DNA from: Salinimicrobium xinjiangense DSM 19287
GTDB taxonomy: Bacteria > Bacteroidota > Bacteroidia > Flavobacteriales > Flavobacteriaceae
NCBI RefSeq assembly: GCF_000423585.1
Contig: NZ_KE384057.1
Location: 1 to 54,287 of the forward strand
Direction: 5' to 3'
Length of the DNA: 54,287 bases
Part shown: positions 1 to 54,287 of the stretch, piece by piece
How positions within the stretch are numbered: the first letter of the stretch is position 1
Layout of the letters: every line of letters begins with the position of its first letter
Made by a program: the position numbers and the translations under genes
Notes under the pieces: generated by a model
What the model was told of the DNA's origin: nothing
Database searches by the model: none
The model's input: the letters and a program-made list of their open reading frames with translations, nothing else

Positions 1-158
1 CGCGGGAGGTCTCACAGACACAGACTGAAACAGAGTATGAAGCTGTGGTTGAAATAAGATTTACTGTGAGAAGTCAGCCGAGCCCATAGTACCGGAAGAA
101 TCGACTACACCGGGAAGGGGTGAACCTTAAGAAGTAAGTAGTCAATGACTGTTACCTT

Positions 159-1556
159 ATGAAGGGAAGAATGCAGAAAATATCGAAAGGTACCTGGCTG
201 CAAAAGGATAGGACGGAATCCGAAAGCTATGCGGCAGGGCAGACCTACATGAGGATAACTGAAAACAACCTTACAGATGTTACTACTTTAGAAGATGGAT
301 TACTAGAACAGATCCTGTCTCCTTTAAACCTGAACCGTGCCTATAAACGAGTACGGAGCAACAAAGGAAAGGGAGGAGTGGACAAGATGGAAGTCGATGC
401 CTTAAAGGACTATCTTGTGGAAAACAAGGATGAGCTACTACAATCCATCCGGGACGGAAAGTACCGTCCCAATCCAGTTAGACGGGTAGAGATACCCAAA
501 GAGAATGGAAAGAAACGACTACTTGGAATACCCACAGTGGTAGACCGGGTGGTTCAACAAGCCATTACTCAGGTACTTTCTCCTATTTACGAACAGCAGT
601 TCTTATCACACAGCTACGGTTTCAGACCCGGCAAGAACGCTCATCAGGCACTGAAGAAATGCAGGGATTATATCACCGACGGCTATATTTATGCCGCTGA
701 TATGGACCTGCAACAGTTCTTCGACACGGTAAACCACAGTAAACTTGTGGAGGTGTTGTCAAGAACGGTAAAGGACGGGCGGGTGATCTCGCTCATCCAC
801 AAATATCTTCGTGCCGGAGTAGTCACCGGAAATAGGTTTGAAGAAACGAAGCTGGGGGTGCCTCAGGGAGGACCATTAAGTCCGCTTTTGGGCAATATTA
901 TGCTCCATGAGTTAGATAAGGAACTTCAAAGAAGAGGACATAAGTTCGTCCGCTATGCGGATGATCTGCTAATCCTTTGCAAAAGCAAGCGAAGTGCAGA
1001 GAGAACGCTTGGGAATATTATTCCTTACATAGAGAGTAAGCTATTCCTGAAAGTGAATAAGGAGAAAACACAAGTATCTTATATCAACAGAACTAGATTC
1101 CTTGGATATACCTTTTACCGATATAAGCGAAAAGGAAGGCTCCGGTCTCATCCATCAAGCATCCAGAAGATGAAACAGCATTTAAAAGAGCTGACATCCA
1201 GGAGCGATGGATGGGGAAATGCCAGAAGAAAGGAAGCACTTAACAAATTTGTTAGAGGTTGGGTGAATTACTTCAAATTGGCAGACATCAAAAGTGTGTT
1301 GAGAGATATAGATTTTTGGTATCGGAGACGTCTTCGTATGTGCATCTGGAAACAATGGAAGCGCATCCGTACAAAGGGAAAGATGTTGATGAAGCTCGGC
1401 CTGAATAAGTACAAAGCGTGGCAATATGCCAACACGAGGAAAAGCTACTGGCATACAGCTAACAGTTTTATCCTTACAAGGGTAATTACCACCCAGAGAC
1501 TTAAAAAGGCTGGTTATCCGTTCCTGCTGGATTATTATCTAAAAGTAAGAACATAA
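159..1556 (+). CDS. ltrA: Group II intron reverse transcriptase/maturase
   Basis: Reverse transcribes and helps splice the host intron. The 465-aa product has RT motifs in order: the GVPQGGPLSPLL block at about 233-244, the catalytic YADD at 266-269, then the maturase (GIIM, domain X) region at about 350-440 with an RGWVNYF core. The protein stops soon after domain X and shows no HNH endonuclease module, as in endonuclease-minus lineages that usually target the replication fork or use a nicked lagging strand (family knowledge). An ATG at 249 (MRITENN) is a possible later start; the first 30 residues look low in structure but are kept because the frame is open. No frameshift is visible, so the element could be active. 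Confidence 0.93.
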   Translation: MKGRMQKISKGTWLQKDRTESESYAAGQTYMRITENNLTDVTTLEDGLLEQILSPLNLNRAYKRVRSNKGKGGVDKMEVDALKDYLVENKDELLQSIRDGKYRPNPVRRVEIPKENGKKRLLGIPTVVDRVVQQAITQVLSPIYEQQFLSHSYGFRPGKNAHQALKKCRDYITDGYIYAADMDLQQFFDTVNHSKLVEVLSRTVKDGRVISLIHKYLRAGVVTGNRFEETKLGVPQGGPLSPLLGNIMLHELDKELQRRGHKFVRYADDLLILCKSKRSAERTLGNIIPYIESKLFLKVNKEKTQVSYINRTRFLGYTFYRYKRKGRLRSHPSSIQKMKQHLKELTSRSDGWGNARRKEALNKFVRGWVNYFKLADIKSVLRDIDFWYRRRLRMCIWKQWKRIRTKGKMLMKLGLNKYKAWQYANTRKSYWHTANSFILTRVITTQRLKKAGYPFLLDYYLKVRT

Positions 1557-1563
1557 ATTAAGG

Positions 1564-1640
1564 AACCGCCGTATACCGAACGGTATGTACGGTGGTGTGA
1601 GAGGACAGATAGGGAACTAATCCCTATCTTCCTACTCGAT
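1564..1640 (+). ncRNA. Group II intron domains V and VI
   Basis: Bases 1564-1597 form the 34-nt domain V hairpin: a strand reading ACCGCCGTATACC pairs with GGTATGTACGGTGG around a GAAC loop, leaving the usual 2-nt bulge. Domain VI follows as AGATAGGGA (1607-1615) pairing with TCCCTATCT (1621-1629). The branch-point adenosine cannot be assigned with certainty. These catalytic elements look intact. Confidence 0.8.
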
Positions 1641-1645
1641 TGAAG

Positions 1646-1680
1646 TCTAGACTCTAGACTCTAGTTTCTAATCTCCTAAA
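1646..1680. repeat. Heptamer tandem array next to the lpd stop
   Basis: Five consecutive 7-mers read TCTAGAC, TCTAGAC, TCTAGTT, TCTAATC, TCCTAAA. The array ends 4 bp from the stop codon of lpd (1685-1687) and begins 5 bp from the intron 3' end. It is one of a set of 7-nt-period arrays in this window. Confidence 0.8.
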
Positions 1681-1684
1681 AGAT

Positions 1685-3076
1685 CTACAAATGAATAACT
1701 TCCCCATAGGCATCGGCTACTGCTTCCATCACTGCTTCACTCATAGTTGGGTGTGGGTGGATGGCTTTTAGAACTTCGTGGCCTGTGGTTTCAAGTTTTC
1801 GTCCAAGAACAGCTTCGGCGATCATATCGGTTACACCGGCACCAATCATATGGCAGCCTAACCATTCGCCATATTTGGCATCAAAGATCACTTTTACAAA
1901 TCCGTCAGGTGTGCCGGCGGCTTTTGCTTTTCCGGAAGCCGAGAATGGGAATTTCCCAACCTTCAGCTCATATCCTGCTTCTTTGGCTTGCTTTTCGGTC
2001 ATTCCTACAGAAGCAATTTCAGGAGTTGCGTAAGTACATCCCGGGATGTTTCCGTAGTCGATGGGCTCTACATGCATACCTTTGATCTTTTCAACGCAGG
2101 TAATTCCTTCCGCAGAAGCAACGTGCGCAAGAGCAGGTCCTGCAACTACATCTCCGATTGCGTAAATTCCTTTGACGTTAGTCTCGTAAAACTGACTTAC
2201 TACGATCTTATCTTTATCTGTCTTAATTCCCAATTCTTCAAGTCCAATATTTTCAAGGTTGGATTTAATACCTACGGCCGAAAGGACGATATCGGCTTCG
2301 AGAGTTTCTTCGCCTTTTTTGGTCTTAACCTTAGCTTTTACAGTATTGCCTGATGTGTCAACGCTTTCAACAGCAGAACCGGTCATTACTTTAATTCCAG
2401 CTTTTTTGAAACTGCGCTCAAACTGTTTTGAGATCTCTTCATCTTCAAGCGGCACCAGGTTTGGAAGATATTCCACTACAGTAACATCTGTACCCATAGT
2501 CTTGTAGAAATGGGCAAACTCAACTCCAATTGCACCAGATCCTACTACGATCATAGATTTTGGCTGCTTCTCTAGGCTCATTGCCTCTCGGTAACCTATC
2601 ACCTTTTTTCCATCCTGCGGAAGCCCCGGAAGCTCTCTTGAGCGTGCACCGGTAGCGATGATAATATGATCTGCAGAATATTCTGTTTTCTTATCGTCTT
2701 TATCTGTAACCTCGATCTTTTTGCCCGATTTCAGTTTCCCGAATCCGTAGATGACATCGATCTTATTTTTCTTCATCAGGAATTGAACTCCCTTGCTCAT
2801 AGCGTCTGCTACTCCGCGGCTACGCTTAATAACGGCTCCGAAGTCCTTTTCAGCCTTCTCTACTTTTAGTCCGTAATCCTCTGCGTGGTTCAGATATTCA
2901 AATACCTGTGCACTTTTAAGAAGTGCTTTGGTTGGAATACATCCCCAGTTAAGGCATACACCTCCAAGGCTTTCTTTTTCTATAACGGCGGTTTTGAAAC
3001 CCAATTGTGATGCACGAATGGCAGTCACGTAGCCCCCGGGACCACTTCCTAAAACTATAACGTCGTATTTACTCAT
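1685..3076 (-). CDS. lpdA: Dihydrolipoyl dehydrogenase (E3)
   Basis: FAD-dependent E3 subunit that reoxidises dihydrolipoamide with NAD+ in pyruvate/2-oxoglutarate dehydrogenase complexes and the glycine cleavage system. The 463-aa protein has the N-terminal FAD motif GSGPGG at 10-15, the redox disulfide C41-x4-C46 (GGVCLNWGC), a second Rossmann motif for NAD (GSGAIG) near 180, the FAD-binding ATGARSRE segment, and the C-terminal catalytic HPHPTMSE with His442 and Glu447. Length and motifs are complete. It stands alone: its promoter gap (3077-3160) follows a terminator for the upstream gene. Which complex it serves cannot be told, as no E1/E2 genes are nearby. Confidence 0.97.
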   Translation of the reverse strand: MSKYDVIVLGSGPGGYVTAIRASQLGFKTAVIEKESLGGVCLNWGCIPTKALLKSAQVFEYLNHAEDYGLKVEKAEKDFGAVIKRSRGVADAMSKGVQFLMKKNKIDVIYGFGKLKSGKKIEVTDKDDKKTEYSADHIIIATGARSRELPGLPQDGKKVIGYREAMSLEKQPKSMIVVGSGAIGVEFAHFYKTMGTDVTVVEYLPNLVPLEDEEISKQFERSFKKAGIKVMTGSAVESVDTSGNTVKAKVKTKKGEETLEADIVLSAVGIKSNLENIGLEELGIKTDKDKIVVSQFYETNVKGIYAIGDVVAGPALAHVASAEGITCVEKIKGMHVEPIDYGNIPGCTYATPEIASVGMTEKQAKEAGYELKVGKFPFSASGKAKAAGTPDGFVKVIFDAKYGEWLGCHMIGAGVTDMIAEAVLGRKLETTGHEVLKAIHPHPTMSEAVMEAVADAYGEVIHL

Positions 3077-3162
3077 ATTCGGAAATTTATGTAACTGAAT
3101 TTAAGACAGCGAATTTACGGAAATTAACCTGAAACAGAAAGTATAGAAGATTGGGAAATACT

Positions 3163-3186
3163 CTAAAAAATGGCATTTTTGACACC
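3163..3186. repeat. Short AAAAATGGCATTTTTGACACC element
   Basis: An A-run/T-run near-palindrome with a TTTTTGACACC right half, matching the right half of elements at 13796, 24002 and others in the window. The left half has diverged. It lies upstream of lpd and downstream of the terminator at 3198-3230. Confidence 0.5.
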
Positions 3187-3191
3187 TTTAT

Positions 3192-3230
3192 AAAAAAATA
3201 TTCCTTTGACCCGGCGGGAAAAAGGAATAT
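3192..3230 (-). terminator. Terminator after the collagen-like lipoprotein gene
   Basis: A perfect 10-bp stem, ATATTCCTTT (3198-3207) with AAAGGAATAT (3221-3230), 13-nt loop. Read on the minus strand it is followed by a U tract (A run 3192-3198 on the plus strand). It ends the minus-strand msrB/lipoprotein transcript 30 bp after the stop. Confidence 0.8.
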
Positions 3231-3259
3231 CCTGATTTATATTATATACGTTTTGTTTT

Positions 3260-3772
3260 CTACAGTTCCAATGCCTGCATCACTGCATCATGATCTGAAA
3301 GATCAATATTGGTATCCACAGCAAAGTCTGAAGGCACTACAATAAACCTGAAAAACTGGTTTTGAGTATAAGCACCATCAAGAGTGGAAAGATCAAAGTT
3401 TCCATCGATGAGTAATTCAATGTCTGAAGCTGTGTGATTGAAAACATACTGAATGATCCTGCCATCACTTAAAAAGAAATTTTGAGGGATCATACTCCAG
3501 GTCTCGGTACCGTCAATAACTTCTCTTCTATAGACAAGTATGGCATCAGATTCCAGAACTTCGATCTCTGCCGGAATTGTAATCACTGTTGCATAAAAAT
3601 TACTATCTGCAAACCATTCGAAATCCACATCTTCAAATTCGAAGGTCTGTCCTACAATATTAACTCCGGGTTCTCCGGGAGGTCCCTGTGGTCCTTGCGG
3701 GCCGACATCATCTGAAGAGCAGGAGGTAAGGCCAAAGGCTATAAAAGCGAATAAAAGTGTTATTTTTCTCAT
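3260..3772 (-). CDS. Collagen-like lipoprotein, function unknown
   Basis: A 170-aa exported lipoprotein with a signal peptide ending in the lipobox LTSC (Cys about 18). Right after SSDDV comes a short collagen-type stretch of Gly-X-Y triplets (GPQGPQGPPGEPG, about residues 24-36). The rest is a roughly 130-residue domain of unknown fold, rich in beta-type sequence. Its start lies 2 bp after the msrB stop, so the two are translated from one message. The Gly-X-Y stalk probably spaces the domain from the membrane (inference). Small lipoproteins of this design are common in Flavobacteriia; no function is assigned. Confidence 0.85.
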   Translation of the reverse strand: MRKITLLFAFIAFGLTSCSSDDVGPQGPQGPPGEPGVNIVGQTFEFEDVDFEWFADSNFYATVITIPAEIEVLESDAILVYRREVIDGTETWSMIPQNFFLSDGRIIQYVFNHTASDIELLIDGNFDLSTLDGAYTQNQFFRFIVVPSDFAVDTNIDLSDHDAVMQALEL

Positions 3773-3774
3773 GA

Positions 3775-4179
3775 TTATTTAGATTTAGTTTCAAATTCTA
3801 TACTTGCTGAATTCACGCAGTAACGCTGCCCCGTCTCAGTGGGACCGTCATCAAAAACGTGACCCAAATGGCTGCCACAATTGGCGCAGAGGATCTCTGT
3901 GCGTATCATCCCAAAACTCCTGTCCTGTACATATTCTATGGCTCCTTCTATCGCGTTATCAAAGCTGGGCCAACCGCAGTTGCTCTCGAACTTTTGATCA
4001 CTTTCAAACAATTTTGTGTGACAGGCAGCACAATGATATTCTCCATTTTGGAAATGAAGGTTATATTTACCGGAATGAGGAGCTTCTGTTCCTTTTTCTC
4101 TTAGTACTCTGTATTGTTCTTCTGAAAGCTGCTTTCTCCATTCTGCTTCAGAGCGCTCTATGGGATATTTTTTGACCAT
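3775..4179 (-). CDS. msrB: Peptide-methionine (R)-S-oxide reductase, cytoplasmic
   Basis: Reduces the R epimer of methionine sulfoxide in proteins using thioredoxin. The 134-aa protein has the full MsrB pattern: zinc-binding pairs C50/C53 and C98/C101, the substrate motif GWPSFD at about 69-74, GHLGHVFDDG-type loop near 102-112 and the catalytic Cys121 in RYCVNS. No signal peptide, so it is cytoplasmic. It lies in the same orientation as a second, exported MsrB upstream (82-bp gap) and is coupled to the lipoprotein downstream. Confidence 0.96.
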   Translation of the reverse strand: MVKKYPIERSEAEWRKQLSEEQYRVLREKGTEAPHSGKYNLHFQNGEYHCAACHTKLFESDQKFESNCGWPSFDNAIEGAIEYVQDRSFGMIRTEILCANCGSHLGHVFDDGPTETGQRYCVNSASIEFETKSK

Positions 4180-4261
4180 TTTTCTATGTTTCTTTTAAAA
4201 TTAAAGAATAGCATGCGCTTCTACTCTTAAACAATTGATAAACTTTGTTGAAGAGGTACCG

Positions 4262-4744
4262 CTATTGAGAGTAGGGAACGAAATCCATGGCTACTCCATT
4301 AATGCAATGTCTTTTTCCGGTTGTTTTCTTAGGACCATCATTAAATACATGCCCCAGGTGTCCGCCGCATTGGGCACAAACCACTTCTGTTGCAGGAAAA
4401 CCACCTGTCCTGTCCGGCCTGTAGTCTACATTGGCTTCATTAATAGGGCGATCGAAACTGGGCCATCCGGTTCCGCTTTCGAATTTATGTTGGGTTTTGT
4501 AAAGTTCGTTTCCGCAGGCAGCACAAACAAAGATCCCGGGTTCTTCTATCCGGTTAAGTCTGCTGGAAAAAGCACGTTCGGTCCCTTTCTCACGCAGCAC
4601 ATGATAGGCAGCGGGACTAAGTTCTGCTTTCCACTCGGCTTCAGTTTTAGATACAGGATATATTTTTTGCGTTTTGGAATCCTGCGCATTTCCATTACAG
4701 CTTAGGATCAGGAATGAGAAAATGGCAAAAAAGATGGGTTTCAT
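4262..4744 (-). CDS. msrB: Peptide-methionine (R)-S-oxide reductase, exported lipoprotein
   Basis: A second MsrB, 160 aa, with a signal peptide and lipobox LILSC (Cys16), so it is predicted to act in the periplasm anchored to a membrane. Zinc cysteines C74/C77 and C123/C126, GWPSFD near 93-98, and catalytic Cys147 in KRHCING are all present. It would repair oxidised methionines in envelope proteins, while its neighbour works in the cytoplasm. The electron donor for the exported form is not obvious from this window. Confidence 0.94.
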   Translation of the reverse strand: MKPIFFAIFSFLILSCNGNAQDSKTQKIYPVSKTEAEWKAELSPAAYHVLREKGTERAFSSRLNRIEEPGIFVCAACGNELYKTQHKFESGTGWPSFDRPINEANVDYRPDRTGGFPATEVVCAQCGGHLGHVFNDGPKKTTGKRHCINGVAMDFVPYSQ

Positions 4745-4772
4745 GTGTTTGTTTTACATAAAGATGCAAGAA

Positions 4773-5642
4773 CTATACCGAAAGAAAATCAATTATTTTA
4801 TTAATAACTTCATAATTTCCCAATATGCGCCGGTGACCCTGGCCTTTGGTTACCAGGAGCTCACTATTTTCCAGTTTTTCATGGATCTCATAGGCTGAAT
4901 TGATCCTTACGTCTACATCGTCTTCATCGTGCACTACTAAGGTGGGGATCTTTACCCCTTCCGCAGAAACAGCACCCGAGAGGCTGTCCATATCGGCACC
5001 GAATTTATTGTCGAAATAGGATTTCATCCTGGCCGCCACCTTATCATTCATTTTCATATTCCGGGCAAATTCTTTAGTGATTCGCGTCACGCTGTTTGCC
5101 GTACCAATGATCACCAGCTTTTTTACGGGCAGCCCGTCAGACACTGCTTTTAAAGAAGCCATTCCTCCCAGGGAGTGGCCAATAACAGCTTCAAAAGGTC
5201 CGTATTTCTTTTCCAAAACCTCAATGGCTTCAATAAAGTGTGGCATCATGCTCATGTTGCCCGAAGCTTTACCATGAGCCGGTGCATCGAAACTTACCAC
5301 CCCGTAACCGGCCTTGATTAGTTCTTCGGCTATTACTGCGAGTTGGGTACCCCGACCACTCCAGCCGTGAGCGAGCAGGACTTTTTTGGAAGAGCTGCCG
5401 TATTCGTAAACTATAATCTCTCTTTGAAAATATGGAAGTATTAATTTCGACTGTCTGCTCTTCTCATCCATCTCCTTTTCCCGCTTTGGAAGTTTATAGC
5501 GAAATGGGGTGAGAAATAGTTTGGCTGCAAATCTACTGGCTAAAAAAGGAGAAATGGTGGTAAGGATCTTTCCTGTCACTAATATATAAGAAGGCACCAG
5601 CAGTCGTTGTACCGGAGTATTGTCTTTCTTTTGTTTTGTCAT
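4773..5642 (-). CDS. Alpha/beta hydrolase family protein
   Basis: A 289-aa soluble alpha/beta-fold hydrolase. Seen: oxyanion segment AHGWSGRG near 91-98, nucleophile elbow GHSLGG with Ser157, an acid in the VVHDEDD stretch near 237-243, and a histidine in GQGHRR near 267-272. The substrate is unknown. The frame is open upstream to a TTG at 5660, but the ATG at 5642 (MTKQKKDN) is the better start. Its 3' end is 28 bp from the msrB lipoprotein start, so a shared transcript is possible. Confidence 0.9.
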   Translation of the reverse strand: MTKQKKDNTPVQRLLVPSYILVTGKILTTISPFLASRFAAKLFLTPFRYKLPKREKEMDEKSRQSKLILPYFQREIIVYEYGSSSKKVLLAHGWSGRGTQLAVIAEELIKAGYGVVSFDAPAHGKASGNMSMMPHFIEAIEVLEKKYGPFEAVIGHSLGGMASLKAVSDGLPVKKLVIIGTANSVTRITKEFARNMKMNDKVAARMKSYFDNKFGADMDSLSGAVSAEGVKIPTLVVHDEDDVDVRINSAYEIHEKLENSELLVTKGQGHRRILGNYEVINKIIDFLSV

Positions 5643-5792
5643 AAAATAGAAAAAGCGCAAGATACAAATATGAAGCCTTACAGGACCAAGCTTTCCATGA
5701 GTTTTAATTTTTGGCAGGTATTTTGTTAAACCTAATTTAAAGCTCTAAGTGGAGCGGGGTTGATTTAGTAACTTTAACAAAAACCATTTATT

Positions 5793-6617
5793 ATGAGAAT
5801 TAGACAAATAGCAATAGTGGTTAGTTTTTTCCTGCTTCTGGCAGGTTGTAAGACCAACCCTTTTACCGGAGAAAAGAACCTTAACTTTTATCCAAACTCC
5901 CAGATATTTCCTGCCTCATTTGCCCAGTATAACCAAATGATGGCCGAAAGTAAACTCGAGACTGGTACCGAAGATTCCCGCATGATCAAGAACGTGGGAC
6001 AAAAGATCGCCGTTGCGGCAGAACGATACCTTGATGCAAACGGTTACCAGGGGTATCTCGATGATTATAAGTGGGAATTCAACCTGATAAAGGATGACCA
6101 GGTGAACGCATGGGCCATGCCCGGCGGAAAGATCGCCTTCTATACCGGCATTATGCCAATAGCCCAGGATGAAGCGGGGGTGGCTGCAATTATGGCTCAC
6201 GAGGTGGCTCACGCTCTGGCAGATCATGGTGCGCAACGTATGAGTGCCGCACAGTTACAACAACTTGGAGCTGTTGCCGGAAGTATAGCAGTGAGTGGCA
6301 GAAGCCAGGAAACCCAGCAGATCTTTGCACAGGCTTATGGCCTTGGATCTACAGTGGGTGTAATGCTGCCCTTTAGCCGAAGTCATGAATCTGAAGCCGA
6401 CAGGATTGGACTTACATTAATGGCCATAGCCGGATATGAACCTCTTGAAGCGGCCGAGCTTTGGAGGAGAATGAAAGCTAACGCAGGTGGAGGTGCACCC
6501 CCGGAATTTTTAAGCACTCACCCATCTTCAGATACCCGAATAAGGAATATCGAAAAATGGGCGCCAGAGGCAAGAGCCGAGGCAAGAAAATATGGCGTAA
6601 CTCAGTTCAGGAGTTAG
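5793..6617 (+). CDS. M48-family metallopeptidase lipoprotein
   Basis: A 274-aa zinc peptidase of the BepA/LoiP type, exported as a lipoprotein (lipobox LLAGC, Cys19, followed by KTNPFTG). The HEVAH zinc motif is at 136-140 and the third ligand is probably Glu201 in HESEAD. In related bacteria such proteins degrade or help assemble outer-membrane proteins; here that role is inferred. The gene is followed by its own terminator. A TAACTTTA sequence at 5769-5776 may be its -7 box, but no good -33 match was found. Confidence 0.93.
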   Translation: MRIRQIAIVVSFFLLLAGCKTNPFTGEKNLNFYPNSQIFPASFAQYNQMMAESKLETGTEDSRMIKNVGQKIAVAAERYLDANGYQGYLDDYKWEFNLIKDDQVNAWAMPGGKIAFYTGIMPIAQDEAGVAAIMAHEVAHALADHGAQRMSAAQLQQLGAVAGSIAVSGRSQETQQIFAQAYGLGSTVGVMLPFSRSHESEADRIGLTLMAIAGYEPLEAAELWRRMKANAGGGAPPEFLSTHPSSDTRIRNIEKWAPEARAEARKYGVTQFRS

Positions 6618-6641
6618 GAATAATAAAAAACAGTATTTTAG

Positions 6642-6667
6642 GAGCTGCCAATTTTGGCAGCTCTTTT
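6642..6667 (+). terminator. Terminator after the M48 peptidase gene
   Basis: Stem GAGCTGCCAA (6642-6651) with TTGGCAGCTC (6654-6663) followed by TTTTAATTTT. It separates the peptidase gene from the MFS gene that begins at 6682, so the latter either has a promoter inside this gap or depends on read-through. Confidence 0.8.
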
Positions 6668-6681
6668 AATTTTATGTTTTT

Positions 6682-8022
6682 ATGAACCCACCCCCAAAAG
6701 GAAGTAAAAAATTACTGAATGCCTGGGCCTTTTATGATTGGGCTAATTCTGTTTACAGCCTTGTTATTGCCTCTACTATTTTTCCGATTTTTTATGCGGC
6801 TCTAACCATTGTGAAGAATGAAGAGGGAGAGGTGATCCATGATACCGTGCAACTTCTGGGGTTCAATTTTAATAATGACAGTCTTATAAGTTATGTTACC
6901 GCCCTGGCTTTTATGGTAGTAGCTGTAATAAGTCCGTTTTTATCGGGGATAGCCGATTATGTCGGGAATAAAAAAAAATTCCTCAAATTCTTCTGTTATA
7001 TGGGAGCCCTCTCATGTATCGGGTTGTACTGGTTTAGTATTGAGAATCTGTGGTTTGGCCTCACCTGCTATTTCCTGGCTTTAGTCGGGTTCTGGGCCAG
7101 CCTGGTCTTTTACAATTCCTATCTTCCGGATATTGCTTTTCCCGAACAGCAGGATAAAGTGAGTGCAAAAGGTTTTTCAATGGGATATATTGGAAGTGTG
7201 ATCCTGTTGATCCTCTGCCTGATGATGGTGTTGAATTATGAATGGTTTGGCTTTGAGGACGAAGGGATGCCTACGCGATTGTCCTTTGTCCTTACAGGAG
7301 TGTGGTGGATAGGCTTTAGCCAGATCACCTATTACTATCTTCCAAAAGGAAATAAGAAGGAAAAGCTCACCCGTGATGTACTTTTCAACGGATTCAGGGA
7401 AATAAAAATGATCTGGAGGTCCTTTGAAAACAATCCGCAGTTAAAAAAATATCTGAGAGCCTTCTTTGTCTATAGCATGGCCGTGCAGACGGTGATGCTT
7501 ATTGCTACCTACTTCGGGATCGAAGAGGTGAACTGGTCAGGACAGGATGCTACAACAGGATTAATAGTAAGTATCCTGTTGATTCAGTTGGTCGCAGTAG
7601 CAGGGGCAACAATTACCTCCCGGCTCTCTTCAAAAATGGGAAATATTCAGACGCTTATTCTGGTTAACGTATTCTGGATTGGGATTTGCGTCTATGCTTA
7701 TTTTGTCAAAACTCCCATGCAGTTCTATATAGCTGCAGGCTTAGTGGGACTGGTAATGGGTGGGATTCAAACCCTCTCCCGTTCAACCTATTCAAAAATG
7801 CTTCCTGAAGGCACTCTCGATACCACCAGTTATTTCAGTTTCTATGACGTTTCTGAAAAAATAGGAATTGTTATAGGTATGTCACTTTACGGAATGGTCA
7901 CTCAGATCTTCGGCAGCATTAGGTTTTCTGTACTCTTTCTTACCGCTTTCTTTCTTATAGGAGTGTTTTTACTGCTGAAGGTCCCACGTACCGGGAAACT
8001 GGCAAAAAAAGAAGCGGCTTAA
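6682..8022 (+). CDS. MFS transporter, UMF1 (Atg22-like) family
   Basis: A 446-aa inner-membrane protein with about 12 hydrophobic segments. The N-terminal AWAFYDWANSVYSLVI segment and the internal LSRSTYSKMLP loop (about residue 367) are hallmarks of the UMF1 family of the major facilitator superfamily, related to the yeast vacuolar effluxer Atg22. The bacterial substrate is not established, though amino-acid efflux has been suggested for the family. The stop codon lies inside a bidirectional terminator stem. Confidence 0.9.
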   Translation: MNPPPKGSKKLLNAWAFYDWANSVYSLVIASTIFPIFYAALTIVKNEEGEVIHDTVQLLGFNFNNDSLISYVTALAFMVVAVISPFLSGIADYVGNKKKFLKFFCYMGALSCIGLYWFSIENLWFGLTCYFLALVGFWASLVFYNSYLPDIAFPEQQDKVSAKGFSMGYIGSVILLILCLMMVLNYEWFGFEDEGMPTRLSFVLTGVWWIGFSQITYYYLPKGNKKEKLTRDVLFNGFREIKMIWRSFENNPQLKKYLRAFFVYSMAVQTVMLIATYFGIEEVNWSGQDATTGLIVSILLIQLVAVAGATITSRLSSKMGNIQTLILVNVFWIGICVYAYFVKTPMQFYIAAGLVGLVMGGIQTLSRSTYSKMLPEGTLDTTSYFSFYDVSEKIGIVIGMSLYGMVTQIFGSIRFSVLFLTAFFLIGVFLLLKVPRTGKLAKKEAA

Positions 8023-8066
8023 AATCCCTTTTTTGACACCTTAGTGAAAAGAACTTTAAGCCGCTT
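8012..8066. terminator. Bidirectional terminator overlapping the MFS stop codon
   Basis: AAGCGGCTTAAA (8012-8023) pairs with TTTAAGCCGCTT (8055-8066), a perfect 12-bp stem with a 31-nt loop. The left arm contains the last codons and the TAA (8020-8022) of the MFS gene. The loop carries CTTTTTTGACACC, the dispersed half-site seen elsewhere. It serves both the plus-strand MFS gene and the minus-strand DUF2807 gene. Confidence 0.7.
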
Positions 8067-8082
8067 AGTTACTTCTGAAGTT

Positions 8083-8820
8083 TTATCGTTTAGTGATAGA
8101 TCCTGAACCCATAGTTTTAAAATCCTGTTTCTTTGGATTTCCACGGAATTCGATATCTCCCGAACCCGGGGTGCTCGCTTTCAGAGATTCTGAAGCGTAA
8201 ACCTGAATATCTCCCGAGCCCGTAACTACGGCCGAAACATGCTGACTTTTAAAATCAAAAGCGCTTATGTCTCCGGAGCCTGTAACCTTACAGTTAAAAT
8301 CTACCGAGCTTCCCGAAAGATCAATATCCCCCGATCCTGTGATGTTTGCAGAAGTAGTCTTCGCCTGTAGCGGAAGCTTTACGTTTCCTGAACCGGTTAT
8401 ATTGATCGAAAATTTATCTGATGTTACCATTTCTGAAGATCTTATATCTCCCGATCCGGTAAGGCTCAAACTTTCGATATCAGTAAAAGGAACGGTGATG
8501 GTGATATCATGATTTCGGGAGGGGTTCAGGGAATATCCCTTTTCTACAGAAATGTGTAGTTTTCCTCCTTTAACCTCAGTCACTATATGTTGCTGAAGGT
8601 TTTCTTCAGCTTCCACTTTGATATCGCCTTCCCTTCCCTTTACCAGAATAACATCCATGGAGCCGGTAAGGGCAACTCCGTCATAATCTGAAGTCGTTCG
8701 GGTTTGGGTTTGCATATTTCCGTTGCCTGTGATCTTCTTGGTTCCCTGCCACCACTGTGCCTGGGTTGCAGTCACAGAGATAAGAACAAGAAATAATGTC
8801 GTGAATATTTTTTTCATCAT
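8083..8820 (-). CDS. Head-GIN domain (DUF2807) secreted protein
   Basis: A 245-aa protein with a signal peptide (cleavage likely after ATQA). The body is a run of short beta repeats with the recurrent phrase TGSGD/TGSGN (at least eight copies), typical of DUF2807 auto-adhesin-like right-handed beta structures. The function in Flavobacteria is unknown; an envelope role is inferred from export. It is the last gene of the sigma factor operon; the gap to the gene upstream is 28 bp. Two ATG codons in tandem (8820 and 8817) are both usable starts. Confidence 0.88.
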   Translation of the reverse strand: MMKKIFTTLFLVLISVTATQAQWWQGTKKITGNGNMQTQTRTTSDYDGVALTGSMDVILVKGREGDIKVEAEENLQQHIVTEVKGGKLHISVEKGYSLNPSRNHDITITVPFTDIESLSLTGSGDIRSSEMVTSDKFSINITGSGNVKLPLQAKTTSANITGSGDIDLSGSSVDFNCKVTGSGDISAFDFKSQHVSAVVTGSGDIQVYASESLKASTPGSGDIEFRGNPKKQDFKTMGSGSITKR

Positions 8821-8848
8821 CCTGATTTTTAAAGTTTATTGATCGATT

Positions 8849-9943
8849 TTAGTTTACGAAGCTTACACTGCCATAGCTGGAATTAATTCTTATTCGGCCA
8901 CCGGTATTTTCAGTTCGGTAAAAGCCTTCATAATAATTGTCTGAGCCGCTTTGGTTTTGTTTGTTTAAAGTAAAGTTATTGTTATTAATTCCTTTAACAC
9001 CACCATATTCGGTTTTTACTTCAAAGCTAAAGGGAGCTTCTCTGTCATAGCCGATTTTTATTCCCGTGTAATCACTGTTGATGGTAAGCTCTTTTAAACC
9101 GGGCATTATCCTTTCAATATTCAGTGATCCATAGTCCATGTTGATGTCCAGGGAGCTGTAAACAAGTCCCAGTTTAATGCCCAGGTAATCCCCCTGCCCT
9201 TTAATATTTCTCATCCGGTCTACTTTCAGGGAACCATAATCGTTCCTGAAATTGAGATTCTCCACCTTCAGGAATTTTGAATCTGTATAATCTGCAGCAA
9301 GATCGATAGTTCCGGCTTCATCAATGGTAAATTCAGAATAGTCAGCATTAATTTTTGCACGTTTTACATATCCTATATTGCTGTTCCTGGTGTAGTCGAA
9401 ATTAATTTGATTGTTATTCCCATGTAATTCCCCAATAAGGATCCTGCCATAGTCACAGGAAATTTTCGCGTCACCCTGTAATTTGTCGAGGTTGATTTGG
9501 CCATAGTCGTTGGAGAGATCCACATGATTGGTTACCGGTGCTTTTACCCTGTAATTAATTTCCATATTTACATTATTGCCCCCTCCAAACAAGGCACTTA
9601 AAAAGGATCCACCTCTGGATTTTTCGAAAGTTGTTTTTGCAGAGACCTGTCCGCCACTCTGGTTAAAGAGTACATCTATTTCGCGAAGTTTCTGTTCTAC
9701 TTTTTCTTCATCATTTCCGTTGGTCTTTACGGTTACCTCGATCTCCACCCGGTTTTGGTCCCAGGTAACGATGTCAATATTACCGTAACTGTTATTGATC
9801 TTTAGCATATCATTGGCAGAGACATTAAACTCTTTCTTAACCCGCTTCTGTTTGGTGTATTTACCTTTAAAGTCTCCTTCGGCACATGCCACGGCCGGTG
9901 CAAGGAATAAAAGAAGAAAGGCTTTATATAATATTGTTTTCAT
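8849..9943 (-). CDS. Secreted beta-repeat protein, DUF4097-like
   Basis: A 364-aa exported protein with a signal peptide. After about residue 40 it is built of repeated beta-strand phrases such as NSYGNIDI, NDYGQINL, CDYGRILI, ADYSEFTI and MDYGSLNI, about every 18-22 residues, suggesting a solenoid. This matches the DUF4097/head-GIN type of adhesin-like fold. Its start overlaps the end of the upstream membrane protein gene by 20 bp, so translation is probably coupled. Confidence 0.83.
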   Translation of the reverse strand: MKTILYKAFLLLFLAPAVACAEGDFKGKYTKQKRVKKEFNVSANDMLKINNSYGNIDIVTWDQNRVEIEVTVKTNGNDEEKVEQKLREIDVLFNQSGGQVSAKTTFEKSRGGSFLSALFGGGNNVNMEINYRVKAPVTNHVDLSNDYGQINLDKLQGDAKISCDYGRILIGELHGNNNQINFDYTRNSNIGYVKRAKINADYSEFTIDEAGTIDLAADYTDSKFLKVENLNFRNDYGSLKVDRMRNIKGQGDYLGIKLGLVYSSLDINMDYGSLNIERIMPGLKELTINSDYTGIKIGYDREAPFSFEVKTEYGGVKGINNNNFTLNKQNQSGSDNYYEGFYRTENTGGRIRINSSYGSVSFVN

Positions 9944-10487
9944 GACTGGTATTGTTTAGGGTGTTTATATCATTTACTTTTTCAAGAACTATTTGTAACA
10001 GGTCAATTCTTTTTTGAAAATTGGAGATCATGGCGTAGATCACTCTCTTATCCTGTCCACTCTTGCCAAGATCTTTTTTTAACTTTTCATAATCTTTTTC
10101 AAGTATTTCCAGTTGATTGAGTGCATCGTTTATTACTGCTTCAGTTTCAGGTGTTTTTTGTTCCTGCAGGGCTGCCAGCTCTGTTCTTATTACCGAAGAG
10201 TAAAAATCCTGGGTTTGCTTCATTTCCGGAGAAACATTGGCCAGCTCCTGCCCTGTAGAGAAAGGATTGGAAATATCTCCCTGTATGAGAACAAAAGCCA
10301 GTAGGAAACTTGCTGCTATTGTCATTACGGGTCCCCACAGGGATATGATCCCGTTATGTTTTGCCTTTTTCTTTTGAGGTCGCTGTCTCAGCTTTTCCCG
10401 AAACCGCTCCTCATGTTTTACTGAAGGCTCTGCGGTGTCGAAATCCAGTCCTTCAAAAAGCTCTTTTAGGTCTTTATTAGTTTTCAT
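9924..10487 (-). CDS. Membrane protein, probable anti-sigma factor
   Basis: A 187-aa protein: about 45 charged cytoplasmic residues, one transmembrane helix at about 46-66 (IISLWGPVMTIAASFLLAFV), then an extracytoplasmic region of about 120 residues with long predicted helices that could form a coiled coil. Topology and position directly after an ECF sigma factor gene (11-bp overlap) suggest it binds and inhibits that sigma. No zinc-binding HxxxCxxC motif is present in the N-terminus, so it is not a ZAS-type anti-sigma. Function is inferred from context. Confidence 0.75.
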   Translation of the reverse strand: MKTNKDLKELFEGLDFDTAEPSVKHEERFREKLRQRPQKKKAKHNGIISLWGPVMTIAASFLLAFVLIQGDISNPFSTGQELANVSPEMKQTQDFYSSVIRTELAALQEQKTPETEAVINDALNQLEILEKDYEKLKKDLGKSGQDKRVIYAMISNFQKRIDLLQIVLEKVNDINTLNNTSHENNII

Positions 10488-11037
10488 AGCTCAGTAGTTT
10501 GGTGCGAAGGCTTTCTTTTGCCCTTGAAATTGTTGTTCTGCAATTGGCGTAGGTGATGTTGAGGATCTCACAGATCTCCTCATAGTCATAACCTTCGATT
10601 AAATGTAGCGTTAAGGCCACCCGGTAATTTTCTTTCAATGATTCCATGGTTTTAAGTATCATTTTCACTTTCGGGTTTTGCTCCTCTTCTTCTGAAGCTA
10701 TTCCTGCGCCTTCATCGGCAGCATGCTTGAACTGGTCATCGTATTGAACCTCCTGGTATCTGGTGTTTTTATTGTAAACACTAATACTATGGTTTACCAC
10801 GATCTTCTTCAGCCATGCTCCAAATGTGGAAGTACCTTCAAAGGAATTAAGTTTATCAAACGCCTTTAAAAAGCATTCCTGCATAATATCTTCAGCTTCA
10901 GCAGAATCTTTTACAATCCGCAGCGCCACGTTGTACATCGCTTTGCTGTACTTATTGTAAATCTTCATTTGAGCACGCTCGTCTCCACGACGGCATTTCT
11001 CCAAAAGCTCATCAATATGTGTGGTGGTTAGTGTCAA
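10477..11037 (-). CDS. ECF-type RNA polymerase sigma factor
   Basis: A 186-aa sigma-70 family protein with region 2 at about 20-90 (DIMQECFLKAF, STFGAWLKKI) and region 4 at about 125-180 (ENYRVALTLHLIEGYDYEEI and a helix-turn-helix ITYANCRTTISRAK). The start is probably the TTG at 11035-11037, since an in-frame TAA lies just upstream and no ATG occurs before residue 24. It heads a four-gene operon with a probable anti-sigma and two exported beta-repeat proteins, so the regulon likely concerns envelope stress (inference). Confidence 0.9.
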   Translation of the reverse strand: MTLTTTHIDELLEKCRRGDERAQMKIYNKYSKAMYNVALRIVKDSAEAEDIMQECFLKAFDKLNSFEGTSTFGAWLKKIVVNHSISVYNKNTRYQEVQYDDQFKHAADEGAGIASEEEEQNPKVKMILKTMESLKENYRVALTLHLIEGYDYEEICEILNITYANCRTTISRAKESLRTKLLSYEN

Positions 11038-11254
11038 AATATGAACGCTTTATAATAAAGATAGAGTGGAAGCTGAATTGTTACAGTTTTGGAAAAATTT
11101 CTTTTATTTTTTTTTATTGCCATGGCATAACAATTGAATTAATGCCTGAAGAATGTACTTTAAAAGCCTTTTTACTACTGAAAGTAAAGGTATTAAAGTA
11201 ACTTGTAAAATAATGATATAACAACTGCAGTGACAGTTTGACTTAAAAATAGAT

Positions 11255-13705
11255 ATGGGCAGAACAAAATTTACAAATCTTGACAGTCTGTCATTTCAGG
11301 GAATTGATGAAGATGCAGAATTAATCCCTCTAATGACCCCTGAAGATGAAGAAGAAATAAATAAAGAAGATCTACCAGAAATTTTACCAATCTTACCGCT
11401 TAGAAATACTGTGTTATTTCCGGGGGTGGTAATTCCAATCACGGCCGGTCGGGATACTTCAATTAAATTGATCAATGAAGCTAATAACGGAAGCAAGGTT
11501 ATTGGTGTGGTTTCTCAAAAGGATGAAAAAGTAGAAAATCCTACAGCAAAGGATATCAATCATATTGGAGTTGTAGCGAGGATCTTAAGAGTTCTCAAAA
11601 TGCCCGATGGTAATACTACTGTGATCATCCAGGGTAAGAAGCGCTTTGAGATAGATGAAGTGATCTCAGAAAAACCTTTTATGAAGGCGAAGATCATAGA
11701 GGTACCAGAAGCACGTCCTGCACAGGACAATGAAGAATTTAGTGCGATAATTGATTCTATTAAGGATCTTGCATTACAGATCATTAAGAATAGCCCGAAC
11801 ATTCCTTCTGAAGCTTCGTTTGCAATTCAAAATATTGAGAGCCCCTCGTTTCTTATCAATTTCGTTTCCTCAAACATGAACCTTTCTGTTGAGGAAAAAC
11901 AGAAGTTACTGGAAACAAATGATCTTAAGGATCGTGCTCTTGCTACGCTCAAGTTTATGAATATGGAATATCATAAGCTGGAGCTTAAAAATGATATTCA
12001 GAGCAGAGTGCAGAGTGATATGAGCCAGCAACAACGCGAGTATTTTCTGCATCAGCAAATGAAGACGATCCAGGAGGAGCTTGGCGGAGTTTCACATGAA
12101 GGCGAAGTAGAAGAAATGCGGGCCAGGGCCAAAAAGAAGAAATGGCCTGAGGATGTTAAGGAGCATTTCAACAAAGAGTTATCCAAAATGCAGCGGATGA
12201 ATCCGCAGGTGGCGGAATATTCTATTCAGCGAAATTACCTGGACCTATTCCTTGACCTTCCGTGGAATGAATTCAGCAAGGATAAATTTGATCTTAAACG
12301 GGCACAGCGTATTCTTGACCGTGATCATTATGGTTTGGAGGATGTCAAGGAAAGAATTATAGAATATTTAGCTGTTCTTAAGATAAGGAACGACATGAAA
12401 TCGCCTATCCTCTGTCTGTACGGCCCTCCGGGAGTTGGTAAAACCAGCCTGGGTCGTTCTATAGCCGAAGCCCTGGGAAGAGAATATGTTCGTATTTCGC
12501 TTGGCGGTTTAAGGGATGAGGCAGAGATTAGAGGACACAGAAAGACCTATATAGGAGCGATGCCGGGGAGAATTGTGCAGTCTCTTAAAAAAGCGGGAAC
12601 AAGCAATCCTGTATTCGTATTGGATGAAATAGATAAACTAAGCATTGGACACAGTGGAGATCCTTCTTCAGCTTTACTTGAAGTATTGGATCCTGAGCAG
12701 AACAGTGAATTCCATGATAATTTCCTGGAAATGCCTTTTGATCTTTCCAAAGTCATGTTTATTGCCACGGCTAATAATCTGTCGCCCATTCAGCCGGCAT
12801 TGAGAGACCGAATGGAGATCATCAATGTGAATGGATATACCATTGAAGAGAAAGTGGAGATCGCCAAACAGCATTTGCTTCCGAAGCAATTGAAGGAACA
12901 CGGATTAACCAAGGAGCATCTTAAAATAGGAAAGAAGCAACTGGAAAAGATCGTGGAAGGATATACCAGGGAATCTGGAGTTAGAAGCCTTGAAAAACAG
13001 GTGGCAAAAATGGTGCGACATGCGGCCAAGAATATTGCCATGGAAGAAAAATACAATATCAAGGTAACCGAAGCAGATATTGTAGACGTACTGGGAAGTC
13101 CTAAACTGGAGCGGGATAAATACGAGGATAATGAAACTGCAGGGGTCGTAACCGGCCTTGCCTGGACCCAGGTGGGAGGAGATATTTTGTTTATTGAATC
13201 CATACTTTCAAAAGGTAAAGGAACCTTGAATATCACAGGGAACCTGGGTAAGGTGATGAAAGAATCGGCCACCATCGCTCTGGAATATATTAAAGGAAAC
13301 GCCGAAGAACTTGGAATAGATCCCGAGGTAATGGATAAGTATAATGTACATATTCACGTACCCGAAGGAGCTACTCCAAAGGATGGACCCAGTGCCGGGA
13401 TCACCATGCTCACCTCGCTGGTTTCCCTCTTTACTCAGAAAAAGGTGAAGAAGAGCATAGCCATGACCGGAGAGATCACTCTACGCGGAAAGGTATTGCC
13501 GGTTGGCGGGATCAAAGAAAAGATCCTGGCAGCAAAAAGGGCACATGTCAAAGAAATTATCCTGAGCGAAGAAAACCGCAGAGACATAAAAGAGATAAAA
13601 GAGGACTATTTAAAAGGACTTACCTTCCACTATGTCAAAGAAATGGGAGAAGTCATTAAACTCGCCATTCTTGATGAGAAGGTAAAGAATCCGAAGAAAC
13701 TATAA
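11255..13705 (+). CDS. lon: ATP-dependent protease La (Lon)
   Basis: Cytoplasmic AAA+ serine protease that degrades misfolded and regulatory proteins. The 816-aa protein has the N-terminal LAN domain (about 40-240), the AAA+ module with Walker A GPPGVGKT (390-397) and Walker B FVLDEID, and the C-terminal protease domain with catalytic Ser713 in PKDGPSAG and the lysine of GGIKEK (about 756). The 40-residue acidic N-terminal extension ahead of LPILPLRN is common in Bacteroidota. A strong terminator follows, so lon is monocistronic. Confidence 0.98.
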
Positions 13706-13721
13706 AGTTGAGATTCGCAAA

Positions 13722-13746
13722 AGCCCCGGAAGTTCCGGGGCTCTTT
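13722..13746 (+). terminator. Terminator after lon
   Basis: Stem AGCCCCGG (13722-13729) with CCGGGGCT (13735-13742), loop AAGTT (stem extendable inward), followed by CTTTGTTT. GC-rich stem plus U-rich tail. Confidence 0.85.
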
Positions 13747-13795
13747 GTTTAAAAGCTTTTTCTTTTAAAGCCGCTCTAATTGTTTATTTTTGGAG

Positions 13796-13822
13796 GGTGT
13801 CAAAAAGGCCATTTTTGGCACC
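13796..13822. repeat. Short imperfect palindrome GGTGTCAAAAA...TTTTTGGCACC
   Basis: The clearest full copy of the dispersed element: GGTG-T-CAAAAA, spacer GGCCA, TTTTTG-G-CACC. It lies between the lon terminator and cmk (ATG 13862), in the probable cmk leader or promoter. Related copies are at 3163, 8028, 24002, 27489 and 28222. Confidence 0.6.
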
Positions 13823-13861
13823 TGTTTATTTCCGGCATTTCAGCCGGCACAACCGTATTTT

Positions 13862-14554
13862 ATGACAAAAAAGATCACCATTGCGATAGACGGATTTTCA
13901 TCTACAGGTAAAAGTACCGTAGCAAAACAACTGGCAAAGGAGTTGGGTTATGTTTATGTAGATACCGGGGCCATGTATCGTGCCGTTACCTTATACGCTC
14001 TCCGGAAAAAGTACATTTTTGATGATCATTTTGATAAAAATGCGTTAATAGCTGAACTTCCGCTAATCCGCTTAAAATTTATCTTTAATCCTGAAGTGGG
14101 GTTTGGAGAGATGTATCTTAACGATGAAAAGGTAGAGAAGGAGATAAGGCAAATGGAGGTTTCCCAATATGTAAGTAAGGTGGCTGCAGTACCCGAGGTG
14201 CGGGAAATGCTGGTAGCTCAACAGCAGGAAATGGGTAAAGAGAAAGGCATAGTGATGGATGGCCGGGATATTGGAACTGTAGTGTTTCCCGAGGCTGAAC
14301 TTAAGATATTCATGACCGCCAGTGCACAGGAAAGAGCACAGCGTCGCTATAAAGAGCTGAGTGAAAGAGGAGAGGAAGTCACCTATAAGGAAGTGTTGGA
14401 AAATGTCGAGGAAAGAGACCATCTGGACACTACAAGAAAAGATTCTCCACTGGTAAAAGCTAAAGACGCAAAGGAAATTGATAATTCTCACCTTACGCTA
14501 ACCGGGCAATTCGAAAAGATTCTGGAGCTTTACAATGCTACAATTAGCAACTAG
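13862..14554 (+). CDS. cmk: Cytidylate kinase
   Basis: Phosphorylates CMP and dCMP with ATP. The 230-aa protein has the P-loop GFSSTGKST near 11-19, DTGAMYRA near 34-41, the DGRDIGT motif for CMP binding near 138-144, and the DSPL/lid region near 195. The frame is open upstream to 13790, but the ATG at 13862 (MTKKITIAID) matches the family start and leaves the palindrome at 13796 non-coding. Cmk often precedes rpsA in bacteria; here the two are separated by a repeat block. Confidence 0.97.
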   Translation: MTKKITIAIDGFSSTGKSTVAKQLAKELGYVYVDTGAMYRAVTLYALRKKYIFDDHFDKNALIAELPLIRLKFIFNPEVGFGEMYLNDEKVEKEIRQMEVSQYVSKVAAVPEVREMLVAQQQEMGKEKGIVMDGRDIGTVVFPEAELKIFMTASAQERAQRRYKELSERGEEVTYKEVLENVEERDHLDTTRKDSPLVKAKDAKEIDNSHLTLTGQFEKILELYNATISN

Positions 14555-14560
14555 TAAGCA

Positions 14561-14611
14561 CCAATTTACAAATTCCAAATTCCAATATCTCTAATTTGAA
14601 GATTTGAAGAT
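14561..14611. repeat. Heptamer-period array after cmk
   Basis: Starting 6 bp after the cmk stop, the sequence runs in 7-nt steps: CCAATTT, ACAAATT, CCAAATT, CCAATAT, CTCTAAT, TTGAAGA, TTTGAAG. It is degenerate but keeps phase for about seven units. Confidence 0.65.
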
Positions 14612-14624
14612 GGGCCCAATCTCT

Positions 14625-14650
14625 GTCCCGTAGGGACAAAATATTGGTAG
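14625..14650. repeat. GTCCC-TAG-GGGAC palindrome with ATATTGGTAG arm
   Basis: GTCCCGTAGGGAC (14625-14637) followed by AAAATATTGGTAG. In reverse this reads CTACCAATATTTTGTCCC, almost the same as CTACCAATATTTCGCCCC at 20234-20251. The two loci therefore carry members of one repeat family, one with GTCCC and one with GCCCC palindromic tips. Confidence 0.65.
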
Positions 14651-14690
14651 AAGCCCAAGTCCCCAAGTCCCCAAGTCCCCAAGTCCCAAA
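14651..14690. repeat. Octamer array CCCCAAGT
   Basis: Four AAGT blocks at 14657, 14665, 14673 and 14681 give an exact 8-nt period, then decay. This is the only block of the set with period 8 rather than 7. Confidence 0.8.
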
Positions 14691-14717
14691 TTCCTCCTGA
14701 TAATTGTTTATTGTTCA

Positions 14718-14748
14718 TTGGTAATTGTTGAAATAAGTTGTATTTTTG
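14718..14748 (+). promoter_or_regulatory. rpsA promoter, Bacteroidota type
   Basis: TTG (14718-14720), 20-nt spacer, TATTTTTG (14741-14748), an exact match to the TTG-N19/21-TAnnTTTG consensus of the phylum. Transcription would start near 14755, leaving a leader of about 115 nt before the rpsA ATG. Confidence 0.65.
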
Positions 14749-14754
14749 CGCTCC

Positions 14755-14870
14755 TTTTAGCAATAGGTCGGAAGACTAAAAGGGTTGAAAATCAATATTA
14801 TAAACACTTCTGTGTTCTTTTATTGCTCACATCTTCCGGAAGAATACAGGATACAAATTAATTATCAGCA
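14755..14870 (+). promoter_or_regulatory. Structured rpsA leader, candidate autoregulatory element
   Basis: Two 7-nt complementary pairs interleave: AGCAATA (14759-14765) with TATTGCT (14821-14827), and CGGAAGA (14769-14775) with TCTTCCG (14832-14838). This order gives a pseudoknot topology rather than nested stems. A small hairpin AACAC-TTCT-GTGTT (14803-14816) sits inside, and the second 3' arm lies in the palindrome TCTTCCGGAAGA. S1 represses its own translation in proteobacteria; similar control here is an inference. Confidence 0.4.
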
Positions 14871-16730
14871 ATGGCTGAAGAAAACAAAAATCAAGAAGTT
14901 CAGGGTTCTGAAAACGCTGAAATTCAACCTGTAGCGGGTATGGAGACTCAATCTCAACCTGATGCAGAAGTACAGCAACAAGATCCTGAGCAGTTCTTAA
15001 AGGAATTCAACTGGCACAACTACGAAGAGGGAATTGATCCTATCGACGATCAAAAGCTGGAAGAATTTGAGAAGCTTGTAGCAGAAAATTTCGTTGACAC
15101 TTTACATGATGAAGTAGTTACCGGAAAAGTGATCAACCTTACAGATCGTGATGCGATCATCGACATTAATGCAAAAAGTGAAGGTGTAATCTCTCTTAAC
15201 GAGTTCCGTTACAACCCAGATCTTAAAGTTGGAGATGAGGTAGAAGTATTGATCGATGTACGTGAAGATGCTACAGGACAGTTGATCCTTTCTCACCGTA
15301 AGGCCCGTGTTATTATGGCATGGGATCGTGTTAACAAAGCACATGATGAAAGCCTTATCGTGAATGGATACGTGAAATGCCGCACAAAAGGTGGTATGAT
15401 CGTAGACGTATTTGGTATTGAAGCATTCCTTCCTGGTTCACAGATCGATGTGAAACCAATCAGGGATTACGATGCATACGTTGGAAAAACAATGGAATTT
15501 AAAGTTGTGAAGATCAACCACGAATTCAAGAACGTTGTTGTTTCTCACAAAGCGCTTATCGAAGCCGATATCGAAGAGCAGAAAAAAGAAATTATCGGGC
15601 AGCTTGAAAAAGGTCAGGTACTTGAAGGTACTGTTAAGAACATTACTTCTTACGGTGTATTCGTTGATCTTGGAGGTGTTGACGGACTTATCCACATTAC
15701 AGACCTTAGCTGGTCTCGTATCAACCACCCGAATGAGATCGTTGAGCTTGATCAAAAACTGAATGTTGTTATCCTTGACTTTGATGAGGCTAAAACTAGA
15801 ATTCAGTTAGGTCTTAAGCAGCTTAGCAAACACCCATGGGAAGCTCTTGACGAGAACCTTAAAGTTGGTGATAAAGTAAAAGGTAAAGTAGTTGTGATCG
15901 CAGATTACGGTGCATTTATCGAAGTTGCCGAAGGTGTTGAAGGTCTTATCCACGTTTCTGAAATGTCATGGAGTACTCACCTGCGCTCAGCTCAGGACTT
16001 CGTGAATGTTGGAGATGAGGTTGAAGCTCAGATCCTTACTTTAGATCGTGAAGACAGAAAAATGTCTCTTGGTATCAAGCAATTGACTCCAGATCCATGG
16101 ACTGACATCACTTCTAAGTATCCTGTAGGTTCAAGACACACAGGTATCGTTCGTAACTTCACTAACTTCGGAGTATTCGTAGAACTAGAAGAAGGAATCG
16201 ACGGACTTATCTATATCTCAGACCTTTCATGGACTAAGAAGATCAAACATCCATCAGAATTTACTAACGTAGGTGATAAGCTTGAGGTTGTAGTTCTTGA
16301 GCTTGATGTTGAAGGCCGTAAATTGAGCCTTGGTCATAAGCAAACTGAGTCTAACCCCTGGGATAAATACGAAACTGAATTCGCTGTAGGAACTACTCAC
16401 ACAGCTGCAATTACAGAGATCGTTGACAAAGGTGCAACTATTGACTTTAATGAAGATATCACTGCATTCGTGCCACAACGTCACCTTGAGAAAGAAGACG
16501 GAAGCAAACTGAAGCAGGGAGAAACTGCAGAATTCCAGATCATTGAGTTCAACAAAGAATTCAAGAGAGTGGTAGCATCTCACACTGCTATTCACAAGGA
16601 AGAGGAGCAGCAAATTGTAAAGCAGGCTCAGAAAAAAGCCGCTACGCAACAAGCGCAAAGCAGCACCACTATGGGTGATGTAAACTCCGAACTTCAGGCG
16701 TTGAAAGATAGAATGGAAGGAAAATCATAA
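14871..16730 (+). CDS. rpsA: 30S ribosomal protein S1
   Basis: RNA-binding protein that delivers mRNA to the 30S subunit. The 619-aa product has six S1 (OB-fold) domains at roughly 80-145, 160-230, 247-317, 332-402, 417-487 and 502-572; the middle repeats show the GVFVDLGGVDGLIH and GAFIEVAEGVEGLIH signature. The first 75 residues are acidic and Gln-rich, and the tail is Ala/Gln/Lys-rich, as in other Bacteroidota. Codon use is strongly biased, as expected for a highly expressed gene. It has its own promoter and terminator. Confidence 0.98.
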   Translation: MAEENKNQEVQGSENAEIQPVAGMETQSQPDAEVQQQDPEQFLKEFNWHNYEEGIDPIDDQKLEEFEKLVAENFVDTLHDEVVTGKVINLTDRDAIIDINAKSEGVISLNEFRYNPDLKVGDEVEVLIDVREDATGQLILSHRKARVIMAWDRVNKAHDESLIVNGYVKCRTKGGMIVDVFGIEAFLPGSQIDVKPIRDYDAYVGKTMEFKVVKINHEFKNVVVSHKALIEADIEEQKKEIIGQLEKGQVLEGTVKNITSYGVFVDLGGVDGLIHITDLSWSRINHPNEIVELDQKLNVVILDFDEAKTRIQLGLKQLSKHPWEALDENLKVGDKVKGKVVVIADYGAFIEVAEGVEGLIHVSEMSWSTHLRSAQDFVNVGDEVEAQILTLDREDRKMSLGIKQLTPDPWTDITSKYPVGSRHTGIVRNFTNFGVFVELEEGIDGLIYISDLSWTKKIKHPSEFTNVGDKLEVVVLELDVEGRKLSLGHKQTESNPWDKYETEFAVGTTHTAAITEIVDKGATIDFNEDITAFVPQRHLEKEDGSKLKQGETAEFQIIEFNKEFKRVVASHTAIHKEEEQQIVKQAQKKAATQQAQSSTTMGDVNSELQALKDRMEGKS

Positions 16731-16755
16731 TCCGGAAATTTTTCTGAATAATTCA

Positions 16756-16787
16756 AACCTCCTTAGGCAACTAAGGAGGTTTTTTTA
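16756..16787 (+). terminator. Terminator after rpsA
   Basis: Stem AACCTCCTTAG (16756-16766) with CTAAGGAGGTT (16771-16781), GCAA loop, then a run of T (16780-16786). A textbook intrinsic terminator. Confidence 0.92.
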
Positions 16788-16886
16788 TACCTTTTTACTG
16801 TCTAATGGCCATCGTCATTCAGACAAATATTAAATCTGAAGTTCCCTACCTTCAACAACAAACCAACCAACTGAAAACGTAAGACT

Positions 16887-17882
16887 ATGAGTAAAACTAT
16901 TCTTTTTAAAAACCGCCCGGCAGGGAAACCGGTAACGTCAGATTTCGAAATTGTAACGGAAGAAGCTCCTGATCCAAAAGAAGGGGAAGTGCTTTTAAAA
17001 GCCCAATATATATCTGTTGATCCATATTTGCGCGGCAGGATGCGGGATGAGGAATCTTACATTCCTCCCTTTAAAATAAATGAACCCATGGAGTCCATGG
17101 TGGTAGCAGAAGTCATTGATTCCCGAAATAGTAATTTTGAGAAAGGGGAGCTCGTTTCGGGAATGCTGAAGTGGAAAGAATTGCAAACATCTGTGGGTAC
17201 AGGTTTAAACCGGGTAGATCCCGATCTTGCACCACCTTCAGCCTTTTTAGGAATTTTGGGGTTGACAGGACTCACAGCATTTCTAGCGCTGGATAAAATC
17301 GGAAATCTACGTGCCGGCGATACTCTGGTAGTTTCCGGTGCTGCAGGAGCGGTGGGAAGTGTTGCCGGACAAATAGGTAAGATCAAAGGCTGTATGGTAG
17401 TAGGGATTGCCGGGAGCGATGGAAAGGTTTCCCATATAGAAGACAAATTTGGCTTCGACAAAGGGATAAATTACAACACTACAGAAGATATGGCAGAGGC
17501 CCTGAGAAAGGTTTGTACAGACGGGGTTGATGTATATTTTGACAATGTAGGCGGGGAGATCCTGGATGCTGTACTTCAAAACATCAACAAAGATGCGCGT
17601 ATCATCAATTGTGGTGCAATCTCTCTTTATAATGAAACTAAGATGCCAACCGGTCCCCGGCCGGAAGGTATCCTTATTAAGAAAACTGCTTTGATGCAGG
17701 GCTTTTTAGTCAGAGATCATGTCAAAGATTTCGGAAGAGCTTTAAGGCAATTAAGTAACTGGTTAGAGGAAGGGAAGCTGGAATATGATGAAACCATTGT
17801 AGAAGGCTTTGATAAGCTTCCTGAAGCTTTCATAGGACTCTTTGAAGGAAGAAATGTAGGGAAGATGATCGTGAAGGTCTAA
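16887..17882 (+). CDS. NADP-dependent oxidoreductase, MDR family (CurA-like)
   Basis: A 331-aa zinc-free medium-chain reductase related to E. coli CurA and prostaglandin reductases/alkenal reductases, which reduce the C=C bond of alpha,beta-unsaturated carbonyls with NADPH. Seen: N-terminal GroES-like domain with SVDPYLRGRM near 48-57, Rossmann motif AAGAVGSVAGQIG near 152-164, and GVDVYFDNVGG near 213-223. No structural or catalytic zinc cysteines. The natural substrate is unknown. It is monocistronic and is followed at once by a repeat array. Confidence 0.92.
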   Translation: MSKTILFKNRPAGKPVTSDFEIVTEEAPDPKEGEVLLKAQYISVDPYLRGRMRDEESYIPPFKINEPMESMVVAEVIDSRNSNFEKGELVSGMLKWKELQTSVGTGLNRVDPDLAPPSAFLGILGLTGLTAFLALDKIGNLRAGDTLVVSGAAGAVGSVAGQIGKIKGCMVVGIAGSDGKVSHIEDKFGFDKGINYNTTEDMAEALRKVCTDGVDVYFDNVGGEILDAVLQNINKDARIINCGAISLYNETKMPTGPRPEGILIKKTALMQGFLVRDHVKDFGRALRQLSNWLEEGKLEYDETIVEGFDKLPEAFIGLFEGRNVGKMIVKV

Positions 17883-17883
17883 A

Positions 17884-17911
17884 GTACAAGGTTCAAGGTT
17901 TAAGGTTTCAA
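17884..17911. repeat. Heptamer array after the oxidoreductase gene
   Basis: Begins 1 bp after the stop codon: GTACAAG, GTTCAAG, GTTTAAG, GTTTCAA, then decays through GGGTTTG. Confidence 0.75.
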
Positions 17912-17940
17912 GGGTTTGAAAAGCTAACAACCAAAACCGG

Positions 17941-18444
17941 CTTAAAAAAGTGGGCAGTTTGCAGTAGTTAGTAGGCAGTGGAATTTTTAGTTCAGCGCAT
18001 TCTACTTAATTGAATTTTCAGGAGAACTAGAACCTGAACCTGCAACTTGTAACCTGCAACACAAATTCAACAGCAACCGGTAACTGAAAACCGACAACTG
18101 ATAACCAGCTTAAAAAAGTAGGCAGTTTGCAGTAGTTAGTAGGCAGTGGAATTTTTAGTTCAGCGCATTCTACTTAATTGAATATTCAGGAGAACTAGAA
18201 CCTGAACCTGCAACTTGTAACCTGCAACACAAATTCAACAGCAACCGGTAACTGAAAACCGACAACTGATAACCGGCTTAAAAAAGTAGGCAGTTTGCAG
18301 TAGTTAGTAGGCAGTGGAATTTTTAGTTCAGCGCATTCTACTTAATTGTATCTTCAGGAGAACTAGAACCTGAACCTGCAACTTGTAACCTGCAACACAA
18401 ATTCAACCGCAACCAATAACTGAAAACAGGTAACTGAAACCGAC
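17941..18444. repeat. Three tandem 168-bp repeats with internal 7-nt period
   Basis: Copies start at 17941, 18109 and 18277, each with CTTAAAAAAG; period exactly 168 bp (24 x 7). Copies 1 and 2 differ by only a few bases; copy 3 diverges at its end. Each copy holds a GTnnnCA heptamer block (from 17950: GTGGGCA, GTTTGCA, GTAGTTA, GTAGGCA) and an nnnnAAC-type block of up to about 12 heptamers in one phase (18022-18105: for example CAGCAAC, CGGTAAC, TGAAAAC, CGACAAC, TGATAAC). No ORF spans the unit. The gap 17883-18465 contains no gene. Confidence 0.92.
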
Positions 18445-18461
18445 AACTGAAAACCGACAAC
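18414..18461. repeat. Heptamer array next to the macrodomain gene stop
   Basis: CAATAAC, TGAAAAC, AGGTAAC, TGAAAC (6 nt), CGACAAC, TGAAAAC, CGACAAC; ends 4 bp from the stop of the minus-strand macrodomain gene. It continues the nnnnAAC phase of the third 168-bp copy. Confidence 0.8.
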
Positions 18462-18465
18462 AACT

Positions 18466-19017
18466 TTATCCCAAATACTCTTTCCCCTGAAAAATTTGTT
18501 CCAGGACCTTTTCATGGATTTCCAGATCCTGACTGCTGTAGAGCACAAAAACGATCTGCTTCACATTCTTTAGATCGGGTATTTTTTTAATTACAGCAGA
18601 AAAAGCCACTCCGGCAGCCTCTTCAGCAGGATATCCAAAGACTCCTGTAGAAATTGCCGGAAAGGCGATGGAAGTTAATTTTTTCTGTTCTGCCAGGTCA
18701 AGAGCATTTGAATAACAGCGGGCCAGTAGCTGATCTTCAGGTTTATCCTGACCATATACAGGACCGAGACAGTGGATCACGTACTTATTTGGAAGATCAT
18801 ATCCCCCGGTAATTACTGCTTCGCCGGGTTTTATAGGTCCGAGAGGTCGTGCTTCTTTTGCGAGGCCGGGACCTGCAGCCCCGTGGATCGCACCAGCAAC
18901 ACCGCCACCTGTTTCCAGTTGCGCATTGGCCGCATTTACCACGGCTTCACAGTCTTGTTGCCTCGTAATATCACCCTGTCGCAACTCTATGCTGACACCC
19001 GAAATTTCCTTTTTCAT
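18466..19017 (-). CDS. Macrodomain ADP-ribose-binding protein (O-acetyl-ADP-ribose deacetylase type)
   Basis: A 183-aa single macrodomain of the YmdB/MacroD type, which binds ADP-ribose and removes it from O-acetyl-ADP-ribose or protein carboxylates. Seen: GDIT near 15-18, the VVNAANAQLETGGGVAGAIH loop near 26-45, and AFPAISTGVFGYP near 122-134. The frame is open to an ATG at 19074, but the ATG at 19017 (MKKEIS) has an AGAGG ribosome-binding sequence 2-3 nt ahead and matches the family start. It is divergent from the SDR gene. Confidence 0.92.
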   Translation of the reverse strand: MKKEISGVSIELRQGDITRQQDCEAVVNAANAQLETGGGVAGAIHGAAGPGLAKEARPLGPIKPGEAVITGGYDLPNKYVIHCLGPVYGQDKPEDQLLARCYSNALDLAEQKKLTSIAFPAISTGVFGYPAEEAAGVAFSAVIKKIPDLKNVKQIVFVLYSSQDLEIHEKVLEQIFQGKEYLG

Positions 19018-19124
19018 ATCCTCTAATATAAAGAAATTCGATTTTGGATTACAATCCCGACTGATTTTTGTCATTCTTTTTTCTTAATGGTTTTTCTACT
19101 TTAGGTGAAATTAATTCAGTAGCC

Positions 19125-19865
19125 ATGAAAAATAAAGTAGTTATTATTACAGGTGCCGGCTCGGGTATTGGAGAGGCCACAGCACTTCTTTTTGCGAAGG
19201 AAGGAGCTAAAGTTGTTGTTTCCGATATTAATGATGAAACGGGGGAAGAGGTGGTGAAGCGTATAGAAAAGGCCGGAGGAACAGCGAGTTTCTTTAAGGC
19301 AGATGTTGCTTCGGCAGCAGAAAATAAAGCCCTGGTCGATTTTTCGATCAAAACCTATGGACAACTTGATGTCGCGGTTAACAATGCCGGAATAGGAGGG
19401 GAGGCCAATAAGATTGCCGACATGACCCTCGAAGGCTGGCATCGGGTTATTGACGTGAACCTGCACAGTGTCTTCTACGGAATGAAATATCAAATTGAAG
19501 CTATGTTAAAGAATGGACAGGGAAGTATAGTAAATATTTCATCCATTCTGGGAAGTGTAGGTTTTGAAGGCTCTGCCGGTTATGTGGCTGCCAAACATGC
19601 TCTTAATGGCATGACCCGCACTGCAGCATTGGAATATTCGGGACAGGGAATAAGGATCAATTCTGTAGGACCTGCTTTTATTGATACTCCGCTGTTAGAT
19701 CAATTGGATGATGAAATAAAAAAACAGCTCATTTCCCTGCACCCAATCGGTCGTCTGGGAAGAAGTAAGGAAGTTGCAGAACTTATCCTTTGGTTGGGAA
19801 GTGATAAAGCCTCTTTTGCCACCGGTAGCTATTATCCAATTGATGGAGGATATCTGGCTCGTTAA
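19125..19865 (+). CDS. Short-chain dehydrogenase/reductase
   Basis: A 246-aa classical SDR. Seen: the cofactor loop TGAGSGIG near 9-16, NNAG near 87-90, catalytic Ser in NISSILG, and the YVAAK catalytic pair (Tyr and Lys near 153-157), plus C-terminal YPIDGGYLA. The D at the end of the second strand (VVSDIN) favours NAD(H) over NADP(H). The substrate is unknown. The frame is open from 19068, but the ATG at 19125 (MKNKVVIITG) is the family start. Confidence 0.94.
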   Translation: MKNKVVIITGAGSGIGEATALLFAKEGAKVVVSDINDETGEEVVKRIEKAGGTASFFKADVASAAENKALVDFSIKTYGQLDVAVNNAGIGGEANKIADMTLEGWHRVIDVNLHSVFYGMKYQIEAMLKNGQGSIVNISSILGSVGFEGSAGYVAAKHALNGMTRTAALEYSGQGIRINSVGPAFIDTPLLDQLDDEIKKQLISLHPIGRLGRSKEVAELILWLGSDKASFATGSYYPIDGGYLAR

Positions 19866-19900
19866 AGTTAGAAGTACGAAGGTAGATTTACGAAGTACGA
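19866..19900. repeat. Heptamer array directly after the SDR stop
   Basis: Immediately after the TAA: AGTTAGA, AGTACGA, AGGTAGA, TTTACGA, AGTACGA. Five units in phase with no spacer between stop codon and array. Confidence 0.8.
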
Positions 19901-20003
19901 ATGGTTGAGATTCTTTCCGGCTGAAATCATAATAAGAAGAAAAAGATTCTTCGCTTCGCAAAAGCTGCGCTCTGAATGACAGGTGGAATTAAGGATCAAA
20001 AAA

Positions 20004-20030
20004 AGAGCCTATTCCTGTGGAATAGACTCT
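20004..20030. terminator. Terminator-like hairpin between SDR and rhlE
   Basis: AGAGCCTATTCC (20004-20015) with GGAATAGACTCT (20019-20030), one mismatch, TGT loop, A run before and T-rich sequence after. It could serve both convergent genes, though it is about 140 bp from the SDR stop. Confidence 0.6.
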
Positions 20031-20048
20031 TGAATTATTGTTATGTTT

Positions 20049-20083
20049 ACTGACCACTGACCACTGAACACTGACCACTATCA
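20049..20083. repeat. ACTGACC heptamer array, left copy
   Basis: ACTGACC, ACTGACC, ACTGAAC, ACTGACC, ACTATCA in phase. The same heptamer recurs at 20359-20393, so the two arrays bracket a 275-bp segment. Confidence 0.8.
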
Positions 20084-20173
20084 TATGACTAAACTCTTAC
20101 CTGGCCGTTTTATAGAGGCTAAGAACAAACTCTCGGGCTTACGATCCTTGAATTCAACCTGAATTTAAAACCG

Positions 20174-20262
20174 TGTCTGTCCTACGGACGGTATACTTAG
20201 GTTGTATATACAACCGGGGGTTTCACCCCGGGCTACCAATATTTCGCCCCGCTGGGGCTGGC
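20174..20262. repeat. Composite element of four short palindromes
   Basis: In order: GTCCTACGGAC (within 20178-20190), GGTTGTATATACAACC (20200-20215, perfect), CCGGGG-GTTTCA-CCCCGG (20214-20232), and GCCCC-GCT-GGGGC (about 20247-20259). Between the last two lies CTACCAATATTTCG, shared in reverse with 14637-14650. This looks like a REP-type or miniature mobile repeat. The surrounding gap 19866-20393 has no gene. Confidence 0.7.
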
Positions 20263-20358
20263 AAAAGCAGAAAATCTGAATTCGTACTTCTAAAATTTAA
20301 CTTCTACTTTACTGAAAGGTCATTTTACCCGGTAGTCCCGCTTTTCAGCGGGGGAGGT

Positions 20359-20393
20359 ACTGACCACTGACCACTGACCACTGTCCACTGAAT
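20359..20393. repeat. ACTGACC heptamer array abutting the rhlE stop
   Basis: ACTGACC three times, then ACTGTCC and ACTGAAT; the last base is adjacent to the rhlE stop codon (20394-20396). Confidence 0.85.
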
Positions 20394-21599
20394 TTACCTT
20401 CTTCTCCTGTTCCTGTTATTGTTGCGGTTGCCATTTTGTACAGGAGCAGCTCCGGCAGGATGAGCATTTAGATCCATGGGAAAAGGATGCTCATTGATCA
20501 CCGGGATCTTGATAGATGCCAGTTTCTCAATATCCTTCAATTCCTTCCGCTCATCGGCGGCGCAGAAGGAAATAGCGATTCCGTCGTTGCCGGCGCGGCC
20601 GGTTCGGCCTATCCGGTGGACGTAGGTTTCGGGTACATTCGGCAGATCAAAGTTGAAGACGTGTGTGAGTTCATCAATGTCTATTCCGCGTGCAGCGATA
20701 TCTGTAGCTACAAGTACGTTCAGCTTTCCGTTCTTAAAATTGCTCAAAGCATTCTGACGGGCATTCTGACTCTTATTACCATGAATAGCAGCCGATCTGA
20801 TTTTGGCCTTATCCAGGAATCTCGCCACCTTGTCGGCTCCGTGTTTTGTCCGGGTAAAAACAAGGGCGTTGTCAATTCCGTTGGTTTCGAGTAAATGGAG
20901 CAAAAGTTTACGTTTATCGGGCTTATTGGTAAAATACACCCGCTGCTGGATCTTATCGACCGTAGATGACGGAGGAGTGACCTCCACCTTCACCGGGTTC
21001 TTCAACATCATCCCGGCCAGACTCTGGATCTCCTCAGGCATGGTAGCCGAGAAGAAAAGGGTTTGCCTTTTTTCAGGAATGGCCTTGATCACTTTTTTGA
21101 CGTCATGAATAAAGCCCATATCCAGCATCCTGTCTGCTTCATCAAGCACAAAGATCTCAAGAGATTTCAGATTAATAAAACCCTGGTTCATGAGATCCAG
21201 TAAACGACCCGGTGTGGCGACAAGTATATCGACTCCCCGTTTTAGCTTTTGTACCTGGGTATTCTGAGAGACCCCACCAAAAATGACGGAATGGCTAAGC
21301 CTTGTATGTTTTCCATATGCTGCCAGACTTTCATCGATCTGGATAGCAAGTTCCCGGGTAGGAGTAAGGATCAAAGCCTTAATTCCTCTTCCGGAATGGT
21401 TTTTATTGTTCAGCAACTGGAGGATAGGCAGGCCGAAAGCTGCTGTTTTTCCTGTTCCGGTTTGTGCTACTCCCAACAGATCCTTGCCTGAAAGAACTAT
21501 AGGAATTGCCTGTTTTTGAATTGGCGTGGGAATAGTATATCCCTGTGTGTCGAGCGCCTTTAACAAGGCCTCATCTAATTCTAAATTTTTAAAAGACAT
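20394..21599 (-). CDS. rhlE: DEAD-box RNA helicase, RhlE type
   Basis: ATP-dependent RNA helicase of ribosome assembly and RNA turnover. The 401-aa protein has the Q motif (GYTIPTPIQ near 20-28), Walker A AQTGTGKT (45-52), DEAD box in VLDEADRM near 153-160, SAT, and helicase C-terminal motifs [10 protein letters not shown] and [10 protein letters not shown]. The tail is short and basic (NNNRNRRRR), giving extra RNA contacts. It is monocistronic, with a repeat array directly after its stop. Confidence 0.94.
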
Positions 21600-21785
21600 T
21601 AAATTATTTTATGTGAAATGCTGGAAAAGACGTTGCATTTTCTTGAAACAGCTATGTTTTTTCATTCTTAACCGGCTTACAACCTGCCGTGTTATCATGT
21701 AAAGAAGGCGACAAAGATAAGCTTTTTATCTGCCGGTATAACATTAGACAATAACCGGGCCGTTAATCCTTCAGACACAGACCTC

Positions 21786-22358
21786 CTATTCAATAATGAT
21801 ATTGTACTTCTTTAGAAGACCTTCAATGTTCTGATTGGAAAATTTGGCTCCTGCCAGAAAATTAGCTTCAGGATCAATGCTAAAGTTAAAAGAGCTGGAG
21901 AAATCGGTTTTTTCCAGGCGTGTGCCAGAAAATATGCTTCCGCTGAGATCACAGTTAAGGAATTGAGCTGAAGAAAGATCGGCATCAGAAAAATCTGTCT
22001 GCAGTAACCGGCATTCTTTAAAAAGGGTATTCCTCAGTTTCAGTTTGAAAAAAGAAGAAAAATTTAGCTGACAATTCTCAAAGGTAAAGGAGAGAAGAAA
22101 TGAGCTGCACTGACCAAAATTCAGCCCAATAAGTTTACAATCTTTAAATATTACTTCCTGGAAAGAGGTATTGGAAAGATTGGCATTACTAAAATCGCAG
22201 GCTTCAAAAAGACATTCTGAAAATGACATTTTTGAAAGGTTTGTTCCTGAAAAATTACAATTCTTAAATGAGCAGTTTTCGTATTCCCCTTCGGGAAATT
22301 TTTGTGCAGAGTAATCTTTGGAGTTGATGACGATATCCCGAAAAAGGTGTTCGCTCAT
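21786..22358 (-). CDS. Pentapeptide-repeat protein, Qnr/MfpA-like
   Basis: A 190-aa right-handed quadrilateral beta-helix of pentapeptide repeats (A/C-x-L/F-x-x), for example CSFKN CNFSG TNLSK MSFSE CLFEA near 28-52. Length, the two repeat blocks broken near residue 75-80, and the C-terminal ANFLAGAKFSNQNIEGLL resemble chromosomal Qnr-like proteins that mimic DNA and protect gyrase. True Qnr activity cannot be claimed from sequence alone. It starts 6 bp after the stop of the LptA-like gene, so they form an operon. Confidence 0.85.
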   Translation of the reverse strand: MSEHLFRDIVINSKDYSAQKFPEGEYENCSFKNCNFSGTNLSKMSFSECLFEACDFSNANLSNTSFQEVIFKDCKLIGLNFGQCSSFLLSFTFENCQLNFSSFFKLKLRNTLFKECRLLQTDFSDADLSSAQFLNCDLSGSIFSGTRLEKTDFSSSFNFSIDPEANFLAGAKFSNQNIEGLLKKYNIIIE

Positions 22359-22364
22359 TTACAA

Positions 22365-22748
22365 TTAGCAGCCTTTACCTTTACCGTCTTTACAGTTTTT
22401 AGATTCAGCAACCAGGTAGGCTATGCTGCCGCCGAGGTCTATCTTAAGAGTAGTAGAACCAAGATCTGAAGCTAAACGTTTTTTGCCATTAAGAACAAGT
22501 TCACTAAACCCGCTTATGGTGAATGTCCGCGTTTTTTTATCGTAAACTATTTTGTCGGCTTTTTCTATTTCTACAATAGAGGTGGTGAAATGAACATTTC
22601 CGGTAAATTCCACGATCTGCTTATCTTCCCTTGAGACGCTATGATCCCCTGAAAAAACAATTCCCTTACTTTGAAAGGTTACTGGAGCATCCTGTGCAAA
22701 AGCAGCGGTTCCCAGTAGAGTGAATAATGCGAGAAAGATAAATTTCAT
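22365..22748 (-). CDS. Small secreted protein, LptA/OstA-like
   Basis: A 127-aa exported protein with a signal peptide cleaved near AFAQ. The body has OstA-type phrases (SGDHSVSREDKQIVEFTGNV, AdKIVYDKKTRTFTISG) suggesting a short beta-jellyroll like LptA, the periplasmic LPS bridge. It is shorter than typical LptA and ends with a Cys/Lys/Gly tail (NCKDGKGKGC), so the similarity is tentative. Coupled with a pentapeptide-repeat gene downstream. Confidence 0.7.
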   Translation of the reverse strand: MKFIFLALFTLLGTAAFAQDAPVTFQSKGIVFSGDHSVSREDKQIVEFTGNVHFTTSIVEIEKADKIVYDKKTRTFTISGFSELVLNGKKRLASDLGSTTLKIDLGGSIAYLVAESKNCKDGKGKGC

Positions 22749-23017
22749 TTCTGCCGATTTTAATTGAGCACAAGGTATTAATTTTCTGTTAAGTAACTAA
22801 AATTTTCTTCAGGATTTTTAAAGATTTTGCCTTTGGTCCTGATCACTAATAAACATTAGAAGTAAGTCCATTATTTGTGGAATTAAAGTTGATACCTTAA
22901 TAGGAAATCAACCGAAAATTTGAGAAATTTAAAGAAGATGTTTAAAAAGATTCGCGTCCGGTGGGATTGATAATTTGCCTGCTTTTTTCGCTTATTGATT
23001 CGGCTAAAACCTCTCAG

Positions 23018-23995
23018 ATGAAGATAAAAAGAACATATCTGCAGTTGTTTATCCTGGTGGCTTTTGTAATCACCACCGGTGTTACTTCCTGTGAGAGGTC
23101 TCAAATTTCTCCGGAGCTTCCTGAGCTGGCCGAAAATCGTCTTTCTCCTCAACAGGAAGAAGGTATCATGTTGGGAGAGGAAAGGCAACTTCCATTTTTA
23201 TTTACATATCATATTGACAGTATCTCAACTTCAGCCTCTGTAGACAGCTTCAAACAGAAGTACACTGCTCCACAACAAGAATTGATTTTTGCCCTTAACC
23301 GGTTGGATCCAGATCGACTTCAAGCCGGACGTGTTTTAATTATTCCCGATACCCTGACGTCTGATTTAAAGGACTATTCTCCTTTTCCTGCTTATTTTGA
23401 AATGCTGGATTCCATTCCTAAAACTCTATTGATTTCGCGTAGAGTTCAGGGTTTTGCTCTCTATGAGTATGGAAATCTGAAAAACTGGGGTCCCATAAGT
23501 TCCGGCAAAAGATCTACTCCAACTCCGGTAGGCCTGTTCTATGGAAATTATAAAGCTTTGCGAAAAGTAAGTACTGTCAATGATTCCTGGATCATGCCTT
23601 ACTACTTTAATTTTATGAATTTTGAGGGAGTGGGAGTACATCAGTATGCAATGCCGGGATATCCCGCCAGCCATGCTTGCGTTAGGTTGAGGATGGAAGA
23701 TGCGCAATTCATTTATAATTGGGCAGACCAGTGGAAGCTCGATCCTACCGGGCAGGTAATTATTAGAAATGGCACCCCTTTTATGGTTTATGGTAATTAT
23801 GATTTTGATGCACGTGTTCCCTGGCTGGATTTGGCCGATAATCACAATTCGAATTTTATGACTGCCGAAGAAATGGGGATTTTAAAAGAATATAGTCTTC
23901 AATACAAAATGGATAAAAGAAATTTTGATACTCCTGCTTTACCTGCAGGTACGTTGCAAATGTCAAACAGGGAAGGGCTTGAGGAATTGCAGTAA
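23018..23995 (+). CDS. L,D-transpeptidase (YkuD domain) lipoprotein
   Basis: A 325-aa envelope enzyme that makes 3-3 peptidoglycan crosslinks or anchors proteins to peptidoglycan. A signal peptide ends in the lipobox VTSC (Cys about 25). After a LysM-like or linker region (about 70-125), the YkuD domain carries GVGVHQYAMPGYPASHACVRL with catalytic Cys221 and the two histidines. The frame is open from 22961, but the ATG at 23018 (MKIKRTYL) gives the correct signal peptide. Upstream 22749-23017 has no other gene. Confidence 0.9.
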   Translation: MKIKRTYLQLFILVAFVITTGVTSCERSQISPELPELAENRLSPQQEEGIMLGEERQLPFLFTYHIDSISTSASVDSFKQKYTAPQQELIFALNRLDPDRLQAGRVLIIPDTLTSDLKDYSPFPAYFEMLDSIPKTLLISRRVQGFALYEYGNLKNWGPISSGKRSTPTPVGLFYGNYKALRKVSTVNDSWIMPYYFNFMNFEGVGVHQYAMPGYPASHACVRLRMEDAQFIYNWADQWKLDPTGQVIIRNGTPFMVYGNYDFDARVPWLDLADNHNSNFMTAEEMGILKEYSLQYKMDKRNFDTPALPAGTLQMSNREGLEELQ

Positions 23996-24001
23996 AAAGA
24001 A

Positions 24002-24031
24002 AGGTTGCCAAAAATGCATTTTTGACAACCT
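24002..24031. terminator. 30-nt near-perfect palindrome between convergent genes
   Basis: AGGTTGCCAAAAATG paired with CATTTTTGACAACCT, one mismatch. Read on the minus strand it is followed by a U-rich tail (TTTCTTTTTACT), so it probably ends the S33 hydrolase transcript. It is also a member of the dispersed CAAAAAxGCATTTTTG family. Confidence 0.65.
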
Positions 24032-24051
24032 GTTCCCTCAAACAATTATCT

Positions 24052-24960
24052 TTAAAAACTGAACTTTTCCCTGTAGGATAAAATTGCTTTCTCCATGTCT
24101 TCTTTGTCTTCAATGAACGGCACGTGACCACCTTTATTTTTCCAAAGCAGAAGATTTTTAAAGTTTAAACCTTTGTAATGTTCGGGACCTACCATAAAAT
24201 CTGTTGTGCCATAGAAGTAGAGTACCGGCATTTCCATTTTAGCAGTGAGTGGTTTAAAATTATTCCAGTATTCCGGATAATTCATGACGCTATTGCTAAG
24301 ATCATAATTAAAGTTCTCTATTCCGGCAGAAGCCACATCAAGTTTTGAAAAGGTATCGGGATGTCTTGAACCCATTTTCCAGAACAGGTCTTTTTCTCTC
24401 AGTTTTCCACCAAATTCGTTCATTCTTTGCGGCATTGAGACCGTGTCGCCATTGCAGGTGTATTCCTCACCTACAAATTGGGCTGCCTTTGGAATCCAGC
24501 TTTGGCAAGCAGATTCGGGAAGATTAATGGTACAGTTCAACATGATCATTCCCTTTTGAGCTGCAGGATAACGCTCTGCATAACCCATCTGCAAAATGCC
24601 TCCAAAAGAATGTCCTAACGTAAGCCATTGATCATATCCCAATTGTTGTCTCACTTCCTCAAAATCAAGAGCCATCCGGTCCAATGAATAATTTCCGTCA
24701 GCCGGGCTGGATGAACGGCCTACACCCCGTTGATCCAGATAGATCACAGTAAAATGTTGTTCCATAAATTCGCCTGCCAGTCTTTCGAACCACAGGCTTG
24801 CAGAACCCGGGCCGCCATGAACGTATAATAGGGGAGTACCCTTGCCTGCCACTTTTACGTAAAGGTTCACCCCGTCTGAAGTTTTAATAATTTTTTCCCC
24901 GGCTGTAAGACTAAGACAGAAACTAAAAAAAGCAATGAATAATAAAGATCTCATAATCAT
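24052..24960 (-). CDS. Secreted alpha/beta hydrolase, S33 (prolyl iminopeptidase-like)
   Basis: A 302-aa exported alpha/beta-fold enzyme. A signal peptide spans about 1-20. Seen: oxyanion HGGPG (48-52), DQRGVGRSS near 76-84, nucleophile GHSFGG with Ser118, and a C-terminal His in GGHVPF. The HGGPG and DQRG motifs are typical of peptidase family S33 (prolyl aminopeptidases) and related esterases. Two ATG starts (24960 and 24954) are both possible. Confidence 0.9.
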   Translation of the reverse strand: MIMRSLLFIAFFSFCLSLTAGEKIIKTSDGVNLYVKVAGKGTPLLYVHGGPGSASLWFERLAGEFMEQHFTVIYLDQRGVGRSSSPADGNYSLDRMALDFEEVRQQLGYDQWLTLGHSFGGILQMGYAERYPAAQKGMIMLNCTINLPESACQSWIPKAAQFVGEEYTCNGDTVSMPQRMNEFGGKLREKDLFWKMGSRHPDTFSKLDVASAGIENFNYDLSNSVMNYPEYWNNFKPLTAKMEMPVLYFYGTTDFMVGPEHYKGLNFKNLLLWKNKGGHVPFIEDKEDMEKAILSYREKFSF

Positions 24961-25058
24961 AATAAATAATGTTTCTGATTTAAATGATCAGGCCCCCATG
25001 ACAGGGACCTGATCTCTAATTCTCCTTTTTCACTCTATTTAAAAAAAGACTACTGAGA

Positions 25059-25583
25059 TTAACTTTTGTTACAGGCAGTAGTACCACATCCTTCTTTTTT
25101 TTCACTTTCTCCTTCCAGGATTGCTACAGGCTCAATCTTTTCAACAATTTTGCCGTCATTGCCGGTCCATTGCTCCATCACTTCCGGCGCAGGTTTGGCA
25201 TTAATGCCCTCGCCATATACGGTTGCACTTCCATAGGTGTAAAATGCCTCCCAGTCTACCCCCTGGGGATCTGTGATCCAGCTCTTCTGGCTCTTTGAAT
25301 AGCAACATGTGCAATCTCCTTCTTCTCTGACAGTGCCTTTGGCCTGCTGCATATTTGCATAAATTTCCTTCAGCTCAGCTTCGTTATCGGTTTGAAGTCC
25401 CAGGTGTTCTATTCCAATTTCAGCGTGTCCTGTCGAAATTGCGTAGTTGATCCGGGGATCTTCCAGCATCCATTTCGCATAATCTGCTTTAACTAAACTT
25501 GGAGTTGTATTAAAAAGCGCGTTGTAGAATTCAATACTCTCGTTTAGATTCTTTACCCTTACGTGAACGTGAAATGTTTTCAT
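25059..25583 (-). CDS. arsI: ArsI/CadI-family glyoxalase-fold metalloenzyme
   Basis: A 174-aa vicinal-oxygen-chelate protein close to ArsI, the Fe(II) dioxygenase that cleaves the C-As bond of trivalent organoarsenicals, and to cadmium-induced CadI. Likely metal ligands are His5, His60 and Glu112, and the arsenic-binding pair is Cys93-Cys94 in CTCCY. A C-terminal extension adds CGTTACNKS. It lies 61 bp after a cysteine-tailed sigma factor gene in the same direction, suggesting metal-responsive control. No arsR or ars transport gene is in the window. Confidence 0.88.
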   Translation of the reverse strand: MKTFHVHVRVKNLNESIEFYNALFNTTPSLVKADYAKWMLEDPRINYAISTGHAEIGIEHLGLQTDNEAELKEIYANMQQAKGTVREEGDCTCCYSKSQKSWITDPQGVDWEAFYTYGSATVYGEGINAKPAPEVMEQWTGNDGKIVEKIEPVAILEGESEKKEGCGTTACNKS

Positions 25584-25644
25584 CTTTTAAAGTTTTTAGA
25601 TTCACACTCAAGACGCAAGGGGATGCAAAAAGATGCAGGAAAAT

Positions 25645-26232
25645 TTAATTTTTTTTCTTCAACTCCTGTAGAGGCGTGCAGGAATCTTTGATTTCGAAAG
25701 AGAGAATACCGCCAGAAGCATCGGTTTCGAAATGGCAGCAAGTGATGAATTCGGCTTTTAGAAGATTGCGACCGCGCTGTATTCTGGATTTAGTAGCGGA
25801 GAGACTTAAATTCAATTTTTCAGCGATTTCGGCTTGTTTCATGCCATCTATATCCGCCATTTTTAAAGGAACCGAATATTCCTTTGGAAGGAAATCCATG
25901 AGCGGCATGATGTATTCTAAAGCTTCTTTGAAAGCGAGGTTCTCATCTTCTTCCGGAAATTCGACCTCCCGGTTTGAAGTGCTGGTCGTGGCTTCTTTCC
26001 TGAAATGGTCGATCATAGTGTTATGGGCGATCTGGTAAAGCCAGCTCTTCACGTTTTTAACTCCTGAAGTTTTGAGGCAAAAGCTATATACCTTAAGCAA
26101 AACCTCCTGAAGAATGTCATTGGCGAGATCCTCATCTTTTACTCTTTTAAAAATGTAATTTCTTAGAGCCGTTTTGTGTTCGAGCCATAAGGCGGGAACA
26201 TCGCAATTAGGAACAGGTGCTAATTTTGCCAT
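25645..26232 (-). CDS. sigZ: SigZ-like ECF sigma factor with cysteine-rich C-terminal tail
   Basis: A 195-aa sigma-70 family regulator. Region 2 spans about 20-85 (ANDILQEVLLKVYS, VKSWLYQIAHNTMIDHFR) and region 4 about 105-160 (LPKEYSVPLKM, KQAEIAEKLNLSLSATKSRI). Beyond region 4 a 35-residue tail carries C165-C166-H167 and C185, a possible soft-metal or redox site. No anti-sigma gene is adjacent. With arsI downstream, the tail may sense thiophilic metal directly (inference). Confidence 0.88.
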   Translation of the reverse strand: MAKLAPVPNCDVPALWLEHKTALRNYIFKRVKDEDLANDILQEVLLKVYSFCLKTSGVKNVKSWLYQIAHNTMIDHFRKEATTSTSNREVEFPEEDENLAFKEALEYIMPLMDFLPKEYSVPLKMADIDGMKQAEIAEKLNLSLSATKSRIQRGRNLLKAEFITCCHFETDASGGILSFEIKDSCTPLQELKKKN

Positions 26233-26250
26233 TTTTGAAGATCATATTCT

Positions 26251-26283
26251 CAAAAATAGTAATTAAGAAGATTCATAATGCAA
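26251..26283 (-). promoter_or_regulatory. Candidate promoter of sigZ-arsI
   Basis: On the minus strand, TATTTTTG at 26258-26251 is an exact -7 consensus, with TTG at 26283-26281 and a 22-nt spacer. The TTG overlaps the U tract of the terminator at 26281-26319, so termination and initiation signals are fused. Confidence 0.5.
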
Positions 26284-26319
26284 AAAATCCCGCAGAAGAA
26301 AAAAATCTTCGTACGGGAT
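26281..26319 (-). terminator. Terminator upstream of sigZ
   Basis: ATCCCG (26287-26292) with CGGGAT (26314-26319) and an inner GAAGA/TCTTC stem, followed on the minus strand by TTTTTTG. It ends the transcript coming from the small membrane protein and OsmC-like remnant. Confidence 0.75.
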
Positions 26320-26337
26320 AACAAGTGTAGGGGGTAC

Positions 26338-26440
26338 TTAAATTAGTTTATCAAAGATTCTGCCAATTCTTTCCTGGGTTTTAAGATCATTTTCAGTCAC
26401 ACCTCCATTCAAGGTCTACAGTATAGATATGTTCTTTCAT
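26338..26440 (-). pseudogene. Possible OsmC-family gene fragment
   Basis: An ATG at 26440 begins MKEHIYTVDLEW, which looks like the N-terminus of OsmC/Ohr-type peroxiredoxins, but the frame stops after 15 codons (TGA at 26395-26393). A second short frame with GTG start and GGAGG ahead (26400-26338, 20 aa) follows. The rest of an OsmC protein (two catalytic cysteines) is absent. The call rests on 12 residues and is tentative. Confidence 0.35.
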
Positions 26441-26482
26441 TAGTGGTGTTGTGTGTTAAATAAATTTAAACCTGTCCATTAT

Positions 26483-26701
26483 TTATTTTTTAAGATCTGT
26501 ATCATAATTGGTGTCACAGGTTGAAGTGCCGCAACTACCCGAAGCACATCCCCAGCCAAACAGTCCCATTGCTGCCACATAAATTCCCAGAGCTATTCCC
26601 GGCCATTGACCGGCATCTATACCCTGGCCTATAACCAGAATCCCCATTAAAAGGGAAAATGCCCTTGTCCAGGTCCAATCCGTAAACAATCTTTTTTTCA
26701 T
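26483..26701 (-). CDS. Small membrane protein with cysteine-rich C-terminus
   Basis: A 72-aa protein with two hydrophobic segments (about 12-28 and 33-50) and a C-terminal tail holding four cysteines (CASGSCGTSTC). It resembles the short DUF2892/YgaP-type membrane modules that accompany rhodaneses in Bacteroidota. Its ATG overlaps the TAA of a decayed rhodanese gene (TAATG), which supports that link. The cysteines may bind metal or carry persulfide sulfur (inference). Confidence 0.75.
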   Translation of the reverse strand: MKKRLFTDWTWTRAFSLLMGILVIGQGIDAGQWPGIALGIYVAAMGLFGWGCASGSCGTSTCDTNYDTDLKK

Positions 26702-26804
26702 TAATTTAATTTACTTTCGAGGCTAATCCAGTCGCCACTTATCCTGCCGATTTAAGGATATTTCTTGCCGATGCACTTCTCATTCCCAATGCTCCCTGAC
26801 CAGT
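26701..26804 (-). pseudogene. Decayed rhodanese (sulfurtransferase) gene, 3' part
   Basis: One frame reads GMRSASARNILKSAG then TAA (26741-26739); GMRSASA...LKSAG is the region just after the active-site loop of small rhodaneses. The neighbouring frame then reads SGDWISLESKLN and stops at 26703-26701, matching the usual rhodanese ending. A frameshift or small deletion between them explains both. The active-site Cys loop and the N-terminal half are not found upstream, where stops occur in all frames. The gap 26702-27066 holds nothing else I can identify. Confidence 0.6.
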
Positions 26805-27066
26805 TCATCATCATCTGTCTTTCATCCAGGACCCAAAATATTTTTAAAGGTAATTATCCTTCTGAAGTGGGTCTGATTATAATAATCACGCTCCATACAT
26901 AAACCTTTAATAATATCTAAGACCTTCTTTTTAAAGAAATCCAGAGCAAATCTAATCCTTGACGCTACACTTGGCAGTAACTTTTGTTACACTGAAAACG
27001 AAAGATTTAGAAACAAAAAGATCCGGAAATCTTTTGGTTTCCGGATCTTAATGATGATCTGTAAAT

Positions 27067-27456
27067 CTAATTTAAGTTCTGGATAACCGACTTAAGTTTA
27101 TTTCTAACTTCTTTGGCCACAGATCCTAACTCATTGTTTTCAACCGCCTGCATAGAAGCAACGGGGTCTACGGCCGAAATCTCTGTTCTGCCGTTTTCCA
27201 ATTCCTGTACAATTACGTTACAGGGCAGCATAGTACCTATGCGACTTTCACTCTGAATTGCCTGATAAGCCATCTGCGGATTACAGGCGCCGAGAATCCT
27301 GTATTTTCTGAAATCAACATCCAGCTTTTTCTTGAAAGTTTCCTTTACATCAATTTCGGTAAGTATACCAAAGCCTTCTTTCTTTAGCTCTTCAGTCACT
27401 TTTTCAATAGCACTATCGAAATCCTCAGATAGGGTAGTGGAGAAATAATAGCTCAT
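27067..27456 (-). CDS. DUF302 domain protein
   Basis: A 129-aa soluble protein of the DUF302 family. Seen: N-terminal SYYFSTTL strand, the conserved LGACNPQMAYQAI core near 75-87 and LPCNVIVQE near 97-105. Members are often found with sulfur and thiol genes and bind an unknown ligand; the Cys in GACNP and in LPCNV are family-conserved. Located between a DsbA-like gene and a decayed rhodanese gene. Confidence 0.92.
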   Translation of the reverse strand: MSYYFSTTLSEDFDSAIEKVTEELKKEGFGILTEIDVKETFKKKLDVDFRKYRILGACNPQMAYQAIQSESRIGTMLPCNVIVQELENGRTEISAVDPVASMQAVENNELGSVAKEVRNKLKSVIQNLN

Positions 27457-27488
27457 TTTTTCTGATTTTTAATGAAGCTAAAAGATAC

Positions 27489-27509
27489 TCCAAAAAAGCC
27501 ATTTTTGGA
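27489..27509. repeat. Short palindrome TCCAAAAA-AGCCA-TTTTTGGA
   Basis: Perfect 8-bp arms around AGCCA in the 93-bp gap between the DsbA-like and DUF302 genes. A member of the dispersed family with shortened outer arms. Confidence 0.55.
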
Positions 27510-27549
27510 ACTTTATTGTCTGAAGAATTTGTGAAAGTTGGATCTTAGG

Positions 27550-28194
27550 TTAGGTGGTTTGCTCCTGCTTCACCTTTTGTAGTACCTCCAGAAATGCCGT
27601 GGAAGGTTGAGCTCCGGAAACCGCATATTTGTTATTGAATACGAAAAACGGAACTCCGCGCACACCTATATTCCGCGCCTGCATTTCATCCTGTTTCACC
27701 GCATAGGAATAGGATTCATTTTTCAAAGCTTCCCGCACCTCCTCAGAAGCCAGCCCAATACTTTCTGCAGTTTCTACCATAGTTTCCTCGTCGTCTATAT
27801 TTTTTCCTTCGGAAAAATAAGCTTTAAAAAAAGCTTCCTCAATTTCATTTCCCAGACCTTTTTCCTTTGCCAGCTGAATTACCTGATGCGCCCTGAAAGA
27901 GTTGGCCAAAACCGTATTTTCAAGATCCCATTCCAGTCCGCTGTCGTTGCCCATTTTTTGTGCTCCGGCGATCATCTCCCTGGCCTGTTCTTCCGAAACA
28001 TTTTTGGCTGTCACAAAATAATCTATGGTTGAAATTTCGGGCCGGGTCTCGAGATTAGGGTCCAGTTGATAACTGTGCCATTCAACTTTCACTTCATCCT
28101 TGTTTTCAAATTTTTCCAGTGCCTGTTCCAGATGCCTTTTTCCTATATAACAAAAGGGGCAGCGCACATCACTCCATATATCTACTGTGATCAT
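27550..28194 (-). CDS. DsbA-family oxidoreductase, FrnE-like
   Basis: A 214-aa thioredoxin-fold protein without signal peptide, so cytoplasmic. The CPFC active site is at 12-15 (RCPFCYIG), the helical insert spans about 60-165, and the cis-Pro loop is GVRGVPFFVF near 176-185. FrnE-type proteins act as cytoplasmic disulfide isomerases or oxidoreductases in oxidative stress and polyketide biosynthesis. Context with DUF302 and sulfur-gene remnants fits a thiol-stress role. Confidence 0.92.
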   Translation of the reverse strand: MITVDIWSDVRCPFCYIGKRHLEQALEKFENKDEVKVEWHSYQLDPNLETRPEISTIDYFVTAKNVSEEQAREMIAGAQKMGNDSGLEWDLENTVLANSFRAHQVIQLAKEKGLGNEIEEAFFKAYFSEGKNIDDEETMVETAESIGLASEEVREALKNESYSYAVKQDEMQARNIGVRGVPFFVFNNKYAVSGAQPSTAFLEVLQKVKQEQTT

Positions 28195-28209
28195 TGTTCA
28201 TCAAAATTA

Positions 28210-28248
28210 GCTTTCAGAAATGTCATTTTTAACACCTCTTTCTGAAGC
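28210..28248 (-). terminator. Terminator after the GMC oxidoreductase gene
   Basis: GCTTTCAGAAA (28210-28220) with TTTCTGAAGC (28239-28248), one bulge. The loop contains TCATTTTTAACACC, the dispersed half-site. On the minus strand a short U-rich tail follows. Confidence 0.55.
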
Positions 28249-28259
28249 CTGTAAAATTA

Positions 28260-29861
28260 CTAAACATTCTTTAAAGGAACTTCGATCTCCACGGCCACAT
28301 TCACTTTGGGAGGAAAAAGACTCATGGCTCTTTCCGCAATGGCTGTGATAGAGAGACTGGGGTTTACGCCCGGGTTGGCAGAGATCATGGAGCCGTCAAC
28401 CACATACAGATCCTCATATCCAAAAACCTGATTTTTACTGTTGATCACTCCTGCTGTCGCATCTTTGCCCATTACCGCACCGCCCAGTATATGTGCGGTT
28501 GTAGGGATGCCCGCGATGCTCTCCAGCGCAAAGGAAGTGGCTTTACCATTGATGATCCTGCTGTATCTTTTAGTGAGCTCCCTGGATTCCGGAATATCTG
28601 AAGTTGGTTTTTTCCCCGAGCTCACTCCCGTAGCGATAATCCCCAACCTGTTTCTTGTCAGTTTTAGGGTGCTATCCACGGTCTGCATGAAAAGCAGGAC
28701 GGTAGTACTTCGGGACCAGCTGTTGAACAGGTAGACATTCAGCCATTTTAAAGGAGAAATAAAAAACTGACTTACCACGCTAAAGGCACGTTGCAGCGGA
28801 TTTTTCCCTGCAGCAAAGGGAAGGTGCATTAATTTCCAAAATCCGGAGCCTTTGGAATAGCGCACAATTTCGAGATGGCTGTTATCATCCGTATGCAAAA
28901 GGCTGCCAATAGCTACTCCTTTTGAAAGATCTTTTTCTTTATCGGCAGTGGAGACGCTAATGAGGGTTTCGTTATTGGTGCGGATGTCATCTCCAAGTTT
29001 TTCTGAAAGATTAGGTAAGGTAGATCTTTTCAGTTTTAGCAGGAGCTTTACTGTCCCTAAAACTCCGCCAGAAAAAATAATTCCTTTACTGCTGAAGCTT
29101 TTCTTTTTACCAAATAACTTGGTGCTGCTCTTTGCTGTCACCTTATAACCATTCTCTCCCTCTTTTCCCTCGGGAATCACATTAGTCACTTCATGTTCTG
29201 ATAATATTTCAGCTCCATGTTGTTGGGCCAGCCAAAGGTAATTCTTGTCCAGTGTATTTTTGGCGTTATGTCTGCATCCGGTCATACAGCCACCGCAAAA
29301 ATTGCAGCCTGTGCGATCGGGACCTTTGCCATTGAAATAGGGATCTTTCACTGTTTCTCCTTCCTTTCCGAAGTAAACAGCAACGTGAGGGCGCTCAAAT
29401 TTATCAGCACGATTAATATCTTCTGCCAGCTGCAGTAGTGCCAGATCGCCATCAAAGAGTTTGGGATTCGGTACAGCTCCCAGCATCTTAAGAGCTGTTT
29501 GATAAAATGGTTTTAATTCTTCCTCCCAGTTTTCCAGCTGCCCCCAGGAGCCGGAGGTGAAAAATGCCTTTTTTGGAACCGGTAATGTATTGGCATAAAC
29601 CAATGATCCGCCGCCTACACCAGTTCCTGAAATTACAGAAATATGCCTGAAAATAGAAAGTTTCATTATTCCGAAGAAACGCAGGGAAGGCATCCAGAGC
29701 CATTTCCTGAGGTTCCAGTTGGTCTTTGGGAAGTCTTTAGCTTCAAACCACTTTCCTTTTTCTATCACCAGCACCCGGTATCCCTTTTCTGAAAGACGTA
29801 AGGCGCTAACCGAGCCGCCAAAGCCGCTGCCAATAATGATATAATCGTAGTCGAATTCCAT
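28260..29861 (-). CDS. GMC-family FAD oxidoreductase, cholesterol-oxidase-like
   Basis: A 533-aa flavoenzyme. The FAD motif GSGFGG is at 11-16, followed by GTGVGGGSLVYAN near 80-92 and the C-terminal GMC motif VVDGSMISANPGVNPSLS. A Cys cluster CNFCGGCMTGC near 187-197 (C-x2-C-x2-C-x3-C) precedes RHNAKNTLDKNY. The family oxidises alcohols such as sterols; the actual substrate is unknown. No signal peptide was seen. It stands alone, divergent from the NTF2-like gene. Confidence 0.9.
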   Translation of the reverse strand: MEFDYDYIIIGSGFGGSVSALRLSEKGYRVLVIEKGKWFEAKDFPKTNWNLRKWLWMPSLRFFGIMKLSIFRHISVISGTGVGGGSLVYANTLPVPKKAFFTSGSWGQLENWEEELKPFYQTALKMLGAVPNPKLFDGDLALLQLAEDINRADKFERPHVAVYFGKEGETVKDPYFNGKGPDRTGCNFCGGCMTGCRHNAKNTLDKNYLWLAQQHGAEILSEHEVTNVIPEGKEGENGYKVTAKSSTKLFGKKKSFSSKGIIFSGGVLGTVKLLLKLKRSTLPNLSEKLGDDIRTNNETLISVSTADKEKDLSKGVAIGSLLHTDDNSHLEIVRYSKGSGFWKLMHLPFAAGKNPLQRAFSVVSQFFISPLKWLNVYLFNSWSRSTTVLLFMQTVDSTLKLTRNRLGIIATGVSSGKKPTSDIPESRELTKRYSRIINGKATSFALESIAGIPTTAHILGGAVMGKDATAGVINSKNQVFGYEDLYVVDGSMISANPGVNPSLSITAIAERAMSLFPPKVNVAVEIEVPLKNV

Positions 29862-29909
29862 CAGGTAAGAGAAAAATTTTTAAGGTGCTTCAAAATAGTA
29901 AATTTCTGC

Positions 29910-29985
29910 ACCAATTATTAAGAGAAGATGGAATAGGTATTAACGTTCTTATTTTTGCCAAAAAGGCGCCCGTTTCTTAATTGGT
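29910..29985. promoter_or_regulatory. Inverted repeat in the GMC/NTF2-like intergenic gap
   Basis: ACCAATTA (29910-29917) and TAATTGGT (29978-29985), perfect 8-bp arms 60 bp apart between two divergent genes. It may be an operator pair or chance; no function is claimed. Confidence 0.25.
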
Positions 29986-30095
29986 AAAATGATCTTTCTA
30001 AACCTCAATAGGTCGGGGGGCAGACATTTTTATTAATCTTCTCCTTAGTAAAGATCTGAACCGCCGTCGCAAAGTTTTTAATGTATCTTTAGGCT

Positions 30096-30593
30096 ATGCA
30101 GCATCTCAACGAAAAAATAATTCGGGATTTCTACCAGGCTTTCCAAAGTGGTAATCCAAAAGCCATGAACGATTGTTACCATAAAGACATTGTCTTCTAT
30201 GATCCTGTTTTCGGACATATAAAAGGGGATAGGGTTAGGGCTATGTGGTATATGCTTTTGGAAAAAAGCGGGGAAGAGCTGAGTATAAGCTTCAGCGAAA
30301 TACAGGCCAATGATTATAACGGGAGCGCCAAATGGACTGCTGTTTATAATTATGGCCCGGCTAAACGCCGGGTTGTCAATGAGGTAGTTGGGGCTTTTTA
30401 CATTCAGAATGGAAAGATCCTGCAACATACAGATCATTTTGATCTGTGGAACTGGTCCCGGCAGGCCCTGGGCTTCAAAGGTTATCTTCTGGGATGGACC
30501 AAATCCATGAAACTTAGGATCCAGCAGGAATCCAGTAAGATGCTCTCCTCCTATATTCATAAAATGCGATCTCTGGAAGAGGATGATATTTGA
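30096..30593 (+). CDS. NTF2-like (SnoaL-type) protein
   Basis: A 165-aa protein of the NTF2-like cone fold: FYQAFQSGNPKAMNDCYHKDIVFYDPVFG near the N-terminus (split over 11-40) and NGKILQHTDHFDLWNW near 105-120 are typical. Small enzymes and ligand-binding proteins share this fold; no activity can be assigned. A TATCTTTA box lies at 30084, only 5 nt from the ATG, hinting at a very short leader. Confidence 0.88.
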   Translation: MQHLNEKIIRDFYQAFQSGNPKAMNDCYHKDIVFYDPVFGHIKGDRVRAMWYMLLEKSGEELSISFSEIQANDYNGSAKWTAVYNYGPAKRRVVNEVVGAFYIQNGKILQHTDHFDLWNWSRQALGFKGYLLGWTKSMKLRIQQESSKMLSSYIHKMRSLEEDDI

Positions 30594-30604
30594 TCATTGC
30601 CAGA

Positions 30605-32011
30605 TTATTCCCGGTTAGCTTTTTTCCCAAAGCGAAAATAGCCAAAGAGAAACCAGCCTATACCCAAACTTGCCGTAAGAATAAGGACCGGGATCAATCC
30701 CCACTGCGCAATTAAAGGTGCCGAAGCTGCTGTGAATAATCCTCCTCCCACAATGGGTTCGAAAATGATCTGTTTATAAGCGAAGCCTTCAAGTGCGGGC
30801 GATTTGTTTTCGGGATCGGCCAAACGCACCAGGAGCAGACCTAAAGCTGTCATTCCCATAGATTGTCCAAAGTCACAAATTCCTCTTTCAAACCAGTGAT
30901 CGGGTAGAATTTTCCTGGCAATGAAAAAGAAAGCCAGCAGGTTCCATGCGACTCCTGCTGTTGCAAGGAGGAGAAATGGAACGATGTAATTCCCAATAAC
31001 GGTGAGGGATAGACTCGCAATGGCACTCACCACCATAACATCAAGGGCAAATCCATTGATCCTTTTTATAAGCTTGTGGCTTATTATTGGATAATCTGAA
31101 TATTTATCCAGGAATTTCTGTACGATCACACTTCCAATGAGAGCAAGGGGAAATAACGGAAAATGCTCCATTAGAGTAAAATCGGTCCAGGCTCCCCAGG
31201 TATTATTTTCCAGGACCTGAAGCATTTCAAGGAGAAGAAAACCAACAAAAATTGCTGCGGCAATGAAGGCGAAATGGATGCTCAGGGTTTCTATTGCCGA
31301 TGTTCGTGTAGTTAGTTTCCCTGCTGAAGGCATATTATCAAAAAGACCTTTCATCTTAAGACCCGACTTCTCCTTTGGCATTTCCATGACCGAAGTTTTA
31401 TCGTGCTTGATACCCCAGTTGAGGATCACTATTCCCAGGATCAAGCCCGACGTTAGTCCTATAGTAGCAAGACCTACCCCGAGATCCCGTGCTTCCGAAA
31501 AACCGATGGACTCAAAAGTGGGAGCAAGCCCTGTTGCTGTACCCATTCCTCCCTGAAAACTAATCTCGATTAACGCAGCTGCCGAAGGATGTATATCAAA
31601 GAACGGCACCAGGACAAGCAGGACCACGAGTATACCCACCACATACTGTCCCCAGGCGATGGTTTGCCCAAAGGCCATTTGGGGGCCTGCAACTTCCCAC
31701 ACCTTTTTGACGGGTTGGATCTTTTTCCCCAGAAATATAGTAGCAAAGATAAGAGTGATGAACAGGCCGGGAATCTCTTTCCATACTTCCACCATTTCCT
31801 GGGGGAAAAAGCCGTTCGAGATCACCGGCACTTCCTCTCCCGTTAGTGCTCCCAGCACCTGCGGACCAAGAATAAGCCCAATAAAACCTGCAATGACCGA
31901 AGATGGAATAAAATATTTCTGAAAGAATTCTACCTTAAGACGAATCCAATAACCTAACAATAAAAGAAGTCCGAGAATTACAAAACTGAGTCCGGCAATA
32001 TCTGCTGACAT
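30605..32011 (-). CDS. gltS: Sodium/glutamate symporter
   Basis: A 468-aa inner-membrane transporter of the ESS family that imports glutamate with Na+. About 12 hydrophobic segments and the family motif FQGGMGTATGLAP near 155-167 (first reentrant loop) and IVGGGLFTAASAP near 422-434 (second) are visible. It is convergent with the NTF2-like gene (11-bp gap) and followed upstream by an MFS gene in the same direction 49 bp away. Confidence 0.92.
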   Translation of the reverse strand: MSADIAGLSFVILGLLLLLGYWIRLKVEFFQKYFIPSSVIAGFIGLILGPQVLGALTGEEVPVISNGFFPQEMVEVWKEIPGLFITLIFATIFLGKKIQPVKKVWEVAGPQMAFGQTIAWGQYVVGILVVLLVLVPFFDIHPSAAALIEISFQGGMGTATGLAPTFESIGFSEARDLGVGLATIGLTSGLILGIVILNWGIKHDKTSVMEMPKEKSGLKMKGLFDNMPSAGKLTTRTSAIETLSIHFAFIAAAIFVGFLLLEMLQVLENNTWGAWTDFTLMEHFPLFPLALIGSVIVQKFLDKYSDYPIISHKLIKRINGFALDVMVVSAIASLSLTVIGNYIVPFLLLATAGVAWNLLAFFFIARKILPDHWFERGICDFGQSMGMTALGLLLVRLADPENKSPALEGFAYKQIIFEPIVGGGLFTAASAPLIAQWGLIPVLILTASLGIGWFLFGYFRFGKKANRE

Positions 32012-32060
32012 TTTTTCTTTTAATATAAAAAGATGTTATGAGTTTTTACTTAAGAAAAGT

Positions 32061-33248
32061 TCAAAGTTTGGTCGCATTTCTCTTTCTGTAAAGAAAATAC
32101 AAGCCTAAAACAGGTCCGGGTGCAAGGAATAGAAAAAGATAATAATGAGAGATCTGAAGAGATAAAAAATTGAGTAATTGAATGCTGAAGATAGTAATGG
32201 CAAAACCAATACTGTTAACAATGGTGAGGGCTGTGCCACGGGCTTCTTCGGGTGCATGTTTTGCCACGAGTGTGGAAAAGAGAGGAGAATCGGCTACAAC
32301 CACCAGGCCCCAAAATATGAGAAAAATGAGTAGAATTTCTACTGAACTCTGTAAGAGGGAAAGTGGAGAAAGCAAACAACATAAGCCGGACAGGAACAAA
32401 GCAGTTGCTGCAGTTCTTTTGCTGCCCAATCTTCGGGAAATAAAACCTCCCGTTACGCATGCTATCCCACCGCTTCCAATAACAATAAAAGACATTAAAG
32501 AGGTGTCAAAAGACAGGTTTGGATGCAGCTGTTTATACATGGCCAGAATAAAAGGTACAAAGGCCCAGAATGCATAGAGTTCCCACATGTGGCCGAAGTA
32601 GCCAAAAGCCGCAGCTCTGAATTCCTTAATTTTAAATACTGAAATAAAAGCCGAAAAGTTTTTGATCAACATAGGACGGCGGTAAGGACCATCGGGCACC
32701 AGAAGTAGAATAATGATCCCACCGAAAGCAGCCAGTGCCGAAGTAATAAATAATACCAGCTTCCATGGTAAGGCTTCATTTCCTGTAAAAGCTCTAAGCA
32801 GGTGTGGAAATGCAGTACCTACCACAAGTGCTCCAACGAGGAAGCCGAGGGAAGTTCCCAAACCTTTGCGATAATAATCTGATGCAATCTTCATTCCGAC
32901 AGGGTAAATGCCTGCGAGCGAGAAACCGGTTAGGAATCTCAGTAATAGCAGGCTTCCTGCTGTATTGCCTTCCCAAGTCATGCCCAGATTAAATAAGGCG
33001 CCAAAAAGGGCAGAATAGAAGAAAACTTTTGAGGGTGAAAACCTGTCGGCAATGGTTAAGAAGGCAAAAGCCAGGGTGCCGGTAATAAAACCGAATTGTA
33101 CTGCCGAAGTAAGATGGCCAAGAGCAGCAGGAGCTAGATCGAAAGTTTTAAGTAGGTCCTGCATAATCCCATTTCCCGCAAACCAGAGAGAGGTGCAGCA
33201 GAACTGGGCAAATACGATAGCAGGTAAGATCTGCCGGTTTATTGACAT
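32061..33248 (-). CDS. MFS transporter
   Basis: A 395-aa major facilitator protein with 12 predicted transmembrane helices. N-terminal FAQFCCTSLWFAGNGIM and the loop after helix 2 (TIADRFSPSKVF, matching the GxxADRxGRR pattern) are visible. Related flavobacterial proteins are annotated as nitrate/nitrite or unknown MFS permeases; the substrate cannot be told here. Possibly cotranscribed with gltS. Confidence 0.88.
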   Translation of the reverse strand: MSINRQILPAIVFAQFCCTSLWFAGNGIMQDLLKTFDLAPAALGHLTSAVQFGFITGTLAFAFLTIADRFSPSKVFFYSALFGALFNLGMTWEGNTAGSLLLLRFLTGFSLAGIYPVGMKIASDYYRKGLGTSLGFLVGALVVGTAFPHLLRAFTGNEALPWKLVLFITSALAAFGGIIILLLVPDGPYRRPMLIKNFSAFISVFKIKEFRAAAFGYFGHMWELYAFWAFVPFILAMYKQLHPNLSFDTSLMSFIVIGSGGIACVTGGFISRRLGSKRTAATALFLSGLCCLLSPLSLLQSSVEILLIFLIFWGLVVVADSPLFSTLVAKHAPEEARGTALTIVNSIGFAITIFSIQLLNFLSLQISHYYLFLFLAPGPVLGLYFLYRKRNATKL

Positions 33249-33291
33249 TACATTTCTTTCTGCTGCTAAGAAACGAAATTAAGCCTAAGGA

Positions 33292-33552
33292 TTAAGCAAG
33301 TGCTTTTTTAATCTTTTGAAATGACTTTTCAGCAGGGCTTTTCTTTTTCTCCCGGGTATCTATTCCGAAGAATTCATTAACAGGACAAACCCTTGTAATA
33401 GCACTTTCTGCTAAAAGTGTTCCGGTAACGATAGATGCTATTCCTCCAAGGCTACTTTTCTGTTTTTTTAGAAAAAAATAACCCAGAACCATAAGTCCGG
33501 GGCCAACCAAACTGCGTATCAATTGATCTTGTTTACCTACATTCTCTTTCAT
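33292..33552 (-). CDS. DUF2892 membrane protein
   Basis: An 86-aa protein with two transmembrane segments and the family-typical CPVNEFFGIDT near 56-66. DUF2892 modules are fused to rhodanese in YgaP and often accompany sulfur-transfer or oxidative-stress genes. It stands alone here, 43 bp upstream of the MFS gene and in the same direction. Confidence 0.88.
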   Translation of the reverse strand: MKENVGKQDQLIRSLVGPGLMVLGYFFLKKQKSSLGGIASIVTGTLLAESAITRVCPVNEFFGIDTREKKKSPAEKSFQKIKKALA

Positions 33553-33620
33553 GGTATTCTTTATTTTAAAGATGTTTCTTTAAGATACCAAAAATGCCGG
33601 AAATTACCAAGAATAAAGGA

Positions 33621-34070
33621 TTAATCCTGCGGAGCCAGGTCTCTGTTCTCCTGAAGATCTTCCGTCAGGTTCATTACTTTTCCAAATTTCTGAGAAGCTG
33701 TGATAAAACTGATAAAGCTGATCAATTCTGCTATTTCAGTTTCAGAAAAATACTCCTTCAAAAAACTGAAATGAGCTTCAGAAATCGATTGATGATCAAG
33801 AGCGAATAATTCAGCAAAAGCTGTGGCAGCCCGGATTCGCCGGTCTGCCTTATCGAACTGGGGTTTACCTGCTTTTACCATGCAGTATTCACAGCCATTT
33901 CCAAAGGCTAGTGTTCTTCTTACCTGTTCCAGTAAATTAGTGTCAAGAGAAGTTTCGGTGAAAAGAACTGTTTCCAGTTCATTCCATTTTTGAAGGACTG
34001 AGGAATTATGACCTATTAATTTTTCAAAGGGAGTATTTCCTGTTTCGGAGAAATTTATTCTTGTAGACAT
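33621..34070 (-). CDS. Carboxymuconolactone decarboxylase-family (AhpD-like) protein
   Basis: A 149-aa all-helical protein with the redox pair CEYC near 54-57 (NGCEYCMVKAG), as in AhpD, the reductase partner of peroxiredoxins. The second conserved histidine is not in the classical CxxCxxxH spacing, so peroxidase activity is uncertain. It may work with thiol-stress functions; it is not visibly cotranscribed with a peroxiredoxin. Confidence 0.87.
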   Translation of the reverse strand: MSTRINFSETGNTPFEKLIGHNSSVLQKWNELETVLFTETSLDTNLLEQVRRTLAFGNGCEYCMVKAGKPQFDKADRRIRAATAFAELFALDHQSISEAHFSFLKEYFSETEIAELISFISFITASQKFGKVMNLTEDLQENRDLAPQD

Positions 34071-34177
34071 TTTTTTCTTGAAAACCAGCTTTTGCTGGCA
34101 GCGACCAAATTAATGAATTCAATTTATTCCAAAACATATTGTTTTATAGTGCAACAGCCAGGTTAAATTCAACAGAA

Positions 34178-36376
34178 TTAATCTGAGAAATCTTTTTTCT
34201 CGTTAAGAAAGGCAATGACCTTCTCCCGCTGTCGTTTAAAAATTTCTTTTTCCTGCCTTAAATAGGGCTTCAGTTCTTCTTCTGAAAGTCGTAAGAAAAG
34301 ATCATTAAAAGTTCCGTAGACATAATGATGCTGATGAAGTTGACGATTTTCAAGTCTATTTTTAAGAAAAGCAATAGTTTTTTCCTTATTACCCAGCAAT
34401 CCTGAACAAGCAGCCAGGTGCCAGTCGTAAACAGTAGTTGTCCTATCATTTTCTTTTAATCTTTCTTCTGAATACTTGCAAACAGTATTCAAAAGTTGCA
34501 AAGCTTTTTCTCTTTTTCCCAGCTGCAAATAGGCGAGGGCGGCATAGTTTACAACGGCCAGATTTCGATTTGCGTAATTCGTAGTGTCCGGATTTAAAGC
34601 AATCGGATACCTTTGTTTTATTACCTCCAGGGCTTCTTTAGATTTTTTCATTTGTAGGAGTGCTGCTGTCATAGTTTCCAGGGCGCGATCTGAATGGATG
34701 CCTCCATTTTTGAGCTCATAATCACTGGTGTATTTAATTACCTGTTCATATTGCCCTTCCTCCATAAGCTTCTCTACCTTGGCGTAGTAGGAGTAAATAT
34801 TATTCGGGAAATTAGTACGCAGAATATTATAATATTTGTTTTTTAGTGAATCCAAACCCAGAGTGAGAGCATGTTGGTACAGGCCTTCATAAATCCATGC
34901 ATTTTTTTTATTTATTCCGTGTAGGGATTTGTACCCGGTTATAAATGCATCACCTATAAGTCCCTGGTTCATGGCTATAAGACTAAGACCATCATAGGCG
35001 GCCAAAAGCTCGGGCTCCAATTCAATAGCCTTCATAAAATGCTCTTTTGACATGGCGTAGTTTTCTTTGTAGAAATAATGCCAGCCAAAGTTGAGATTTA
35101 CTAAGGGAGACAGAGGATCCAACCTATAGGCTTTAGAAAGATTCCGGAATGCCTCTTCGGTTTTATTTTCGTTGAGAAGAGGCATGGCGATTTCAGCATA
35201 GATTTCACCATCTCCCGGTTTTAAAGATGATGCTAATTTATAAGCTGCCGTAGATAGGGAATAATTTTCGGATGCCCAATGGATTAATCCAAGGGCAGCG
35301 TATGCTTCCGGCAGATCCTTATTGAGTACCAAAGCCCAGTTTACCGCTTCCCTGCTGCGTTGCAACATTTCATTATTAGAAAGATTTCCGAAGATATTAA
35401 GAAGTACCAGAACACGTGCTTTTTTAGCATAGGCCAGGGCAAATTCTGGATCAAGTTCAATGGCCCTGTCATAGAATTCCATAGCTTTTTCCAGATCCTC
35501 AGGATTAAAACGTTGACTAACAGATCGGCCTTTCAAATAAAGCTGATAAGCTTCCACATTTTCTGTGGGTCTGCTGGGCAGGTTCTCTTTCTCCGACACC
35601 AGAATATGCACTTTTAAAGCCTGTAGTACCTCAAAAGCTATCTCATCCTGTATTTCAAAAATGTCATTTGCGGAAAAAGTTTTATCATATGTTTCTGTCC
35701 AGATGTGAAAACCATTATCTGCTTTAATAAGCTGGGCAGTAATTCGAAGATTGTTTCCGGCTTTTCGAACACTCCCTTCCAATAAGTGATTCACTCCCAA
35801 CGAATCCCCTATCTTTTTTAGATCCCGGTTCTCATTTTTGAATTGAAAAGAAGATGATCGCCCCGCAACCTGTACTCCTTCTACCTTAGCAAGAGAATTT
35901 AAAATTTGCTCGGAAATTCCATCTGCAAAATACTCCTGATCTTTTTCGGGACTGAAGTCGGCAAAAGGTAGAACGGCAATCGATGCTTTAACCTTGTCAT
36001 TTCCGGTATTTGAAAAAGTAGATTCTGCGAAGAAGACTCTCTCAGCACCCAGTAGTAGCAGTGCAACGGCCAAAAGTCCAATTATCCAGATATTTAGTTT
36101 GAGGCCTTTTTTAGCCGGAACTGTTCCATACGATGCTGCGGTGGTTCGGCGTAGGCCATCTGGAGTCATTTCAAAAGCCCAGGCAAAAATAAGAGCAATG
36201 GGAAATCCTGCTATAAGAATAATGATGAGCATTTTCATTACCCAGGCAGGAGCCGCAAAGGCATCGGTGGCAATAGAAAACACCTGTGCGATTAGCCATG
36301 CAGTAATGGCATAGACCGTCCCGACCTTATAAACATTTCTTCTTTTGAGTTCCTTAAAAAACGAAAAAAAGCCCAT
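34178..36376 (-). CDS. TPR protein with TolB/FlgO-like domain and membrane anchor
   Basis: A 732-aa protein. The N-terminal ELKRRNVYKVGTVYAITAWL and the following three hydrophobic segments (to about 70, and 92-110) match the anchor of adenylate-cyclase-associated TPR proteins. Next comes a FlgO/TolB-N-like module SIAVLPFADFSPEKDQEYFA near 132-151 through about 250, then at least eight TPRs from about 280 to 700. No cyclase, kinase or DNA-binding domain is present. Role unknown; a scaffold or signalling function is inferred. Confidence 0.85.
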   Translation of the reverse strand: MGFFSFFKELKRRNVYKVGTVYAITAWLIAQVFSIATDAFAAPAWVMKMLIIILIAGFPIALIFAWAFEMTPDGLRRTTAASYGTVPAKKGLKLNIWIIGLLAVALLLLGAERVFFAESTFSNTGNDKVKASIAVLPFADFSPEKDQEYFADGISEQILNSLAKVEGVQVAGRSSSFQFKNENRDLKKIGDSLGVNHLLEGSVRKAGNNLRITAQLIKADNGFHIWTETYDKTFSANDIFEIQDEIAFEVLQALKVHILVSEKENLPSRPTENVEAYQLYLKGRSVSQRFNPEDLEKAMEFYDRAIELDPEFALAYAKKARVLVLLNIFGNLSNNEMLQRSREAVNWALVLNKDLPEAYAALGLIHWASENYSLSTAAYKLASSLKPGDGEIYAEIAMPLLNENKTEEAFRNLSKAYRLDPLSPLVNLNFGWHYFYKENYAMSKEHFMKAIELEPELLAAYDGLSLIAMNQGLIGDAFITGYKSLHGINKKNAWIYEGLYQHALTLGLDSLKNKYYNILRTNFPNNIYSYYAKVEKLMEEGQYEQVIKYTSDYELKNGGIHSDRALETMTAALLQMKKSKEALEVIKQRYPIALNPDTTNYANRNLAVVNYAALAYLQLGKREKALQLLNTVCKYSEERLKENDRTTTVYDWHLAACSGLLGNKEKTIAFLKNRLENRQLHQHHYVYGTFNDLFLRLSEEELKPYLRQEKEIFKRQREKVIAFLNEKKDFSD

Positions 36377-36577
36377 TCAAAGTTTATTGATCAGGCTACA
36401 AGAGGTAGGGAATTACACCTGAAAATTTATAAAATATTAACTTGTTTCTTACAAATTAGGAAAATATTTACAGAATGCCAATTTTACTGGAGAAGTACTC
36501 TTTTTAGGGTTCTTAGAATACTTTGATTAATTTTATTGAAGTCCAAATGATTGGGTAGAAATATTTTATAAAGGGAT

Positions 36578-38044
36578 TTAATGAAACTCTCTTGCAGCAA
36601 CGAGATTTGCGTTCACTATATTTTTCGCCATTCCTTCAAAGACAAAAAAGTGAAAGGGGAGTACAGCATACCAGTAGAGGCGGCCTGCGAGACCTTTGGG
36701 TCTAAAAGTGGCCGTTTGCTGAAGAAAATGTTCTCCATTTTTTTCTGCAATTTTGAATTCCAGCCAGGCTTCGCCCGGTAATTTCATTTCGGCGTAAAGA
36801 AGGAGTCGGCGGTTCTTTTTATCGGCAGCCAAAACCCTCCAAAAATCGAGTGTATCGCCTGTGTTAATTTTATTTGGATGTGTTCTTCCCCGTCTTAATC
36901 CTACCCCTCCAACCATCTTGTCCATAAAGCCGCGGATTTTCCATAACCTGCTGCCATAGTACCAGCCCTGCTTTCCGCCAATGGACCAAATGTTCTTAAG
37001 AACCTGGTCGGGGTCTCCATAGATCTTTTTTTCTCTTCGATCTACCAGGCAACCGTCTGTGGGTATATTTATATGCTCCAATAGGGAATTATCTGCATAG
37101 CTGGAAGCTAAAGAATCTTTCCAGCTGGAGATCACACTGTTCTGGTCGATCTTCTGAAAGGCTAGTTGCACAGCTTCCTTATAAGAGATTGCCTTAATTC
37201 CAAGCTTTTCTCCCAGATTGTTATCCTTTGCAATGACTTCGATCTTCATACTATCAACCAGGTTTACTGCCAGTTTATAAGAGGTTGATGTGACAAAATA
37301 TAACCAATACGAGGAGAGGCGGGGAGTCATTACGGGCACGGTAATTACCCTGCGCTTAAAGCCGCGGACTTCTGCAAATTGCAACATCATTTCCTTATAG
37401 GTGAGTACGTCGGGACCGCCAATGTCATAGGATTTGTTGAAGGTGTCCTCCCGCAGGAGAACTCCCGAAAGATATTCCAGCACATTTCTTATGGCTATCG
37501 GCTGACTTTTGGTATTGACCCATCTGGGAGTGATCATTACCGGTAATTTCTCGACCAGGTCCCTTATGATCTCAAAAGAGGCACTCCCGGATCCCACAAT
37601 TATTCCGGCCTTTAAGGCAGTTAAGGGAATTTTTCTATTGCCAAGGATCTCTTCCACATTTTTTCTGGAAGAAAGGTGTTTTGATAGCTCTTCCTCATTA
37701 GTTATGCCGGTGAGATAGATTAATTGCTTTACGGAAGTAGGCTCCACAAGTTTCAGGAAGTTTTTAGCAGATGTTTCTTCCATTTCGGCAAAATCCCCTG
37801 TTCCCGCACTCATGGAATGAATAAGGTAATAAGCAGCGTCTATATCTTTGATCTCTTCGGAAGAAGGCAGATCTTTAAGGAAATCTACTTCAAAAACATT
37901 GACCTTAGGATTGGCATACATGCCTTCTGTAGGGAATCGATTTCTGTCCCTTACACAACAAACGACCTCATGTCCCTGATCAAGCAAGACCGGAAGCAAT
38001 CGCTTCCCAATGTATCCTGTAGCCCCTGTGAGTAAAATTTTCAT
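36578..38044 (-). CDS. NAD(P)-binding SDR-type protein with C-terminal DUF2867
   Basis: A 488-aa fusion: an atypical (extended) SDR of the NmrA/YwnB type with GATGYIGKRLLP near 6-17, and DUF2867 (about 320-480: GSRLWKIRGFMDKMVGG, GDTLDFWRVL). The pairing is a known Bacteroidota and actinobacterial architecture of unknown reaction. The reading frame begins with a TTG at 38050, but the ATG at 38044 (MKILLTGATG) is the better start. Confidence 0.9.
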   Translation of the reverse strand: MKILLTGATGYIGKRLLPVLLDQGHEVVCCVRDRNRFPTEGMYANPKVNVFEVDFLKDLPSSEEIKDIDAAYYLIHSMSAGTGDFAEMEETSAKNFLKLVEPTSVKQLIYLTGITNEEELSKHLSSRKNVEEILGNRKIPLTALKAGIIVGSGSASFEIIRDLVEKLPVMITPRWVNTKSQPIAIRNVLEYLSGVLLREDTFNKSYDIGGPDVLTYKEMMLQFAEVRGFKRRVITVPVMTPRLSSYWLYFVTSTSYKLAVNLVDSMKIEVIAKDNNLGEKLGIKAISYKEAVQLAFQKIDQNSVISSWKDSLASSYADNSLLEHINIPTDGCLVDRREKKIYGDPDQVLKNIWSIGGKQGWYYGSRLWKIRGFMDKMVGGVGLRRGRTHPNKINTGDTLDFWRVLAADKKNRRLLLYAEMKLPGEAWLEFKIAEKNGEHFLQQTATFRPKGLAGRLYWYAVLPFHFFVFEGMAKNIVNANLVAAREFH

Positions 38045-38147
38045 AGTCAACTTTTTTTATGCGTTCACTAACCACTACAAGTTAGGGAATAACAGGTGAA
38101 AAATGCAGAAGCTAAACTCTTTAAACCAATTGAGAAATAGAGAATTT

Positions 38148-39545
38148 CTACTCCTTCACGGCCTGCATCATTTCCTGCAAGTCGGATTTTTCAAAAAGCT
38201 GACCTTTGGCCATAATCGCTTTTACTTCTCTTAGGTGTTCAATGTCCTGAAATGGATTTTTCTCCAGTATCAGGATATCTGCCACCTTGCCGCTTTCTAT
38301 GCTGCCGTAGTACTCTTCCAGTTCAAAGAAGGCAGGTCCGTTAACGACCGAGGTTTTTAAAGCTTCTGTTGGTGTAAGCCCTGTAGCCACTAATCTTTCC
38401 AGTTCATTTTGTAATGAACCTCCGGGATAAACGTATGAGTTAAAAGCGCCGCAGTCTGAACCTGCCAAAAGCGGAACTCCGGCATCAAACATTGGTTTTG
38501 TCATCTCATCTGAGATTTGTCCCATCTTCTCCCGCATGGTACTACCGGCAGCTCTTGCTCTTTTAGCACCTTCAATTCTTCCGCGGTAGGTCTCTTTTAT
38601 GCCGCTCCCCATGTAGGTAAGTAAAGTATCCCGGCTGTGATCTACATCCAGCATTTCGGCAAGTGTTTTCCCAATGTGAAGGGTAGGGGTGATGTATACC
38701 TTTTTTTCCTTCAGCTTTGCGTATACCCGTTGTGCCAGATCGGGATCATAGGAGTCAATGATCTCGTTCATCATTCCGTAAGTGGGATTGACCTGCGTAA
38801 GGCTGTCCGCTTTTGGAGAACAGGCTTTGAGCACGTAATAAAGATGTTCTGAACCGGCGAGCCCAAGATCCACAGCTTTCATAAAGTCGGCTGTCATAGG
38901 CATATGGCCCGTGGTTTTGTAACCTCTTTCTTCGGCAGCCGTGATAATTCCGTAGAAAACATCTTCAGAAAGGCTACCATCATACACTTTCACAAAATCT
39001 ACATCCAGGCGATCCAGGGAATCCAGTGCCGCCGGAATATCTTCCCTTGTTGCCACTTCGATAGAACCCGGCCATGCAGGTGATGGACCATCGAGTTTTG
39101 GTCCTGAGGTGAAAATGGCAGGTCCATTTAATTGTCTATTTTTTATTTCTTTTCTCCATTCCAGAAGACTGGGAGTAATGTCTCCTCCTGCATCCCTTAC
39201 TGTGGTAACTCCATAAGCAAGAAAAAGCGGTAACAGGTTTTTGTTTTCCTGTATCAGGGTATCCCCGCCCCTAAAGTGTACGTGCATATCCCATAAGCCG
39301 GGCATGACAAAGGCATTTTGGGCATCAATAAACCGGGCTGCCTCAAATTGATCTTCGCTGTCCATGCTTTCAACTGCCCGGATAGTATCTCCCGAAATGG
39401 CTATTAAACGTCCAGGGGTTTCTTCACCGGTTTCTACGTCGAGTACAGTGGCATTAAGGATAAGTATATCTGCAGGTTCTTTTTCTGAATTACAGGAGGT
39501 GCAAAGAAAGATACTGCATAGGGTGGCAAAAAGGGCTTTTTTCAT
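38148..39545 (-). CDS. Amidohydrolase-family lipoprotein
   Basis: A 465-aa exported metal-dependent hydrolase. Lipobox LCTSC (Cys18). Seen: GLWDMHVHF near 87-95 (two metal-binding His), a conserved Lys in FVKVYDG, HMPM and SEHLYYV histidines, and AGSDCGAF with the catalytic Asp. It belongs to the imidazolonepropionase/prolidase-like amidohydrolases that act on cyclic amides or dipeptides outside the cytoplasm; the substrate is unknown. Start of a possible three-gene group with mgsA upstream. Confidence 0.9.
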   Translation of the reverse strand: MKKALFATLCSIFLCTSCNSEKEPADILILNATVLDVETGEETPGRLIAISGDTIRAVESMDSEDQFEAARFIDAQNAFVMPGLWDMHVHFRGGDTLIQENKNLLPLFLAYGVTTVRDAGGDITPSLLEWRKEIKNRQLNGPAIFTSGPKLDGPSPAWPGSIEVATREDIPAALDSLDRLDVDFVKVYDGSLSEDVFYGIITAAEERGYKTTGHMPMTADFMKAVDLGLAGSEHLYYVLKACSPKADSLTQVNPTYGMMNEIIDSYDPDLAQRVYAKLKEKKVYITPTLHIGKTLAEMLDVDHSRDTLLTYMGSGIKETYRGRIEGAKRARAAGSTMREKMGQISDEMTKPMFDAGVPLLAGSDCGAFNSYVYPGGSLQNELERLVATGLTPTEALKTSVVNGPAFFELEEYYGSIESGKVADILILEKNPFQDIEHLREVKAIMAKGQLFEKSDLQEMMQAVKE

Positions 39546-39560
39546 GCTTGTTTTTTAATT

Positions 39561-39938
39561 CTATTTTTCCTGGTCTTTTTCGTCCAAAATTAGAAGATCG
39601 GCCGAGGCTCTGTTAAGGGCGATAGGAATGTTGTTTATCACGGCAGTTCTTATTAGCGTCTGAATATCGTGTTCATGCCCGTGAGGAGTTTCGGCATCTA
39701 TGAAAAAGATGATCATCTGCACCTCTCCCTGAAGGATCTTTGCGGCAAGGAGAATGTCACCACCACTGGGTCCATGTCCAAAGCCGGTAACCTTTATATC
39801 CAGCATGTCGCTAAGCAACTTGGAGGTATTACTGGTTCCAATTAATTTATATTTTAACAGGGCATCTTTATGTACTTTAGCCCAGTTAAGAAGATCGGTT
39901 TTTCGGCTGTTGTGAGCGATTAGCGCAATTGTGTTCAT
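39561..39938 (-). CDS. mgsA: Methylglyoxal synthase
   Basis: Converts dihydroxyacetone phosphate to methylglyoxal and phosphate, a bypass relieving sugar-phosphate stress. The 125-aa protein, shorter than the 152-aa E. coli enzyme, keeps the phosphate motif GTSNTSK, GHGPSGGD with catalytic Asp61, FFID with Asp81 and PHGHEHD (His86, Asp91). It lies 15 bp upstream of the amidohydrolase gene and 10 bp downstream of a DUF2255 gene, so the three are likely cotranscribed. Confidence 0.94.
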   Translation of the reverse strand: MNTIALIAHNSRKTDLLNWAKVHKDALLKYKLIGTSNTSKLLSDMLDIKVTGFGHGPSGGDILLAAKILQGEVQMIIFFIDAETPHGHEHDIQTLIRTAVINNIPIALNRASADLLILDEKDQEK

Positions 39939-39948
39939 GTTTTAAACT

Positions 39949-40338
39949 TTAATTTTGGTCTATAAAAAATTCCATGGTATAGTCAGCATATTCAGGCTTA
40001 GTAATGCCATCGGAATAATAAATATTCTCGGGCTGAGCATATCTCTTTCGGTAAGCATGGTCAATTTTTTCCTGAAGTGGATCATTGGCCGGAAGTTTTT
40101 TGCCAAGGATATTTATAACAGTTTCTCCGTACTGAATTTGACCGATTCCGGTGGTAAGAAATGTGGTATACCAGCTTTTAATACTTTTATTCCAGCTTCT
40201 CGAGAAGTAGCGTCCTTCTACTTCCACCATCCAAATTTTCAGAAAACCGGGTCGTTCCCGTCCACCTTTTATTCCAATGTGGTTATTCTGTTTAAGATAT
40301 TCATTAAAATCTAAAGGGAAGGATCCTGTCGCTGTCAT
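39949..40338 (-). CDS. DUF2255 family protein
   Basis: A 129-aa soluble protein matching the DUF2255 pattern (GRERPGFLKIWMVEVEGRYF near 26-45 and the C-terminal EYADYTMEFF). Function unknown. It probably heads the transcript containing mgsA and the amidohydrolase gene. Confidence 0.85.
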   Translation of the reverse strand: MTATGSFPLDFNEYLKQNNHIGIKGGRERPGFLKIWMVEVEGRYFSRSWNKSIKSWYTTFLTTGIGQIQYGETVINILGKKLPANDPLQEKIDHAYRKRYAQPENIYYSDGITKPEYADYTMEFFIDQN

Positions 40339-40481
40339 ATTTGTTTAGTTGTCTGTAAAATTAAAGAAATAAGGCAAAGCAGAAGAATATACTCCTTAGA
40401 AAAGTGACAATAATTGAACTGACAGATCCAATGAACTCTTTTGAGAAAGTTTTAAGAATGTAATTATTAAATTTAGGGGCT

Positions 40482-41246
40482 ATGATAGAAATCTCACCCA
40501 ATGAAGTAAATACACCGGGAATCCTGCTAGTCTATGCTGCAATATTTTTTATAGCGATTCTCTTTAGATATTTTGTAGCTGCCGGAATATTCTACTATTA
40601 CTATTATGTTAAGAATTTTTCCAGGTATGACAAAAGACGGCTGAGTAAAAGGCTGGCAGATAAAAAGCAGCTTAAGAATGAGATTGTCTGGAGCATAAAA
40701 TCCTCAGCAATATTTGCTCTTGTTGGTGCAGGGACCTACTGGTTGTGGTTAAAAGGTTATACTGCTGTTTATTTGGATCCCTCCCGGTATGGGTACTGGT
40801 ATTTGCCCGTAAGCCTTTTGATCATCCTGTTTATTCATGAAACTTATTATTACTGGGTGCACAGGTGGATGCATCATCCAAAAGTTTTCAGGATAGTTCA
40901 TAAGGTTCACCATGACAGCAGGATTCCTACACCCTGGACCGCTTTTTCCTTTCATCCCTGGGAAAGTCTCATTGAGGCTTTGATCCTTCCTTTAATCCTT
41001 CTATTTTTGCCCGTGAACATTTATGTTCTGGGATTCTACCTTTTGATCATGACTGTTAGCAGTGTGGTGAATCATCTTGATATAGAGATCTACCCGCTGT
41101 GGTTCCAAAAAAGCAAATTTGGAAAGCTCTTTATTGGTGCTACACACCATCATCATCATCATACGGAATTTATGACCAATTACGGACTCTATTTTACTTT
41201 CTGGGATAAATGGATGGCCACAGAGAGTAGAAAAATGAAGGATTGA
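40482..41246 (+). CDS. Sterol desaturase/fatty-acid hydroxylase family membrane enzyme
   Basis: A 254-aa integral membrane di-iron enzyme. Eight His-containing motifs cluster as HETYYYWVHRWMHH near 119-132, HKVHHDS near 139-145 and THHHHHH near 224-230, in the order typical for C-5 sterol desaturases and fatty-acid or carotenoid hydroxylases. About four transmembrane segments. The lipid substrate is not known. A TAAATTTA box at 40468-40475 may be its -7 element. Its stop codon abuts the stop of the next, convergent gene. Confidence 0.92.
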   Translation: MIEISPNEVNTPGILLVYAAIFFIAILFRYFVAAGIFYYYYYVKNFSRYDKRRLSKRLADKKQLKNEIVWSIKSSAIFALVGAGTYWLWLKGYTAVYLDPSRYGYWYLPVSLLIILFIHETYYYWVHRWMHHPKVFRIVHKVHHDSRIPTPWTAFSFHPWESLIEALILPLILLFLPVNIYVLGFYLLIMTVSSVVNHLDIEIYPLWFQKSKFGKLFIGATHHHHHHTEFMTNYGLYFTFWDKWMATESRKMKD

Positions 41247-41774
41247 TTACTGAAGTTTACTAAAAACTATTTTTTCTGAAAAGAGATTCTTTCTTAAGAG
41301 TCTGCGGAATTGTTTATCTGTAGGACGAATCAGGTAGTGATCAAATTTTCCATCCTCGGTCCATTTCTCCTTCACAGAAGATGGGGACTGCCTGAGATCG
41401 AGGATTAACTGCTCAGATCTATCGTCCAGGATTGCATAATGTACTTTTATCTTTTGTCGGGCCACTTTTAGAGGGAAGACATCCCAACCTTTTTCATCTT
41501 CAATATTGAGAATATAATAGCGCTTAACTTTTTTTAAAACGGCATTTGAAGATGGAAGTTTAGCCTCAAAATCGACTTCCGGTCCACTACTATACTTGAA
41601 AGAGTGTTTCTGAATATGAAGCGTGTCGCCATCATTAGAAACAAAAAATCCGTTCATTTTTGGAGGGAACTCAGATAATGAAGGCGCAGCTATCGGTTGC
41701 GGTTCTTCAAATTTCACTGCTGTACAGGAGCTAAAAAGAACTGAAATTACGAGAAAAAGGAGGAACTTTTTCAT
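41247..41774 (-). CDS. Lipoprotein of unknown function
   Basis: A 175-aa exported protein with signal peptide and lipobox FSSC (Cys about 17). The remainder has no recognised domain; it looks alpha/beta with conserved VFPLKVARQKIKV-type basic stretch. The frame is open to a TTG at 41783, but the ATG at 41774 (MKKFLLF) gives the correct signal peptide. Its stop codon is directly adjacent to that of the convergent desaturase gene. Confidence 0.75.
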   Translation of the reverse strand: MKKFLLFLVISVLFSSCTAVKFEEPQPIAAPSLSEFPPKMNGFFVSNDGDTLHIQKHSFKYSSGPEVDFEAKLPSSNAVLKKVKRYYILNIEDEKGWDVFPLKVARQKIKVHYAILDDRSEQLILDLRQSPSSVKEKWTEDGKFDHYLIRPTDKQFRRLLRKNLFSEKIVFSKLQ

Positions 41775-41876
41775 GAGTAGCAAGATTGATCACTGTTCTA
41801 CTATAAATTTACGATTTTAGGAGATAAGGAGCCGAAAAGAGAAGGTCTTTTATCTAAAGAATTTTAAATGAGGAAA

Positions 41877-43139
41877 TTAGTTGCATTCAAAGCATTTTTG
41901 AAGAGAGGGCGGCAGGTCAAGATCTTCAGTTCCCTTTAAAGGTTTACCGGAAGATTTATTTTTTTGAATTTCACTTCGGAAATCTTTTGCATATTCTGTT
42001 AACTTATCTCTCCTGTGCCGGAGTTTTTCAGCAATTTCTTTTCCGTTTAGAGCGGCGGCCTGTCCCGGCCATTTTTGAATTGCCTTCTCAATTTCTTCAT
42101 CTGTAATCAGCTTCTGAAGGTTTTCTGCTTCTTCAGTAAATATATGCTCCGGTACATTGTTTAGGAAATAATAATCAAAAGGATAAAATGTATAACCGGG
42201 CAAGTGATCTATATCCTTTTCAAACGGCCTTACCATAGGCTGTACAAGTTTGTTGGTGATCATTGTTGGCAGTACCCCGTCTATCCTGAAAAATGCGTTG
42301 TCACGGTCTGCCGGTAAGGGAATGGCACGAACTTTATCTTCCTGCTCCTGAAGCACCCATCCCCACTGTTTGGCATGTCTATCCCAGTCTCCAATGAGAA
42401 GGTCAAATAATCTTGCCCTTACTAGCTTTCGAATATCTATGTGGAGTTTATCTCCCATTTCTGCTTTCATTTCAAGCAAATCATCGGTCTCTACGATCTC
42501 GATGACATTAGGAAAGGAGGTCCAGTTGACTTCTCCTTCGGTTTCGTATTCCAAAAGATAGAGCCGGTTCGCGTAATTGGTAGCGTATTTTCCAAGGGAA
42601 GTATGACCGGGAACATAAACTATTCTGGGATGTGTATGAAGGATCTCTGCAGTTTCGGCCAGAGAAGCAGCTAACAAAGCTCCAAAGGGATGCTGTGCAG
42701 AAACTCCGTCTACAATAACATTTTCCAGCTTTAGCAGCCGTGCTAATGCCGGGATGAGAGGATCGGGATCTTTATTTATACTTCGCAGACTATAGAGAAT
42801 ACTATCCTTGTTTTTTATTTTTAACGATCTGGTCTGGTTCCCGCCTCCTTCTTTTACAATAGTAAAAGAATCCAGAAAAAAGATTTCAGCCGAAACAGGC
42901 CTTTCCCATACCCTGCGGTAGTTTTCTCCCTGCATGAATCTCTTTATTCCGCTGGCGCCATATTGATTAGTGGGAGTTACATTAATCAGCTTCAGGTTCC
43001 GGAAATCATCTTCGGTCGTCACCCTGGGATCGGACACCTCAGAGATCCTGATTTCTGAAGGTCCTACAGAAAGAGACCAATAGGTGATCCCGGCAAACAG
43101 CAGCAGGCAAATCATCAGGAAAAGGAAAAACTTTTTCAT
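41877..43139 (-). CDS. Membrane-anchored protein with atypical kinase-like motifs
   Basis: A 420-aa protein: N-terminal signal anchor (about 4-20), then a domain with GGGNQTRSLKI near 98-108, a basic SLRSINKD near 118-125, GDWDRHAKQW at 250-259 and PADRDNAFF at 276-284. The GDWDRH and DRD motifs match the catalytic and metal-binding loops of HipA/FAM20-like atypical kinases. Similar modules occur in Bacteroidota joined to phosphoesterase/BamA-type proteins (recollection, to be checked). Activity is unproven and the exported location is inferred. Confidence 0.7.
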   Translation of the reverse strand: MKKFFLFLMICLLLFAGITYWSLSVGPSEIRISEVSDPRVTTEDDFRNLKLINVTPTNQYGASGIKRFMQGENYRRVWERPVSAEIFFLDSFTIVKEGGGNQTRSLKIKNKDSILYSLRSINKDPDPLIPALARLLKLENVIVDGVSAQHPFGALLAASLAETAEILHTHPRIVYVPGHTSLGKYATNYANRLYLLEYETEGEVNWTSFPNVIEIVETDDLLEMKAEMGDKLHIDIRKLVRARLFDLLIGDWDRHAKQWGWVLQEQEDKVRAIPLPADRDNAFFRIDGVLPTMITNKLVQPMVRPFEKDIDHLPGYTFYPFDYYFLNNVPEHIFTEEAENLQKLITDEEIEKAIQKWPGQAAALNGKEIAEKLRHRRDKLTEYAKDFRSEIQKNKSSGKPLKGTEDLDLPPSLQKCFECN

Positions 43140-43227
43140 GAGCAGGTAAGGTTCTGCCGTAGAATTTATGAAAATACTTTTTATTTATTTTGGAAAACTT
43201 CCTGAAAATTTACGATTGAAATGGATC

Positions 43228-43938
43228 CTACGCACCTGGGGAAAGCACAGGAGCCTTGACAACATTAATATTGAACATAGGAGACTGATATTTTCCCATA
43301 AGTCTTATCCAGAGGGGCAGTAGCATTTCTGTTCCCCTCGCATTTGTAATATCTCCCAGGTCAATAATATTATCCTGCTTCCAGCCAAGGCTTTGAAGGA
43401 GGGTTGACACCTTAGCTTTGGCATTTAGATCATTCCCACAGAGAAATACTACATGATCCCCTTCAATGAGCTTGGGATTGGCCATTATTGGGGAGCTGAT
43501 GGAATTCAAAGTCTTTACCACCTTGAGATCGGGGTAGGAATTTTGAATTTTTTCTCCAAGACTTTCGGTATTACAGAGCGATAGAGACGGCGGAAATCCT
43601 TTGCTAAAATCAAGAGGATTGGAAATGTCGATCATAATTTTATCCCGGAGCAGATCTTTCCCGATCTGGTCCAGAGCATCCAGAGCGGCCATACCGCTAA
43701 TACCGAAAATAAGCAGATCCTCCCCTTTTTCTGCTGCTTCCTTAAAAGTGACCAGGTCTATATTGGGGTGATCTTCAATCCAACTACCTATTCCCGGAGT
43801 ACCCCAGGCATCACTTTCCTTACGTTTTCGACTTTGTTCAACATTTCTGGTGCCCATAAATACCCGGTGCCCCAATTCACTAAGTCTTTTTGACATGACC
43901 TGGCCTACAGCGCCGGTACCAACGACTGCAATTTTCAT
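43228..43938 (-). CDS. NADP-binding protein, F420-reductase-like
   Basis: A 236-aa Rossmann protein with GTGAVGQVMSKRL near 7-19 and MGTRN near 28-33, as in NADPH-dependent F420 reductases (Npd/FNO) and related dinucleotide-binding proteins. F420 is not expected in Flavobacteria, so a different hydride acceptor is likely. Contains SNPLDF and a NVVKAPV tail. Monocistronic. Confidence 0.85.
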   Translation of the reverse strand: MKIAVVGTGAVGQVMSKRLSELGHRVFMGTRNVEQSRKRKESDAWGTPGIGSWIEDHPNIDLVTFKEAAEKGEDLLIFGISGMAALDALDQIGKDLLRDKIMIDISNPLDFSKGFPPSLSLCNTESLGEKIQNSYPDLKVVKTLNSISSPIMANPKLIEGDHVVFLCGNDLNAKAKVSTLLQSLGWKQDNIIDLGDITNARGTEMLLPLWIRLMGKYQSPMFNINVVKAPVLSPGA

Positions 43939-44046
43939 AATATAAAGTTTTAAGTTAGGGGGAGCTGGTATTAAATTTAAAAAAAAGAAGAACAGCTTCA
44001 GCAGCTAAAGAAAAAAATATTCTTCAAAACTTCATTTTTGAAAGGT

Positions 44047-45915
44047 TTAGAATTCAATGGCCGAAACCACCTCCAGAACTACCGGCTGATTAATTCTGTC
44101 CTCAATTTCTTCTTTTATGGACTGAATACGTTCCGGTTCGATAGCTTCGGGCCCTACCAATCGAAGAGAAACCACCATTTGAGCTCCAAACCGAATGCGC
44201 ACATCACGTAGTACAACGTTATCAATAGTTGTTCCTTCAAGAGCACGGGTTATACTTGCTTCCTGCATGATCCGGTTAAAAGAAAGAGACAGGGGAACTG
44301 CAACCAGACTTACTATTATGAGCGTATAAACAAGCCCCATTTTTGCCCTTTTAAAAGGGGCAAATCCCAGGAGTAGAAAGGTGAGACCTCCAAATAGTAT
44401 AATTCCGGCAAGGTTTGTGGCATAAAGCAGAATCGCACCGGAAAACACATCCCAATCCCACCAGCCAATTCCAATTCCAGAAACTGCCAGTGGAGGGACA
44501 AGAGCCACTGCTATTGCTACTCCTGCCAGGCTTTTGGCAATACCTTCATTGGCATGGGCATAGGCCGCAGCGATTCCTGAAGTAACCGCTATTCCCATGT
44601 CCAGTAAGGTAGGGGAGAGACGGGCTTCAATTTCGGGAGTAAGTACTTTTAGAGGAATAAGGAGACTTACTATGGCTGCAAATGCTAGTGATACAAGAGT
44701 TCCCGCAGTGATAGTGACAAAACTTTCTTTTAGCATTGGCACATCATAACGTACCATTCCCATCGAAAAAGATACTATAGGAGAAATAACCGGCGCCAGG
44801 ATCATGGCTCCAATGATCACAGGAGAAGAGTTGGCAAATAATCCGAAGGTGGCTATAAGAGTAGACAAAATCATCATTACCATAAAGGCCGTGCTGAGAT
44901 TAGAATTCACTCTCAGGACTTTAAAAAGATCCTGAAACTGTTCTGTACTGGCCCTGGGAAGTATGGGCAGGCTTCTCTTAATTAATTCGTTGCGGGTTTC
45001 CCCCTTGGGCAAGCCTTCAATTTTAATGCTTTTTCTACCATCTTCTTTTTCTGCCTTCCTGCTGTAAACACTTTTCTGCCTTAGGATCACGGCTTGTTTA
45101 TGGACCTCAAAAGTGAGTTCGGCGTCTTCCCGTTTCTCTCCGTCAATAGTGTATTCCATTGCATCTTTGTCAATCACCTTTAGATTAGCTGTTTTAATAT
45201 TTCCAATAAAGGATGGGAGACGGGTAATGTTTTTAGTGTGCGGAATTAAGCTTCTTAAAAAAAACCAGAGTAACACCAGGAGATTTTGCGGAGCAAGAAT
45301 AAAGGCCTGGAAGGAGCCGTCACTTATGGAGCTGTCCTTTACAAGTCTTCTTGAAATTAGAGAACCCGAGGCATGTTCGACCACAATAATTCCGAGCGCA
45401 GAGGTGAGAATGATTTTCTCATCATCTGTGCTTAATTGATAGGAGTGATGGGAGAGGGAAGATGCCTTGCGGATGTTGCGGATAATGTTCATGACCTCCT
45501 GTAAGAGGCTCTTTTTACCATTCCGGTCTGAAAAAAGAAATATATCTCCAATATTTACAGAGTTGAATACGGGAATTTCGTTGCAGGTTAAAAGGTCAAT
45601 TTTATAAGGATTTTCGCATTCCGCATATTCAGTTATTACCTCCTCCAGGTTCTTTGATACCCCCAGACCTGTAGATGTAAATTTGTTTTCGGGATGCGGC
45701 AAAATGGTGATGGTCCATTTATTTCGGGCGGCCATTGGTATGATATTCCGGAGAGCCTTATCTGGCAAATACAAAAGGAGGGAGGAATTCTGGTCGAGGT
45801 CAAATTCAGTTTTAAGAGGAACTGCGACAAGTTCATGCTCCATATTTTTCAACAATGGAACTATTTTTTCTTTTACAATAGCTGTTTCCGAAGGATCGTG
45901 TAAAAGGTAGAGCAT
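44047..45915 (-). CDS. DUF389 membrane protein fused to a DAGK-like N-terminal domain
   Basis: A 622-aa protein. Residues 1-280 resemble a diacylglycerol kinase/YegS-type fold: a GLGVSKNLEE helix start, ALGIIVVEHASG, DGSFQAFILAP and especially the C-terminal KVIDKDAMEYTIDGE pattern; the GGDGT ATP motif is absent. From about 300 to 622 is the TIGR00341/DUF389 domain with about seven transmembrane helices (SSPVIIGAMILAPVISPI). Transport or lipid-linked roles are guesses. Monocistronic. Confidence 0.8.
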   Translation of the reverse strand: MLYLLHDPSETAIVKEKIVPLLKNMEHELVAVPLKTEFDLDQNSSLLLYLPDKALRNIIPMAARNKWTITILPHPENKFTSTGLGVSKNLEEVITEYAECENPYKIDLLTCNEIPVFNSVNIGDIFLFSDRNGKKSLLQEVMNIIRNIRKASSLSHHSYQLSTDDEKIILTSALGIIVVEHASGSLISRRLVKDSSISDGSFQAFILAPQNLLVLLWFFLRSLIPHTKNITRLPSFIGNIKTANLKVIDKDAMEYTIDGEKREDAELTFEVHKQAVILRQKSVYSRKAEKEDGRKSIKIEGLPKGETRNELIKRSLPILPRASTEQFQDLFKVLRVNSNLSTAFMVMMILSTLIATFGLFANSSPVIIGAMILAPVISPIVSFSMGMVRYDVPMLKESFVTITAGTLVSLAFAAIVSLLIPLKVLTPEIEARLSPTLLDMGIAVTSGIAAAYAHANEGIAKSLAGVAIAVALVPPLAVSGIGIGWWDWDVFSGAILLYATNLAGIILFGGLTFLLLGFAPFKRAKMGLVYTLIIVSLVAVPLSLSFNRIMQEASITRALEGTTIDNVVLRDVRIRFGAQMVVSLRLVGPEAIEPERIQSIKEEIEDRINQPVVLEVVSAIEF

Positions 45916-46048
45916 GGAAGAATTTTACTGCAAGATACTTTATATATTCACTTTTTCTAAATGGCAAAAAGGTTAAATTGACCTTAAAGAATAGAAAATA
46001 CTAATTTTTAAAAGCTGAAACCTCCTGCAGTTCTCAGGAAAAAAATCT

Positions 46049-46056
46049 TACTTTTG
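46049..46056 (+). promoter_or_regulatory. Candidate -7 box of pyrR
   Basis: TACTTTTG matches TAnnTTTG exactly and lies 22 nt before the pyrR ATG (46078). No convincing -33 TTG was found at the expected distance, so confidence is low. Confidence 0.35.
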
Positions 46057-46077
46057 TTATGTTTTAACATCCAAACT

Positions 46078-46626
46078 ATGAGCCAAAAAGTGCTGCTTAC
46101 GTCCAAAGAGATGAACATCATTTTACACCGCTTGGCCTGCCAGTTAATTGAAAATCATACTACTTTCGAAAATTCCGTCTTAATCGGGATACAACCAAGG
46201 GGGGTGTTTCTTGCCAACCGAATCCACAAAATTCTTAAAGAGGAGTATCGTATTGATGCCATAAAAATGGGGCAGCTTGATATTACCTTCTACAGAGATG
46301 ATTTTAGAAGGGGAGATAAACCGTTGGAGGCAAACAAGATCCACATTGATTTTGTGGTAGAGGACAAACGGGTGATCTTTATTGATGATGTGCTTTATAC
46401 CGGAAGAAGTATAAGAGCAGCTTTAACTGCAATCCAATCTTTTGGCAGACCAAGTGAAGTTGAATTGCTAAGCCTTATCGATCGTAGGTTTAGCCGTCAT
46501 TTGCCCATCCAGCCCGACTATAATGGAAGACAGGTGGATGCAATAAATGAAGAAAAGGTAAAAGTTAACTGGCAGGAAAATGAAGGGGAAGATGCGGTGT
46601 ATCTTATAAGCAAACAATCAACATGA
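46078..46626 (+). CDS. pyrR: Bifunctional pyr regulator/uracil phosphoribosyltransferase
   Basis: In bacilli PyrR binds UMP/PRPP and pyr leader RNA to attenuate pyrimidine genes and also has weak UPRTase activity. The 182-aa protein has the PRPP loop VIFIDDVLYTGRS at 99-111 and PRGV near 40-43. The frame is open from a TTG at 46054, but the ATG at 46078 (MSQKVLL) is the family start. Stop and next start overlap as ATGA, coupling it with pyrB. No classical pyr attenuator hairpin was seen ahead. Confidence 0.95.
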   Translation: MSQKVLLTSKEMNIILHRLACQLIENHTTFENSVLIGIQPRGVFLANRIHKILKEEYRIDAIKMGQLDITFYRDDFRRGDKPLEANKIHIDFVVEDKRVIFIDDVLYTGRSIRAALTAIQSFGRPSEVELLSLIDRRFSRHLPIQPDYNGRQVDAINEEKVKVNWQENEGEDAVYLISKQST

Positions 46627-47555
46627 GTGAGTTAAGCGTGAATCATTTACTGGGAATCAAATATCTGAATAAGGAAGATATTGATCTCATTTTTACAACT
46701 GCCGATCATTTCAAAGAAGTCATCAACCGGCCCATTAAAAAAGTTCCTTCTTTGCGGGATATTACCATTGCCAATCTTTTCTTTGAAAATAGTACAAGAA
46801 CCCGACTCTCCTTTGAATTAGCCGAAAAAAGATTAAGTGCCGATGTCGTGAATTTTTCTGCAGCCTCATCTTCAGTTAAAAAAGGAGAGACATTGATCGA
46901 CACTGTGAACAATATTCTCTCCATGAAAGTGGACATGGTTGTAATGAGGCATCCGAATCCGGGAGCCGGAATCTTTCTTTCGCGTCATGTTAAGGCCAGT
47001 ATTATTAATGCCGGAGACGGAGCTCATGAACATCCTACACAAGCTTTACTCGATTGTTATTCCATTAGAGAAAAGTTGGGTGAGGTGCAGGGAAAGAAAG
47101 TAGTTATTGTTGGAGATATTTTACACAGCAGGGTGGCCCTCTCTAATATTTTTGCACTGAAATTGCTGGGAGCAGAGGTGAAAGTATGTGGTCCCTACAC
47201 TTTGATTCCTAAACACATTAAATCCCTGGGAGTAGAAGTAGAGCCTAATCTGAAAAAGGCCCTGGAATGGTGTGATGTAGCCAATATGCTGCGGGTACAG
47301 AATGAAAGGATGGATATAAGTTACTTCCCAAGCACCAGGGAGTATGTACAGCTTTTTGGTCTTAATAAACAACTTCTGGATTCTCTTAACAAGCGAATAG
47401 TCGTTATGCACCCCGGGCCCATCAACAGGGGAGTGGAGATCACCAGTGATGTGGCAGATTCCGATCAGGCAATTATACTGGATCAGGTGCAAAATGGTGT
47501 GGCTATAAGGATGGCAGCGATCTACCTTTTGGCCTCAAAAATTAAACAGGTATGA
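46623..47555 (+). CDS. pyrB: Aspartate carbamoyltransferase catalytic subunit
   Basis: Joins carbamoyl phosphate and aspartate in pyrimidine biosynthesis. The 310-aa protein has ENSTRTRLSFE at 55-65, HPTQALLD near 138-145 and HPGPINRG near 262-269. It follows the 300-310 aa length of the catalytic chain. No pyrI regulatory subunit is adjacent. It overlaps the next gene by 4 nt (ATGA), so a four-gene transcript pyrR-pyrB-orf-rnz is likely. Confidence 0.97.
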   Translation: MSELSVNHLLGIKYLNKEDIDLIFTTADHFKEVINRPIKKVPSLRDITIANLFFENSTRTRLSFELAEKRLSADVVNFSAASSSVKKGETLIDTVNNILSMKVDMVVMRHPNPGAGIFLSRHVKASIINAGDGAHEHPTQALLDCYSIREKLGEVQGKKVVIVGDILHSRVALSNIFALKLLGAEVKVCGPYTLIPKHIKSLGVEVEPNLKKALEWCDVANMLRVQNERMDISYFPSTREYVQLFGLNKQLLDSLNKRIVVMHPGPINRGVEITSDVADSDQAIILDQVQNGVAIRMAAIYLLASKIKQV

Positions 47556-47884
47556 AAGTAAAAGAAGAGGAAGGATATAAAATTTTGACGGATGAAAAGG
47601 ATGATGTAGAAGATTTTGCTTCTTTCCTGAGATCTCAGCATAATGCGTTCAAAAATGATAATGTTGTCATTGATATTATAAAATACGGAGAGCTTAGTCT
47701 TGAGGAGTTACTGTCATTTCTGGACCTGTCAAATGAACATCGCAAAGGCAAAAGATCTTTTGTCATCGTCAATGATGCGATCAATATTGAGAAAATCCCC
47801 GAGGAACTCATTGTTGTTCCTACTCTGATGGAAGCCGGAGACGTCATTCAAATGGAGGAGATAGAGAGAGATCTCGGTTTCTAG
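47552..47884 (+). CDS. Small STAS-like protein of unknown function
   Basis: A 110-aa acidic soluble protein. Its alternation of strands and helices (VVIDIIKYGELSLEELLSFL, FVIVNDAINIEKIPEELIVV) resembles the STAS fold of anti-sigma-factor antagonists, but no phosphorylatable Ser/Thr motif is clear. It overlaps pyrB and precedes rnz by 34 bp. In Flavobacteria this small gene is sometimes mislabelled ribonuclease Z because of its neighbour. Function unknown. Confidence 0.8.
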   Translation: MKVKEEEGYKILTDEKDDVEDFASFLRSQHNAFKNDNVVIDIIKYGELSLEELLSFLDLSNEHRKGKRSFVIVNDAINIEKIPEELIVVPTLMEAGDVIQMEEIERDLGF

Positions 47885-47918
47885 ATTTCCGGATACTAAT
47901 CTGTGAAAACTTCTGTAA

Positions 47919-48827
47919 ATGAAACTTACTATTCTTGGCTGTTATGCTGCTACTCCCCGTAGCTTTACCAATCCTACTTCCCAGGTATTGGAGATCAACA
48001 ATGAGGTCTTTCTTATTGATTGCGGAGAAGGCACACAGGTAGAATTGCGCAGGAATAAGATTAAGTTTGGCAAGATCAAACACATATTTATTTCCCATCT
48101 ACATGGGGACCATTTTTACGGTTTGGTTGGACTTATTTCCACCTTTATGCTTCTTAACAGGAAGACAGAATTACATATATATGGTCCTGTTGGCATAAAG
48201 GAAATCATACTGTTACAGCTTAAGTTCTCAAAGTCCTGGACAGGATATCCGTTGTTTTTCCATGAGTTAAAGTCCGACGAACCTCAGATTGTCCTTAACA
48301 CAAAAAAGGTCACCGTAGAAACCATTCCCTTAAAGCATCGTATCTACGCCAACGGATTTCTCTTCCGTGAAAAGCCGAAACCAAGGAAGCTTCTTATGGA
48401 GGAGGTGGAAAAATATGCAATTGATGTTGCTTATTATAAAGGGATCAAGAAAGGTAAAGATGCGGTACTTGAAGATGGAAGTATAATTCCCAATGCTCTG
48501 CTCACTGCTGACCCTGAGCCGCCTTCGAGCTACGCTTTTTGCAGTGATACTGCATACCATCCCGCATTAGTCAACCAACTGGATAATGTTGATGTTCTTT
48601 ATCATGAATCTACTTTTCTTGAAGAACATGCTTATCTCGCTGCACCTACCGGGCATTCTACAGCCAGAGAAGCGGCTGCCATGGCCAGGGCAGCAAAAGT
48701 ATCAACTCTTATATTAGGCCATTTTTCTACCCGTTATGATTCTATAGAAATATTTCAAAAAGAGGCGGAAGAAATTTTCCCAAGGGTGCTTTTAGCAGAT
48801 GACGGAAAAACTTTTTCATTCCCATAA
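47919..48827 (+). CDS. rnz: Ribonuclease Z
   Basis: Zinc endonuclease that matures tRNA 3' ends. The 302-aa metallo-beta-lactamase protein has the HLHGDH motif at 60-65, an AFCSDTAYH segment near 206-214 with the metal-bridging Asp, and LGHFSTRY near 266-273. Length matches short-form RNase Z. Last gene of the pyrR-pyrB group. Confidence 0.95.
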   Translation: MKLTILGCYAATPRSFTNPTSQVLEINNEVFLIDCGEGTQVELRRNKIKFGKIKHIFISHLHGDHFYGLVGLISTFMLLNRKTELHIYGPVGIKEIILLQLKFSKSWTGYPLFFHELKSDEPQIVLNTKKVTVETIPLKHRIYANGFLFREKPKPRKLLMEEVEKYAIDVAYYKGIKKGKDAVLEDGSIIPNALLTADPEPPSSYAFCSDTAYHPALVNQLDNVDVLYHESTFLEEHAYLAAPTGHSTAREAAAMARAAKVSTLILGHFSTRYDSIEIFQKEAEEIFPRVLLADDGKTFSFP

Positions 48828-48874
48828 AATCCATTCATCGATATATTTAACTCTTCATCTTTACAAATAAACAG

Positions 48875-48904
48875 AGCCTTCTTGTAGGCCTAAAGGCTAA
48901 TTTT
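48875..48904 (+). terminator. Weak terminator after rnz
   Basis: AGCCTT (48875-48880) with AAGGCT (48893-48898) followed by AATTTTG. Short stem; could also form part of the 5' region of the CAP-domain gene. Confidence 0.4.
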
Positions 48905-48948
48905 GTGTTAAAATTAATATAATCTGTGTAGTTCATCGATAAAAGTGT

Positions 48949-48977
48949 TTGTTAATCGGAAATAATTCTTACTTTTC
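48949..48977 (+). promoter_or_regulatory. Candidate promoter of the first CAP lipoprotein gene
   Basis: TTG (48949-48951), 18-nt spacer, TACTTTTC (48970-48977), one mismatch to TAnnTTTG. The ATG follows at 49003. Confidence 0.4.
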
Positions 48978-49002
48978 CTATCCCAAACCTACCGATTGAA
49001 TT

Positions 49003-49503
49003 ATGAAGAATTTAACCTACTCTGTATGGTTATTAGCATTTTGTGCGTTTTTTCTTACATCCTGTTCTCAGGACAGTATAGAAGAATTGGAAAGTGCTGA
49101 TCTTACCACCAAACTTGCCCCCGTCGAATATTCGACAATTGAAATGGAAGTTCTTGATTTAGTAAATGCTTATCGCGATCAAAAAGGTCTTTCTCAACTG
49201 TTAAGTCTGGATGAAGGATCTGTACAGGCAGCTTCTCATAACAAGCACATGATTGAAGGAAATGAAGTATGTCATCATTATTTCGGCAATCGTTATCAGG
49301 CTCTTGTGAATTCTGTAGATGCCAAAGCAGTAAGTGAAAATGTAGGCTTTGGATATCGTACAGCAGATGCCGTGGTAAATGCCTGGATCGAAAGCGACGG
49401 ACACAGAAAAAATATGGAAGGAGAGCATACCCATTTCGGGATCTCTGTTAAAGAAGGGAAAGATGGTAAACTTTATTTCACTAATATTTTTGTAAAAAAA
49501 TAA
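49003..49503 (+). CDS. CAP-domain (SCP/PR1) lipoprotein
   Basis: A 166-aa secreted lipoprotein (lipobox LTSC, Cys21). The CAP domain spans about 45-166 with the conserved cavity residues: VCHHYFG, SENVG and the GHRKNMEGEHTHFGI region. Bacterial CAP proteins are extracytoplasmic and of unclear activity. A paralog follows at 49773, suggesting tandem duplication. A strong terminator ends the transcript. Confidence 0.9.
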   Translation: MKNLTYSVWLLAFCAFFLTSCSQDSIEELESADLTTKLAPVEYSTIEMEVLDLVNAYRDQKGLSQLLSLDEGSVQAASHNKHMIEGNEVCHHYFGNRYQALVNSVDAKAVSENVGFGYRTADAVVNAWIESDGHRKNMEGEHTHFGISVKEGKDGKLYFTNIFVKK

Positions 49504-49549
49504 TTTTCTACGGCTACGTTCATTGTTTTATAATTATTTAAGGTTAGTT

Positions 49550-49579
49550 AAAGAGGCTTTTTGAAAGCCTCTTTTTTTT
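49550..49579 (+). terminator. Terminator after the first CAP gene
   Basis: AAAGAGGCTTT (49550-49560) with AAAGCCTCTTT (49564-49574), TTG loop, followed by eight T. Confidence 0.9.
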
Positions 49580-49614
49580 GTTTTAACTCATTAAAGATTG
49601 CCTTTTATACGAAT

Positions 49615-49674
49615 CATTTTTTCATTCATTTATTTTTCATTCAATCATTCATTCATTCATTCATTGTATCTTTA
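49615..49674. repeat. ATTC/TCAT tetranucleotide tract ahead of a -7 box
   Basis: Five perfect TCAT units (49645-49664) preceded by imperfect copies back to about 49615. Right after it lies TATCTTTA (49667-49674), a probable -7 element of the downstream CAP gene, so the repeat fills the promoter spacer. Confidence 0.75.
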
Positions 49675-49772
49675 GTGCACCATCTAATTCTGCCGGTTAG
49701 AACCTCTCCCAATTCCCCCAGACCCTAAATCATTTAGTATTCGATCAATCCTGATCTGTAATTTATGTTGCT

Positions 49773-50270
49773 ATGATAGGAGTCCTGGATGTTTATAGTA
49801 TTAGAATTTGGCTATGTTGTCTTTTACAGCTCATACTATTCCTTTCCTGTTCTTCGGAAGAGGTAGGAAGTCCGGATTTTGACATTCAGGTTCCGGAGTA
49901 TTCATCCATTGAATTAGAGATCCTCGATCTTGTCAATCAACATCGAAAAAGTCAGGCAAAAAAAGGACTTAAACTACTTGATGAGATATCCGCTCAGGCT
50001 TCATCACATACAGTTCATATGATCAAAACAACAGAGGTGTGTCATCACAACTTTGGAAGCAGATATATGGCATTAGCAGGAAAAGTTGGCGCAAAGGCTA
50101 TGGGAGAGAATGTTGGAGGCGGTTATAGAACTTCTGAAGCTTTTTTTCGGGCATGGTTAAATAGTCCCGGTCACAGTGAGATTATTGAAGGCGAACATAC
50201 ACATTTCGGAATATCGGCTAAAGAAGGAAAAGGAGAAGTATACGTAACGCTCATCTTCATCAGGAAATGA
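49773..50270 (+). CDS. CAP-domain (SCP/PR1) lipoprotein, paralog
   Basis: A 165-aa relative of the product of 49003-49503. The signal segment ends LFLSC (Cys26), so it is also a lipoprotein; its N-terminus (MIGVLDVYSIRIW) is less typical and a later start is possible. CAP residues VCHHNFG, GENVGGG and GHSEIIEGEHTHFGI are conserved. The divergent upstream region with its repeat tract differs from that of the first copy. Confidence 0.87.
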   Translation: MIGVLDVYSIRIWLCCLLQLILFLSCSSEEVGSPDFDIQVPEYSSIELEILDLVNQHRKSQAKKGLKLLDEISAQASSHTVHMIKTTEVCHHNFGSRYMALAGKVGAKAMGENVGGGYRTSEAFFRAWLNSPGHSEIIEGEHTHFGISAKEGKGEVYVTLIFIRK

Positions 50271-50345
50271 ATCAATTTAATTGTCATTCCCGGTACAGGA
50301 AGATTTTCCTGAGATTTTTCAATCTTCATGACCAACACCGTCAGT

Positions 50346-50389
50346 AAAAAAACATAAAGTAGAAGAGGAGGCAATTTTGCCTCCTCTTC
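50346..50389 (-). terminator. Terminator of the OmpA-PorP-adhesin operon
   Basis: GAAGAGGAGGCAA (50362-50374) with TTGCCTCCTCTTC (50377-50389), 13-bp stem, TT loop; on the minus strand a T-rich tail follows (50346-50352). It may also end the plus-strand CAP gene transcript. Confidence 0.8.
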
Positions 50390-50415
50390 GATGGTTGGTT
50401 AGAAACGTAGGGATC

Positions 50416-52290
50416 TTATTCCATTTTCACTACTTTAAAAATGGATCTACGGTTTAATTGGTGTTGTTCTTCATTACAATTAGTACAATCTACCTCAGGT
50501 TCCTCTTCTCCATAACCTTTATAGGTCACTATTCGTTCTGCGGCAACTCCATTTTCAACCAGGTAATCTCTGGTCGCCTGAGCTCTTCTTTCAGCCAGTC
50601 TGCGGTTATATGCCTCAGAACCTCTTCTATCGGTATGGGAACCAATTTCGATAACGAGTTCGGGATATTCCTCAACCATTAGATTAACGAGTTTATCCAG
50701 TTCCTGTGCAGCATCGGGACGAATATTTGCTTTGTCAAAATCAAAATAGATCTTGTTGATCTCGGCAAGATATTCCACATCATTCACGGGTGAAAGTTCA
50801 ATATTATGAACAAGTTCCGTCCTGTCATCCATGTTTGCAGTGGTGATCTGCTCGTTCTTTGTATTGTATTTAATATGCTTTGACTCAATTGGATAATTTC
50901 TGTCTCTTGCAATTTCAATTTGGTAATTCCCGAGGGAATCGGTTTCCATTACTGCAATCTGGAAATTGTTTCCATCCATAAGCCTTAGCGTCGCATTGGC
51001 AATAGGCTTGTTATTTATAGAATCTGTAACCGTTCCCCTTAGGACAAGAGGAGCAAGAATTGTCAGCTCATAAATATCGTCGTTACCCTGTCCTCCGGGC
51101 CTGTTTGAGGAAATGAACCCGCGGGTATTATCGCTGCCCGAATTGGAGAATGCAAAATCATCCATATTGCTGTTTACCGGTTCACCAAGATTTTGTACTC
51201 GGTTAGGAGAATCTGAAGTTACTACAAAAACATCCAGAAGTCCGTAACCTTTATGTCCGTCTGAAGAGAAGTAGAAGTTACCATTTTCAGCAATAAAAGG
51301 AAAAACTTCATTTCCCGGCGTATTTACAGGAGCACCTAAATTTTGTGGGGTTCCAAAAGTGCCATTTTCGACGCTTACTTTATAGATGTCAGATCCTCCC
51401 ATTCCTCCGGGAGCTTCAGAAACAAAGTATAAGGTCTTCCCATCGGCAGAGAGGCTTGGATGACCTACAGAATATTCATTGTTGCTAAACGGCAATTCTT
51501 CAATGTTGGTCCATTCTCCATTAATGAAAGAAGCCTGGTATATCTTAAGGTGGTTCACACCTTCGTCATCCTTCTTTCCGTCACGCTTTAAGTAGTTATT
51601 CCTGGTAAAGTACATGGTTTGACCATCGGCAGAAAGCGTTACAGGACCTTCATGACGAACGGTATTTACATCGCCACTTACAGGGTTTACTGTATTGCTT
51701 CCGGAAATAGCCTTGTATATATCCAGGAATGGTTCTCCAGTCCAGTCGTAGATCTTTGTTCTGGTATCTGCTGTACCTCTTGCTGAAGTAAAGTAGATTG
51801 TTCCGTTATTCTCAAAGCTTCCGAAGTCACTGAATTGAGAATTAAAATCTGCAGGTTTTACCCTGAAAGTTTCCAGACCTTCATAAACAGCGATCTCATC
51901 TTCATTAAGGAGCTGTTCCACTCCCTGAGGATTCCGGGCTGCCTCCTGATATCTTTTAAGCCACTCACGGGATTTGTCATACTCTCTCACTCCACGCAGC
52001 ATTTGTGCGTATTGATAATAAATCTCCGGAGAAACATTTGGCTGTTCCACAACCTTTTCATAATAAACTACCGCATTTTCGGGATCGCGAAGCTTATAAT
52101 AGCTATTGGCTAATTGCTGCTGATTATAATCTTTGTTGTACTCTTTTTCCAACAGGTCTTTATATTCTTCTATTGCTTTGGTATAAGCAAAATTGTCATA
52201 GTACCTGTCCGCTTTTTTTTGTTTCGACGATTGGGCGAAAACAAATGCCGGAAGGACGAGTAACAGAAGCAGAATGTATTTTTTGTTCAT
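50416..52290 (-). CDS. OmpA-family outer-membrane protein with TPR and PD40 repeats
   Basis: A 624-aa protein with a signal peptide (cleavage near FAQ). Order: TPR-like helices about 25-140, WD40/PD40 beta-propeller about 155-405 (GHPSLSADGKTLYFVSEAPG and similar blades), a carboxypeptidase-regulatory-like strand module about 410-500, and a C-terminal OmpA peptidoglycan-binding domain about 510-624 with FDFDKANIRPDA and RRGSEAYNRRLAERRA. Such proteins follow PorP in T9SS-linked adhesin operons of Flavobacteria. Start 17 bp after the PorP stop. Confidence 0.94.
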   Translation of the reverse strand: MNKKYILLLLLVLPAFVFAQSSKQKKADRYYDNFAYTKAIEEYKDLLEKEYNKDYNQQQLANSYYKLRDPENAVVYYEKVVEQPNVSPEIYYQYAQMLRGVREYDKSREWLKRYQEAARNPQGVEQLLNEDEIAVYEGLETFRVKPADFNSQFSDFGSFENNGTIYFTSARGTADTRTKIYDWTGEPFLDIYKAISGSNTVNPVSGDVNTVRHEGPVTLSADGQTMYFTRNNYLKRDGKKDDEGVNHLKIYQASFINGEWTNIEELPFSNNEYSVGHPSLSADGKTLYFVSEAPGGMGGSDIYKVSVENGTFGTPQNLGAPVNTPGNEVFPFIAENGNFYFSSDGHKGYGLLDVFVVTSDSPNRVQNLGEPVNSNMDDFAFSNSGSDNTRGFISSNRPGGQGNDDIYELTILAPLVLRGTVTDSINNKPIANATLRLMDGNNFQIAVMETDSLGNYQIEIARDRNYPIESKHIKYNTKNEQITTANMDDRTELVHNIELSPVNDVEYLAEINKIYFDFDKANIRPDAAQELDKLVNLMVEEYPELVIEIGSHTDRRGSEAYNRRLAERRAQATRDYLVENGVAAERIVTYKGYGEEEPEVDCTNCNEEQHQLNRRSIFKVVKME

Positions 52291-52306
52291 AATCCTTATT
52301 TTTTAA

Positions 52307-53227
52307 TTAAAAGAACCTTGGGGATTTGTATTTCGTGTTACCTAACCTCATTTCATAGATCAACAGGATCTCATGAGAACCTGAAGTATATGGCTGCAGG
52401 TCACTTACTGAGTATTCATAACCATAACCCACTCTAAAGCTGGGAAGGATCTGGAAATCTACGAAAGCTCCCACAGCGTCATCAAACCGGTAATTAGCTC
52501 CCAGGTACAGTTTTTCATTGAAGATAAATGTTCCCGATACATCAACAGAAAGAGGAGCTCCTCTTGTCATTTTTAAAAGGGAAGTGGGACGCAACTTTAC
52601 ATTATCACTAAGATCAAAAACGTAACCTCCGGTAAGATAATAGTGCACCTGTTCAAGGGCAACATATTCACTTCCTTCCTGGTCGTTGTTATCATTATTG
52701 ATGAATTTTGGTGCAGAAAGACCCAGGTACCAATCCTGTGAAGACAGGTAAAGACCCGCTCCAAAATTTGGCGTCCAGCGGTTGAAAATATCTCCTCTGA
52801 AAAATGGATCATCAGGTACATCTGCCATCAGCTCTTCATCAAGATTATAGTAGCTCATTCCTCCTTTAAGTCCCATCGACAGAGTAGTGGAAGAAGTAAG
52901 ATTTATTGTATAGGAGAAATCTGCATAAGCATAAGTGTAATTCTCATATCCAATGTTGTCGTTAATTATAGATACTCCGAGTCCCACTTTCTCATTTCTT
53001 AAAGGGGAGTGGATAGACAGCGTTTGTGTCTCCGGAGCACCTGCAATTCCTGCCCACTGACTCCTGTGAAGCCCCACCACCGAGATTGCATCGCGGTTAC
53101 CAGCGTAAGCCGGATTAATGGAGATAGTGTTGTACATGTATTGCGTAAACTGGGGCAATTGCTGCGCATTAGCACACACACTAATAAACAGAAGCATTAA
53201 TATTGGGTAGATTCTTTTCATGTTCAT
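52307..53227 (-). CDS. PorP/SprF-family type IX secretion membrane protein
   Basis: A 306-aa outer-membrane beta-barrel of the PorP/SprF family. Signal peptide (ANAQ), then QLPQFTQYMYNTISINPAYAGNR near 23-45 (split motif: PQFTQYM, NPAYAG), which is diagnostic. These proteins are thought to bind the C-terminal domain of a partner adhesin and hold it at the surface. It lies between the adhesin gene (4-bp gap) and the OmpA gene. Confidence 0.96.
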   Translation of the reverse strand: MNMKRIYPILMLLFISVCANAQQLPQFTQYMYNTISINPAYAGNRDAISVVGLHRSQWAGIAGAPETQTLSIHSPLRNEKVGLGVSIINDNIGYENYTYAYADFSYTINLTSSTTLSMGLKGGMSYYNLDEELMADVPDDPFFRGDIFNRWTPNFGAGLYLSSQDWYLGLSAPKFINNDNNDQEGSEYVALEQVHYYLTGGYVFDLSDNVKLRPTSLLKMTRGAPLSVDVSGTFIFNEKLYLGANYRFDDAVGAFVDFQILPSFRVGYGYEYSVSDLQPYTSGSHEILLIYEMRLGNTKYKSPRFF

Positions 53228-53231
53228 TAAT

Positions 53232-54287
53232 TTATTTTGTTCCTAGATAGATGTAACCCTGGATAGGTTCAAATCCGCTTTGTTTAATTTCTACGATATA
53301 GAAGTAGGTTCCTGAAGGTAACTGGTCTCCTGTGACAGAACTGCTTGAGGTTCCATCCCAGTTGTTTGTATAGTTGTTGGATTTATAAACTTCATTCCCC
53401 CAACGGTTGAAAACCTGTAGCGTGTAAGTGAAACCACAATCCAGACCTATTCCGACTTCAAACGTATCATTTCTATTATCACCGTTAGGAGTTACAGCTT
53501 TAGAGATGCTGTTTCTAATATCATCAACTTCACAGGGAAGGACGATACCACAATCCTCTATTTCTACAGTGATATCTGTACTGGAAGCACAGGCTCCTTC
53601 AACCACATAGGTAAAGGTGTAAAAACCGGCAGCCATGTCAGGATTCAACATGCTTCCTGTTAATGCACCAGATTGGTCTGTGTCAACCCAGGTTCCGTTT
53701 CCACTGTCTCCACTTACTAAGCTATCCAGGTCAAACACGGGATCATCATCACAGAATAAAAGAGTTGTTGGACTGATGCTGACAGTTCCCTGAGCTTCCT
53801 CAACTGTTACAGTGACCGTAGTAGATACACATCCGTCTGCATTTACTGCTGTTGCAGTGTAAGTTCCGGGCGCCAGATCTTCATAAATACCGTCAGCTTC
53901 TTCATCTGCAATTTCATTTCCATCAGCATCTTTAAGGCTGAAGGTAATACCATCTACTAATTCGAGCACTAAGAATCCGGTTGGATCTTCACAGGTAGGC
54001 TGCATAAGTTCTGTGATGACCGGAGCGTCTGGAGTTGGGTTGATAGTCAGGTTCAGCGTTGCGGTATTGGTGCATCCTGCTTCATTCTCACTCACAAAAG
54101 TATAAACTCCGCTTTCGGTATATTCAGTTCCGTTCCAGGTGTAGGAATCACAAGCTGTTGCAGATTCTTCAGAAGTAGTGCTGTTGTTGATAGTCAGGTT
54201 AAGGGTTGCAACATTAGTGCATCCGGCCTCATTCTGGCTTTCATAAGTATAGACACCGCTTTCTGTATATTCAGTTCCGTTCCAGGT
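53232..54287 (-). CDS. Giant repeat adhesin with type IX secretion C-terminal domain, partial
   Basis: The 3' end of a large secreted protein; the frame stays open to the window edge, so only 352 codons are seen. It has SprB-like Ig/immunoglobulin-type repeats (two copies of a 49-residue unit starting TWNGTEYTESGVYT, 147 bp apart, plus a related PTPDAPVITEL section) and ends with a type B CTD near VTPNGDNRNDTFEV and LQVFNRWGNEVYKS, as in gliding-motility-associated proteins. The signal directs export by T9SS; the PorP partner lies downstream. Confidence 0.93.
   Translation of the reverse strand, partial: TWNGTEYTESGVYTYESQNEAGCTNVATLNLTINNSTTSEESATACDSYTWNGTEYTESGVYTFVSENEAGCTNTATLNLTINPTPDAPVITELMQPTCEDPTGFLVLELVDGITFSLKDADGNEIADEEADGIYEDLAPGTYTATAVNADGCVSTTVTVTVEEAQGTVSISPTTLLFCDDDPVFDLDSLVSGDSGNGTWVDTDQSGALTGSMLNPDMAAGFYTFTYVVEGACASSTDITVEIEDCGIVLPCEVDDIRNSISKAVTPNGDNRNDTFEVGIGLDCGFTYTLQVFNRWGNEVYKSNNYTNNWDGTSSSSVTGDQLPSGTYFYIVEIKQSGFEPIQGYIYLGTK

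Follow-up and report, generated by a model that had tools for sequence, protein, structure and literature searches.

Short tandemly repeated repetitive (STRR) sequences are a repeat class of cyanobacteria, with tandem heptanucleotide words published from heterocystous forms. PMC4692102 cites three such heptanucleotides from Calothrix and, to the extent of that secondary account, STRR sequences resemble the repeats described here in that several different tandem heptanucleotides occur in one genome. Heptameric repeats have long been in print for Xanthomonas and Nostoc (PMC4692102) and for Microcystis, Beggiatoaceae and Gramella (PMC4679880), including a preference for the coding strand downstream of genes, which overturns the statement in our first-pass annotation that no named system of this kind is known. 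In the portions of these two papers available to us, the Xanthomonas and Nostoc words are given as GGGAATC and GGGGA(C/T)T (Rehm et al. 2015, PMC4692102), with variation at unit positions 5 and 7 (GGGANTN). TAACTGA direct repeats are reported from Beggiatoaceae, cyanobacteria and some Bacteroidetes (MacGregor 2015, PMC4679880); the same paper describes mixed heptamers in Microcystis and indels that separate two Cyanothece strains in steps of 7 nt. A survey of long simple-sequence repeats by unit length (Mrazek 2007, as cited in PMC4692102 and PMC4679880) found heptanucleotides to be the most abundant class in most genomes and proposed polymerase slippage and a 7-nt polymerase contact, without a tested mechanism; as cited in the available parts of those two papers, it carries no mention of gene-end anchoring or polarity.

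The arrays that we describe here are probably heptameric simple-sequence repeats of this known kind, in a variant that uses many words, sits at gene ends and has grown by slippage. As far as PMC4692102 is available to us, its Xanthomonas and Nostoc repeats are likewise heptamers that are mostly intergenic, few between divergent genes and nearer the preceding gene, with the G-rich strand on the coding strand downstream, with inverted pairs, and with lengths that vary between relatives. They differ in having one G-run word per genome, capable of forming a G-quadruplex, whereas here there are many words, most without GGG; overlap with stop codons and a strand bias at 0-5 nt are seen here and are not described for Xanthomonas or Nostoc in that portion of the paper. 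Because the main words (AGTGATC, GGTTCAA, AGTATTG, ATTGTTA, TAGAGTC) have no run of three or more G, and only a minority such as TTGGGGA do, our data suggest that G-quadruplexes are not the cause. The TAACTGA repeats, in the available part of PMC4679880, are also intergenic heptamers and in Gramella forsetii and Aequorivita sublithincola stand beside other heptamers. In the main genome of that paper, however, a single exact word stands mostly right before start codons, whereas here many degenerate words lie downstream of genes, with few arrays in divergent gaps and frequent abutment to stops; ACTGATC-type words, one base from TAACTGA, are abundant. Relative to the printed heptamers, the form seen here uses many words and is concentrated at gene 3' ends; the polarity is in part that of the published repeats, as far as these are described in the available text.

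The window is a 54,287-nt stretch of Salinimicrobium xinjiangense DSM 19287 (contig NZ_KE384057.1, positions 1 to 54,287). The best period-7 score of each span in it was compared with 400 dinucleotide shuffles of that span. Of eight spans that had been assigned a 7-nt register, five are clear arrays whose score no shuffle reaches (0/400), two are weak with a stronger period of 14, and one is not significant alone. The clear TCTAGAC array (1646-1670, minus strand) lies 14 nt from the lpd stop and is G-rich on the lpd sense strand, and the identical word occupies the identical place in S. sediminis (G006) and in G008. The CCAAATT-type array (14562-14585, plus strand), also clear, starts 7 nt past the cmk stop, has a related array in both of these relatives, and is an exception to the polarity described below, being C-rich on the sense strand. 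The sequence at 14594-14611, formerly counted into a 7-nt array, has a period of 8. Two arrays had been missed, a perfect 8-nt array CCCAAGTC of 4.2 copies (14654-14687) and a 7-nt array of ATTGTTA type in the cmk-rpsA gap (14701-14729), the latter with a related array in G006. A third clear array, of GGTTCAA type (17881-17908, plus strand), overlaps the stop codon of the CurA-like gene and is G-rich on the sense strand, with the same word in G006. TRF places a 168-bp unit, present three times, at 17935-18442; the first of the weak spans, a 7/14-nt register at 18022-18105 (period-7 p 0.02; period 14 higher), lies inside this unit, and the second, an AACTGAN array (18414-18461, minus strand; p 0.015; period 14 stronger), is placed at the end of the triple repeat, 4 nt from the stop of the macrodomain gene. 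Immediately past the SDR stop is a degenerate GAAGTACGA stretch (19866-19900, plus strand) that is not significant alone (p 0.09); a similar stretch is kept in G006 and G008.

The two further clear arrays are both ACTGACC on the minus strand. The array at 20049-20079 stands clear of any stop, at 183 and 314 nt, and sits within sequence that is extra relative to S. sediminis, whose SDR-rhlE gap has a single array, of ACTGAYC, at 6 nt from the stop of rhlE. The array at 20359-20390 lies 3 nt from the rhlE stop, is G-rich (CAGTGGT) on the rhlE sense strand, and has a counterpart in S. sediminis. The SDR-rhlE gap also holds a likely intrinsic terminator (20006-20037, plus strand), read by eye and aligned with that of S. 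sediminis; the hairpin scan reported it in S. sediminis and not in the window. A search of the array region against Rfam gave no match at gathering score, and at a lax cut-off two matches with E 0.26 and 0.27, both below their gathering scores.

Beyond the window, we counted arrays in a first sample of 1.254 Mb, which includes the window and about 100 kb picked for ACTGACC matches, and in a second of 800 kb, made up of whole stretches fixed prior to analysis; gene calls came from a custom script based on ORFs and hexamers rather than from a standard gene finder. At a threshold of 12 there are 61 period-7 arrays in the first sample and 98 in the second, against 1 and 0 in shuffled sequence and 0 and 2 in coding sequence, and any period other than 7 or its multiples reaches at most 12 arrays per sample. 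The lag-7 signal is thus genome-wide and intergenic and confined to 7 and its multiples, a minor second class with a period of about 8 aside; a 7-nt unit above chance where other lengths are not, and a non-coding location, are both features of heptanucleotide simple-sequence repeats. With the two samples joined, as they are for the gap-type counts below and for the polarity counts by distance from stops and starts, a looser threshold of 10 yields 226 intergenic 7-nt arrays in 2.05 Mb of this genome, a density of about 110 per megabase.

These arrays are concentrated in gene 3' flanks and rare where both neighbouring genes begin. They occur in 48/190 convergent, 75/740 co-directional and 7/248 divergent gaps (convergent vs divergent, p=8e-13), and for 9 of 12 divergent-gap arrays the gap has no tRNA or tmRNA gene that would account for them. 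Abutment to stops, seen for 34/92 arrays in the first sample and 32/122 in the second against 13.0 and 12.8 expected, is about 2.5 times chance, and arrays do not occur with equal frequency elsewhere. The gene end rather than the stop codon as such seems to be the anchor, because arrays also follow 4 of 23 tRNA genes within 40 nt downstream. Where a terminator is recognisable it lies beyond the array, in 25/25 cases (20/20 and 5/5).

Arrays that start 0-5 nt past a stop are G-rich on the sense strand in 28 of 29 cases, with one tie (28 to 0), which matches the G-rich coding strand of GGGAATC-type repeats downstream of genes. This richness is absent in arrays distant from stops, and array-free flanks have no skew. 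More than 150 nt from stops the sense strand leans C-rich (38 to 21). Near starts, where GGGAATC-type repeats have the G-rich strand on the non-coding strand, it leans C-rich at 11 to 5, which is not significant. In convergent gaps, the left third is G-rich on the plus strand (12 to 1) and the right third C-rich (8 to 1). This last pattern is what one would see if breaks left resected gaps whose 3'-ending strands were lengthened by repeated short copying, with a telomere-like polarity, and then joined. Such extension predicts a G-rich strand entering the gap from both genes, whatever their orientation, but the lean near starts falls short of significance, and no clear polarity rule had emerged from an earlier count of arrays lying up to 25 nt from a start; divergent gaps also break, yet hold few arrays, and the local copying at a lag of two units described below requires no break. 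We therefore regard break-end extension as unlikely. The idea of a tape carrying stops in all frames (7 being coprime with 3) was rejected, since three-frame stops are found in 36/86 sense vs 46/86 antisense strands of near-stop arrays.

The first-pass remark that heptamers differ between arrays proved half right: there are many words, but a limited set of them recurs genome-wide. About ten word families recur in this genome, and identical word pairs at unlinked genes number 136/3,649 compared with 11 for reversed words. The families have five or six fixed positions and one or two free ones, and the same column is free across different arrays in about 30/49. Several read as a fixed core plus one or two free bases (AGTG-N-TC, AGTA-N-T-K, ATTG-N-T-N, TAGA-N-T-C), a common frame that was picked after seeing the data and from which the GGTTCAA and TTGGTGA families depart. 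The tendency of an array's substitutions to fall in a single column was discarded as a separate signal, being matched by a simulation of slippage growth (0.397 vs 0.392) with 8/124 arrays above their own simulated 95%; column agreement across loci alone remains of it. Recurring words with fixed and free positions would suit a functional 3'-flank element, with units that are bound by a protein or that shape the ends of mRNAs and with words and positions kept by selection. So would the constant place ahead of the terminator and the occupation of the same gaps in relatives (7/7 between G005 and G008; 5/6 between the window's genome and S. sediminis). Against it, the word is replaced at the same place in 2/7 gaps of close relatives, 0/3 gaps are shared between the window's genome and G011, words vary by gene, and an orthologous stretch of 22 kb in S. 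terrae has no arrays. We consider a functional element improbable, and the data are explained without any function.

Growth by slippage is suggested both within the arrays and between relatives. Neighbouring units are alike at lags of one and two units (z 4.0 and 6.2 vs permutation) and not at three; similarity at lag 1 is favoured by the array detection procedure, and at lag 2 less so. Between G005 and G008, four array gaps align cleanly: in three of them the difference is exactly one 7-nt unit, and the fourth is identical. Three more array gaps are too diverged for unit comparison, and in 101 array-free gaps seven-nt indels account for 2/199 indels. Relatives have thus gained or lost units in 7-nt steps, as heptanucleotide simple-sequence repeats do, and these single-unit differences, together with the similarity at lags 1 and 2, argue for local copying by slippage; the proposal of a process that writes units in from outside finds no support. 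Addition of heptamers to gene ends from an external template, telomerase-like or other, would account for one period, few words, the way in which the G-rich strand beside stops leads from the gene into the gap, and the single free position that units have in several families. Units copy their neighbours rather than a fixed template, however, and words drift within single arrays and word sets differ between lineages, which leaves such a template barely credible. Between G005 and G008, array gaps show no significant excess of divergence over array-free ones (0.834 vs 0.884, p 0.37). Generality beyond the genus rests on 80 Flavobacteriaceae loci, with 22 arrays in 13 loci, one Salinimicrobium locus among them, and on word counts. 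From each of four other Bacteroidota genomes, chosen because one word has a high count in them, a single stretch was examined (68,236 bases in total, one stretch of 8,236), and 7-nt arrays appeared in one of the four, G382.

Different words with one shared period and one kind of location, noted first in the window, hold genome-wide. As had been proposed, the arrays are not copies of one element, because the words differ and the arrays mostly lack shared flanks. Individual loci suggest that a mobile or palindromic element has carried arrays along: AGTG arrays are found at one and the same palindromic element, or no more than about 25 nt from it, at four loci (including 20331-20358 of the window), one G382 convergent gap has a perfect inverted pair at both stops, and two G005 gaps have both sides replaced together. 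Yet same-side flanks are shared in only 18/1,176, 7/630, 0/325 and 6/276 same-word array pairs, so that the common boundaries and copied flanks of REP-like elements are not seen, and inverted complementarity of paired arrays does not exceed that of swapped pairs. Copying of the new word from elsewhere was likewise rejected for the replaced lpd gap of G005, because a search of 12 genus genomes gave no second full copy of it and matched at the terminator hairpin only. As a general rule the mobile element is weak, and we hold it to be very unlikely. The swapped-pair comparison, made on 53 gaps with two arrays from the window's genome and four relatives, also disposes of coupled inverted arms forming a hairpin round the terminator (6.55 vs 6.11 +- 0.55, p 0.21); the lpd gap of G006 and G008 had looked convincing in this respect. 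Direct similarity of the two arrays per gap is 7.0 vs 5.16 +- 0.36 for swapped pairs.

The slippage reading that we favour would run as follows. A seed of one or two units may grow through slipped-strand copying where DNA is transcribed yet untranslated, and arrays arising elsewhere would be lost as gene- or promoter-breaking. Given the G bias of the sense strand, slippage could be helped by the non-template strand being exposed in transcription, for example in an R-loop. Loss of R-loop removal is not the reason, because RNase HI is present in 12/12 genus genomes. Plain slippage from random local sequence would not lead one to expect words that recur at unlinked genes, or the same column left free in different arrays; nor would the strand bias follow from tolerance alone, and the C-rich lean near starts and far from stops speaks against a purely transcription-linked bias. 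A broader reading, which we think possible but doubtful, is one mutational process common to distant phyla that places heptamers at transcription-unit 3' ends with fixed polarity, the 7-nt step being that of an enzyme acting, whatever the word, on DNA laid open where transcripts end. The strict placement and orientation of the arrays open their origin to test; with a high density, many words, the 28-to-0 bias and single-unit differences, period, polarity and transcription can be tested separately. The free-base frame seen here is comparable to the GGGANTN printed for Xanthomonas in the available part of PMC4692102.

The first-pass annotation held that eight spans of the window (1646-1680, 14561-14611, 17884-17911, 18022-18105, 18414-18461, 19866-19900, 20049-20083, and 20359-20393) keep a 7-nt register and that their different heptamers, mostly at stop codons, suggest one process that writes 7-nt units into 3′ flanks. 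When each span was scored for period 7 against 400 shuffles of itself, the register held in five, which are clear arrays (tandem runs of 7-nt units); two more are weak, with period 14 the better description, and the last does not reach significance on its own. A 7-nt array at 14701-14729 and a perfect 8-nt array at 14654-14687 had been overlooked. In the intergenic DNA of the window, the base match probability is 0.301 at both lag 7 and lag 14, and 0.266 to 0.288 at the remaining lags of 4-13; the coding DNA of the window has no autocorrelation peak at lag 7.

The signal is present in intergenic DNA across the 3.76 Mb draft genome, in which the window makes up the initial 54,287 nt of contig C8. 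Sample 1 is 1.254 Mb of this genome, the window included; its genes were called by a simple script, and ungapped arrays with tandem units of 3 to 28 nt were tallied in its 713 gaps. Period 7 accounts for 61 arrays and its multiples 14 and 21 for 52 and 16, ahead of periods 8 (12), 16 (10), and 24 (8); for period 7, a single shuffle of the gaps yielded 1 array and coding sequence 0. Sample 2, 800 kb chosen before its analysis, contains 98 arrays of period 7, 12 of period 15, and 7 of period 8, vs 0 period-7 arrays in shuffles and 2 in coding sequence. Period 8 (12 and 7 arrays), with its multiples 16 and 24, forms a minor second class of intergenic array that includes 14654-14687. Ribosomal protein S1 of the window is 98% identical to the proteins of Salinimicrobium terrae and S. 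sediminis, and the genome is accordingly treated as a Salinimicrobium. A 200-kb stretch of G006, taken as S. sediminis, has 10 period-7 arrays and, of periods 4-20, only period 14 besides; one of the same length from its congener G011 has 3, with one array each of periods 10, 11, and 20. Across a set of 80 loci from Flavobacteriaceae, S. sediminis among them (1.61 Mb), period 7 also leads: 13 loci contain 22 arrays of it, and the runner-up periods, excluding multiples of 7, have 6 each.

Placement was analyzed in the joined samples (2.054 Mb, 1,694 genes, 1,178 gaps) at a looser array threshold (10 rather than 12), which gave 226 arrays: 136 in co-directional, 78 in convergent, and 12 in divergent gaps. 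Arrays occur in 48/190 convergent, 75/740 co-directional, and 7/248 divergent gaps. The convergent-divergent contrast is not due to gap length, because it holds within length classes (13/33 vs 0/98 at 150-300 nt; 26/57 vs 6/57 above 300 nt); that between co-directional and divergent gaps has p 1.5e-4 in the joined sample but is not significant in sample 2 alone (p 0.08). The proposed enrichment at stop codons is borne out: 34/92 arrays in sample 1 and 32/122 in sample 2 overlap a stop or lie within 6 nt of it, where random placement in the same gaps expects 13.0 and 12.8 (maximum 25 in 2,000 trials each). An array also lies within 40 nt downstream of 4/23 tRNA genes. Three of the 12 divergent-gap arrays share their gap with tRNA or tmRNA genes, one 4 nt after tRNA-Ser and the tmRNA-linked one on the 5′ side; for the other nine, no such gene accounts for them. 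GGTTCAA-type arrays begin 4 nt after tRNA-Ser (contig C1, 273758) and 1 nt after tRNA-Tyr (contig C6a, 106250), and the word is similar to the T-loop motif of tRNAs, possibly by chance.

Wherever a terminator (hairpin plus T-run) is recognizable, the array lies between it and the stop (20/20 and 5/5 in two sets, the first taking in four relatives); 50/70 and 33/38 array flanks have no recognized terminator, and shuffled flanks yield one in 15/749. Among convergent flanks, terminators accompany 19/37 and 5/22 with arrays and 100/236 and 28/76 without; among co-directional flanks, they are seldom found with arrays (1/33 and 0/16) and occur in 150/513 and 43/189 array-free ones. With the nearest stop defining the sense strand, joined-sample arrays are G-rich vs C-rich on that strand in 28 vs 9 cases when overlapping the stop, 28 vs 0 (one tie) at 0-5 nt, 16 vs 3 at 6-20 nt, 15 vs 9 at 21-60 nt, 17 vs 24 at 61-150 nt, and 21 vs 38 beyond 150 nt; sample 2 alone gives 34 vs 5 within 20 nt. 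The bias is a property of the arrays, since array-free 3′ flanks are unskewed (G 0.170, C 0.174). We infer that replication direction cannot explain it, because convergent gaps carry both strands at one place.

Selection would remove arrays from genes and promoter-only gaps, and their scarcity there agrees with this, but it does not account for why they peak sharply at gene ends, lie ahead of the terminator, and show a strand bias. These features point either to something about DNA that is transcribed but not translated or to the repair of gap ends. The weak opposite lean close to starts and at a distance from stops fits the latter, and PMC4692102 reports this pattern for Xanthomonas; however, the G bias fades by roughly 20-60 nt from the stop, and for this reason we prefer the link to transcribed untranslated DNA.

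The words themselves recur. Among 86 near-stop arrays, 136/3,649 pairs from different gaps share an identical consensus, vs 11 with reversed words and 4 with reverse complements; the largest families, at one mismatch, are AGTGGTC (21), GGTTTAA (16), and GTAGTGA (11). Two ACTGATC units (≤1 mismatch) occur 118 times in this genome and, among 394 other Bacteroidota genomes, 36 times in one, 14 in another, and less in the remainder. GTTCAAG occurs 70 times here and 102, 83, 59, and 42 times in scattered genomes of other families, among others, and the genomes rich in it differ from those rich in ACTGATC. The array words are lineage-specific. Across the 184 units of the 43 AGTGATC-family arrays, all four bases occur at position 5 (A 81, G 64, T 27, C 12) and all other positions are fixed at 89 to 97%. 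Slippage growth alone is expected to concentrate substitutions in one column of a single array; that the most variable column is identical in about 30 of 49 arrays would not be expected without shared ancestry, a constrained core, or a more mutable position. AGTATTG, ATTGTTA, and TAGAGTC have the free position in the AGTGATC frame plus a second one, while TTGGTGA and GGTTCAA, the latter variable at positions 1, 2, and 5 and chiefly by transition, fall outside it. The Xanthomonas heptamer GGGANTN, as given in PMC4692102, agrees with this frame, which was picked after the data were seen.

Neighboring whole units match exactly more often than in permuted arrays at unit lag 1 (z 4.0) and lag 2 (z 6.2) and show no excess at lag 3 (z -2.6; 84 arrays). 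The congeners G005 and G008 (96.8% protein identity) have arrays at the same 7/123 orthologous gaps: the two genomes agree fully at one, are set apart at three by exactly one 7-nt indel (in two of these with an additional 1-nt indel), and are strongly diverged at the other three, two of which have the word replaced on both gap sides. In 101 array-free gaps, 2/199 indels are of 7 nt. The present genome shares 5/6 array gaps with G006 (58 gaps compared), 2/4 with G008 (40), and 0/3 with G011 (26). The signs of local copying, the length differences of whole units, and the restriction of words to lineages all fit slippage and speak against an external writer. The lpd gap of G005 is wholly replaced, including the terminator and both flanking arrays, with no donor in the genus genomes searched; G008, G006, and the window retain TCTAGA words. 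In G382, from another Bacteroidota family, each of the two stops facing a convergent gap (L247, 11068-11243) has a GGTTCAA-type array, and the two arrays are perfect inversions of one another down to the order of their units.

Intergenic heptamer repeats in bacteria are already known: they are the subject of PMC4692102 and PMC4679880, TAACTGA is mentioned in a Thiomargarita genome paper (PMC4853749), and (GATAGRA)n in a survey of prokaryotic satellites (PMC6749651). None of the matches listed, from a search outside which most subscription journals lie, deals with arrays in Salinimicrobium or with the polarity of heptamer repeats that use many words, so within the literature covered we regard these as a new form of an already known type of repeat.

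A 168-bp unit, present three times at 17935-18442 in the CurA-macrodomain gap, is composed of heptamer-like stretches with AAC and CAGT and is missing from the counterpart gaps of G006, G008, G005, and G011. A group II intron at 52-1640 (Rfam D1-D4 match at 52-120, RF00029 match at 1564-1640), enclosing a reverse transcriptase/maturase gene at 159-1556, stops 5 nt short of the TCTAGAC array of the lpd gap. Palindromic, GC-rich elements that have GGTAG at their foot and that we take to be REP-like lie at 20331-20358, near 20210-20260, and near 14620-14650; the first is found beside AGTG arrays at 4 genome loci. A TTCA tetranucleotide array of 11.5 copies (49621-49665), between two genes, is possibly a length-variable site.
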